Shown: positions 1-43,105 of the stretch, in pieces | Numbering within the stretch: position 1 is the first letter of the stretch | Layout: each line of letters starts with the position of its first letter | NCBI RefSeq assembly: GCF_900168115.1 | Contig: NZ_FUZC01000023.1 | Coordinates: 1-43,105 of the forward strand | Length of the DNA: 43,105 nt | Source: Salegentibacter salinarum | Lineage (GTDB): Bacteria > Bacteroidota > Bacteroidia > Flavobacteriales > Flavobacteriaceae | Reading direction: 5' to 3' | The notes under the pieces: model-generated | Told to the model about the DNA's origin: nothing | Database searches by the model: none | The model's input: the letters and a program-made list of their open reading frames with translations, nothing else | Program-made: the position numbers and the translations under genes

Positions 1-168
1 ATCAAGCTTGGCCTGAACAAGTGGAAAGCGTGGGAATATGCCAACACGAGGAAAAGCTACTGGCATACAGCTAACAGCTTTATCCTCAAAAGGACTATTA
101 CCATCCACAGACTGAGACAGGCTGGTTACACTTCTCTTCTGGACTATTACCTTAAAGTTAGAACGTAA
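1..168 (+). CDS. Group II intron reverse transcriptase/maturase, C-terminal end (partial)
   Basis: The reading frame is open from the first base and stops at 166-168, giving 55 residues. The sequence contains WEYANTRKSYWHTANS followed by IHRLRQAGYTSLLDYYLKVRT, which I recognise as the C-terminal tail of bacterial group II intron maturases. The protein is a reverse transcriptase and splicing helper for its own intron RNA. The rest of the gene lies to the left of the window. The stop codon is followed at once by intron RNA structure, as expected for an ORF carried in intron domain IV. Recognition is by motif memory only, but the combination with the downstream RNA makes it firm. Confidence 0.9.
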   Translation: MKLGLNKWKAWEYANTRKSYWHTANSFILKRTITIHRLRQAGYTSLLDYYLKVRT

Positions 169-252
169 ATTAGGGAACCGCCCAGTACGGAACCGTATGC
201 TGGGTGGTGTGGGAGGACAGGTAGGGAAATAATCCTTACCTTTCTACCCGAT
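169..252 (+). ncRNA. 3' end of group II intron (domain V/VI region)
   Basis: Directly after the maturase stop lies a hairpin, CCGCCCAGTACGG at about 178-190 pairing through an AA turn with CCGTATGCTGGGTGG, followed by GTGTGGGAGGACAG. This is the layout of the catalytic terminal domains in Bacteroidota group II introns. A second short stem, GGTAGGGA with TCCTTACC (one G-T pair) at about 220-240, fits domain VI. The intron probably ends at CTACCCGAT near 252. The 3' splice point is an estimate, because the flanking target is not available for comparison. Confidence 0.75.
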
Positions 253-426
253 CCTAAAATTCTGGTAAAATCTAAAACGGATCAAGCCTAATTGTTGTGT
301 TTACGCAAAAGGTGAGATGTTAGGAGTTCAGTTCAATTGCTTTAAGATAACTCTTTTATTGTTTTAAAATATTAGATTAGTAGAATTATTAAAAAAGTTT
401 ACACAATTGTATGAATGACGTGTTCT

Positions 427-2061
427 ATGAAAATAATTTTATTCCTCACCCTATTTACAATATTTTTTGTTTCAAATTTAGTTGCGCAGGAAGAAATTCC
501 TCACTTACAACAGGTAGGAAATAAATACCAGTTGGTGGTTGATGGCAAACCCTATATTCTGGTAGCAGGAGAGCTTGGGAATTCCACAGCCAGTACTATG
601 AAATCTATGGAACCCGTTTGGCCACGGCTTAAAGAGCTGAATCTTAATACAGTTTTACTTCCTATTTATTGGGAGTTATTTGAACCTGAAGAAGGAAAAT
701 TTGATTACAAACTAATAGAGGATTTAATTCTGGAAGCACGTAAGAATGATCTTAAACTAGTAGTCCTTTGGTTTGGCTCGTATAAAAATAGTATGTCCAG
801 TCATGTGCCATCCTGGGTGAAGTTAAACCAAAAGCGATTTCCCCGGGCTGTAAGTAAAGAAGGGCAAAGCCAGGAGATTCTCTCAGCTTTTTCAGAAAAT
901 AATATAAAGGCAGATTTGAATGCTTACCAACATCTTCTTAGATATATTAAAAAAATTGATGGCTCCCATCATACAGTTATCCTTATGCAACCTGAAAATG
1001 AAATAGGGATGTTGCCATCGGCTAGAGACTATCACCCTCTCGCAAATCAAAAGTTTAAGGAAGAAGTCCCCAAAGAGCTAATGGATTATATAATTAATAA
1101 CGAACAGAATTTAAACCCTGAATTTTCTAAAATTTGGAAGGATAATGGAGCCAAAGAGCAAGGCAGTTGGGAAGAAGTTTTTGGAAAGGGACTTCATACA
1201 GATGAAATTTTTATGGCTTATTATTTTTCGCGTTTTGCTGATGAGGTGGCTGAAGCAGGAAAAAAAGAATACCCATTACCCGCTTATGTCAACGCCGCAC
1301 TCAATCGTCCGGATGTAAAACCGGGAGATTACCCAAGCGGAGGTCCGCTTCCACATATCCTTGATGTCTGGAAAGCAGGATCTCCTAATATTGATTTTTA
1401 TTCCCCCGATTTCTATAATCCCCGATTCAAGCATTGGAATGATTTATATGAAAGACAGGGAAATCCATTATTCATACCGGAACATGATTTTGATAATACA
1501 GTAGCAGCAAAAGCTCTGTACGCTATTGGACACTATGAGGCGCTTGGATTTGCTCCTTTTTCCATAGAACAATTATCCGAAGAACCCTTAACACCAAAAG
1601 AACAGAAATTAGCTGAGGTGTATGAAATAATTCACCAAATCAAACCCATTTTAGATGCTAACAGAGGGCAAAATCAAATAGAAGGAGTTTTGTTGGATAA
1701 GGAAGTAAATGAAAAGACATTCACCTTGGGCGACTATGAGTTCACAGCAGAACATACCTTTAATTTAGGATGGGAGCCCAATTCGGGTGGAGATATTTGG
1801 GAACCATCGGCAGCAATTATTGTTCAAACAGCCGAAAATGAGTTTTATTATGCGGGATATGGGGTTTCTCTAAAAATGACAAACCTAAAAAAACCTAATT
1901 CCCAAGTAGGAATTTTAAAAACAGATCGTGGTTATTTCCGTGATGGGAAATGGAATGTTTTTCAGCATTTAAACGGAGACCAAACACATCAAGGAAGGCA
2001 CATTCGTTCTTTTATTGATGATGTTTCTATACAGAGGTTTACTTTATATGAATACAATTAA
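427..2061 (+). CDS. GH35-type beta-galactosidase-like glycoside hydrolase, secreted (DUF5597-like C-terminus)
   Basis: The likely product is an exo-acting glycosidase of the GH35 clan-A barrel group, exported to the periplasm. An ATG at 415 is also possible. The ATG at 427 gives a cleaner signal peptide (MKIILFLTLFTIFFVSNLVAQ), so I chose it. The N-terminal half shows the barrel motifs WPRLKELNLNTVLLPIYWELFEPEEGKFD and LVVLWFGSYKN. MQPENEIG holds the expected acid/base Glu, and FIPEHDFD near residue 350 may hold the nucleophile. The tail around RGYFRDGKWNVFQHLNGDQ resembles the DUF5597 domain of GH35 proteins. Length (544 residues) is normal, with no frameshift. It stands alone between the intron remnant and decayed genes, so its link to the loci further right is uncertain. 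Specificity (galactose or another sugar) cannot be read from the sequence. Confidence 0.8.
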   Translation: MKIILFLTLFTIFFVSNLVAQEEIPHLQQVGNKYQLVVDGKPYILVAGELGNSTASTMKSMEPVWPRLKELNLNTVLLPIYWELFEPEEGKFDYKLIEDLILEARKNDLKLVVLWFGSYKNSMSSHVPSWVKLNQKRFPRAVSKEGQSQEILSAFSENNIKADLNAYQHLLRYIKKIDGSHHTVILMQPENEIGMLPSARDYHPLANQKFKEEVPKELMDYIINNEQNLNPEFSKIWKDNGAKEQGSWEEVFGKGLHTDEIFMAYYFSRFADEVAEAGKKEYPLPAYVNAALNRPDVKPGDYPSGGPLPHILDVWKAGSPNIDFYSPDFYNPRFKHWNDLYERQGNPLFIPEHDFDNTVAAKALYAIGHYEALGFAPFSIEQLSEEPLTPKEQKLAEVYEIIHQIKPILDANRGQNQIEGVLLDKEVNEKTFTLGDYEFTAEHTFNLGWEPNSGGDIWEPSAAIIVQTAENEFYYAGYGVSLKMTNLKKPNSQVGILKTDRGYFRDGKWNVFQHLNGDQTHQGRHIRSFIDDVSIQRFTLYEYN

Positions 2062-2104
2062 ACCAAGCCCTGTCTCGAAAATTAAACAATGTTCCTGCTG
2101 AATG

Positions 2105-2128
2105 CCTCGTGAGCTTGCTCCGAGGTAG
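2105..2128 (+). repeat. REP-like hairpin with GTAG foot
   Basis: CCTCG at 2105-2109 pairs with CGAGG at 2121-2125. GAG/CTC extends the stem after a bulged T, leaving a small loop. GTAG follows the hairpin directly (2125-2128). It lies 44 bases after the glycosidase stop. This looks like the REP palindromes mobilised by RAYT-type transposases in flavobacteria. It could also act as a terminator, but there is no T-run. I see only this copy in the window. Confidence 0.4.
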
Positions 2129-2154
2129 TTTACTAAAAGATTTATTTTTTATAA

Positions 2155-2983
2155 TTGGTATATTTGACATCAAAGTGTTATAATTTTCCTTTTTGGCTAC
2201 TCACTGTATATGAGATATACCTATTTCTTCTTTTTGCCCTCATCTTTGGGGCTTCATCATTTTCGCAGACCGAAGAGCAATTATCTCAATTAGCTTTTGA
2301 TGATATTAGGGATTCTATTCGTAAGGACAGGTTTTCTGATAGGACTAAAGCAATCAACGCTGCGGAAGCATATATTCTAAGGGGAAAAAGAGAGAATGAC
2401 AAAACCGAAGAATGGTTAGGGAAGCCATTGCACTAATTTATGTTCGATTCAGATTGTATGAGGATGCCAATAAGCAATCTGAAAAAACCCTTGAATTTGC
2501 TCAAAATAACAGCCTTCCTGAGCTCGAGATGAGATCACTCTCTTTACTTGAAGACCTGCAGCAAGCGGTAACGACAGATAAGCGGCTTCTCTATGATAGT
2601 AAATTGTTAGAATTAGCAGAAGTCAATAATGATTAGCAATATAGAAAAACGGCGCTTAACAAATAGCTGCTGTCCAGGATTTAAGCGGCAATACAGAAAA
2701 GGCTATAAACACTTACAAGAAATCATTGCTACACTACCAAAACAAACCTCTCGATTCCAATTTTACTCAAATAAATAAGAATAGCAGTATTGTTTCACAA
2801 TATAGCAATTTGGCAATTGCGCACTTAAAATTAAAACACCTGGATTCTGCAAAATTATATGGTGCATACATTAAAAAGTTTAAGGAAAAACAACTGGATT
2901 CTTGCTATTCAGCCTATACTTATACGATTGATGGCAGGATTTATCAGGGGCAGCTAAGATTTAACCATTACCGTCAATGGTAA
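2155..2983 (+). pseudogene. Decayed TPR-repeat protein, probably a TPR-type transcription regulator
   Basis: Three overlapping pieces in different frames read as one protein. The first (2155-2436) has a hydrophobic signal-like start ending in SSFSQTEEQLSQLAFDDIRDS. The second (2412-2636) reads RLYEDANKQSEKTLEFAQNNS and SLPELEMRSLSLLEDLQ. The third (from about 2660) reads IAAVQDLSGNTEKAINTYKKS and LAIAHLKLKHLDSAKLYG. The helix pairs are tetratricopeptide-like. Flavobacterial regulators with this pattern usually end in an AraC or LuxR HTH, but no such domain follows before the next gene, so the gene is both frameshifted and truncated. No function is expected from the fragments. Confidence 0.7.
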
Positions 2984-3068
2984 AATAGTATAAAAATATA
3001 TTCAATTTTGAGAGTCCAACGAAAATATCGTATTTTGCTACTATTAACTTTAGTATACACGCAACTCA

Positions 3069-3830
3069 ATGGGGACAGTAGATAGGCATCAAATAATTAT
3101 TGAAAAAATTAATAAAGATGGACAAGTAAAGGTTCAGGACTTATGTGATGAATTTGATGTATCTTCTGTAACAGTGCGTAAGGATTTAAAATTCCTGGAA
3201 GAAAAGGGGTTACTTTATAGAATGCATGGTGGTGCAACACATACTAACCCGTATACAACGGATAGACATGTGAATGAAAAAGAGAAAATTCACCTTCCTG
3301 AAAAAATGGGAATTGGGGAAATAGCAGCGAAGATGGTTACTGCAAATGATTCTATCCTAATCGCTTCCGGTACTACAGTTCTGTCTTTAGCTAAAAACAT
3401 TAAACCTCTTGAAAATTTAACTGTTATAACCCCGGCACTAAATGTAGCCCTTGAATTAAATCAACATAAAGAAATTGAAGTAATTCAATTAGGTGGTATA
3501 CTTCGTAAACGTTCCTCTTCAGTGACCGGTTTATATGCTGAGAATAATCTTTCTGATTTTTCGTGTTCAAAATTATTTCTAGGTGTGGATGGTATTGACC
3601 TGGAGTTTGGACTTACCACGGCTAATATGATGGAAGCGCGGCTTAATAGGGAAATGATAAAAGTCTCTCAAAAAACAATTGTTCTTGCTGATTCTACCAA
3701 GTTCGGAAAACGAGGATTTGGCAGGATCTGTGGATTTGATAGTATCGATGAAATTATAACCGATACCGGGATCTCTAAATTCACAAGAGAGGCACTAGAG
3801 GAACACGGAATAAAGATTACAATTGTTTAA
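3069..3830 (+). CDS. DeoR-family transcriptional regulator (GlpR/AgaR type)
   Basis: A cytoplasmic repressor-type protein that binds DNA through an N-terminal winged helix and senses a sugar phosphate through its C-terminal DeoRC domain. The DNA-binding part is residues 5-57 (IEKINKDGQVKVQDLCDEF, then VSSVTVRKDLKFLEEKGLL and RMHGGA). The sensor part shows ASGTTVLSLAKNI, GGILRKRSSSVTG, DGIDLEFGLTTA and ADSTKFGKRGF, all standard for the family. Length (253 aa) is normal. It lies between two decayed genes with no operon partner, so its target is not given by position. Family members such as GlpR control glycerol 3-phosphate genes. The only sugar-phosphate operon in this window is glpDKF, which makes a GlpR-like role plausible but unproven. 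Confidence 0.85.
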   Translation: MGTVDRHQIIIEKINKDGQVKVQDLCDEFDVSSVTVRKDLKFLEEKGLLYRMHGGATHTNPYTTDRHVNEKEKIHLPEKMGIGEIAAKMVTANDSILIASGTTVLSLAKNIKPLENLTVITPALNVALELNQHKEIEVIQLGGILRKRSSSVTGLYAENNLSDFSCSKLFLGVDGIDLEFGLTTANMMEARLNREMIKVSQKTIVLADSTKFGKRGFGRICGFDSIDEIITDTGISKFTREALEEHGIKITIV

Positions 3831-3939
3831 TTTTAAGGTGAAGGAAATTTTTTGAGGTTCTTCCGTATTTAATCAGCTACTTACGTTATAGTTTATTTCC
3901 CATTTGTGATAGGCATAGAATTTTACCCCTCTAATTAAC

Positions 3940-5119
3940 CTAGAGGTTGAAATCAATTTGAAGTCTATATAGCGTTCGGTCGGTAAGACTATTTTCCATA
4001 TCGTTTAAACTAATATCAGTTTGAATTTTTAGTTTATGTTTTTTAAAATATTTGGATAGTCCTAATGTATATTGATTCTCGATGTGGTTTGGAAACTCGA
4101 ATTTTCGGTCAATGTGGGTTGTGCGTCCTACAAATTCGTAATTATTGTCAAGTAGGTAGCCAATTTGAAAGTTAATACCAATGCCCTCGTTTATTATGGC
4201 ACCGGGTAGGTGTTCCATCAGAGTTTAGAGCTATTGGATTTTCTTCTATCCTATTTGCATATTCACCCATAATGGATAAGTCTTTATATTAAACATTGCA
4301 TCAACAAAATAGGTATTTATATCTGTCTAGTGGAATCCAAAGTCTATACGCATATAGTTACCCATATTGGAACGATTTCTTACCGCATTAATATTGTGGT
4401 CAAATGTAAATCTTCTTGCAAGTGTTTTGATTTATATCGATCTAAATCCGCTTATTCATAAGCGTTAAAATTCCCGAAGGAAAATAATTCTAGCCGTCCC
4501 TTATATTGATAGCCTCCCAGGTTCCCGGATATTATATTTCGCCCTTCACCCTGAGAAAAACTTAAAACTTTTTTAATTAAGAATTTTTCTTCCAAATTGA
4601 GGGGAGCGTACAATTGGACTCCAATATCTCGATCTATATTAAATCGACTATTTAAAAGCGATCGATCTACTAATTGTAAATCTCCCGAAGGAATAACCCT
4701 CTCCCTGTTTCCTGGAAGTTTAGTCTGTCCAGTCCAAAAAACGAAATTTTAAAAATTCCACTTTAGAACGGTATCCAGAATATATCGGGGGAGCATTTCC
4801 AGTAAATTCATTGGAGCCTGAAATGTCTCGATTAGATAGTCCGAGTTCCAATTTATATTCAAGTTTTAGAGTATAAGCAAAACCCTTGAACTTCAATCTT
4901 GCTCTTCTAATGAGGAAGTTGGTTTCTCCTGAGGGGTAGGTATCATCTTCCGGAAAAACCCATTGAGAGGAATATAAGGTTCGAAACCTAGAAGCAAATT
5001 TCAGACGGTAAGACTATCTTTCGCAACTCTGTTAATAAGTTCGGTTCCGAAAGTGTTATGCCAGATATTCCAAGAAGACATAAAAGAAATACCCAAAAGC
5101 ACCTTTTTTTTACTTTCAT
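3940..5119 (-). pseudogene. Decayed phosphate-selective porin (OprO/OprP-like)
   Basis: Read on the minus strand from an ATG at 5119, a signal-like start (MKVKKRCFWVFLLCLLGISG) is followed by pieces in shifting frames. Clear porin O/P motifs appear at about 4740-4560: FWTGQTKLPGNRERVIPSGD, LQLVDRSLLNSRFNIDRD and GVQLYAPLNLEEKF, then LSFSQGEGRNIISGNLGG. The last 92 codons (4218-3940) are open and end in LYRLQIDFNL, a typical C-terminal beta strand. Several stops and frameshifts separate the parts. The intact protein would have been an outer-membrane channel for phosphate or other anions. Losing it beside a phosphate-rich catabolic locus is notable, but the two facts need not be linked. Confidence 0.75.
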
Positions 5120-5650
5120 TTTAATAAGGAAGCAACTATTTTTTAATTAGAATTATAGACTTATAACTAGTTTAACTGGCGTTTGTAATATTATTCTACT
5201 ACTCTCAATCCCCTCTGCCTCTCGCCATAACTTCAAAACTAGTCCATTCAATTAGGCATAATATTGAAAACCTTTTCAGGATCTTTAAGTTTTGTTAAAG
5301 AATTTTCTGTTTTCTAACTATTTGGAATGGTTTCTATATTCATTCTATTATATTCTTAACAGTAAAACGCTATCAAAAATAACAAATGAAAATATAAATA
5401 GAAGTTTTTATGGTTTTAAATTGTTTTCTTTTGTTTTTATTTTTTACATTTGATTATGTTAACCTAATGTGAATTAATGATTTAGTTCGGCAATTTCTCT
5501 ATTGACTATATCGTTTTCGTCCGCTGTGCCGGGTCTTAGACAAGATTTAGCTAACATAAAATTAATGGAAGGACAACTTTTAATCAGAGGAAGAACTGAA
5601 AACTAAATAAAATATTTGCAAACCTAACTTTGAAATTTAATCCAAAAATT
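5120..5650. other. Intergenic region with long leader before susC1
   Basis: About 530 bases without a supported gene. The left half is AT-rich with no recognisable motif. The right half holds a flavobacterial-type promoter (5421-5452) and then a leader of about 190 bases up to the susC1 start. The T-rich spacer of the promoter contains TTTTCTTTTGTTTTT, loosely like DeoR-family boxes, but such runs are common in AT-rich DNA. I found no riboswitch or strong hairpin. Confidence 0.6.
5421..5452 (+). promoter_or_regulatory. Predicted flavobacterial promoter for susC1
   Basis: TTG at 5421-5423 and TACATTTG at 5445-5452 are separated by 21 bases. They match the Bacteroidota -33/-7 pattern TTG-N17-23-TAnnTTTG exactly. 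Transcription would start near 5460, leaving a leader of about 190 bases. Confidence 0.55.
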
Positions 5651-8600
5651 ATGAAAAAAATTTTACAACGATTAATGTTATTAACCTTCGTTCTTGGCGG
5701 TTGGGTTATACATGCCCAGGAAAGACAGGTTTCTGGCGTGGTGGCTGATGAAATTGGTATGCCAATACCTGGGGTTACTGTCCAGGAGAAAGGGACGTCC
5801 AACGGAACCGTTACAGATTTTGACGGGGAATTTTTACTCTCAGTTTCGGATAGCAATAATACTGTTTTGGTCTTTTCCTTTTTAGGCTATGAATCGAAAG
5901 AAGTTACTATTGCATCTCAAACAACATTTAATATTACCCTGGAGGAAGATTCAGAAAGTTTAGATGAGGTGGTAGTTGTGGGTTATGGTACACAAAGGGA
6001 AGAGAACCTCGTTGGTTCCGTTAGTACCGCAGATCTGGGTAACATCGAAGCGCGCCCTTCAGCCGATATTGCCAGTTCTCTGCAAGGAGCAGTGCCGGGA
6101 CTAAATATTCGTTCGGCCTCCGGTGGTGATCCCTCAACAACTCCAGAGATCAATATTCGAGGTTTTAATTCCATAAATGGTGGCTCTCCGCTTATTATAA
6201 TTGATGGGATAGAAGGTGATCTCGCTAATATAAATCCCAATGATATTGAAAGTGTCACAGTATTAAAAGATGCAGGTGCAGCGGCAATATATGGAGCCAG
6301 GGGATCCTTTGGGGTTGTCTTAATAACTACCAAATCAGGTAAGGAAGGTGAGTTCAATGTGGAGTACTCCAATAATATCGGCTTTACAACAAATACTACC
6401 CGAACGGATTTTGTGACTAACCCCTATACCTATGCGAAATGGGTAGATGAAGCTATAGGTTCATACCATAGTGGCTGTTACGTTTGTTATGAAGATGAAG
6501 ACTGGGAAATTGCCCAACAAGTGGGTAATGGTGAACGTGAACCTTTTTATGAACAACAACCTGACGGAACCTATAAATTCTTTGGAAACACTGATTTTTA
6601 TGATGTTTTATTTAAAGATCGAAGATCGCATCAAATAAATAATATATCTGTATCAGGGGGTTCCGAGAAATTAAGGGGGGTAATTTCTGGAAGAACATAT
6701 GAAAGAGAAAAAATTCAAAATATCCAGGATGCTGAAATGAAACGATACAATCTCCAACTTAAACTGACTGCTAATCCTTATGAATGGTTGGAATTAAATG
6801 CTTTAAGTAGGTTTAGCAGTAGGTACGATGAACAGTATGCCGGAACCAAAAATGGTTGGGGTGATGAATTTGGGGTTAGTAAATGGCGAGACCTTTTTCC
6901 TAATCATCCCGCTTTTGTCGATGGATATGGTGTAAGTGTAGGCCGTACCGGAAACGGATATGTTGGTCGACTAGGAGCCTTAAAAGAAGGCGCAGCTCAT
7001 CGTCAATGGACATATGAAAATCAAACGAACACCCTGGGTGCTGAAATAAAGCCGCTCAAAGGTTTAGTGTTAAATATGAATTATAACTATAGCATTGACA
7101 GAACAGATAGAACATTTTCTTATAAACCTTTTAGTTACCTATCAGGAAATAAACTAGAATTATTAGAAAACGAAGGCCTTAATCGGCATAATGAATATCG
7201 TTGGAAAGATTATTATACTGCGATAAATATTTACGGAACCTATACCACGGAAATCGCAGATAAACATAATTTTAAAGTAATGCTCGGTTTTAACCAGGAA
7301 GAGTTTGACCGGGATAGAGTGGGAATGAGAATTGAGGATTTACTCACCAGGGATAAGGCTAATATAGCTTTTGGAACCGAAATGTTAGATATGGAAGGTT
7401 CTACCCTGGAGTGGGCTATTCAAGGGTATTTTGGTCGTTTTAACTATGATTACGACGGTAAGTACCTTTTGGAAATTAATGCTCGCTACGACGGGTCATC
7501 ACGTTTTCCTGAAGAAAACAGATGGGGGTTATTTCCATCTATTGCCGGGGGATGGATCATCGATAAGGAAGACTTTTGGACGCCCTCTTTGGAAAGTGTA
7601 ATTTCTTCTTTAAAGCTAAAAGCCTCTTATGGTAAATTGGGAAATCAAAGTGTAGGTGTAAATACCTTTAGGCAGTTAATTGGAATGGGTAGAACAAACT
7701 GGCTATTTGATGGTGAACAGAGTAACTATGCCAGGGTACCTTCTCCATTGCCGGCTAATATTGGCTGGGAAAAAATAACTTCCACAAATGTTGGTCTAAA
7801 TATGGGATTCTTTGAGGATAAATTAACTACCTCGCTTGAAGTATACGAACGTAATACACGGGATATGTATTTGCCTGGTCAACCGCTTCCTGCAGTTTTT
7901 GGTGCATCAGAGCCTAGAAGAAATTATGCAGCTATGCGAAATAGAGGTTTTGAAGTAACTTTAGGCTATAATGATGAATTTATGGTTTTAGGTTCTGAAT
8001 TATCTTTTAGTGCTCAAGCAAATGTGTCCAATAACAGGGCAGAAATAACAAAATTTGATAACCCAAATGGGTTATTAAGTACTTTTTATGAAGGGCAGCA
8101 AGTAGGTGAAATATGGGGATATCGTATCGATGGCCAGTTTCAGTCAGATGAGGAAGCTGCAGCTTTTCAAAGTGAATACGGAAGAGATAACCTGTTTAGA
8201 GTTTATAGGGGAATTCTGGATTACGGATCAAATAGTGACTGGAATCTCTTAAGAGGAGGAGACCTTAGGTATGTAGATGTTGATGGTGATGGAAGTATAG
8301 ATAATGGAAATAATACCCTGGAAGACCATGGGGATTTGGTACCAATTGGAAATGCATTGCCGCAATTTCCATTTGGTTTTAATATAAGTGCAACCTGGAA
8401 AAATATTGACCTTAGCGTTATTGGTCAAGGGGTTGCAAAACAAGATTGGTACCCTAACGGGCCATTGTACTGGGCAACTTTTCACAGACCTTATACATCT
8501 TTTATCAGAAAAGATCTATTGGATCAGGTATGGGATCCTGCACATCCAAACGATCCAAATAGAATCTACCCACAAAGGCAAAGAGCATATAATGCTTTAA

Positions 8601-8923
8601 GTAACGGTCGTATGTCTTATAATTATAACGATCATTTTTTAACCAATATTGGTTATTTAAGAATTAAAAACCTAACCCTTGGATACACCATTCCACCAAC
8701 TTTTACTAAAAAGGTCAATATAAAGAGGCTAAGAGTTTTTCTTAGTGGAGAAAATATTTTCACGTGGAGTTTTGGAGGTTTAACGAAATACCTGGACCCG
8801 GAAGAGGTGGGAGCCCACGTAAGTTATTCCAATCCAAATAGTGTTAGTGGAAGATCGGCAACGGATACCCAATTGTATCCAATGGGTAAAACCTTTTCGG
8901 CAGGTCTACAAATCAACTTATAA
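5651..8923 (+). CDS. SusC/RagA-family TonB-dependent outer-membrane transporter (SusC1)
   Basis: Outer-membrane barrel that imports oligomeric ligands with its SusD partner, powered by TonB. The upstream in-frame codon at 5630 is TTG. The ATG at 5651 begins a proper signal peptide (MKKILQRLML to HAQ), so I chose it, giving 1090 residues. Order of parts: carboxypeptidase-regulatory-like domain (about 24-100; VSGVVADEIGMPIPGVTV), TonB-box-like LDEVVVVGYGTQ (about 105), plug with IIDGIEGDLANINPNDIES and GAAAIYGARGSFGVV, then a long beta-barrel ending in FSAGLQINL. The next gene is the matching SusD, 53 bases downstream. The barrel gives no direct clue to the ligand. The neighbours (sulfatase, glycerophosphodiesterase) suggest a charged glycoconjugate. 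Confidence 0.95.
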   Translation: MKKILQRLMLLTFVLGGWVIHAQERQVSGVVADEIGMPIPGVTVQEKGTSNGTVTDFDGEFLLSVSDSNNTVLVFSFLGYESKEVTIASQTTFNITLEEDSESLDEVVVVGYGTQREENLVGSVSTADLGNIEARPSADIASSLQGAVPGLNIRSASGGDPSTTPEINIRGFNSINGGSPLIIIDGIEGDLANINPNDIESVTVLKDAGAAAIYGARGSFGVVLITTKSGKEGEFNVEYSNNIGFTTNTTRTDFVTNPYTYAKWVDEAIGSYHSGCYVCYEDEDWEIAQQVGNGEREPFYEQQPDGTYKFFGNTDFYDVLFKDRRSHQINNISVSGGSEKLRGVISGRTYEREKIQNIQDAEMKRYNLQLKLTANPYEWLELNALSRFSSRYDEQYAGTKNGWGDEFGVSKWRDLFPNHPAFVDGYGVSVGRTGNGYVGRLGALKEGAAHRQWTYENQTNTLGAEIKPLKGLVLNMNYNYSIDRTDRTFSYKPFSYLSGNKLELLENEGLNRHNEYRWKDYYTAINIYGTYTTEIADKHNFKVMLGFNQEEFDRDRVGMRIEDLLTRDKANIAFGTEMLDMEGSTLEWAIQGYFGRFNYDYDGKYLLEINARYDGSSRFPEENRWGLFPSIAGGWIIDKEDFWTPSLESVISSLKLKASYGKLGNQSVGVNTFRQLIGMGRTNWLFDGEQSNYARVPSPLPANIGWEKITSTNVGLNMGFFEDKLTTSLEVYERNTRDMYLPGQPLPAVFGASEPRRNYAAMRNRGFEVTLGYNDEFMVLGSELSFSAQANVSNNRAEITKFDNPNGLLSTFYEGQQVGEIWGYRIDGQFQSDEEAAAFQSEYGRDNLFRVYRGILDYGSNSDWNLLRGGDLRYVDVDGDGSIDNGNNTLEDHGDLVPIGNALPQFPFGFNISATWKNIDLSVIGQGVAKQDWYPNGPLYWATFHRPYTSFIRKDLLDQVWDPAHPNDPNRIYPQRQRAYNALSNGRMSYNYNDHFLTNIGYLRIKNLTLGYTIPPTFTKKVNIKRLRVFLSGENIFTWSFGGLTKYLDPEEVGAHVSYSNPNSVSGRSATDTQLYPMGKTFSAGLQINL

Positions 8924-8976
8924 TTTTCCCTTTGAAATAAAAGGTTATCAAAATATAAAAATTAACAATATTCAAA

Positions 8977-10734
8977 ATGAAAAAAATAGATATACAGAAA
9001 AAGATGATTCGTGTATCCTCGTTAGTGGCTTTATCGCTTTTATTGATAAGTTGTGATGCCGATATACTAGACCAGCCACCAGGGGATGCAGTGACTTCAG
9101 ATGAATTTTTCAATACGGGGGCGGACCTGGAAGCATATACTAATGACTTATATGATGTTTTGCCAACTACATCCGTATATATGGACGATTCAGATTCAGA
9201 TAATATTTTAGGTGTAAGTGCAGGAGATAGACTTAGAGGAACACGACGAGTACCTACCGACCGAGGTAGCGGAGGATGGTCCTGGGGTTATTTGCGTAGG
9301 ATTAATTATTTTCTTGAAAATTACAATAGGGTAGATGATGTCGAAGCTACGGCAAAGTATTCGGGAATTGCAAAATTCTTCAGGGCTTACTTTTATTTCG
9401 AAAAAGTACAACGATTTGGAGATGTGCCTTGGTATGGGGAGGTAATCAACCAGGATGACGAGGAATTATTATCAAAAGCCAGGGATTCACGAGAATTGGT
9501 AATGGATTCTATTATGGCTGATATTGATTATGCCATTGAAAATATACCGGCTGAGAAAGAATTAAACCGGATAACCAAATACACTGCACTTATATTAAAG
9601 GCTCGTATCGCTCTCTTTGAAGGAACATATAGGAAATATCACGGATTGGATGATTATGAGAGATTTTTAGAAGAAGCAATATCAGCGGCAGAGCAGTTGA
9701 TGGATTCAGGGGCATATGAACTTTATACTAGTGGTGGGGAGGACCAGGCATACCAGGAACTATTCGCAATGGAGGATCAGAATATGACTGAAACTATTTT
9801 AGCGGTGGATTTCGAATTTGGATTAAGAACACATGATCTAGCATACCGAATGACAGCGCCTACCCAGGGAAGATGGGGCTTGTCAAAAGACCTGGTGAAT
9901 AGTTATTTAATGACTGATGGTACGCCCTTTACTGATCAATCTGGTTATGAAACCATGGAATTTTATGAAGAGATGCAAAATCGCGATCCCCGATTGACCC
10001 AGACTACAGCGGGACCTAACTTTTCCACGTATGGTTCTGATGAACCTGAACCAGTCAATTTGGATATAACACGGACGGGTTACCGGGTAATAAAAGCCCT
10101 TCCTCCAAAAGGACCGCAATGGGGGTCCGGTGGATCATTTAATGACGTAATACTTTTCCGATATGCTGAAGCCTTGTTGATCTATGCTGAAGCAAAAGCA
10201 GAGCTCGGCACGTTAACCCAGGGGGATCTTGATATTTCAATTAATAAATTGAGAGATCGGGTAGGGTTACCACATTTAAATATGGCAGAGGCTAATGCCA
10301 ATCCTGATCCTTATCAGGGTAGCCTTTATGAGAAAGTAGAAGGACCAAATAAAGGGGTGATACTGGAAATTCGCCGCGAACGAAGAGTAGAGATGGTTAA
10401 TGAAGGTTTGCGTTGGGATGATCTTATGAGATGGAAAGAAGGTCAAATAATTGAAGACCCCATTGAAGGAATATACTTTTCAGAACTTGGGGCTCATGAC
10501 TTTGATAATGATGGTAATTATGATGTGTATGTTCACGATGGAGACGCTTCCGGCGCGCCAGATGAGGTAACCACCACCATAAACATTAGTGAAAGACAAC
10601 TTACAAATGGTACATCTGGAAATTTACTGTTATTTGAAGGTGGAAATTTTGATGAAACCAGGGATTATCTTTATCCCTTACCACTGGAAGATTTAGAACT
10701 GAATGAAAATTTAGAGCAGAACCCAGGTTGGTAA
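8977..10734 (+). CDS. SusD/RagB-family nutrient-binding outer-membrane lipoprotein (SusD1)
   Basis: Surface lipoprotein that captures the ligand and forms the lid of SusC1. The signal peptide ends in the lipobox LLLISC (Cys26), followed by DADILDQPPGDAVTSDEFF, the usual SusD start. The TPR-like SusD body is present (YFLENYNRV, KFFRAYFYFEKVQRFGDVPW). The C-terminal part has EIRRERRVEMVNEGLRWDDLMRW and ends in LEQNPGW, both typical. An internal ATG at 9004 is an alternative start, but the first ATG keeps a positive N-terminus and follows susC1 closely. A strong terminator follows at 10804. Confidence 0.95.
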   Translation: MKKIDIQKKMIRVSSLVALSLLLISCDADILDQPPGDAVTSDEFFNTGADLEAYTNDLYDVLPTTSVYMDDSDSDNILGVSAGDRLRGTRRVPTDRGSGGWSWGYLRRINYFLENYNRVDDVEATAKYSGIAKFFRAYFYFEKVQRFGDVPWYGEVINQDDEELLSKARDSRELVMDSIMADIDYAIENIPAEKELNRITKYTALILKARIALFEGTYRKYHGLDDYERFLEEAISAAEQLMDSGAYELYTSGGEDQAYQELFAMEDQNMTETILAVDFEFGLRTHDLAYRMTAPTQGRWGLSKDLVNSYLMTDGTPFTDQSGYETMEFYEEMQNRDPRLTQTTAGPNFSTYGSDEPEPVNLDITRTGYRVIKALPPKGPQWGSGGSFNDVILFRYAEALLIYAEAKAELGTLTQGDLDISINKLRDRVGLPHLNMAEANANPDPYQGSLYEKVEGPNKGVILEIRRERRVEMVNEGLRWDDLMRWKEGQIIEDPIEGIYFSELGAHDFDNDGNYDVYVHDGDASGAPDEVTTTINISERQLTNGTSGNLLLFEGGNFDETRDYLYPLPLEDLELNENLEQNPGW

Positions 10735-10803
10735 GAATAGTTATCATTCAAGAAAATGAAATTTTACCATTTGAACAGATCTATTATTATAAATGATTAG
10801 CCA

Positions 10804-10840
10804 AAACCTGCCGTTTGTTTCTCGGCAGGTTTAATTTAAT
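10804..10840 (+). terminator. Rho-independent terminator after susD1
   Basis: AAACCTGCCG (10804-10813) and CGGCAGGTTT (10823-10832) form a perfect 10-bp stem with a 9-base loop, followed by TTAATTTAATT. This separates susC1-susD1 from the sulfatase, at least partly. Confidence 0.85.
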
Positions 10841-10886
10841 TAGGGAAGTTCGGCATGCGAGACATATACTTTAAAACCAATAATGA

Positions 10887-12239
10887 ATGACAATTTTCAA
10901 AAAAATACTTTTGCTTCTCATAGGAATTACTGGGCCATCTTTTGGACAGGAAAGACCCCCGAATATAATTGTAATATTTGTAGACGACCTGGGTTATGGA
11001 GACCTCAGTTCTTTTGGTCACCCCACCATTCAAACGCCTTATATCGACCAAATGGCGCAGGAAGGTGCTAAGTTGTCCCAATTTTATGTTGGGGCTAGTA
11101 TATGCACACCTAGTAGAGCAGCCTTATTAACCGGGAGGTTACCTATTCGCAGCGGCATGGCTGGTTCAAAAAACAGTGGAAACGTTCTTTATCCAAGGTC
11201 TACAGGAGGTTTACCCCAATCTGAAAAAACTATAGCAGAAGCAGTTAAAGAGCAAGGATATACTACCGCAATAGTTGGAAAGTGGCATTTAGGGCATTTA
11301 CCCGAGTTTCTACCACTAAATCACGGATTTGATTACTATTTTGGAATTCCTTACTCTAATGATATGCTCCCTCCCCGTTATAAAAAAGCGCCTAAATTAC
11401 CACTTTATGAGAATAAAGAGATTATAGAAAACGACCCTAACCAGAAACTCTTAACTAAAAGGTATACTGAAAAAGTGGTTGATTTTATAAAAGCTAACAA
11501 GGATAATCCTTTCTTTTTGTACTATCCGAATAACTTTCCTCATACCCCATTACATGTTTCAGATGATTTTGAAAATAGAAGTAAAAGGGGATTATATGGA
11601 GATGTAGTAGAGGAAATCGACTGGAGCGTAGGAGAAATACTAAAAACTCTGAAGGAATTAAATATCGACGAAAACACTTTAGTGGTTTTTACCAGTGATA
11701 ACGGTCCCTGGCTTAAAAGAGGAAAAAACGGAGGCTCTGCCGGGCTACTTTATGAAGGCAAAGCTTCTACTTACGAAGGTGGGTTTCGAGTGCCTGCCGT
11801 TGTACGATGGCCAGGAAAGATTCCGGCAAATCAAACCTTTGATGCAATAACGAATGCGATGGACCTGTATCCAACGATTTTAAAACTTGTGGGGTCACCT
11901 TTGCCTGAGGATCGTACTCTGGATGGTGTAGACCTTATGCCATTATTGAGCGGAGAAGAAAAGAAGGCCAATGACGTTGTTTATTATTATTTAAGAGATG
12001 AGTTATATGCAATTAGAAAGGGTAGCTGGAAAGCTCATTTTATAACTAAGCCTTCCTATTCAAAGGAGAAGCCAAAAGTTCACAAAACTCCTAAATTGTT
12101 TAATATTGATGTCGATCCTTCGGAAAAATATGAAATTGGAGAACATCACCCTGAAATCATTGAAGAAATAAAAGATATCTATAAAGAACATCAAAAGACT
12201 ATAGAACCGGTTAAATCCCAATTAGATTTAGGGTATTAA
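10887..12239 (+). CDS. Secreted arylsulfatase-type sulfatase (formylglycine family S1)
   Basis: Hydrolyses a sulfate ester, probably in the periplasm. A signal peptide (to about residue 20, ending in SFGQ) precedes NIIVIFVDDLGYGDL, where Asp33/Asp34 bind the metal. CTPSRAALLTGR holds the sulfatase signature with Cys73 as the residue turned into formylglycine, so it needs an anaerobic sulfatase-maturing enzyme encoded elsewhere. Further active-site motifs: GKWHLGH, HTPLH and TSDNGPW. The length (450 aa) is normal. There are two close ATGs, and the second, at 10887, is the one in frame. Position after SusCD suggests that the imported ligand carries sulfate, though S1 sulfatases are broad and the exact subfamily cannot be set by eye. 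Confidence 0.93.
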   Translation: MTIFKKILLLLIGITGPSFGQERPPNIIVIFVDDLGYGDLSSFGHPTIQTPYIDQMAQEGAKLSQFYVGASICTPSRAALLTGRLPIRSGMAGSKNSGNVLYPRSTGGLPQSEKTIAEAVKEQGYTTAIVGKWHLGHLPEFLPLNHGFDYYFGIPYSNDMLPPRYKKAPKLPLYENKEIIENDPNQKLLTKRYTEKVVDFIKANKDNPFFLYYPNNFPHTPLHVSDDFENRSKRGLYGDVVEEIDWSVGEILKTLKELNIDENTLVVFTSDNGPWLKRGKNGGSAGLLYEGKASTYEGGFRVPAVVRWPGKIPANQTFDAITNAMDLYPTILKLVGSPLPEDRTLDGVDLMPLLSGEEKKANDVVYYYLRDELYAIRKGSWKAHFITKPSYSKEKPKVHKTPKLFNIDVDPSEKYEIGEHHPEIIEEIKDIYKEHQKTIEPVKSQLDLGY

Positions 12240-12371
12240 ACGTGTAGAATTAAACCTTATAACTATTAACAAAATAACCTTAATATTCAATTCAGGAAAA
12301 TTCTTTTAATTAGCTGCATTTGTCAGTATATGGAGTTGACGAGTTTATATTAACCAAAATTCAAATAAAAA

Positions 12372-13301
12372 ATGAAAGTTATTAGATTACTATTATGTTC
12401 GATTCTTATCGCTTCATTCAGCTGTAAGAATAACGCTGAAAACAACCAGGATCACAGCCCGGAAAAGGATAATCCAGCGACCGGAAAAGTACAGGTCCAA
12501 GGGCATAGAGGGGATCGGGGTAATTTACCTGAGAATTCCATACCTGCTTTTTTAAGTGCAGTAGAGAAAGGTGCAGACGTTCTTGAATTGGATGTTGTGG
12601 TCTCTCAGGATAAAAAAATTGTTGTTTCTCATGAACCTGTTATGTTAGCTTTGTATATGCTAACCCCGGATGGAGATAGTATCGCTAAAGAAAATGAGAA
12701 AGATTATAATCTTTATAAAATGGATTATGATAGTATCCGGAAATTCGACAGTGGTTCGAGAAAAAACCGATTATTCCCAGATCAAAAATCTCAAAAAACG
12801 TATAAACCTTTATTAAGTGAGGTAATCGATACGGTGGAAAATTATATTCAGGTCAATGATTTAGATGAGGTTAAATATAATATTGAAATTAAATCTTCCG
12901 AAAGGAATTATGGAATTTTTCAGCCGGAACCAGATGAGTTTGTTGACCTGGTGATGAATATAGTTGTAGAAAAAGGCATTAAAGATAAGGTTAACCTTCA
13001 GTCATTCGATGTTCATATTTTACAAATTTTAAATGAGAAATATCCTGATACCGAAGTTGCGTATTTGGTCTCAAAGGAAGGTATAGATAAGAATTTAGAG
13101 AAACTTGAATTCGTTCCCGATATTTACAGCCCTAATTATAAGCTACTAAAGAGTAAGGAAGTTGTAGATTCTATTAAAGAACGTAATATGGTTTTAATTC
13201 CATGGACAGTAAATGAAGAGGAAGATATAAATAGGATGTTGGAACTGGAAGTGGATGGTATTATTACTGATTATCCAGAAAGAGTACTGAATAAAATATA
13301 G
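12372..13301 (+). CDS. Glycerophosphodiester phosphodiesterase lipoprotein (GDPD)
   Basis: Predicted to cleave glycerophosphodiesters to glycerol 3-phosphate and an alcohol, on the outer face of a membrane. The lipobox IASFSC (Cys18) is followed by a Glu/Asn/Asp-rich linker. Catalytic features of the GDPD barrel are visible: HRG (His45-Gly47), ENS (Glu54), LELD (Glu72, Asp74) and the second catalytic His in VVSHEP (His87). Many relatives have HD at this point. Here it is HE, a variant I associate with a flavobacterial subgroup. The C-terminal motifs IPWTVNEEEDINRMLELEVDGIITDYP are standard. A terminator follows. Together with the opposite-strand glp operon it supplies the first step of a glycerol-phosphate route. 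Confidence 0.92.
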   Translation: MKVIRLLLCSILIASFSCKNNAENNQDHSPEKDNPATGKVQVQGHRGDRGNLPENSIPAFLSAVEKGADVLELDVVVSQDKKIVVSHEPVMLALYMLTPDGDSIAKENEKDYNLYKMDYDSIRKFDSGSRKNRLFPDQKSQKTYKPLLSEVIDTVENYIQVNDLDEVKYNIEIKSSERNYGIFQPEPDEFVDLVMNIVVEKGIKDKVNLQSFDVHILQILNEKYPDTEVAYLVSKEGIDKNLEKLEFVPDIYSPNYKLLKSKEVVDSIKERNMVLIPWTVNEEEDINRMLELEVDGIITDYPERVLNKI

Positions 13302-13340
13302 GTTTTGGTTTAACCTCTTACTCATCCAATATAATAACTA

Positions 13341-13367
13341 AGAGAGGGTTTGAGCCCTCTCTTTTTT
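13341..13367 (+). terminator. Rho-independent terminator after GDPD gene
   Basis: AGAGAGGG (13341-13348) pairs with CCCTCTCT (13355-13362) around a 6-base loop and runs into six T. It closes the plus-strand block just before the convergent esterase gene. Confidence 0.9.
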
Positions 13368-13424
13368 ATTCCAGAATAAGTTTTATAAATATTCTATGGT
13401 ATTTATAGCACCTTTAAATAATGC

Positions 13425-14099
13425 TTACTTTAAGTAGGGTTTAAGAAGCTCAGCCCAGGTTTGATAGGCCAGTGCATTTAAGTGCAAACCTTCCTCGGTA
13501 AACTTCCTGCTTAGGCGATTTTCTTCGTCCAGGAAATGTGGATGAATATCAATAAAGTTAACATTATTGGTCTTCGATAAGTTTTTCAATTCTTTATTTA
13601 TGGCCAGTATATGTTCATCTTTGTTATAATGATTTTTATATCTGGTGAAGGTATTGTTAACCGGCAGAATACTTTGGATAAATACTTCTGTATTAGGGCA
13701 CCCTTTTTTAATCCTCCTGATTATTTTTTCATAGTTCGAAATAATCAACTCATCAGGATAATTTCTCGCAATATCATTAATACCTATAAGAATAAAGACC
13801 TTTGAAGGGTCGCCTTCAATAACTTCATCCAGTCTTTCCAAAATTCCGAAGGTGGTGTCTCCAGAAATTCCACGATTTCTCGCATTAGGTAATCCAAGTA
13901 ATTCATTCCAGTTAGTCCCTGCGGTAATACTATTGCCAAGGAATATTATATCCTGTTTAGAATCAGGGTATCCTTGAAATTGATTTACCTGGATGTGGTA
14001 ATTTCGCGGTCGATGCAAACTGTCCACCTCAATGCTTTGGGAAACCAGGGAGGTGGTAGTAATTAGTAGAATTGCAAGTAAAAAGTTTGTAGGTTTCAT
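13425..14099 (-). CDS. SGNH/GDSL-type esterase, secreted
   Basis: Small exported hydrolase (224 aa) of the SGNH fold, likely removing acyl or acetyl groups from a carbohydrate or lipid-like substrate. The signal peptide ends near residue 20. The four blocks are visible: FLGNSIT with nucleophile Ser57, NRGISGDTT with the oxyanion Gly, LIGINDI with Asn108, and EEGLHLNALAY with His206. The acid three residues before His is Glu203, where the family normally has Asp. It is the last gene of the minus-strand run, 125 bases after the phosphatase, and I see no clear promoter of its own. Substrate is unknown. Position suggests it clears ester groups before or after phosphodiester cleavage. Confidence 0.85.
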   Translation of the reverse strand: MKPTNFLLAILLITTTSLVSQSIEVDSLHRPRNYHIQVNQFQGYPDSKQDIIFLGNSITAGTNWNELLGLPNARNRGISGDTTFGILERLDEVIEGDPSKVFILIGINDIARNYPDELIISNYEKIIRRIKKGCPNTEVFIQSILPVNNTFTRYKNHYNKDEHILAINKELKNLSKTNNVNFIDIHPHFLDEENRLSRKFTEEGLHLNALAYQTWAELLKPYLK

Positions 14100-14224
14100 T
14101 GCTCTTTTTAAATGTAAATTTAATTTTTGTGGGACTGTCTTTCTCTTTCCTCAACTTCTCCCTCTAATACATTTCTTGTTGCAATATATTTTCGAGAGTA
14201 TTATTTCCATCGATATATTTAAAC

Positions 14225-15862
14225 TTATTGATCCAACATCATATGTAAAGGTGCTCCGCTAGCTCCGTTGGGAAAAGCAATATTCAATAGGCTGGCGACA
14301 GTTGGTGTAATATCAGGTATTTCAGAGCGCTCTGTGGTACTTCCGGGCTTTACTCCTGCGCCAAAAAAGATAAGTGGAGCATGAGTATCGTAAGTAAGTC
14401 CACTGCCATGTGTAGACCCGGTTTTAGAATATACGATAGTAGCAGGATTCAAAACAAAAACGACGTCCCCGCTGCGTTTTTGATTAAAACCGTTTTGAAT
14501 TAATTCCCTAATACCACTATTAAAGTTAGCGCTATTAAGTTGACTGCGAGTGATTACCTTATCAACCTGGGTCTGTTGAATACAATAAAAAGCCACGGAG
14601 TTTTCCAGCTCTTTAATACTGATATTAGCCTCTCTGAGCTTGTCATAATTAAAAAAGATCTGGTTATTGGAAATATTCTGAATTAAGTCTTCTGCGCTGA
14701 ACTCATTTAAGACATATTCTTCCAGGGCTTTTGTAAATTGTATGTCATCAAAATATCCTCCTGGAATTTTAACCGATTGTAAATAGGATGGCACATCTAC
14801 AGCCCCGTGGTCAGCGGTAAGGAATATAGTGTAATCTCCTTTACCCACATAGTTATCGAGGAATTCTAATAGTTCTGCTATATTTTTGTCCAAACGTAAA
14901 TAGGTATCTTCAACCTCTTTGGAGTTTACACCAAAATTATGTCCAACATAGTCTGTGCTGGAAAAGCTTAATGTTAAAAAATCAGTGATGTTATCCTGTC
15001 CCAGCTTTTCTCCTTTCAAAGCGGCCAGTGCAAAATCAGTGGTTAAATCGTTTCCATAAGGTGTGGAGCTAATAATTCCGAAATTTCCATTTAGACTGCT
15101 TAGAGCATTTAAATCGTAAGGAAACGTAGTTTTTTCTTTCCCTTCAAATCCACCTTCAAAATTGTTTTCATCTATTCCACTTGCTGTATACGTTCCGATA
15201 TCGTAAAGTGTATTCCATTCTTTTAAATAAGATTCAACCTTACCCGAATCGTTGAAGTCCTGGACCCATTTTGGTAAATCATCTCTATAGAACGAACTTG
15301 TAATAAACTTTCCTTCGGTTCCTCCATGAAACCAATAGGCCGCATTTGCTGTATGCCCCGCGGGTAAAATTGAGCCGCGATCTTTTAATGCTACCCCTAT
15401 AGTTTTACCCTTCATTTGGGTATGCAGTCTGTTTTGATCGGTTATAGTGGTGGTTTTCAATAATACTGGAGACATTTTACCGGCCGCGGATTCGGTTCCA
15501 ATAGGAGAGACTGAATCATCATCAGTACAATATACAGATTCTCCCTTTACCTTATCAAACCAATTATTACCAATAATACCGTGGTTCATTGGGGTGGTTC
15601 CTGTCCACACCGAAGCATGACCTGGCCCGGTATACGTAGGCACGTAGTTAAAATGGTGATTTCTAAAATTAAACCCTTCATTTACCAGGCGTTTAAATCC
15701 GTCGTCTTCAAACCGGTCCCAGAAACGAGTAAGGTAATCGTATCGCATTTGGTCTACCACAATCCCGACGACAAGCTTTGGTTTTTGTTGATCTTGTTGC
15801 TGTTGAGCATAGTTATTTGAGAAAAATAGAAGACAAAAAATTAAAAGATATTTAGCATTCAT
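14225..15862 (-). CDS. PafA-type periplasmic alkaline phosphatase
   Basis: Predicted phosphomonoesterase that frees inorganic phosphate, for example from glycerol 3-phosphate, in the periplasm. The signal peptide (to about residue 20) is followed by VVGIVVDQMRYDYL with metal ligand Asp38. YTGPGHASVWTGT supplies the Thr78 nucleophile, and ALKDRGSILPAGH supplies the Lys160/Arg162 pair that marks PafA and separates it from diesterases of the same superfamily. SSTDYVGHNFG and LTADHGAVD give the remaining zinc ligands. Length (545 aa) agrees with PafA. The start lies 34 bases after the glpF stop, so it is probably cotranscribed with glpDKF. This placement is the main clue for a coupled dephosphorylation and glycerol-import step. 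Confidence 0.9.
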   Translation of the reverse strand: MNAKYLLIFCLLFFSNNYAQQQQDQQKPKLVVGIVVDQMRYDYLTRFWDRFEDDGFKRLVNEGFNFRNHHFNYVPTYTGPGHASVWTGTTPMNHGIIGNNWFDKVKGESVYCTDDDSVSPIGTESAAGKMSPVLLKTTTITDQNRLHTQMKGKTIGVALKDRGSILPAGHTANAAYWFHGGTEGKFITSSFYRDDLPKWVQDFNDSGKVESYLKEWNTLYDIGTYTASGIDENNFEGGFEGKEKTTFPYDLNALSSLNGNFGIISSTPYGNDLTTDFALAALKGEKLGQDNITDFLTLSFSSTDYVGHNFGVNSKEVEDTYLRLDKNIAELLEFLDNYVGKGDYTIFLTADHGAVDVPSYLQSVKIPGGYFDDIQFTKALEEYVLNEFSAEDLIQNISNNQIFFNYDKLREANISIKELENSVAFYCIQQTQVDKVITRSQLNSANFNSGIRELIQNGFNQKRSGDVVFVLNPATIVYSKTGSTHGSGLTYDTHAPLIFFGAGVKPGSTTERSEIPDITPTVASLLNIAFPNGASGAPLHMMLDQ

Positions 15863-15896
15863 GGAAAGGGGTTTAAATAGAATTTCAGGGAATTTT

Positions 15897-16631
15897 TTAA
15901 TTGTTTAAAAGAAGGTAAATGACCGCTGCTATTGTAGCGCCAATTAAAGGACCTGCAATTGGAACCCAGGAGTAACTCCAATCACTTTTACATTTATTTT
16001 TTATAGGAACGAGGGAATGAATAATCCTGGGGCCTAAATCTCTGGCAGGATTGATTGCATATCCGGTAGTACCTCCTAAAGAAAGACCTATGGCCCATAC
16101 TAAAAAAGCTACTGGAATTGCACCCAAAGAGCCCATACCTATTGGGGTTTCACTTTCATTTCCCATCACGGGATTTGTAACATAGAAAATCACGAATATT
16201 AAGGTAAAAGTTCCAATGATCTCACTCAGTAAATTGGAAAATTTATTTCGTATAGCCGGGGCTGTACTGAAGGCTGCTAAATGAAGTGCGGAATTGGTGG
16301 TACAATTAAAATGTTCTCTATAGATGGCCCAAACCAAAAAGCTTCCAGCCATTGCACCTAACATCTGTGCACCTATAAATATGGGGACTTTTGTCCAGGG
16401 AAACTCCCCTGCTATGGATAATCCTAAAGTTACTGCGGGATTAATATGTGCTCCACTATATGGTGCGGCAATCACTACACCTGTAAACACAGCCAGGGCC
16501 CATCCGGTGGTAATTACTATCCAGCCTCCATTATTTCCTTTCGTTCCTTTTAAAACAACGTTGGCAACCACACCATTCCCCATTAATATCAAAAACATGG
16601 TACCGATAAACTCAGCGGTAAATTCATTCAT
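15897..16631 (-). CDS. glpF: Glycerol uptake facilitator (aquaglyceroporin)
   Basis: Inner-membrane MIP-family channel for glycerol. Both pore motifs are present: GAHINPAVTLG in the first half and GYAINPARDLGPRI in the second. The Asp directly after NPAR is typical of glycerol-conducting members rather than water-only ones. Six hydrophobic segments are readable in 244 residues, a normal length. The start lies only 6 bases after the glycerol kinase stop, the usual glpK-glpF linkage, and the phosphatase gene follows. No glycerol 3-phosphate permease is seen near it, so glycerol appears to be the form that enters the cell. Confidence 0.95.
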   Translation of the reverse strand: MNEFTAEFIGTMFLILMGNGVVANVVLKGTKGNNGGWIVITTGWALAVFTGVVIAAPYSGAHINPAVTLGLSIAGEFPWTKVPIFIGAQMLGAMAGSFLVWAIYREHFNCTTNSALHLAAFSTAPAIRNKFSNLLSEIIGTFTLIFVIFYVTNPVMGNESETPIGMGSLGAIPVAFLVWAIGLSLGGTTGYAINPARDLGPRIIHSLVPIKNKCKSDWSYSWVPIAGPLIGATIAAVIYLLLNN

Positions 16632-16637
16632 AATATC

Positions 16638-18128
16638 TTAGTTTTTAGACCAACAATTAGTAGTATTTATAGCGCGCTGCCAACCCTCCAGCATTTCCTG
16701 CACCGGAATTTTATCATTCGGGTTAAAACTTTCCATGACTTTCCATTTTGATTTTATTTCATCAATATCTTTCCATATCCCCGCACCTAAACCAGCTAAG
16801 TAGGCGGCTCCCAAAGCGGTAGTTTCCGTAATTTCTGGACGTAAAATACGCGTATTCAAAATGTCAGCCTGGATTTGCATCAAAAGGGAGTTCACCGTGG
16901 CTCCTCCATCTACTCTTAATTCCTTAATATTGATTCCGCTATCAGCCTCCATGGCTTTTACTACATCATAGGTTTGATAAGCTATGCTTTCCAATGCCGC
17001 CCTTGCAATATGACTTTGGTTACTTCCCCTTGTAATCCCAACAATAGTACCCCTGGCGTGCTGATTCCAATGAGGAGCGCCTAAACCTGCAAATGCGGGT
17101 ACAAGATATAGACCATCTGTAGATTCTACTTTCGCAGCCAATGTTTCTATCTCTGAAGCGGATGAAATCAATCCCATTCCATCGCGTAACCATTGTACTA
17201 CCGCCCCGGCAATAAAAATACTGCCTTCAAAAGCATAATTCACTTCATCACCTATTTTCCAGGCAATAGTTGTGATTAGCTTATTTTTTGAAATTATTGG
17301 CTGATCCCCTATATTCATTAAAAGAAAACATCCCGTACCATAGGTGTTTTTTGCCATTCCTTTATCGGTACACATTTGCCCAAATAAAGCTGCATGTTGA
17401 TCCCCGGCAATTCCGGTAATTGGAATCTTTTTTGAAAAAATCTCCCCGGATGTCATAGAAAGCTCTCCGCTTGAATCACAAACCCTGGGAAGCATACTTT
17501 CTGGAATTTTAAATAATTCTAATAATTCTTTATCCCATTCTAAAGTATGGATATTAAAAAGCAAAGTTCGGGAGGCATTTGTTACATCAGTTATATGGTC
17601 TTTACCATTACTTAAATTCCAAACCAGCCAGGAGTCAATAGTTCCCAATGCCAGTTTTCCTGCTTTGGCCTTCTCTTTAGCTCCTAAAACGTTTTCGAGT
17701 ATCCATCTGACTTTGGTAGCCAGAAAATAAGCATCTAAAACTAAACCGGTTTTCTCTCGTATCATCTCCTCGTGCCCTTCTTTTTTTAAAAAATCACAAT
17801 AGTCGGAGGTTCTTCGATCCTGCCAAACAATGGCGTTATATATCGGCTCTCCTGTTTCACGATCCCATACAACAGTGGTTTCTCTCTGGTTGGTTATCCC
17901 GATAGCTTGAATATCATCTGACTTAAGTTTAGCTTTGGAAACAACTTCAGCCGCTACACTGATCTGTGAAGACCAAATTTCACCCGGATCATGTTCCACC
18001 CACCCAGGTTTAGGAAATATTTGTTTGAATTCTTTCTGCGCAACGGAGACCGGGTTCCCATTCTTGTTGAATATAATAGCTCTGGAGCTTGTGGTTCCCT
18101 GATCAAATGATAGTATATATTTTTCCAT
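16638..18128 (-). CDS. glpK: Glycerol kinase
   Basis: Cytoplasmic FGGY-family kinase converting glycerol and ATP to glycerol 3-phosphate. Recognised from [17 protein letters not shown] at the N-terminus, [27 protein letters not shown], the nucleotide-binding GTGCFLLMN, and [18 protein letters not shown] with [14 protein letters not shown] near the C-terminus. 496 residues is the standard length. The ATG is 2 bases from the end of the upstream glpD gene, and glpF follows after 6 bases, so translation is probably coupled. Confidence 0.97.
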
Positions 18129-18130
18129 AT

Positions 18131-19780
18131 TTATTTGCTTTCTATTTCTTCGGATTTTCTAGTGACTGGGTTATAGGGTTCGGGTATATATTTTTGTGCC
18201 ATTTTTATGAATTTTTTTATTTGAAGATCCTGCCAGTTGGAATCTTTACCTAAAACATCAGCCATAATTTTTGCCGTATCTTCCGCTGCATCAATAGCTG
18301 CTCTGGCATTCAAAAACAGCAAACGAGTTCTTCTGGCTAAAAAATCTTCTATGGTTCTAGCCATCTCATTCTTCGCGGCCCATACCACTTCTGCTTTCAA
18401 AATTGGAAATTCCGGATGAAGTTGTTCCTGTAACCTTGGTTCCTCCTCGGCCAATTTCATAATTAAATTGGCATCACTACCGTAAATATCCAAATGATTT
18501 CCGGTTACTTTCTCGGTAGCCCCATGGATTTTTAAGTGATCCGTTTTACTCGGGGATTTACTTAAGTTTCCGGTTTCAATAGCGAAATCTACAGTGTCTT
18601 CAGCCATTTTACGATAGGTGGTCCATTTTCCTCCCGTAATGGTTATAAGGTTGGATCTGGAAACCGTCAGTTTATGATCCCTTGAAATTTCTTTGGTGCC
18701 TTTATCTTTATCCTTATTTGGCTGCACTAATGGTCTAAGCCCTGCAAAAACACTTAAAATATCTTTTTTTGATGGTTTCCTGGTAAGGTATTCCTCAAGA
18801 TTATTCAATATGAAATCTATTTCGCTATCAAGCGCACTAGGTTCCAGTAGGTGCTGTTCTACCGGAGTATCGGTGGTACCTACAAGAAGATGTTCGTGCC
18901 AGGGGAGTGCAAATAGTACTCTTCCATCTGAAGTTGAAGGAATCATAAGCGCATGATCGCTTTTCATAAAGGATTTATCTAAAACTAAGTGGATGCCCTG
19001 GCTTGCCTTAACTAATGGGATTTTTGAAGAATCGTTCAACTTAAGAATATTATCTACAAACACCCCGGTAGCATTTATGACAACTTTCGATTTAAAATTA
19101 TGCAAATTACCGCTTTCGATATCTTTTGCTTTTACCCCGGTAATTTTTTTGTTTTCATCCTTACATAGTTCGGTTACTTCAAAGTAATTAAGGAGATGTG
19201 CTCCTTGTTCTGCGGCGCTTTGAGCTAAATTAATAGCTAAGCGGGTATCATCAAACTGACCGTCGTAATAAAGAACACCTCCATTAAGATTTTTTGTTTT
19301 AATATTGGGTAAATGGCTTAAAGTCTCTTCTTTATTTAAGAATTTGGTTTTTTGAAACCTTAAATTTTTCGCCATCCAATCATAAATCTTCAAGCCAATG
19401 CCATAATAGTATTTATCCCAGGCTTTATAGCTTGGGATTATAAAAGGCAGCATTTTTACTAAATGAGGTGCATTATTAATCAATAGCCCTCTCTCTTTCA
19501 ATGCATCCATAACCAGACCTAAATTTCCCTGCGCAAGATATCTTACTCCTCCATGGACCAGCTTTGTACTTCTACTCGACGTTCCATTAGCAAAGTCTGC
19601 CTGTTCTAGAAGTAAGGTTTTAAGGCCTCTTGAACTAGCGTCCAGGGCGGTCCCCAGTCCTGTAGCCCCTCCGCCAATAATTATAACATCCCAAATCTCA
19701 GAAGGGTCTAATTTAGTAAGTATGTGATCTCTTTTAAAAGAATCATTCTCCGAATTCTCACGACTATTTATTTTTTTCAT
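18131..19780 (-). CDS. glpD: Aerobic glycerol-3-phosphate dehydrogenase
   Basis: FAD-dependent, membrane-associated enzyme oxidising glycerol 3-phosphate to dihydroxyacetone phosphate and passing electrons to quinone. The FAD-binding motif is [19 protein letters not shown], followed by [20 protein letters not shown] and [10 protein letters not shown], both diagnostic. The C-terminal DAO cap domain is present. An in-frame TTG at 19819 would add 13 residues. The ATG at 19780 is better, because it lies 24 bases below a strong promoter box at 19805-19812 that the longer start would overlap. It is the first gene of the glpD-glpK-glpF-phosphatase run. Confidence 0.95.
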
Positions 19781-19804
19781 TCTGTTTTTACTAATATTCT
19801 GTTT

Positions 19805-19836
19805 CAAATATATTATCAAAATGAAACTAAAACAAA
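19805..19836 (-). promoter_or_regulatory. Predicted promoter of the glpD-glpK-glpF-phosphatase operon
   Basis: On the minus strand TTTG (19836-19833) and TATATTTG (19812-19805) are separated by exactly 20 bases. This is a full match to the Bacteroidota consensus TTTG-N19-21-TAnnTTTG. The distance from the box to the glpD ATG is 24 bases. Confidence 0.65.
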
Positions 19837-19888
19837 CAAAAAGTAATTTTTTATACTTATTTTTGATTTTAAATTATTTTGTTTGTTT
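19830..19888. repeat. Perfect 12-bp inverted repeat overlapping the glp promoter
   Basis: AAACAAACAAAA at 19830-19841 and its exact reverse complement TTTTGTTTGTTT at 19877-19888, with 35 bases between (47 bases centre to centre). The first arm covers the -33 element of the glp promoter. Such spaced T-rich arms would suit a looping, repressor-type DeoR-family regulator, but this is inference. Confidence 0.5.
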
Positions 19889-20077
19889 ATTTGAAGTGTC
19901 AATAATTTGCCAAATAGACCTAATAAAGTATACCGTGATACGGTTAAAAAATGAATCATATTGTATCACTGGAGAATACCTTACCCTTATGACACCCCCT
20001 GAGATCTTCTAAGCTGGCATTATAAGGGAAAAGGAAATTATATATCTATGATGTAGTTTCATTTGAAGATATAACCT

Positions 20078-20107
20078 TTTGATTACGTTATGTAAATAAT
20101 AGCTTTC
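20078..20107 (+). promoter_or_regulatory. Weak candidate promoter for the phosphoesterase gene
   Basis: TTTG at 20078-20081, 18 bases, then TAGCTTTC at 20100-20107. One mismatch from TAnnTTTG in the last base. Placed 37 bases before the ATG at 20145. Confidence 0.3.
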
Positions 20108-20144
20108 AATTTAAAACTGAAATTTACACCTCAAATAATTTAGC

Positions 20145-21722
20145 ATGAAGAAAATCAACTTTATTACTTTTTTATTAATTGTTATCCCTGGGTTTGTAAT
20201 TGCCCAAAACGCCACAGGCACGATCTTCGAAGATAAAAACGGTAACGGAAGGCAAGATTCCAATGAATCAGGAATTCCAAATGTTGCCGTAACCAATGGA
20301 GAAGATGTAGTACTTACAGATCAAAAAGGAGAATATCAATTGCCGAAGTCCGATGCCTTTATTATTTCAGTAATAAAACCATCTGGCTATAAATATCCGG
20401 TAGATGAAAATAACTTACCCCTCTTTTATTATAACCATAAACCTAAAGGTTCTCCAGATCTCAAATATACCGGAGTTGAAGTTACAGGTGATTTACCCCG
20501 AGAATTAAATTTTCCTTTACTTAAAAACAACGAAGAAAAAGAAAATTTTTCGGCCTTAATATTTGGTGATCCGCAGGTTTACAATGAAGATCAGGTAAGT
20601 TATTTTCAAAAAGGGATGGTTTCCCGGGTAAAGAAAAATAAAGATATATTATTTGGAATTTCGCTGGGGGATCTGGTAGGGAATGATTTAGCCCTATTTG
20701 ATCCATATATCCAGGTAATGAAAGACTTAAAATTGCCCTGGTATAACGTATTGGGTAATCATGATCTTAATTTTGATGTAGATAAGGATAAGTATAGTGA
20801 TGAAACTTTTGAAAAGTATTTCGGACCTCCTAATTATGCTTTTAATTATGGTAAGGTTCATTTTATTGTGTTAGATGATATTTTATATCCGGATCCACGT
20901 GATAATAAAGGATATTGGGGAGGTTTTAGAGAAGACCAGCTTAACTTTATTGAAAACGATTTAAAACACGTGCCAAAAGATCACCTGATTGTTCTTTCAT
21001 TTCATATCCCTCTTAGTGAGCCTAATGGAGACGCTTTTAGAGATGAGGATAGGCAAAGACTTTTTGAGATTTTAAAAGATTTTCCAAATACCCTTTCCCT
21101 CTCGGCGCATACCCACATTCAGAAACAAGATTTCTTCAAAAAAGAAGACGGCTGGCTAGGGGAACAGCCTCATCATCATTTTAATGTGGGAACAACCAGT
21201 GGAGACTGGTATTCCGGAAGGCTTAATGAGACTGGTATTCCAATTTCGACTATGCGCGATGGTACACCTAAAGGGTACGCAGTCCTAAATTTTGAAGATA
21301 ATAACTACACCATAGATTACCAGGTAGTAGGAGAGTCCGAGGATTATAGAATGCAAATATTTTCACCTAAAGTAGTAGCTAAGGATCAAAATACCAAAGC
21401 AGGTATTTATGTTAATTATTTTATGGGAAGCGAAGAAGATAAAGTGGAGTACCGAATTGATGAAGGTTCATGGTCAACTATGAAATATGTAGAGGATTAT
21501 GATCCCTCCTATGTAGCTATGGTTTATGAATGGGATTTAACCGAAGAACTGTTTTCCGGTAGACGACCATCTAATCCAATTAAAAGTAAACATCTGTGGC
21601 GAGCTAATATCCCAACGAAATTAGCCGAAGGAGTTCATACCATTGAAGTAAGAGTGGAAGATATGTTTGGAAGAATATTTACTGATACTCACGAGTATAG
21701 AATTGTTTCTCCAGATCAATAG
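20145..21722 (+). CDS. Secreted calcineurin-like metallophosphoesterase with MetallophosN and MetallophosC domains
   Basis: Exported phosphoesterase (525 aa), likely periplasmic. The signal peptide ends at about residue 20 (VIAQ). Residues 21-105 form a beta-rich N-terminal domain with an Sdr-like start (GTIFEDKNGNGRQDSNESG). The catalytic core shows FGDPQ (Asp142), SLGDLVGND, LGNHDLNFD (Asn205, His206), LSFHIPL and LSAHTHIQ. The DPQ instead of DxH in block one is usual for this subgroup. The C-terminal third (about 345-525) matches the beta-sandwich MetallophosC domain. Both flanking domains are common in Bacteroidota proteins of this kind, and their targets are poorly known. It lies opposite the glp operon and shares its upstream region. 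A terminator follows, so it is a single-gene unit. Confidence 0.88.
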   Translation: MKKINFITFLLIVIPGFVIAQNATGTIFEDKNGNGRQDSNESGIPNVAVTNGEDVVLTDQKGEYQLPKSDAFIISVIKPSGYKYPVDENNLPLFYYNHKPKGSPDLKYTGVEVTGDLPRELNFPLLKNNEEKENFSALIFGDPQVYNEDQVSYFQKGMVSRVKKNKDILFGISLGDLVGNDLALFDPYIQVMKDLKLPWYNVLGNHDLNFDVDKDKYSDETFEKYFGPPNYAFNYGKVHFIVLDDILYPDPRDNKGYWGGFREDQLNFIENDLKHVPKDHLIVLSFHIPLSEPNGDAFRDEDRQRLFEILKDFPNTLSLSAHTHIQKQDFFKKEDGWLGEQPHHHFNVGTTSGDWYSGRLNETGIPISTMRDGTPKGYAVLNFEDNNYTIDYQVVGESEDYRMQIFSPKVVAKDQNTKAGIYVNYFMGSEEDKVEYRIDEGSWSTMKYVEDYDPSYVAMVYEWDLTEELFSGRRPSNPIKSKHLWRANIPTKLAEGVHTIEVRVEDMFGRIFTDTHEYRIVSPDQ

Positions 21723-21766
21723 TGGAATAAATTCACAAAATTTTTTAAGCTGAATTCTAAATTTAA

Positions 21767-21803
21767 AAAATGCCCATCCTAACGCGATGAGCATTTTCTT
21801 TTT
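21767..21803 (+). terminator. Rho-independent terminator after phosphoesterase gene
   Basis: AAAATGCCCATC and GATGAGCATTTT form a stem with one C-A mismatch around CTAACGC, followed by CTTTTT. Confidence 0.75.
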
Positions 21804-21944
21804 ACTTAAGGAATTAAATTTTGTTTGTTAGGTGTTAGAGACTACGGATTTATAAACGAAATGGCAGGTGCATCAGTTTGTCGAACCAAAACTCTGGGTT
21901 TTTTTACTAACTTTCTCCCACTTTAAACCTCTGTTAAAAAACCT

Positions 21945-24191
21945 ATGAAGAGATTCTTCATTTTAGTTGCTATTTTATGGAGTGTTTGCAGCTTGGGGCA
22001 AAACAAACACCCTGATTCCTTGTGGCTTTCAAAATCAGAAAGTTCTGATTTATCAGGTGATCTGAAAAAAGGATATAATGCTTTTTTTATTGAATCCCTA
22101 CCTGATTTTGAAAACAAATTTGATAGTCTAAACCCATTGCTTCCTTCCGGAAAGCAGGTTCTTTTTATCCCTAATTTTAATCCGAAAGGATTAAAGAACA
22201 TTTTCCCTGATTCCTTAAAAATATCCAGTAAACTTTTTGAAAACTCAAAAAAGATAAAGCTGTTCAATGTAGAGAAGAAACGATTTAATCATATCATATA
22301 TCAACCTGATTCCCTTAGAGATTTAAGACTTTGTAAAGAATTTAACCTTGTTAATACAGACAGTTTAAAAAGTAAAAAAGAAATCGATTTTTTTCTACAA
22401 AATCTATTGTATACAAAGGGAGTGGTCCCAGATCTTATTGTTTCTCCTTTTGTATCAGATATCACATATTTAAAAAAGCAGTACTATAAAGAGCCTGTAT
22501 ATAGGGCGGAGGTTAGTTATAATAATGAAGAATTAAAAAATGTAAGATGGAAAGAATTCCCTCACCTGGAAACCTGTGGTATTTTCAGGACTAGTGATTC
22601 GACTTTATCGCCCCAAAAAAGGGGATTTATGTTTTCTCCTGATATTTATAATTTTACAGATAAAAATACAAGAATCTCCGGCCCTAAGACATTTCGGGCT
22701 ATAAAATATGAACTGGAGGAGAGGTTAAGGTACTCCTTACCCCTGGAGGATGAAATTGTTAATCTAGTAAATCAGGCTGACAAAAGTACTCCAACAGATA
22801 TAGAGTTCGTGAAGGATATATACCGAGATAAAAGCGTTAGTATTTTTAACGGTACCTCGAGTTACATCGATATTAGAAGTAAACCGGAGGAGTGGTTGGA
22901 GGAAATAAGCATTAGCGCCTGGGTGAAACCCGATGAGGTAGATGGAAGTTTTAGTTTAATTGGAAAAGGGGAAGCCTTCTCAGCTAAAATTTATTTTGGC
23001 AGACTACAATTTACTACCACCGGCATTAAGGATCACACAACCTCGAAACGAGTAATCGAAAAAGGGGAGTGGAGTCATGTGGCCTTTGTATATGTACCAA
23101 AACAAAAACTTTATTTTTATGTAGACGGGAACTTAGTAGAAGAGATAGCTGCTTCGGATATTCGACAGACTGATCATGCTTTACTTATTGGGACAAATCT
23201 CTGGGGTCAGTATTATTCAGGTTTAATGAGCGATTTGAAAATATGGGATCGGGCTTTAAGTGATGATGAGATCAAAAGCGTTTTTATAGATAAACCTAAT
23301 GAGGGTCATGATGTTTTCTCTTCCGGTAAATGGCTGTATTTCACAGGTCTTATTATGATTCTGGCAATATCGGCATTCTTCATTTACCAAAGAAAACCTA
23401 AAAAACCAAAAGAGGCCCCAACTCCGGTTGAAACCCTTCAACCTTCAGTTATAAAGGAAAATGTCAAACAAAACGGCATTAACTTATTAAATGGTTTTAA
23501 AATTTGGAACAAGAAAGGAGAAGATATTACCTCGAAATTACCACCAAAACGTAGAGAACTGTTGATCCTGGTTTTGCTATTTACTTTGAGAGATGGAGGT
23601 ATTACTTCTAAAAAGCTAAGTGATATCCTGTGGCCAGGTTTTCCATCTGAAAATAAAAAAAATAACAGAAGTACTCAAATAAAAGAATTACGAAAAACAC
23701 TGGGAGAGCAGCTTGATGCTGAAATTGTATTTGAGGATAAGAAATGGCAGCTTCAAATCTCAGAAACCGGCAGGGTAGATCTCTTTATCTTAAACACTAT
23801 ACTACCGGATTTTTGGTCTTCTGAAAAGAAAATTCTTTCTGAATTGCAAGCTATTGAATTTGCCGGAATTGTTTCAAAAGGACCTCTGCTTCCCCAGGTT
23901 GAGGTAGAATGGCTTGATGCTATTAAAGCTGAATATAATTCCAGAGTTTTGGACTTATTAACTCCTTTTCTTGAAAACAAAGATTTAAATAGCACGCAGA
24001 AAATTGAAATTATCGAAGCTATTTTGGTGGTCGACCCTTTATTTGAACCAGCTGTTAGGAAAAAGGTGTCCTGTTTATTACAACAGGAAAAATATGGTTC
24101 TGCAAAAAAAACAGTTGAAAACTATAAAAAACTTTACGAAAGCTACTATAATGAGACTATTGACCCGGAATTTATGAAATTAGTTAAATAA
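21945..24191 (+). CDS. Membrane-spanning regulator: periplasmic LamG domain, single TM, cytoplasmic SARP-like wHTH plus BTAD-like domain
   Basis: A 748-residue one-component signal transducer by architecture. Residues 1-19 are a signal peptide (ending in SLGQ). Residues 20-290 are an exported region I do not recognise. Residues 295-445 form a LamG/concanavalin-like jelly roll (SVSIFNGTSSYIDI, ISISAWVKPDE, WSHVAFVYVPKQKLYFYVDG, GLMSDLKIWDRALSDDEI). A membrane helix follows at about 463-482 (WLYFTGLIMILAISAFFIYQ), then a basic, Pro-rich linker. Residues about 525-605 look like an OmpR-type winged helix (KRRELLILVLLFTL, KKLSDILWPG, RSTQIKELRKTLGE). The rest resembles a bacterial transcriptional activator domain (VDPLFEPAVRKKVSCLL). 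Inferred role: binds a carbohydrate ligand in the periplasm and activates the neighbouring catabolic genes. It replaces the hybrid two-component system or SusR expected in such loci. The domain calls are by eye. Confidence 0.8.
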   Translation: MKRFFILVAILWSVCSLGQNKHPDSLWLSKSESSDLSGDLKKGYNAFFIESLPDFENKFDSLNPLLPSGKQVLFIPNFNPKGLKNIFPDSLKISSKLFENSKKIKLFNVEKKRFNHIIYQPDSLRDLRLCKEFNLVNTDSLKSKKEIDFFLQNLLYTKGVVPDLIVSPFVSDITYLKKQYYKEPVYRAEVSYNNEELKNVRWKEFPHLETCGIFRTSDSTLSPQKRGFMFSPDIYNFTDKNTRISGPKTFRAIKYELEERLRYSLPLEDEIVNLVNQADKSTPTDIEFVKDIYRDKSVSIFNGTSSYIDIRSKPEEWLEEISISAWVKPDEVDGSFSLIGKGEAFSAKIYFGRLQFTTTGIKDHTTSKRVIEKGEWSHVAFVYVPKQKLYFYVDGNLVEEIAASDIRQTDHALLIGTNLWGQYYSGLMSDLKIWDRALSDDEIKSVFIDKPNEGHDVFSSGKWLYFTGLIMILAISAFFIYQRKPKKPKEAPTPVETLQPSVIKENVKQNGINLLNGFKIWNKKGEDITSKLPPKRRELLILVLLFTLRDGGITSKKLSDILWPGFPSENKKNNRSTQIKELRKTLGEQLDAEIVFEDKKWQLQISETGRVDLFILNTILPDFWSSEKKILSELQAIEFAGIVSKGPLLPQVEVEWLDAIKAEYNSRVLDLLTPFLENKDLNSTQKIEIIEAILVVDPLFEPAVRKKVSCLLQQEKYGSAKKTVENYKKLYESYYNETIDPEFMKLVK

Positions 24192-24211
24192 ATCCGAAAA
24201 TTCTTGGTTTA

Positions 24212-24242
24212 TTACCCCGTTTGTTACCCCTAATATTACGTC
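24212..24242 (+). promoter_or_regulatory. TTAC-type direct repeats with 12-bp period, candidate operator
   Basis: TTACCCC at 24212-24218 and again at 24224-24230, then a partial copy TTACGTC at 24236-24242. All are in 12-bp phase, in the 100-base gap between the SARP-like regulator and the oxidoreductase gene. Tandem heptamers about one helical turn apart are the known binding pattern of SARP and PhoB-type winged helices. Confidence 0.4.
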
Positions 24243-24291
24243 CTCCCTAGTTAGATTTACGCAGTTAAAAATTTAAATCTATCTAATAACT

Positions 24292-25638
24292 ATGGAGAAT
24301 AACAGACGTTCCTTTATAAAAAAATTGGGGGTAGCGGGAGCAACTGCCGCAATAATACCTTCAGTTTTTGCCTCAGAAGGGAAACCTTTAAATTTTCTTA
24401 ACAGAATCGAAACTAAAAGAAATAGCAAACCAATAGCTATAGCGCTTATTGGGGCTGGGGGTATGGGGGTTGCTGATACCAAAACAGCCTTAGAACATGA
24501 TAATATAAATTTACTTGCAGTTTGCGATTTGTATGATGGTCGATTGGAAGAATCAAAAAAACGATGGGGTAATAACTTATTTCTTACTAAAAAGTATGAA
24601 GACATACTAAAGCGTGGCGATATAGATGCAGTAATAATAGGTACCCCAGATCACTGGCATAAAAAGATTAGTCTTGATGCTTTAAAAGCTGGCAAGCATG
24701 TGTATTGTGAAAAACCAATGATTCATTCTGTTGAGGAAGGTCACGAAATCGTTAAAGCTTGGAAAAAATCAGGAAAAGTTTATATGGTAGGCAGCCAGGG
24801 GCTCTCTTCTCTTGGTAATGAGAAAGCCAAACAATTATTGGAGGAAGGTGCTATAGGTGAAATTAATTATGCAGAAGGATTTTGGGCAAGAAATTCTCCT
24901 TTAGGTGCATGGCAATATCCTATTCCCAATGACGCATCTCCTCAAACAGTAGACTGGAAGAAGTTTGTTGAACCTACCACTAAAAGGCCCTTTGATGAAG
25001 ATCGGTTTTTCAGGTGGAGGAATTATACGGATTATGGTACTGGTATGTCAGGAGATTTGTTTGTTCACCTTTTTTCTAGTCTTCATTTTATTACAAATTC
25101 CCTTGGGCCTACTAAAGTAGCGGCTACCGGTGGACTAAGGTACTGGCATGATGGTAGGGAAGTTCCAGATGTACTTTTGGGAATGTTTGATTATCCTGAT
25201 ACGGAAAGCCATTCTGCATTCAATCTTTCATTGCGTTGTAATTTCGTTGACGGGACCAGTGGAAGTACCTACCTAAAAATTGTGGGTAGTAAAGGTTCTA
25301 TGGAGGTTACCTGGGATGATGTGTTGCTCAAACAAAATACTGCATCCAATGACAATGATCCTTTTACGGAAGAGAAAGCTTCCGAAGAAAGTATGACCCG
25401 TAGCGACCGAAAAAAGATCTTACCTCCGTCAGATACTTTCTACGAAGCTGAACGTGGATATAAGGGAGCTCACTACGATCACTTCGCTAATTTTTTCCAC
25501 GCCATTAGAACAGGTGGAACTGTGGTAGAGGATCCGGTGTTCGGATTTAGAGCTGCCGCACCTGCCTTATTATGTAACGACAGTTATCGTCAAAATAAAT
25601 TTATTCAGTGGGATCCAGAACAAATGAAAATAGTATAA
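24292..25638 (+). CDS. Gfo/Idh/MocA-family oxidoreductase with Tat signal
   Basis: NAD(P)-dependent sugar oxidoreductase, probably exported folded by the Tat system because it begins NRRSFIKKLGVAGATAA. The Rossmann motif is ALIGAGGMGV (Gly54-Gly59), and the family catalytic stretch CEKPM has Lys141. HWHKKISLDALKAGKHVYCEK and GDLFVHLFSSLHF are typical of secreted Bacteroidota members. 448 residues. Family members next to DUF1080 proteins are known to oxidise the C3 hydroxyl of a glycoside to a keto group, which primes the bond for elimination. The two DUF1080 genes directly downstream (17 and 1 bases apart) make this the best guess. A different sugar dehydrogenation is possible. Confidence 0.9.
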   Translation: MENNRRSFIKKLGVAGATAAIIPSVFASEGKPLNFLNRIETKRNSKPIAIALIGAGGMGVADTKTALEHDNINLLAVCDLYDGRLEESKKRWGNNLFLTKKYEDILKRGDIDAVIIGTPDHWHKKISLDALKAGKHVYCEKPMIHSVEEGHEIVKAWKKSGKVYMVGSQGLSSLGNEKAKQLLEEGAIGEINYAEGFWARNSPLGAWQYPIPNDASPQTVDWKKFVEPTTKRPFDEDRFFRWRNYTDYGTGMSGDLFVHLFSSLHFITNSLGPTKVAATGGLRYWHDGREVPDVLLGMFDYPDTESHSAFNLSLRCNFVDGTSGSTYLKIVGSKGSMEVTWDDVLLKQNTASNDNDPFTEEKASEESMTRSDRKKILPPSDTFYEAERGYKGAHYDHFANFFHAIRTGGTVVEDPVFGFRAAAPALLCNDSYRQNKFIQWDPEQMKIV

Positions 25639-25655
25639 CCATATAAAGTATAAAG

Positions 25656-26420
25656 ATGAAAAAATTAATAGTAAGTGTATTGACTGTAGCAAGCCTGATG
25701 GCCTGTAAAAATGATGGTAAAAACCCAGATAAGGAAGCCGAAATAAAAGAAAAAGATAATGCAGAATCTATAACGGGTAATGAAAAAGACGAAGAGTGGC
25801 AATATCTTTTTGATGGTGAAAGTGCTGAGGGCTGGCGTGGTTATAATGAAAAGAATGCAGATGCCCTTCCTGAGGGATGGATTGTGGAGGACGGCACTTT
25901 GAAATCATTGGGAGAAGGTGGTGATATTGGTGGTGATATCGTATATGGAGAAGAGGAGTTTGACAATTTTGAACTTTACCTGGAATGGAAAATATCACCG
26001 GAAGGTAATAGCGGGGTTTTCTACCACGTAATTGAAGACGAAGCCTATGACTCCCCGTATTTTGCAGCGCCCGAGTATCAAATAATTGATCAGAAAGGTT
26101 TCCCTCAGGAATTACAAGCCTGGCAATCTATTGGGGCAGATTACGGAATGTATGACCCTGAATATGATGAAGATGATCTTAAAGAAGTGGGAGAATGGAA
26201 TACCACCAGAATCAGGTTTACTGAAGATAAAGTTACTTATTGGCTAAATGGTGAAAAAACTGTAGAATTTGAACCCTGGTCAGAAGAATGGAAGCAAAAA
26301 AAGAAGGAAGGAAAATGGAAAGATTTTCCTGATTACGGTAAGGCTAAATCCGGTCTTATTGGCTTACAGGATCACGGAAGTTATACCTGGTTCAGAAATA
26401 TAAAGATTAAAAAGCTTTAG
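25656..26420 (+). CDS. DUF1080 lipoprotein (3-keto-glycoside hydrolase-like)
   Basis: A 254-residue lipoprotein: signal with lipobox LMAC (Cys17), a Lys/Glu/Asp-rich linker to about residue 45, then one DUF1080 concanavalin-like domain. Visible family marks are WQYLFDGESAEGWRGY, LYLEWKISPEGNSGVFYHV, APEYQIIDQKG, EWNTTRIRF, VTYWLNGEKTVEF and GLIGLQDHGSYTWFRNIKIK. DUF1080 members have been assigned as 3-keto-disaccharide/glycoside hydrolases that complete bond cleavage after oxidation by a Gfo/Idh/MocA partner. It sits between such a partner and a second DUF1080 gene, forming a three-gene unit. The substrate is not evident. Confidence 0.88.
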   Translation: MKKLIVSVLTVASLMACKNDGKNPDKEAEIKEKDNAESITGNEKDEEWQYLFDGESAEGWRGYNEKNADALPEGWIVEDGTLKSLGEGGDIGGDIVYGEEEFDNFELYLEWKISPEGNSGVFYHVIEDEAYDSPYFAAPEYQIIDQKGFPQELQAWQSIGADYGMYDPEYDEDDLKEVGEWNTTRIRFTEDKVTYWLNGEKTVEFEPWSEEWKQKKKEGKWKDFPDYGKAKSGLIGLQDHGSYTWFRNIKIKKL

Positions 26421-26421
26421 A

Positions 26422-27012
26422 ATGTATAGGAGTTCTCTAGCCGTCGTATTCTTCCTTTTTGTTTCAATGGTCAATGCCCAGGAAAGTTTATTTAATGGCC
26501 ACGATCTTACCGGATGGGAAATTTATGGAACTGAAAAGTGGTATGTAGATAACGCTGTATTAGTAGCAGAAAGTGGTCCGGACGAAGCTTATGGCTACCT
26601 GGCAACAAAGAAAAATTATAAAAACTTCGAATTAGAACTGGAGTTCTTGCAAGAGGCCAATGGCAATAGTGGGGTTTTTTTTAGGTCTTCCCTGGAAGGT
26701 ACAAAAATTTCCGGTTGGCAGGTTGAAGTTGCTCCCCCGGATTTACATACCGGTGGGGTTTATGAATCTTACGGTAGAGGCTGGCTCGTAAAACCTAAAC
26801 CACGGAAGGAAAAAATCCTCAAGTTTGGGAAATGGAACCAGTTAAAAATTAGGGTGAAAGACGGAGAGGTTACCACCTGGTTAAATGGCCGGAAAATGAT
26901 CAATTTTTTAGATGAAAAAATAGAACAGGCTAACGGAAAAATTGCCTTACAAATCCACGATGGAGGCGGTATAAAGGTTCTGTGGCGAAATATTAACCTA
27001 AGACACCTTTAG
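26422..27012 (+). CDS. DUF1080 protein, periplasmic (3-keto-glycoside hydrolase-like)
   Basis: A 196-residue single-domain protein with a cleavable signal (VNAQ near residue 20), so soluble in the periplasm rather than lipidated like its neighbour. DUF1080 marks: SLFNGHDLTGWEIYGTEKW, LELEFLQEANGNSGVFFRS, GWQVEVAPPD, KFGKWNQLKIRVKDGEVTTW and KIALQIHDGGGIKVLWRNI. The ATG lies one base after the upstream stop, which indicates translational coupling. Having one anchored and one free copy suggests either two substrates or two steps at different sites. The two copies are clearly diverged, so this is not a recent duplication. Confidence 0.87.
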   Translation: MYRSSLAVVFFLFVSMVNAQESLFNGHDLTGWEIYGTEKWYVDNAVLVAESGPDEAYGYLATKKNYKNFELELEFLQEANGNSGVFFRSSLEGTKISGWQVEVAPPDLHTGGVYESYGRGWLVKPKPRKEKILKFGKWNQLKIRVKDGEVTTWLNGRKMINFLDEKIEQANGKIALQIHDGGGIKVLWRNINLRHL

Positions 27013-27142
27013 TTAACTGATTTGAAATGATTTTTTCATAATTATTTAAAATCAACTTTTAAGGATGAGATTCAATTAAACCGAGATTTGAAGCCTTCTA
27101 AAAATTAACCAATATGAATAACCAAAAACTAAAAATTAAATT

Positions 27143-30100
27143 ATGACAAAAAACATTAAGAAGGTACTTATAGTACTTTGTACCCTTTTTAGCTGGGTGG
27201 GCTTTGCTCAGGAGAGAGAAGTATCCGGAAGGGTATTAGATGAAGATGCTTTACCTATCCCAGGAGTTACAGTCTCAGAAGATGGTACTTCTAATGGTAC
27301 AGTAACCGACATGGAAGGTGAGTTTGAATTTAGTGTGACAGATGATGAAAATACTACTTTGATTTTCTCTTTTTTGGGTTTTCAAACTCAGGAGATTATA
27401 CTAAATGGCCAAACTGAATTTGAAATAGTTTTAGAAGAAAGTTCTGAAGGTCTTAACGAAGTAGTAGTGGTAGGATACGGTACTCAAAAGAAGGCTAATT
27501 TAACCGGAGCGGTAAGTCAGGTTGATTCCGAAACTCTGGAAGATCGTCCTATTACTAATGTAAGTTCCGGTCTACAGGGTTCAATGGCAGGGGTTACTGT
27601 TACAGGAGCTTCCGGAGCTCCTGGTAATAATTCCGGCGACATCAGGATTCGTGGAATTGGCACATGGGGGAATGCTTCTCCTTTAATAGTTATAGACGGT
27701 GTACCGGGTGGAAATTTAGATATATTGAACCCAAGTGATATAGAAAGTATATCTGTATTAAAAGATGCCGCTTCTTCCTCTATTTATGGTGTTAGAGGAG
27801 CGAACGGAGTTATTGTGGTGACTACAAAATCTGGAAAAGGGGGAGAACCTACCCTTTCTTACAATACCTATTATGGTATGCAACGTCCCACAGCTATTCC
27901 TGAGAAACTTGGTTCCCCGGAATATATGGAGTTGTTAAATGAGTCACAAATCAATGTGGGTAGAAACCCGACTTACTCTGAAGAAGAGATCCAAATTGCG
28001 CGAGATGGTTCAGATCCCAATTATTACGCGAATACAAATTGGGTAAATGAAGTGTATAAAGACTACGCTCCTCAGGAAAGTCATAACCTGAGTGTGAATG
28101 GAGGTGAAGAGAATCTCAATTACTATCTATCTTATGGTTTACTTAAAGAAGGTGGTTTGGTAGTAGGTGATAAGTTTGAAGCCAAACGACATAATATGAG
28201 AGCTAAGGTAAGTACTACTTTATTAGATAGGATTGAATTAAATACCAACCTCGGTTATATTGACAGAAATTATACCGGGTCTTCTCAGGGATTCGCTCCA
28301 CTTTACCAGGCCCTTACTGTCAGGCCATTGGTCCCGGTTAGGAATACAAATGGAGGTTGGGGATATATAGGAGGTTCAAGTAATCCTGTAGCTACAGCCT
28401 ACGAAGCGGGAACTAATGATTTTACTTCTGAGGAATTTACTGCTAATGTTGATGCAGCAATTAGAATTTTCGAAGGTTTTAAAATTCGCGGACGTTATGG
28501 ATTGGTGAAATACAACTCAAGAAGAAATGTATTTGATAGAACGGTTAATTATTATGATGCAGATACTGGTAATCTTGTTTGGCAGATTAATAATCCGAGT
28601 CAGATCACAACCAGTAGCTATAAAGGTACCTACCAGACCTTTGTCGGTACGGCTGAATTCGATAGAACCTTTGCTGAAGATCATAGTGTTCAGGCCTTAT
28701 TAGGGGTTTCCCAGGAGGAAACCATAAACGATGATTTATCGGCTTCAAGAACTGATGTAGCGTCTACTTCTGTGGGCCATATTAACCTTGGGACTGATAA
28801 TCAAAGAAATAGTGGGAGTAATGCACAAAATGCCTTACAATCTGTATTTGGAAGATTAAATTATGCATTCAAAGACAAGTATTTAGCCGAAGCAAATTTT
28901 AGATATGATGGATCTTCTCGTTTTGCTAAAGATGTACGTTGGAATTTGTTTTCTTCCGCTTCACTTGGGTGGGTTTTTACCGAAGAAGAATTTATAGAAA
29001 ATGATATTTTGGATTTTGGAAAAATTCGTGCTTCGTACGGTACTCAGGGAAATGATAGGATTGCCGACTGGGCATTTATGGATGTGCTCGGGCCGGTAAA
29101 TACAATGCCAATAGGCAATGCTGTAACCATTGGTTATAGACAAACGGCTGTTGGGAATGAACTCTTAACCTGGGAATCCGCTGAAAAATTAAATGTTGGT
29201 TTGGATCTTAGCTTTTTAGATAATCGATTGAATATTACAGCAGATTATTTTGAGAATAATACCAACAATATATTATTGAGATTACCTATTCCAGATGTTT
29301 TTGGAGGCCCTGCTTACCCATATCAAAATGCCGGTTCTGTAGAAAATACAGGTTGGGAACTGGAGCTGGGATGGAGAGATCAAATAAAAGAATTTAATTA
29401 TGATTTGAATTTCAACATCTCCGATGTTCGTAACGAGGTTACTGACCTTGGTGGGACTGAACCTACTATTGACGACCGAATTCGAAGGGTAGGGGATCCC
29501 CTAGATGCATTTTACGGTTTAGTAGCTGATAGGATCGCACAGGAATCTGATTTCACTTATGATGCCGGTTCGGATACTTATACTCCAAACTTCCCTTATA
29601 TTCAGGGGGACCCGGTACAACCAGGAGATTTAATTTACAAAGATTTAAATGGAGATGGGGAAGTAGACCTGGTTAACGATAGGAAAGTTATTGGAAGTCA
29701 TATTCCACGATATACCTACGGTTTCCGTGGAGATTTTGACTACAAAAATTTTGATTTAAGTGTTTTTATTCAAGGTGTAGGAAAAGTGAACGGGCTTCTG
29801 ACAGGAACGGCGCGTCATGCATTAATTTCTGAAAGTGCTATTCCACAAGCTGTTCATTTGGATCGATGGACTCCTGAAAACACAAATGCCTCCTATCCCC
29901 GATTGACCTATCAACAATCTTATAATCAAAGATTATCTACTTATTGGTTAGAAGATGCATCTTATATAAGATTGAAAAATGTTCAGGTTGGATATACACT
30001 ACCGGAGAATTTTACAAGCAGATTTAGAGTAGATCGTTTAAGAGCGTATGTGTCGGGCGAAAATTTACTGACGTTTACTGATTATTTTGATGGATACGAT

Positions 30101-30181
30101 CCTGAATCTCCCGTAAGTAGTGGAAGTTTTTATCCACAGATAAGGACATTTACTGTCGGTCTAAACATTAACTTAAAGTAA
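27143..30181 (+). CDS. SusC/RagA-family TonB-dependent transporter (SusC2)
   Basis: Second TonB-dependent outer-membrane importer, 1012 residues. The signal peptide ends in GFAQ, followed by EREVSGRVLDEDALPIPGVTV (carboxypeptidase-regulatory-like domain). Then come LNEVVVVGYGTQKKANLTGAV (TonB box and plug start, from about residue 104), VIDGVPGGNLDILNPSDIES and AASSSIYGVRGANGVI, and a barrel ending in FTVGLNINLK. The N-terminal 130 residues are close to those of SusC1, but the barrel differs, so a different ligand or ligand part is likely. The partner SusD2 starts 6 bases after its stop. No exact promoter match lies in the 130-base gap before it, so it may be read through from the oxidoreductase unit. 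Confidence 0.95.
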   Translation: MTKNIKKVLIVLCTLFSWVGFAQEREVSGRVLDEDALPIPGVTVSEDGTSNGTVTDMEGEFEFSVTDDENTTLIFSFLGFQTQEIILNGQTEFEIVLEESSEGLNEVVVVGYGTQKKANLTGAVSQVDSETLEDRPITNVSSGLQGSMAGVTVTGASGAPGNNSGDIRIRGIGTWGNASPLIVIDGVPGGNLDILNPSDIESISVLKDAASSSIYGVRGANGVIVVTTKSGKGGEPTLSYNTYYGMQRPTAIPEKLGSPEYMELLNESQINVGRNPTYSEEEIQIARDGSDPNYYANTNWVNEVYKDYAPQESHNLSVNGGEENLNYYLSYGLLKEGGLVVGDKFEAKRHNMRAKVSTTLLDRIELNTNLGYIDRNYTGSSQGFAPLYQALTVRPLVPVRNTNGGWGYIGGSSNPVATAYEAGTNDFTSEEFTANVDAAIRIFEGFKIRGRYGLVKYNSRRNVFDRTVNYYDADTGNLVWQINNPSQITTSSYKGTYQTFVGTAEFDRTFAEDHSVQALLGVSQEETINDDLSASRTDVASTSVGHINLGTDNQRNSGSNAQNALQSVFGRLNYAFKDKYLAEANFRYDGSSRFAKDVRWNLFSSASLGWVFTEEEFIENDILDFGKIRASYGTQGNDRIADWAFMDVLGPVNTMPIGNAVTIGYRQTAVGNELLTWESAEKLNVGLDLSFLDNRLNITADYFENNTNNILLRLPIPDVFGGPAYPYQNAGSVENTGWELELGWRDQIKEFNYDLNFNISDVRNEVTDLGGTEPTIDDRIRRVGDPLDAFYGLVADRIAQESDFTYDAGSDTYTPNFPYIQGDPVQPGDLIYKDLNGDGEVDLVNDRKVIGSHIPRYTYGFRGDFDYKNFDLSVFIQGVGKVNGLLTGTARHALISESAIPQAVHLDRWTPENTNASYPRLTYQQSYNQRLSTYWLEDASYIRLKNVQVGYTLPENFTSRFRVDRLRAYVSGENLLTFTDYFDGYDPESPVSSGSFYPQIRTFTVGLNINLK

Positions 30182-30187
30182 AAAAAG

Positions 30188-31837
30188 ATGAAGAAAATAG
30201 TTGTATTTAGTGTGATACTGAGCATGTTTTGCTTAGTAGGGTGTGAAAAAGATTTTCTGGATCGAGCACCAAATGATGAACTAACTGATGAAACCTTTTG
30301 GGAGAACGAAGAACACCTTAGGTTGGCTGCGAATGCATTATATGCCAATGTGAAAGCTAAGAATACTGTTGATCAGGAAAATATGGGGGACAATACCTTG
30401 TGGCCTTCCACAACCCAGTATCAACGTATAGGAAGTGGAAATTACAATTCAGATTTAAATACCCTGAATACAGAATGGACCACACAATATCGCGGGATTC
30501 GCCAGGCTAATTCATTTTTGGCTAACTATCAAAAAGCAGAAGTTGATGATCCTTTGGTTGCTGAGAGATATGCTGCCGAAGTACGAGTGATAAGAGCATT
30601 AATGTACCTTTATATAACAGAATTCTGGGGCGATATGCCTTTAGTAACAGAGCCACTCAATATTGATGAGCTTATGATACCTCGAGATCCTAAAGAGGAA
30701 GTAGTGGATTTTGTACTCAATGATTTAGAAGATGCTGCTCAGTACCTACCTGAAGAGATACCTTCAGGAGAAAATCTGGGTAGAATGAATAAAGGTGCAG
30801 CCCTTGCATTAAAAGCCAGGATGGCATTGTATAATGAAAGATACGATGTTGCTGAAGATGCTGCTAAAAGAGTGATGGATATGGGGGTTTATGAATTGTA
30901 TTCTACCGGAAATCCAGAAAGTGATTACTATGATTTGTTTACTTATGAAGGAAAACTTGCCAATGGTAATAACAAAGAAACTATTATTGCCAGGCTATCT
31001 TTAGAGGATGAAGCTATGCATAATCTTAGCCGGGAAATACACGTTCCCGATCAGGTTATTCGATGGAACCCAACTAAATCCCTGGTAGATTCTTATTTAA
31101 TGGCTGATGGATTACCAATTGATAAATCGCCTTTATACAGTGTTGAAACTTATGAAGACGTTTTTGAAAATAGAGATCCAAGAATGACACAAACTATTTT
31201 AGAACCAGGTTCTGAATGGGGTGGTCGTTATGATGGCCGGGAAAATAATGAAAATCCAGAAATTTTTGAAGTTCCAAAATTTCAATCTGATGGGCGAGGT
31301 GCTGTAACACTGACCGGATATTATTTTACGAAATATGCAGAACCTACTGCAGTACCTACTTATAATCGTGATTTTAATGATATTCATTTACTGCGTTATG
31401 CGGAGGTTTTATTAACGTATGCTGAAGCCAGATTTGAACAGGGAGTTTTATCTCAGGAAGACCTGGATATATCCATCAACCTCTTAAGAGAAAGAGTGGG
31501 AATGCAACCTATGGTTTTGGCTGATTTGGAATCAAATGGAATGGATATAAGAGAGGAAATCAGAAGGGAAAGAAGAGTTGAATTAGCCCTGGAAGGTCAA
31601 AGATACTTTGATGTTAAACGCTGGAGACAGGGAGAATTATTAGCTGCGGATGTCAAAGGAACCAATGTGGAGTGGTTGCCAAATCCTGAAATGGCTGATA
31701 ATTTAAGGACAGATGAGAATGGATTTATTATAGCCTTAACTGACCAGGTTTTTGATCCTGAAAGACACTATCTCTGGCCAGTACCCCTTCCCCAATTGGA
31801 AAGGAACCCCGATTTAGTACAAAACCCAGGATGGTAA
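30188..31837 (+). CDS. SusD/RagB-family nutrient-binding lipoprotein (SusD2)
   Basis: Ligand-capturing partner of SusC2 on the cell surface, 549 residues. The lipobox MFCLVGC gives Cys19, followed by EKDFLDRAPNDELTDETFW, the standard SusD opening. The body motifs RQANSFLANYQKAE, AEVRVIRALMYLYITEFWGDM and ALALKARMALYN are present. The C-terminus carries IRREIRRERRVELALEGQRYFDVKRW-like sequence and ends NPDLVQNPGW. Its stop overlaps an upstream possible start of the next gene (ATGGTAA), so the two are in one operon. Confidence 0.95.
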   Translation: MKKIVVFSVILSMFCLVGCEKDFLDRAPNDELTDETFWENEEHLRLAANALYANVKAKNTVDQENMGDNTLWPSTTQYQRIGSGNYNSDLNTLNTEWTTQYRGIRQANSFLANYQKAEVDDPLVAERYAAEVRVIRALMYLYITEFWGDMPLVTEPLNIDELMIPRDPKEEVVDFVLNDLEDAAQYLPEEIPSGENLGRMNKGAALALKARMALYNERYDVAEDAAKRVMDMGVYELYSTGNPESDYYDLFTYEGKLANGNNKETIIARLSLEDEAMHNLSREIHVPDQVIRWNPTKSLVDSYLMADGLPIDKSPLYSVETYEDVFENRDPRMTQTILEPGSEWGGRYDGRENNENPEIFEVPKFQSDGRGAVTLTGYYFTKYAEPTAVPTYNRDFNDIHLLRYAEVLLTYAEARFEQGVLSQEDLDISINLLRERVGMQPMVLADLESNGMDIREEIRRERRVELALEGQRYFDVKRWRQGELLAADVKGTNVEWLPNPEMADNLRTDENGFIIALTDQVFDPERHYLWPVPLPQLERNPDLVQNPGW

Positions 31838-31848
31838 ATCTTATTCAA

Positions 31849-32697
31849 ATGATTGGAGTTAAATACATAATAGGAGCCGTTTTAATGGCGGCTTCTTTTA
31901 TCTCTTGTGAGGAAAGTGGTAATAAAACTACCACGGCTGATGAAAATAAAGCGGAAAATGAAATGATAGTAGACCGCACCCTAAGGGTGATGTCTTATAA
32001 TATACATCACGCAAACCCTCCCGCTGAAGAAGATAAGATTGATATCGCCGCTATCGTTAAGGTAATTAAAGCAGAAGATCCTGATTTAGTTGCTCTTCAG
32101 GAAGTAGATTTTAGTACTGAGAGGTCGGGAGAGGGGAATCAGGCAGAATTGATTGCTAAAGCCCTGGATATGGAATATTATTTTGCCAAAGCTATTGATT
32201 ATGATAATGGTGAATATGGGAACGCAATTTTATCAAAATTCCCTATAAAAGAGGGTGAAATTTTAGACCTACCTAACCACCCGGAGGATAATACTGAAAA
32301 TAGAGTGGTAGCTTTAGGCTTGATTGAGATCAACGAAGATCAAAATATTCTGTTCGGCAGTACCCACCTAGATTATAAAAAGGATTCAAAGAGCAGAATA
32401 TTACAGGTGAAGAAGTTAATTGAGAGTGCAAATGAACGAAACGAGGCCTTAATCCTAGGAGGTGATTTTAACGATGATCCGGACTCAGAAACCATTCAGT
32501 TGTTGGACTCTGAACTGGAAAGGACCTGTAAAACCTGTCCCCCGACTATTCCGGTAAAGAATCCTCAACGAGCCATTGATTTTATTTATTACAAACATCC
32601 TCAAACTAAATTTCAAGTAAAATCTCATAAGGTTATTCCCGAAGAATACGCTTCAGACCATCGCCCGGTTTTTGCGGAAATTGATATTGTTAAGTAG
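31849..32697 (+). CDS. Endonuclease/exonuclease/phosphatase-family lipoprotein (phosphodiesterase-like)
   Basis: A secreted, lipid-anchored metal phosphoesterase of the EEP fold (DNase I/sphingomyelinase/inositol-phosphatase group). An ATG at 31831 overlaps the susD2 stop. The ATG at 31849 gives the better lipoprotein signal, ending at AASFISC, and I use it. Fold motifs in order: RVMSYNIHHA (Asn), DLVALQEVD (Glu), GNAILSKFPI, LFGSTHLDYK, LILGGDFNDDP (Asp, Asn), RAIDFIYYK and SDHRPVFAEI (Asp, His). All catalytic residues are present. As a surface lipoprotein in a SusCD operon it is unlikely to be a DNA-repair enzyme. A phosphodiester in the imported glycoconjugate is the likely target. A terminator follows. 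Confidence 0.88.
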   Translation: MIGVKYIIGAVLMAASFISCEESGNKTTTADENKAENEMIVDRTLRVMSYNIHHANPPAEEDKIDIAAIVKVIKAEDPDLVALQEVDFSTERSGEGNQAELIAKALDMEYYFAKAIDYDNGEYGNAILSKFPIKEGEILDLPNHPEDNTENRVVALGLIEINEDQNILFGSTHLDYKKDSKSRILQVKKLIESANERNEALILGGDFNDDPDSETIQLLDSELERTCKTCPPTIPVKNPQRAIDFIYYKHPQTKFQVKSHKVIPEEYASDHRPVFAEIDIVK

Positions 32698-32730
32698 ATT
32701 TTTTATTCATTAAGTGTGTTAGTTAGTGTG

Positions 32731-32764
32731 AAGGCCGTCTTCGATCAATCGGGGGCGGTTTTCT
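32731..32764 (+). terminator. Rho-independent terminator closing the susC2 operon
   Basis: AAGGCCGTCTTCGA (32731-32744) pairs along its whole length with TCGGGGGCGGTTTT (32749-32762), with several G-T pairs and the 4-base loop TCAA. Confidence 0.8.
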
Positions 32765-32899
32765 ATTGAGAACTTACAGTCGTATTCAGAATATATTTTC
32801 GGTTGAAAACTATAATGAATCCCAGTATTAAATGGAAATGGGAAAAAGTGATTTCATACCTGCCATAAAAGATTCTTTTATTAAGATAATATTCAAGAA

Positions 32900-34144
32900 A
32901 TGACAAAAGAAACCAATAAGTCAATTATAATAATCGGAGTTTTATTCTTTATTTTCGGGTTTGTTACCTGGTTGAATTCCGTCCTTATACCTTATCTGAA
33001 AATAGCCAATGAACTCAATAATTTCCAGTCTTATCTGGTAGCTTTTGCTTCCTATATCTCCTATTTAGTCATGGCAATACCTTCCGCCTGGGTTTTAAAG
33101 AAAATTGGATTTAAAAAGGGTATGTCATTAGGTCTAGTGGTAATGGCAATTGGAGCTCTGGTTTTTGTCCCTGCCGCATTGGTGAGGAATTATACTTTCT
33201 TCCTTTTCGGCCTGTTTGTACAGGGTACTGGTCTCGCCCTATTACAGTCTGCGGCCAACCCATATATTACCATTCTTGGGCCCATTGAAAGTGCAGCAAA
33301 AAGAATAAGTATTATGGGTATTTGTAATAAAATTGCTGGTGCTTTAGCTCCTATCGTCTTCGGAGCTATATTGTTAAAGAATATGGATAAGCTTGAGACA
33401 AAGCTGATCAATCTTAATCCTGTGGAAAAAGCTGCTGAACTCGATGCCCTTTCCGCCAGGGTTATTACGCCATATATAATCATGGCAGTGATTCTAAGTG
33501 GTCTCGCTGTTTTGATATATTATTCTACGCTTCCCGAAATTGAAACAGATGGCGAAGACGAAGAAGTGGCTGTTGCAAATAAGAACAAAACGAGCGTTAT
33601 GCAGTTTCCTAACTTATTATTGGGGACCCTGGCCATGTTTTTATACGTGGGTGTAGAGGTTATCGCAGGAGATACCGTTATAAGTTATGCCAGGGATGGT
33701 CAGGATATCGCAACCGGTACAGCAAAGTTTTTTACTTCATATACTCTTGTCGCCATGATTATAGGATATTTAATTGGAACTGTGACTATCCCGCGATTTA
33801 TAAGCCAGGAAAAGGCGCTTCAAATTTCTGGGATTCTTGGAATTATCCTGGGTCTTGCTGCAATATTTGGAGATGGCTATTTTTCAGTTTTATGTATTTC
33901 CTTACTGGGCCTTGCAAATGCATTAGTATTTCCTGCTATATGGCCACTCGCTTTAAAAGGTCTAGGCCGATTTACGAAAATGGGTTCTTCCTTTTTAATT
34001 ATGGCCCTGGCAGGTGGAGCAATTCTACCGTTAGTGTATGGCTACCTGGCCGATCAATTTGATCCTCAACAAGCTTATTGGATTATTATTCCCTGCTATT
34101 TATATATCTTGTTTTTCGGTACAAAAGGGTATAAAATGAAATAA
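32900..34144 (+). CDS. MFS sugar transporter of the FucP/GluP type
   Basis: Inner-membrane proton-linked sugar porter with about 12 hydrophobic segments in 414 residues. It opens with IIIIGVLFFIFGFVTWLNSV, then LIPYLKIANELNNFQSYLV, the hallmark of the fucose/glucose-galactose permease group. GLALLQSAANPYITILGP is the family loop, and GLGRFTKMGSSFLIMALAGGA follows in the second half. Single gene after a terminator, with no clear promoter. Inferred to bring in the monosaccharide released by the neighbouring periplasmic enzymes. The exact sugar cannot be read. Confidence 0.92.
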   Translation: MTKETNKSIIIIGVLFFIFGFVTWLNSVLIPYLKIANELNNFQSYLVAFASYISYLVMAIPSAWVLKKIGFKKGMSLGLVVMAIGALVFVPAALVRNYTFFLFGLFVQGTGLALLQSAANPYITILGPIESAAKRISIMGICNKIAGALAPIVFGAILLKNMDKLETKLINLNPVEKAAELDALSARVITPYIIMAVILSGLAVLIYYSTLPEIETDGEDEEVAVANKNKTSVMQFPNLLLGTLAMFLYVGVEVIAGDTVISYARDGQDIATGTAKFFTSYTLVAMIIGYLIGTVTIPRFISQEKALQISGILGIILGLAAIFGDGYFSVLCISLLGLANALVFPAIWPLALKGLGRFTKMGSSFLIMALAGGAILPLVYGYLADQFDPQQAYWIIIPCYLYILFFGTKGYKMK

Positions 34145-34649
34145 AAGACCAGTTAAACCTTTAGAAAAAACGATCTTTAGTTTACCACATAATAATCTTT
34201 CTCCTAATACATTAGAGTAATACTCCTTAAAAATGATCATCAAAGATTCAAGAAGTCCTACCTGTGAAATTTTAAGGAGGGCGAGTGAAGTTAGCGGGAA
34301 TTCACACATATTAAGATGAACGGTAGCGCAACCTTTTGAACAATTAAACAATGGGGGAAAACACCCTTTTCTGGTTCTGACAATCGCTTTATTATTGTAC
34401 CATTAAATGTTAAAAACACAGGAACTAATTATAATAACCCCATAGATTCTGGCTCTAAAAATTTCTATTTAAATATGATTACAGTTATTGTTTCTTTATT
34501 TTTAAAAATTCTATCTTTGTTGTTAATATTTTCATAAAAAACAGGTTAGTAATTTTAAAAACTATTTTGTTGCTTTTATCATAATCCATGGAATGTTATT
34601 TTATTGAACATTATTCTTCAGCAGACAAATGGTAATTTTTTAAATAATA
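34145..34649. other. Intergenic region before AraC-type gene
   Basis: 505 bases without a supported gene. Short open stretches show no recognisable protein pattern. GGGGGAAAACACCC near 34351-34365 is a weak hairpin without a T-run. The only solid signal is the promoter at 34488-34519. The remaining 130 bases form an AT-rich leader. Confidence 0.5.
34488..34519 (+). promoter_or_regulatory. Predicted flavobacterial promoter for the AraC-type regulator
   Basis: TTG at 34488-34490 and TATCTTTG at 34512-34519 with 21 bases between match TTG-N-TAnnTTTG. The leader to the ATG at 34650 would be about 125 bases. Confidence 0.55.
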
Positions 34650-35810
34650 ATGATTATAATTTTACTTATTGCCGCCATCTTCGGCTTTGTCTTATCAACT
34701 ACATTATTTTTTAAAAAATCTACTAATACCCTTGCCACTCGTATTTTAGGTAGTTTTTATTTTATATTATCGGTTTATGCATTGCAGGCTTTTATTATAG
34801 ATGGTGGATATTTAGAACATTTTACCTGGTTTTTTCTTTGGCCATTGCTACCATATCATCTCATTTTTATACCAATATATTATTATTTTAAAGTTATCCT
34901 GACCGATCAGTTCAAATGGGATAAAGCTGAATTGATTTTACTCATTCCATTCCTTTTAGGTTTAATAGATGTAGGCTATGTTTATCTGCAACCCGAACAT
35001 TTTTATAATAGTATTTTATCGGAAGCTATTTCTACACCCGAAAAAAGACTTAATGTACAATACTGGCTCTTAAGCCTTGATCAGCACCTCTTAATGCGAC
35101 ATTTCTGGCAGTTTGGTGTTTTAATAGTTCTACTCCCTGAGATTAAGTTTTTTATCAAAAACGGAGGGGATGACGAACTAAAGAAAATCCTTAATAAATG
35201 GTTGATTATTTTTTGGGGTATTCTAATGGTTATGGCTGTTTTGGCTATTATTTATGCCCTGGAAAAAATGAAGCTCCTAAATATTTTTGACTCCTTAATT
35301 ATTATCGGGGAAAATGGAGGAATTATAACCTTCTTCTTATATATAGCTCTTTTTCTTATTGGCATCATCCCTATTTATTTTCCCAGTATTTTATACGGAT
35401 ATCCACAGAAGCTAACAAAATCCTCTAATTTCATCTCAATTGAACAACCTGAAGATCTGAAATTTGGTTTAGAGAAGGAAGAAGTGCTAGCCAAACTTAA
35501 ACGCTTGAAAGAAAATGACTGTCATTTAGACAAAAAATTCAATCTTACTGAATGTGCCAGAAAACTGGAAATGCCTTCCCATCATATTTCTTATTTCCTT
35601 AAGCAATATTACGGGTTGAGTTTTGCCACCTATAAAAATACTTTGCGAACAAAACATGCGAAGAGATTAATTGAAGAAGGCTACCTGCAAAACAATACCA
35701 TTGATGCCCTTGCTGAGAAATGCGGATATGCCAATAGAACTTCCTTTAGTAAGAGCTTTAAAAGCCTGGTAGAAATTAGCCCAAGTGAATATGCTGCTGA
35801 ATTTAAATAA
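34650..35810 (+). CDS. Membrane-embedded AraC-family transcription regulator
   Basis: A 386-residue protein with about seven hydrophobic helices in residues 1-255 (IIILLIAAIFGFVLSTTLFF at the start, FFLYIALFLIGIIPIYFPSI at the end). An AraC-type double HTH in the last 110 residues follows (FNLTECARKLEMPSHHISYF, IDALAEKCGYANRTSFSKSF, ISPSEYAAEFK). DNA binding at the inner face of the membrane is inferred. Flavobacteria have many such proteins and their signals are largely unknown. It has its own promoter and stands between the MFS gene and the giant secreted protein, so either could be a target. It is not obviously part of the SusCD locus. Confidence 0.9.
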   Translation: MIIILLIAAIFGFVLSTTLFFKKSTNTLATRILGSFYFILSVYALQAFIIDGGYLEHFTWFFLWPLLPYHLIFIPIYYYFKVILTDQFKWDKAELILLIPFLLGLIDVGYVYLQPEHFYNSILSEAISTPEKRLNVQYWLLSLDQHLLMRHFWQFGVLIVLLPEIKFFIKNGGDDELKKILNKWLIIFWGILMVMAVLAIIYALEKMKLLNIFDSLIIIGENGGIITFFLYIALFLIGIIPIYFPSILYGYPQKLTKSSNFISIEQPEDLKFGLEKEEVLAKLKRLKENDCHLDKKFNLTECARKLEMPSHHISYFLKQYYGLSFATYKNTLRTKHAKRLIEEGYLQNNTIDALAEKCGYANRTSFSKSFKSLVEISPSEYAAEFK

Positions 35811-36022
35811 GAGGTGCCAAATTCGCAAAGCACTCTAATTTAAACTGTTAGGCATGTGTCCAAATCGTATTTTAACACCATTGAAGCTGCATTTCATCCC
35901 GTTTTTTATTTATTTTAACGTTTTTTTGCATTGTAATAACATTTTATTTGACCGTTTTTTCTCTCTACAATCAAATGACTTACCAATTTTTTTACTGGAG
36001 TGTTTAACACATTTAATTTTAT

Positions 36023-39000
36023 ATGAAGCACAATTACTTTTTTAGATTTTCGTTCCTTTTGATTTTCTTTTTGGGATTGCAATCATCCCTGAATGCGCAG
36101 GCAACGATCAGCTTTGATGATCAGGGATTTGCTGGTTGTTCTGTTATCAGTGATAATCACAACTTCTCTGCGAATGGAAAAACCTTTAATATTTTCGCGG
36201 CCAATTTTGATGGTTCTCCTTCAGCTAGTGGTAGTTTGTGGTATGAAACAGGAATGCCAGAGAACTGTTGGTCTAGTTGGTCGACGGAATTTGAAAATGG
36301 TGGATATATAGTTGCTGGATATGCAGAAGATCAGTCTAGCCAAGAATGGTATGCTCCTGAAGCCTTGGTAATTAAAACCATTGATGGTTCAGAATTCAAA
36401 TTTAGCAGTTTTAAAGCGCATGATACTAAGTTTGATTCATGGGGAAACTATCTGAAAATATCCGGATATAAGGATGGCGTTTTACAAGGATCCGAAAGTG
36501 TAGTTATTGTTTCAGATGTTGAACCTTATCACTCAACGGTAACATTAACTGACCCAATATTTGATAGTGTAGATGAAGTTCGCATTACCATGGACAAAGA
36601 CAATAATCCAGAGTTTGGTGACCCTGGGACCCCAGATAGTAACGCGGAAGGATTGTTTCACTCCTTTGATACTTTTGTTGTTGATAATGCTGTTCAATCA
36701 ACATTTGACGGTGGTGATGGAACCGAATTAGCCCCATACCAGGTAGAAACCGCTGAACAACTCGATGCGGTTAGGGATTATCTGGAGGCTCATTTTATTC
36801 AGACGGCCGATATCGATCTGGGGGTTTCACCCTGGAGTGATGGAGAAGGGTGGGTACCGATAGGTACGGCATCAGGTGGTGGGAACTTTAAAGGAACCTA
36901 TGATGGAAACGGCTACACGATTTCAAATCTTTCTATAGGCAGAGAGGAAAGTATGGAGCAAGGCTTATTTGGAGTTACAAGTAGTGCCACCCTTAAAAAT
37001 ATTGCCATAGAAAACGCTACGGTTAGCGCGAAATCATATGTTGGGTTATTAGTAGGAAACGGGAGCCAGACTACCATCAGCAACAGCTATGCTACTGGAT
37101 CAGTAACAGGAACTGACGGGAATATAGGTGGCTTGGTTGGGGCATTTACCATGATGGGAAACGAAATTACCAACAGCAATGCGAGTGCTACGGTGAATGG
37201 GCGCAGTGATGTCGGTGGCCTTGTGGGGTCTATGAATGATATGAGTGAGATTACCTCCAGCTATGCAAGTGGTACAGTAACAGGTACTGATTATAGTATT
37301 GGTGGTTTGGTGGGCTCTATACAGATGGGAGGTAACGTTACCAACAGCTACGCCTCTGCTTCGGTGCATGGGGGACAAATGGTCGGTGGACTTGTGGGAT
37401 TTTTTGACATGGGCAATATTACCAACAGCTATACAACCGGTGAAGTAACAGGTATAGGATCTGATGTTGGCGGTTTGGTAGGTATGAGTATGGGAAATGT
37501 TACTTCCAGTTTTTGGGATACGGAAACAACCGGTCAAAACAGCTCAAGTGGAGGAACCGGTAAATCTACTACAGAAATGAAAGAGGCCTCCACATTCACA
37601 GATGCCGGCTGGGATTTTGATGCCGTTTGGCATATTGGCGAACCGCAAGGTAGTAACAATACCTATCCGTACTTACAAAACAATACCCAGGATCCGGCTC
37701 CGGGGTATTCAGGGCTTCAGAGCCCTGAAGTTGTAACAAATACAACTTTTGAAAATATTACATCGGAATCTGCAATAGTTAGCGGAAACGTAACAAACGA
37801 TGGCGGAGACTCTGTTACCGAACGCGGTTTTGTTTATGGCACCAGCTCCAATCCCACTATAGCAGACAATAAAGTACAGGTAGGAATCGGAACCGGTGAA
37901 TTTTCGGAAGCCATTACCGGCCTTTCCTCAGAAACCACATATTATGTACGTGCTTATGCCATCAACGGTGAAGGTACGAGTTATGGGAGTGAGGAGAGTT
38001 TTACGACGAGTGCGCCGGCATTCGACCCGGTTCAATCACTGTACTGGCCAAACGAAGGTAACGACAAAATAGAAGGTGTTTCTCTGACCGGCTCAAGCCG
38101 TCAAGATATTGTAACCATTGCAAGCTCGGGGTCAATTATTGCTATAGACATTGATCAAGTTAATGAAAAAGCCTATTGGTTTGATCAAACTGATTCAAAA
38201 ATTTACAGATCCAATCTTGACGGAACTAGTATTGAAGAGTTTGTTTCAAATCCAGGTTATGCTACCACTATTTTTGTGGATCATGTGAATGAATATCTGT
38301 ATTGGCCCAATTATGAGGGTTCAAAGATCGAGAGGATCAAGCTTGACGGTACTGGTCGAGAAGATGTCATCAGTGCAACGGATCCAATAGGTATCAGCGT
38401 AGATGTGAGTGGTTCGAAAGTTTACTGGTATGATCAGACTAACGGGAGCATATACAGAGGTAATCTGGAGGGCTCAGGCAGTGAAGAATTCATATCCAAT
38501 CCCGGCTATGCTACTACCGTCTATATTGATCAAAAAAATAATCATTTGTACTGGCCAAACAACGAAAGTTCGAAAATTGAACGGATCAAACTGGATGGAA
38601 CCGGACGAGAAGATGTTATAAGTGCAACGGATCCAATAGGTATTAGCGTAGATGTGAGTGGTTCGAAAGTCTATTGGTATGATCAGACTAACGGGAGCAT
38701 ATACAGAGGTAACCTGGACGGATCTGGCAGCGAAGAATTCATTTCCAATCCGGGTTATGCAACTACTCTTAGTATTCCCTGGGAGATGCCAGCACATACT
38801 CTCCCATCAGTGGCCACTTCTTTGGTTAGTACTATAACAGCTACCGGAGCCACTCTCAGCAGTGAAGTTACCAGCGATGGCGGAGAATCAGTAACCGAGC
38901 GCGGGTTTGTGTATGCTACAAGTGCAAGCCCAACCACTGCAGATAATAAAGTAAAGGTAGGAACCGGAACCGGTGCATTTTCACAAGCCCTTACAGGTCT

Positions 39001-42000
39001 TACCGCAGAAACCACGTACTATGTTCGGGCCTATGCCATCAACAGTGAAGGGACGAGTTATGGGAGTGAGGAGATTTTTACGACTCCTGCCATTCCAGTG
39101 CCACCGACCTTTACCTCTGCGCCGAGTACAGTAGTAGAATATGGTGAGCTTTATTCATACAGCATAACAGCTACAAGTGTAGGTGAATTAGCTACAACCA
39201 TATCAGCAACTACAATACCTGATTGGCTAACCTTAAGTGCAGAAACACAGTCTGAAGCTGCTGAAATTGGTGAGATACCAGGTACCGCTACTTTAAGTGG
39301 AACTGCATTAGATGATAATGGAAATATTTATGCGATCACTTATAGTGGAACAACTATTTACAAAATAGAGCCGGATGGCACTACGTCTGTTTGGGCTACC
39401 GGACTTATAAATGGAGATGTACACGCATTACATGTGGCGGGTGACTATCTCTATATCCCTAGATACGCTAATTCAGCTCAGGCAATCACGAGAATCCCAT
39501 TAGAAAACCCGGGTGCTGGTGAAGAAGTATTCGCTTCTTTTGATAATGGAGCGATATCACTTACCGATTATGGGGACTGGATATATGCTGCGGTATTAGA
39601 TAGAAATGAAATTAAGCGGATTCATAAATCTGATAAAACGGCTGAAACGTTTTTAACAACAGAGGATGGAATACTTGGAGAAGGTCCATTCGGTTTAGAT
39701 GTTGATACTGAGGGGAACTTATTTATTGCTACGTTACATAATCACACTATTTTAAAGTACGATGGGACAGACATAACTACAGCTATTACAAATTTACCAA
39801 ACGCTGTAACCTCAGTAGTAGTAAATGAAAGCGGGAATTTTTATGTCTCCATGTTGAATGGTGGAGTAAGAAAGTATAAGTCTGATTGGTCAGATTATTC
39901 GATTGTGTCACAAAATGAAACCGACAATGTCATCAGCCTATCTATAACGAGCACTGGGGAATTGGCGTATAGCTTGTTCCAAACAAATCATGTCTATCAG
40001 TTTAAAACGAGTCCCGGTATAGCAGGAATTCCTGCCAAATCTGATGTTGGTACTCATGAGGTGATTTTGAAAGCCACCAATGACGCAGGTTCAGTCCAGC
40101 AAACATTCTCGATTGAAGTGAAGGATAATGTTACTCCTGTAGTACATACCTATATACCCGCAAACAATACTACCGACGTGGAAATACAGCCAACTTTGTC
40201 CATCAGTTTTGATGAGGAAGTAGTATTGGGAAGTCAAGGGACCCTCACCATCAATAACGGTACGACAATTTTACGAACTTATGACCTTGAGGTGCCAGAA
40301 GATCGAAATGCACTAGCGATATCAGGGGATAATTTAACATTGTCTTTTGACCTGGATAGGAGTCTACCTGTAAATACGGCAATCACAGTGGGGATTTCAG
40401 CAGGATTTGTAGAAGACCAGGTTGGCAATGAGTTTGAAGGTTTCACACCGGGATTCAATACCTGGAGCTTTACCACCATGAAAAAACTGGATCAAAACAT
40501 CAACTTCCCTGAAATTTCCGCGAAAACTTACGGAGGCGATGAATTTATCCTCGGAGATGAATTTAGCGATAAAGGCTTAAAGATCACCTATGAAGCTGCA
40601 GACTCAGGAATTATTGAGATAACCGGCAATAAAGCCACTATTTTAAAAGCGGGGAATACTACAATTACCGCCGCCCAGGAGGGAGACGAGGAAACACTTC
40701 CAGCCGAACCTATATCCAGGGATCTATCAGTTTCAAAAAAGGATGTTGTAGTTTCAGCTAATGAATTACCTCTGGAGTGCAAGGAGCCTGCTGAAAATTT
40801 TAGCTTTGAAATTGAAGGCTTGGTCTATGAAGATGAGCCTGCAGACCTTGACAATACCGATTTCGAATTTCTTACAACTTATGAAGTAGGAAATGGTACA
40901 GGTACTTATGACCTGAAGATAAGTGTGGGAAATGCACAGGACGACAATTACAATTTCACCGGATTTAATCCTTCTACGGTAAATGTAGTGGATACTACCC
41001 CGGCAGAAGTGATCACTCAGAATATCACCGTTTACCTGGATGAAAATGGAGCTGCTTCTATCATTCCAGAACAAATTGATAATGGTTCTAATGATGACTG
41101 TGGAATTGCAGACCTTAAACTTGATGATTTCACTTTTTCCTGTAGTGATCTGGGTGCAAATACAGTTAAGCTGATCGTAGAAGACGTGAATGGAAATTTT
41201 GCTGAAGCAACTGCTACCGTGACTGTAAAGGATAACCACGCCCCGGTAGTAAATGGACAAAATTTCACTTTGCAACTTAATGAAAATGGAATAGGGGTAG
41301 TAAATCCTGAAGATATTCTACCTGGAATATTTGATAATTGTACTACGAGTCCTATAGTAAGTTTAGGAGAAAACACCTTCACTTGTGAAGATATTGGAAA
41401 AACAGGGGGCTGGGAAGAACTTACCGCCACAGCAACCAGTACTTATTCCAGAAGTGATTTCTTCTCGGATATTTCAGGGATCTATATGGTTGGATATCAT
41501 AGTGGTACCGCCACGGTAAATTTAATGAAGTGGGAAGACTCAGATTGGAAGATAATCTCGTCTTCTCCATTAAACTTTAGACCTAACTATTTGAGCTTGT
41601 CACGGCATCAAAATGGAAATTTCTTAGTTGGAGCGACAGATCCAAATAATAAATTTTTCCTGTATGCATATAATGCAAATTCAATTCAATGGTCAGGTTT
41701 AATTACCGAGAACAACAACAGCCAGTGGAATTTGTCATCAACCTACGACCCTGCAGATTTTGCGACCAATCCTGTGAATAACGAAATTTGGTTAACCTTT
41801 TTACCTTCTTCTGGCCCGGCCGGTACGTATAAACCTATCGTCTTAAAATACGATGGTACTGCCATTAGCCTGGTTGGGTACCCCGCAACTGGTATTACTA
41901 ATGAATGGTCCGTATACAGTCAGATTACATTTACTTTAGATGGTACTGCGACCGTAATATTTGGAGCCAGAAATAATAAAATAGGACCGTTCCTTATTTC

Positions 42001-43105
42001 CTATGTAAATAATCAATGGATAGACCGCGGCCCGGTAGCCGGTATTCAGGACCTATCCTACTTCCTGGATATATTAACTTCAAACACCGGGGTGATATAT
42101 ATGGCATTTGAAGAGAATACTGCGGGGAAAACTTCGCTTTACAGAACTACGGACTTTATTAACTACGAAAAATTAAATGAGCAACCGGGTAGATCAAATT
42201 CTTTATCCCTTTCAAGTTTAAATTCGGGTCAGGTGTACTATCGATTTAACGAAAAAGCATACCTAATAGATAATTCCGCTGTAATCGAATTCGAGGATCC
42301 TATTATTGGTCGATTATACAATAGCAGCTTAGTTGAAAACCCTGATGGAGGTTATCTGCTTTTCGGAAACAAATCTTCAATAGGTAGTTCTCGGGCCTAT
42401 AAATTTGCCAAAGGAAACAGCCTTAACTATAGTGTAACCGATGATTCGGGAAATACTACGACGGGTAGTGTAGAAATTACTGTGGAGGATAATATCGCCC
42501 CAGAGGTAGTTACAAATGATATTACTGTAGAACTGGACGAAAATGGCACTGCCACTATCAATGCTGAAATGATTGATGATAATTCTTTAGATGCTTGTGG
42601 TATTGAGAGTCGGTCGCTGGATATAACAGAATTCGATTGTTCTAATGTAGGAAAGAACACAATTAAATTTACAGTTACTGATGTTAACGGGAACCAATCT
42701 ACTGCCGAGGCTACAGTAACCGTTGTTGACAATATAACTCCAACTGCAATAGGACAGGATGTTACCATCTATCTAGATGAAAACGGGCAGGCCTCTACTA
42801 CTGCAGAAGCTATCAACAATAATTCAACAGATAATTGTGAGATTGAAAGCTTGAGTTTGAGCAAAACCCAGTTTGACTGCTCCAATGTGGGTGAGAACAC
42901 AGTAATACTTACGGTTGTTGATACTAATGAAAATGAATCTACTGCTGAGGCTACTGTAACAGTTTTTGACAATATAGCACCAACTGCAATAGCACAAAAC
43001 ATCACTGTTCAACTGGATGCCGAAGGAAATGCAACTATCACTCCGGCAATGATCGACAATGGCTCATCTGATGCTTGTGGAATTTCAGAAATGTCTCTTG
43101 ATAAT
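36023..43105 (+). CDS. Giant secreted multi-domain repeat protein (adhesin-like), 3' end outside window
   Basis: One frame is open from ATG 36023 to the window edge, more than 2,360 codons. A signal peptide ends in SSLNAQ. Residues 26-235 form an unassigned beta-rich domain (TISFDDQGFAGCSVISDNHN). Then come a GLUG-repeat region (about 240-520; VGGLVGS repeated), a fibronectin-like module (SVTERGFVYGTSSNPT), YWTD propeller blades (38020-38790), a second fibronectin-like module, an Ig-like domain holding a propeller-like insert (39270-40020), a Big_5-like domain (near 40140-40480), MBG-like segments (to about 41000), and HYR-like modules of about 80 residues from 40996 on. One of these is split by a second insert. 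Such proteins in Bacteroidota usually end with a type IX secretion tag, which would lie off the window. Role in adhesion or surface binding is inferred. Confidence 0.85.
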   Translation, partial: MKHNYFFRFSFLLIFFLGLQSSLNAQATISFDDQGFAGCSVISDNHNFSANGKTFNIFAANFDGSPSASGSLWYETGMPENCWSSWSTEFENGGYIVAGYAEDQSSQEWYAPEALVIKTIDGSEFKFSSFKAHDTKFDSWGNYLKISGYKDGVLQGSESVVIVSDVEPYHSTVTLTDPIFDSVDEVRITMDKDNNPEFGDPGTPDSNAEGLFHSFDTFVVDNAVQSTFDGGDGTELAPYQVETAEQLDAVRDYLEAHFIQTADIDLGVSPWSDGEGWVPIGTASGGGNFKGTYDGNGYTISNLSIGREESMEQGLFGVTSSATLKNIAIENATVSAKSYVGLLVGNGSQTTISNSYATGSVTGTDGNIGGLVGAFTMMGNEITNSNASATVNGRSDVGGLVGSMNDMSEITSSYASGTVTGTDYSIGGLVGSIQMGGNVTNSYASASVHGGQMVGGLVGFFDMGNITNSYTTGEVTGIGSDVGGLVGMSMGNVTSSFWDTETTGQNSSSGGTGKSTTEMKEASTFTDAGWDFDAVWHIGEPQGSNNTYPYLQNNTQDPAPGYSGLQSPEVVTNTTFENITSESAIVSGNVTNDGGDSVTERGFVYGTSSNPTIADNKVQVGIGTGEFSEAITGLSSETTYYVRAYAINGEGTSYGSEESFTTSAPAFDPVQSLYWPNEGNDKIEGVSLTGSSRQDIVTIASSGSIIAIDIDQVNEKAYWFDQTDSKIYRSNLDGTSIEEFVSNPGYATTIFVDHVNEYLYWPNYEGSKIERIKLDGTGREDVISATDPIGISVDVSGSKVYWYDQTNGSIYRGNLEGSGSEEFISNPGYATTVYIDQKNNHLYWPNNESSKIERIKLDGTGREDVISATDPIGISVDVSGSKVYWYDQTNGSIYRGNLDGSGSEEFISNPGYATTLSIPWEMPAHTLPSVATSLVSTITATGATLSSEVTSDGGESVTERGFVYATSASPTTADNKVKVGTGTGAFSQALTGLTAETTYYVRAYAINSEGTSYGSEEIFTTPAIPVPPTFTSAPSTVVEYGELYSYSITATSVGELATTISATTIPDWLTLSAETQSEAAEIGEIPGTATLSGTALDDNGNIYAITYSGTTIYKIEPDGTTSVWATGLINGDVHALHVAGDYLYIPRYANSAQAITRIPLENPGAGEEVFASFDNGAISLTDYGDWIYAAVLDRNEIKRIHKSDKTAETFLTTEDGILGEGPFGLDVDTEGNLFIATLHNHTILKYDGTDITTAITNLPNAVTSVVVNESGNFYVSMLNGGVRKYKSDWSDYSIVSQNETDNVISLSITSTGELAYSLFQTNHVYQFKTSPGIAGIPAKSDVGTHEVILKATNDAGSVQQTFSIEVKDNVTPVVHTYIPANNTTDVEIQPTLSISFDEEVVLGSQGTLTINNGTTILRTYDLEVPEDRNALAISGDNLTLSFDLDRSLPVNTAITVGISAGFVEDQVGNEFEGFTPGFNTWSFTTMKKLDQNINFPEISAKTYGGDEFILGDEFSDKGLKITYEAADSGIIEITGNKATILKAGNTTITAAQEGDEETLPAEPISRDLSVSKKDVVVSANELPLECKEPAENFSFEIEGLVYEDEPADLDNTDFEFLTTYEVGNGTGTYDLKISVGNAQDDNYNFTGFNPSTVNVVDTTPAEVITQNITVYLDENGAASIIPEQIDNGSNDDCGIADLKLDDFTFSCSDLGANTVKLIVEDVNGNFAEATATVTVKDNHAPVVNGQNFTLQLNENGIGVVNPEDILPGIFDNCTTSPIVSLGENTFTCEDIGKTGGWEELTATATSTYSRSDFFSDISGIYMVGYHSGTATVNLMKWEDSDWKIISSSPLNFRPNYLSLSRHQNGNFLVGATDPNNKFFLYAYNANSIQWSGLITENNNSQWNLSSTYDPADFATNPVNNEIWLTFLPSSGPAGTYKPIVLKYDGTAISLVGYPATGITNEWSVYSQITFTLDGTATVIFGARNNKIGPFLISYVNNQWIDRGPVAGIQDLSYFLDILTSNTGVIYMAFEENTAGKTSLYRTTDFINYEKLNEQPGRSNSLSLSSLNSGQVYYRFNEKAYLIDNSAVIEFEDPIIGRLYNSSLVENPDGGYLLFGNKSSIGSSRAYKFAKGNSLNYSVTDDSGNTTTGSVEITVEDNIAPEVVTNDITVELDENGTATINAEMIDDNSLDACGIESRSLDITEFDCSNVGKNTIKFTVTDVNGNQSTAEATVTVVDNITPTAIGQDVTIYLDENGQASTTAEAINNNSTDNCEIESLSLSKTQFDCSNVGENTVILTVVDTNENESTAEATVTVFDNIAPTAIAQNITVQLDAEGNATITPAMIDNGSSDACGISEMSLDN
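37750..39085 (+). repeat. Duplicated fibronectin-like modules flanking the YWTD propeller
   Basis: The modules at about 37750-38012 and 38815-39085 share long stretches, including ETTYYVRAYAIN followed by EGTSYGSEE, and SVTERGFVY. The stretch ACGAGTTATGGGAGTGAGGA is identical in both. Together with the propeller between them this suggests growth of the gene by block duplication. Confidence 0.75.
38286..38783 (+). repeat. Tandem 249-bp duplication in the YWTD propeller region
   Basis: Two neighbouring units of 249 bp (83 codons) are nearly identical in DNA. For example, AGTGCAACGGATCCAATAGG occurs at 38372 and again at 38621, with the following 70 bases almost unchanged. A third, more diverged unit lies upstream (about 38037-38285, with WFDQTDSKIYRSNLDG). 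Each unit encodes two blades, YWPN-type then YWYDQTNGSIYRGNL-type. Confidence 0.85.

Follow-up and report, generated by a model that had tools for sequence, protein, structure and literature searches.

A candidate glycerophosphodiester-utilisation locus carrying a glp-pafA insertion in Salegentibacter salinarum

Gene content of the locus

The window, by which we mean the whole analysed stretch of 43,105 nucleotides from contig NZ_FUZC01000023.1 of the marine bacterium Salegentibacter salinarum, resolves upon gene calling and profile searches into three modules. Module A combines SusC1–SusD1 with a predicted glycerophosphodiesterase (GDPD) and a calcineurin-like enzyme, CalN; module B holds a regulator, a Gfo/Idh/MocA dehydrogenase, two 3-ketoglycoside hydrolases, SusC2–SusD2, and an EEP-family enzyme; and module C (glpD-glpK-glpF-pafA-SGNH) is placed between GDPD and CalN. 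The features are as follows:

3069..3830, + strand: DeoR-family regulator, GlpR-like (DeoRC, HTH_DeoR)
5420..5436, − strand: putative DeoR/glp operator-like site before SusC1 (matrix match, rank 5 in the window)
5651..8923, + strand: SusC1, TonB-dependent outer-membrane transporter (TIGR04056, 832 bits; the ORF opens with TTG at 5630, ATG at 5651)
8977..10734, + strand: SusD1 lipoprotein (PF07980; lipobox)
10887..12239, + strand: sulfatase (PF00884, 233 bits; CTPSR motif)
12372..13301, + strand: GDPD lipoprotein, predicted glycerophosphodiesterase (PF03009; lipobox)
13425..14099, − strand: secreted SGNH esterase, O-acetylesterase or lysophospholipase-like (PF13472; 6njc/7pzg, E about 4e-47)
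14225..15862, − strand: PafA phosphomonoesterase, extra copy in the glp operon (NCBIfam alk_phos_PafA NF042991, 812.8 bits)
15897..16631, − strand: GlpF aquaglyceroporin (PF00230, TIGR00861)
16638..18128, − strand: GlpK glycerol kinase (TIGR01311, 730 bits)
18131..19780, − strand: GlpD glycerol-3-phosphate dehydrogenase (PF01266, PF16901; the ORF opens with TTG at 19819, ATG at 19780 the likely start)
19824..19840, + strand: putative DeoR/glp operator before glpD (width-17 matrix match)
20145..21722, + strand: CalN, secreted calcineurin-like phosphoesterase with MetallophosN and MetallophosC domains (PF16371, PF00149, PF16370)
21945..24191, + strand: probable membrane regulator with secreted N-terminal part, LamG domain (PF13385), likely transmembrane segment, and C-terminal winged-helix/BTAD-like part
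24292..25638, + strand: Gfo/Idh/MocA dehydrogenase with Tat-type signal (PF01408; TAT signal 21.3 bits, cut-off 16.7)
25656..26420, + strand: 3-keto-disaccharide hydrolase, probable lipoprotein by inspection (PF06439, 162.7 bits; 8tda match)
26422..27012, + strand: 3-keto-disaccharide hydrolase, secreted (PF06439, 132.1 bits)
27143..30181, + strand: SusC2 transporter (PF07715, PF00593)
30188..31837, + strand: SusD2 lipoprotein (PF07980, 176.6 bits; lipobox)
31831..32697, + strand: EEP-family phosphoesterase lipoprotein (PF03372, 92.9 bits; lipobox; 7-bp overlap with SusD2)
32900..34144, + strand: MFS sugar transporter, gluP/FucP type (TIGR01272, 301.5 bits)

An earlier reading of this DNA from its letters alone (the sequence-only reading) had named two SusCD pairs, four phosphoesterase types, a sulfatase, an SGNH esterase, and a complete glpF-glpK-glpD route. 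Profile matches and motifs recover every one of these, with the SusCD pairs at 5651–10734 and 27143–31837, the glp route at 15897–19819, and GDPD, PafA, CalN, EEP, the sulfatase, and the esterase as listed. Its placement of pafA within the glp operon also holds, as glpD-glpK-glpF-pafA-SGNH is co-directional with gaps of 2, 6, 34, and 125 bp. Its remark that no glycerol 3-phosphate permease is seen agrees, for the GlpT type, with a whole-genome search with TIGR00881, which we take to be the model covering GlpT-type permeases: no protein exceeded the cut-off (best 69.7 bits vs 407.75). The DeoR regulator, the Gfo dehydrogenase, both PF06439 hydrolases, the LamG-domain regulator, and the sugar MFS transporter did not figure in that reading, nor did the fact that SusC2D2 runs with 3-ketoglycoside genes. 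With regard to glycan-active genes near the SusCD pairs, a GH35 lies only at the contig edge, and the PF06439 3-ketoglycoside hydrolases run with SusCD2.

The motifs that serve in catalysis are intact in GDPD (HRG, PENS, ELDV), CalN (GDPQ, GDLVGND, GNHD, SAHTH), and EEP (GGDFN, SDHRP), and the catalytic motif of the sulfatase is given above; the lipoboxes of GDPD and EEP were assigned by pattern. The GDPD domain scores 132 bits against a cut-off of 23.6, its nearest solved chain being 3ch0 (E 4e-60), with a further match to 5t91 (E 1.4e-16). For CalN, a search by sequence found no solved relative, and the core of its structure model (pLDDT 88) resembles Rv0805 and purple acid phosphatases. PafA clears its curated family cut-off (812.8 vs 650), and alignment to 5tj3 indicates that it keeps the residues matching the nucleophile Thr, the Asn, and the Lys/Arg pair that act in EmPafA. 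At E values up to 1e-60, the genome has no second match to GlpK.

A recurrent unit and a lineage-specific insertion

Across Bacteroidota, SusC, SusD, CalN, and GDPD occur in one same-strand run in 39 of 80 CalN loci, a recurrence above chance that argues for a real phosphodiester unit. Taken singly, SusC shares a same-strand run with CalN in 65 of the 80 loci and GDPD does so in 40, and ECF and/or FecR genes are present in 32 of the 39 runs that unite CalN with SusC, SusD, and GDPD. In the window, the four genes are co-stranded but not contiguous, as the opposite-strand glp-pafA-SGNH block splits GDPD from CalN. The sulfatase is present in two of the three glp-bearing species, with none in the S. 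maritimus locus.

A glpK gene of at least 91% identity is found in 3 of 15 Salegentibacter genomes (the window's included), always between GDPD and CalN; a fourth genome has a glpK paralogue at 43% only. Module C proteins are 81–99% identical among the three species, each of which has a second PafA located in the glp operon. These three glp-linked copies form a clade (99/99) that excludes the other PafA found in these species, and one further genome (G130) also has two PafA, but elsewhere. The three species are related, and glp-pafA was probably inserted only once in their history.

Neither PafA nor CalN accompanies the glp run in any of 55 other glpK loci, a set that retains FGGY kinases of 41–44% identity (L238–L243, possibly other kinases), from which the fetched locus L172 was left out because its GlpK ORF was lost to an overlap filter, with several loci (L209, L210, L212, L213, L225, L237) cut by contig ends. 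Among 53 other GlpK-bearing genomes of the family, in lists matched by eye and limited by contig breaks, PafA lies within 50 kb of GlpK in none (the nearest at 55.6 kb), and the window's type of GDPD is near GlpK in none. GDPD matches of 26–29% identity near glpK (L171, L174, L179, L181) proved to be a different GDPD on the opposite strand and were not counted as support; the neighbour at L171 is an HI0933-like flavoprotein. The full gene set is lineage-specific. Gene order in relatives, which the sequence-only reading had put forward as a check, gives a divided answer: the SusC-SusD-CalN-GDPD run is shared by nearly half of the CalN loci, whereas the full set is not general, with glpK and DeoR together in only those 3 of 15 Salegentibacter genomes.

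The DeoR-family regulator and putative operators

The DeoR gene adjoins SusC1 in all three glp-bearing species. Its orthologues (97–100%) are confined to the same 3 of 15 Salegentibacter genomes that hold glpK, the next best match in the genus being 49%, and relatives of 57–62% identity lie beside glpD, divergently, in 5 of 56 fetched glpK loci of other genera. The protein falls below the curated equivalog cut-offs (PRK10906, 117.4 vs 331; GlpR_Halo, 187.9 vs 300; AgaR, 258.6 vs 260), and DeoR-family genes also run with FGGY paralogues in 5 of the 56 loci. In S. flavus, ECF/FecR occupies the position beside SusC1 at which the window clade has the glp-type DeoR.

A motif matrix built from five glpD upstream regions of other genera (L172, L173, L176, L177, L178) has an information content of 13.3, vs 10.3–11.0 in six shuffled sets. 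Its match before glpD scores above all 393 background upstream regions and has identical letters in the three species. For the site before SusC1, 0.3–2.8% of background upstream regions score equally high in the three species (1.8% in the window; 2.8% in S. maritimus, where the best match is another sequence), and SusC1 orthologues without glp show lower motif scores upstream. This site lies about 230 bp before the start, outside 200-bp upstream regions, and is found with 300 and 400 bp. With the width-17 matrix, the glpD and SusC1 sites are the second and fifth best matches in the window, and the first, third, and fourth fall inside Gfo, within SusC2, and where glpK meets glpD; a width-21 matrix ranks the glpD site ninth and leaves the SusC1 site outside the top 14. 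As a candidate operator, the glp motif appears strong before glpD and moderate before SusC1. A short ORF had raised the idea of a porin remnant ahead of SusC1, which we dropped; probes L114 and L136 matched nothing in the window or in the S. agarivorans and S. maritimus loci, a poor test because these probes are not clear porins themselves.

A possible route for glycerophosphodiesters and its alternatives

The closest known counterparts are the phosphate utilisation systems (PUS, PusCD) of Flavobacterium johnsoniae, in which a SusCD-like pair lies beside phosphodiesterases or a phosphomonoesterase and is induced by Pi depletion (PMC8115612). There, PUSI has pf00149 and pf16670 proteins and PUSII has PhoA1, which carries pf13653, GDPD_2 in Pfam; the main text of that paper does not use the word GDPD (PMC8115612). 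The window likewise has a SusCD-like pair together with phosphodiesterase and phosphomonoesterase genes, with CAZymes replaced, and it differs in adding glpFKD, a dedicated PafA, and a glp-type regulator. The sequence-only reading knew of no described locus with the full set; SusCD with phosphodiesterases is, however, already known from PUS, and in the open-access titles and abstract beginnings searched, we found no description of this locus or of the SusCD-CalN-GDPD unit. In F. johnsoniae, PafA serves growth on sugar phosphates, but phosphoglycerol could be used only as a P source and not as a C source (PMC8812569). Dephosphorylation by PafA, freeing a carbon part for use, is common to that route and the one proposed here, in which PafA stands in a run with glpFKD near a GDPD and a glycerol route is added. 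With other glp operons of Flavobacteriaceae the glp operon of the window shares the GlpD-GlpK-GlpF order and a DeoR relative; unlike them, it sits inside a SusCD–phosphodiesterase locus, with the regulator at SusC1 and pafA and SGNH appended.

On balance, we favour a Sus-type locus for eating glycerophosphodiesters as a source of carbon, along with phosphate, a view whose reactions, localisation, substrate, and regulation we infer from gene content, conservation, the three-species insertion, and motif matches. SusC1D1 would carry the diester, free or on an oligosaccharide, over the outer membrane; the GDPD lipoprotein would release glycerol 3-phosphate from it, leaving an alcohol or sugar; PafA would take off the phosphate; GlpF would let glycerol in; and GlpK and GlpD would convert it to dihydroxyacetone phosphate. 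CalN would be the constant second phosphoesterase, acting on the remaining phosphate ester, while SusC2D2-EEP and the 3-ketoglycoside enzymes probably deal with the glycosyl part, and the glp-type DeoR repressor beside SusC1 probably couples import to glycerol 3-phosphate. The sequence-only reading had put forward the core of this logic (import, cleavage, dephosphorylation, glycerol uptake), which gains from the conserved SusCD-CalN-GDPD unit and from the glp genes and PafA within it and the DeoR beside SusC1 in the same three species, and loses generality in that the full set is lineage-specific. Also in its favour are the loci of two other genera that unite SusCD, a GH16-fused GDPD, EEP, GH3, and glpDKF, the lack of any GlpT-type protein above the cut-off, the DeoR relatives at glpD in other genera, and the glp motif before glpD and, at moderate strength, before SusC1. 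Recurrence of the import–cleavage core in many related bacteria suggests that glycerol-phosphate diesters may be carbon food and not a phosphate source alone, beyond phosphate mining.

We would extend this only tentatively to a distinct Bacteroidota Sus class, defined by the constant, uncharacterised CalN (PF16371/PF16370), in which GDPD or EEP makes the first cut. In some lineages, the genes of glycerol catabolism and their repressor would have been drawn into the locus, opening up glycans or lipid head groups that bear glycerophosphate as sources of carbon. If true, Bacteroidota would have outer-membrane import systems dedicated to organophosphate diesters as carbon food, a link between phosphorus and carbon cycling, and the unit would offer a testable role for the CalN phosphoesterase family.

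Lipid head groups, glycerophospho-glycans, and teichoic acid are all compatible with the gene content as substrates. A possible alternative, though we rate it below an even chance, is a glycan bearing glycerol-phosphate groups, which modules A and B would remove before taking the sugars by 3-keto chemistry. In two other genera, a GDPD::GH16 fusion matching a solved beta-1,3(4)-glucanase (E 3e-155) shares one run with SusC, SusD, EEP, GH3, and GlpD-GlpK-GlpF (L169+L206, L207+L173). These loci resemble the window in joining SusCD, GDPD, EEP, and glp; they differ in the fusion, the added GH3, and the lack of CalN and PafA. At 25% identity for GDPD and 24% for EEP, they are not orthologues of module A. 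They point to glycerophosphate-decorated beta-glucans as a possibly overlooked polymer. A congener (G031) has SusC-SusD-GH16-phosphodiesterase-like-GDPD, and, of the 8 Salegentibacter genomes that have CalN, 5 carry Gfo no more than 10 kb away from it. Phosphoglycerol-substituted glucans are known, for example osmoregulated periplasmic glucans, according to the part of the source available (PMC10514313). Set against these points, the SusCD runs of the window yielded no endo-acting glycoside hydrolase, and in other genera (G094, G021) the core genes of module B are found with neither CalN nor GDPD.

It is unlikely that module A is a phosphate-scavenging PUS, with diesters hydrolysed for phosphate and glycerol use a by-product: the layout agrees with the Pi-responsive system above, and 5 of the 80 CalN loci, each of them with GDPD, have polyphosphate kinase in the 10-kb flanks that were fetched, but the window clade has a glp-type DeoR where S. 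flavus has ECF/FecR, and the genome's only close glpK sits in this locus. Still less probable is that three unrelated modules are adjacent by chance, with glp-pafA inserted at a hot spot and functionally unconnected. Other genera and some congeners have modules A and B apart, and the full set occurs in three species only, with S. maritimus having a different second SusCD; against this, the insertion falls between two genes of the A unit at 81–99% protein identity across three species, the glp regulator, extra PafA, and glpK co-occur, and SusCD and GDPD accompany glp at two other loci. Breakdown of wall or lipoteichoic acid of Gram-positive bacteria is very unlikely: glycerol would be a product and GDPD matches 5t91, which we take to be the teichoic-acid exohydrolase GlpQ of B. 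subtilis, but 3ch0 is much nearer, none of the window genes was recognised as a dedicated teichoicase, and no open-access paper was found that combined three or more of the subjects SusD, teichoic acid, polysaccharide utilisation, and glycerol phosphate.

The LamG regulator, whose membrane and C-terminal assignments were made by inspection, accompanies Gfo and the 3-ketoglycoside hydrolases in both G094 and G021; its fold predicted without an alignment was useless (mean pLDDT 33), and a degenerate PI-PLC sensor domain was rejected (PF00388 at E 0.019, below the cut-off, in the distant relative L066; none in the window protein). A nearly identical locus is present in the marine type strain S. 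agarivorans DSM 23515, but a search of 50 kb there did not find the MFS transporter. A SusC2-SusD2-EEP-CalN grouping recurs in Salinimicrobium and two Rufibacter loci. Like the 3-ketoglycoside pathway of BT2157 type (DUF1080; available part of PMC9007349), module B combines a Gfo/Idh/MocA dehydrogenase (best solved matches 8tdf/8tdh) with PF06439 hydrolases, both clearing the family cut-off of 26.8; unlike that pathway, its Gfo is far under the BT_2158 glycoside 3-dehydrogenase cut-off (140.4 vs 750), and the genes adjoin SusCD and EEP.

Gene content and predicted enzymology

Family searches recovered every gene named in the sequence-only reading of the window, which is one entire contig (C37 of the Salegentibacter genome G000, 43105 bases), and added the following:

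3069: DeoR, a glp-type regulator beside the first SusC gene (SusC1)
21945: probable membrane regulator with a LamG domain
24292: Gfo/Idh/MocA dehydrogenase (Gfo)
25656-27012: two 3-ketoglycoside hydrolases of PF06439 (DUF1080), a ketoglycoside hydrolase family according to PMC9007349
32900: gluP-type MFS protein

We divide the locus into module A (SusC1-SusD1, GDPD, and the calcineurin-like phosphoesterase CalN at 20145-21722), module B (the LamG regulator, Gfo, both 3-ketoglycoside hydrolases, SusC2-SusD2, and EEP), and module C (glpD-glpK-glpF-pafA-SGNH). Conservation, co-occurrence, and a parallel found in two further genera support the proposal that these form a glycerophosphodiester locus tied to glycerol use, although the exact set is confined to a single clade, and each reaction is a prediction.

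The locus is a variant of SusCD/PUS loci. As described in PMC8115612, the PusCD loci (phosphate utilisation systems) of Flavobacterium johnsoniae carry PDEs and are induced by Pi depletion. PMC8812569 describes F. johnsoniae PafA as enabling growth on sugar phosphates, with phosphoglycerol a P source but not a C source, a result its authors put down to a limited or absent capacity for using the carbon moiety; the window locus would supply a route for glycerol. Osmoregulated glucans are also described as carrying phosphoglycerol (PMC10514313).

The window PafA is a good family member by profile score and aligns with EmPafA. For CalN, a sequence search of the PDB gave no match with E at or below 0.001; the core of its predicted model (pLDDT 88, built from 48 sequences) is similar in fold to Rv0805 (target-length TM 0.70) and to purple acid phosphatases, a likeness compatible with either mono- or diesterase activity and not deciding between them. 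The solved chains nearest to SGNH are named sialate O-acetylesterase or lysophospholipase L1. No protein of the genome reaches the cut-off of TIGR00881, which we take to be a GlpT-type permease model.

Several other stretches of the window may be noted in passing. Between DeoR and SusC1 (3831-5629) lie 1.8 kb lacking a long ORF, with similar DNA in S. agarivorans and mostly none in S. maritimus. Three consecutive short ORFs at 2155-2983 (93, 74, and 85 aa) look like the remains of one gene, and at 36023-43105 the reading frame of a secreted repeat-rich protein stays open for at least 2361 aa, past the contig end.

Conservation of module A

To compare loci, we searched with an alignment of nine Salegentibacter CalN sequences and used the best 80 of 535 confirmed relatives; this sample was picked by likeness to the window CalN, and so its proportions are valid for it only. 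Taking a run as genes on the same strand with gaps of at most 400 bp, SusC lies in the CalN run at 65 of the 80 loci, GDPD at 40, and SusC, SusD, and GDPD together at 39, of which 32 also contain ECF and/or FecR genes; extra genes intervene between SusD and CalN in some runs. The set was seen in Flavobacterium, Gelidibacter, Algibacter, Leeuwenhoekiella, Mesonia, and others. SusD in these runs is of the window type (PF07980 for SusD1) at 13/80 loci and of a second type at 52/80 (PF12771, by a Pfam check of the CalN locus of genome G129). Module A is a real, widespread unit. In a comparison of gene order, as the sequence-only reading had proposed, the SusC-SusD-CalN-GDPD unit recurs widely, and module C was seen in three of the 15 Salegentibacter genomes. 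A polyphosphate kinase gene lies within the flanking sequence fetched around the CalN-GDPD run at 5/80 loci (L122, L127, L130, L141, L145).

Among the matches listed, the closest named CalN relative is from S. agarivorans DSM 23515, a species whose SusC1 (genome G120) is 97% identical to that of the window. Across 15 Salegentibacter genomes (one of which, G131, is only 61% complete), CalN is present in 8 and GDPD in 12 (E up to 1e-60). SusC1-SusD1-CalN-GDPD occur together in S. flavus (G122), G126, G128, and G130, with a short SusC ORF in G128 and a broken CalN in one of two G130 copies. These closely similar copies of the unit (L055, L073) lie near opposite ends of the G130 contig, and the duplication is possibly an assembly artefact. 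In S. flavus, ECF and FecR are retained and SusC1 still carries an STN extension; a Pfam-type family search found no STN match in the window SusC1. STN has been lost outside the window clade as well, because SusC1 of G126 also lacks it and the G130 copies lack the extension.

The glycerol genes and their candidate regulation

Among the 15 genomes, only G000, S. agarivorans, and S. maritimus (G125) carry a GlpK with 91% identity or more, and in all three glpD-glpK-glpF-pafA-SGNH sits between GDPD and CalN; a fourth genome has only a GlpK paralogue (43% identity). DeoR is 97-99% identical in S. agarivorans and S. maritimus, with the next best in the genus at 49%; in other genera, relatives (57-62%) lie divergent beside glpD at 5 of 56 fetched glpK loci. 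PafA is present in 13/15 genomes, twice in four (the same three and G130). In a tree with a midpoint root only, the three glp-linked PafA copies form one clade (support 99/99), separate from the other copy of the same species. Because glpK, DeoR, and this extra PafA co-occur in three species, we judge the set a joint one, which probably arrived, or was retained, together.

A AAACGAAANNAAANGAA-like motif was derived from the sequences upstream of glpD at five loci in other genera. Before glpD, it scores in all three species above every one of 393 background upstream regions. The best site upstream of SusC1, ~220-230 bp before the start, is equalled or exceeded by 0.26% of background regions (n=392) in S. 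agarivorans, 1.8% in the window, and 2.8% in S. maritimus, where the best match is a different sequence from that of the other two species. SusC1 upstream scores are 11.8-16.2 in glp-bearing species versus 3.7-8.4 in orthologues lacking glp (five copies in four genomes, the G128 region being unsure owing to its short ORF). These scores lend moderate support to joint control of glp and SusC1 via this putative motif. Upstream of Gfo and SusC2 scores are ordinary, giving no sign of shared control of module B by the motif; the top match in the window falls inside the Gfo gene.

Module B and glpK neighbourhoods elsewhere

The module B regulator, Gfo, and both 3-ketoglycoside hydrolases form a conserved group in two further genera (G094, G021), with CalN and GDPD absent from the 32-40 kb examined. 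SusC2-SusD2-EEP adjoins CalN in Salinimicrobium marinum (SusC2 identity 78%) and in two of three Rufibacter loci (49%), and EEP lies in the CalN run at 5 of the best 80 of 535 loci. The window genome carries another SusC-SusD-EEP-CalN locus, on contig C17 (L205:2346-10675), with no GDPD match in the 20 kb fetched. CalN thus partners with either GDPD or EEP; the window carries both. Gfo of the window type lies within 10 kb of CalN in 5/8 CalN-bearing Salegentibacter genomes, and S. maritimus has a different SusCD at that place. At L066:8863-11277, a protein distantly related to the window regulator gives a weak PI-PLC-X-like match (E 0.019) in its N-terminal part.

As a control, we considered glpK neighbourhoods across the family, where GlpK (E up to 1e-120) is present in 54 of 120 genomes, the window's included. 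Comparing position lists by eye, we found in the other 53 genomes no PafA within 50 kb of GlpK (the nearest, in G020, at 55.6 kb) and no GDPD of the window type near it. We fetched the 56 GlpK loci of these genomes and annotated 55; the glp run contains SusC at 6/55, and CalN and PafA at none. In G070 and G119, the only ones extended to 40 kb, SusC, SusD, a GDPD::GH16 fusion, EEP, GH3, and glpDKF share one run; within this pair of loci (L169+L206 and L207+L173), the G070 run includes a sulfatase and the G119 run has a DeoR relative alongside. The two fusions share 69% identity, and the loci may be of one origin. The G119 fusion matches a solved beta-1,3(4)-glucanase (7wwc) over nearly its full length but shares just 25% identity with the window GDPD. 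A similar set of functions has thus been assembled at least twice, out of different genes.

Four other genera (L187, L232, L234, L235) have SusC-SusD, a 588-598 aa protein, an SSF symporter, GlpK, GlpD, and a 1102-1123 aa protein in one run. The L187 member of the 588-598 aa class, the sole one tested, scores 26.4 bits against melibiase, just below the cut-off of 27; we would guess at a galactosyl-glycerol (floridoside-type) locus. Finally, at L170:212-13689, GH36, two SASA esterases, and PhoD immediately precede GlpD-GlpK-GlpF, with two GH3-like ORFs following.
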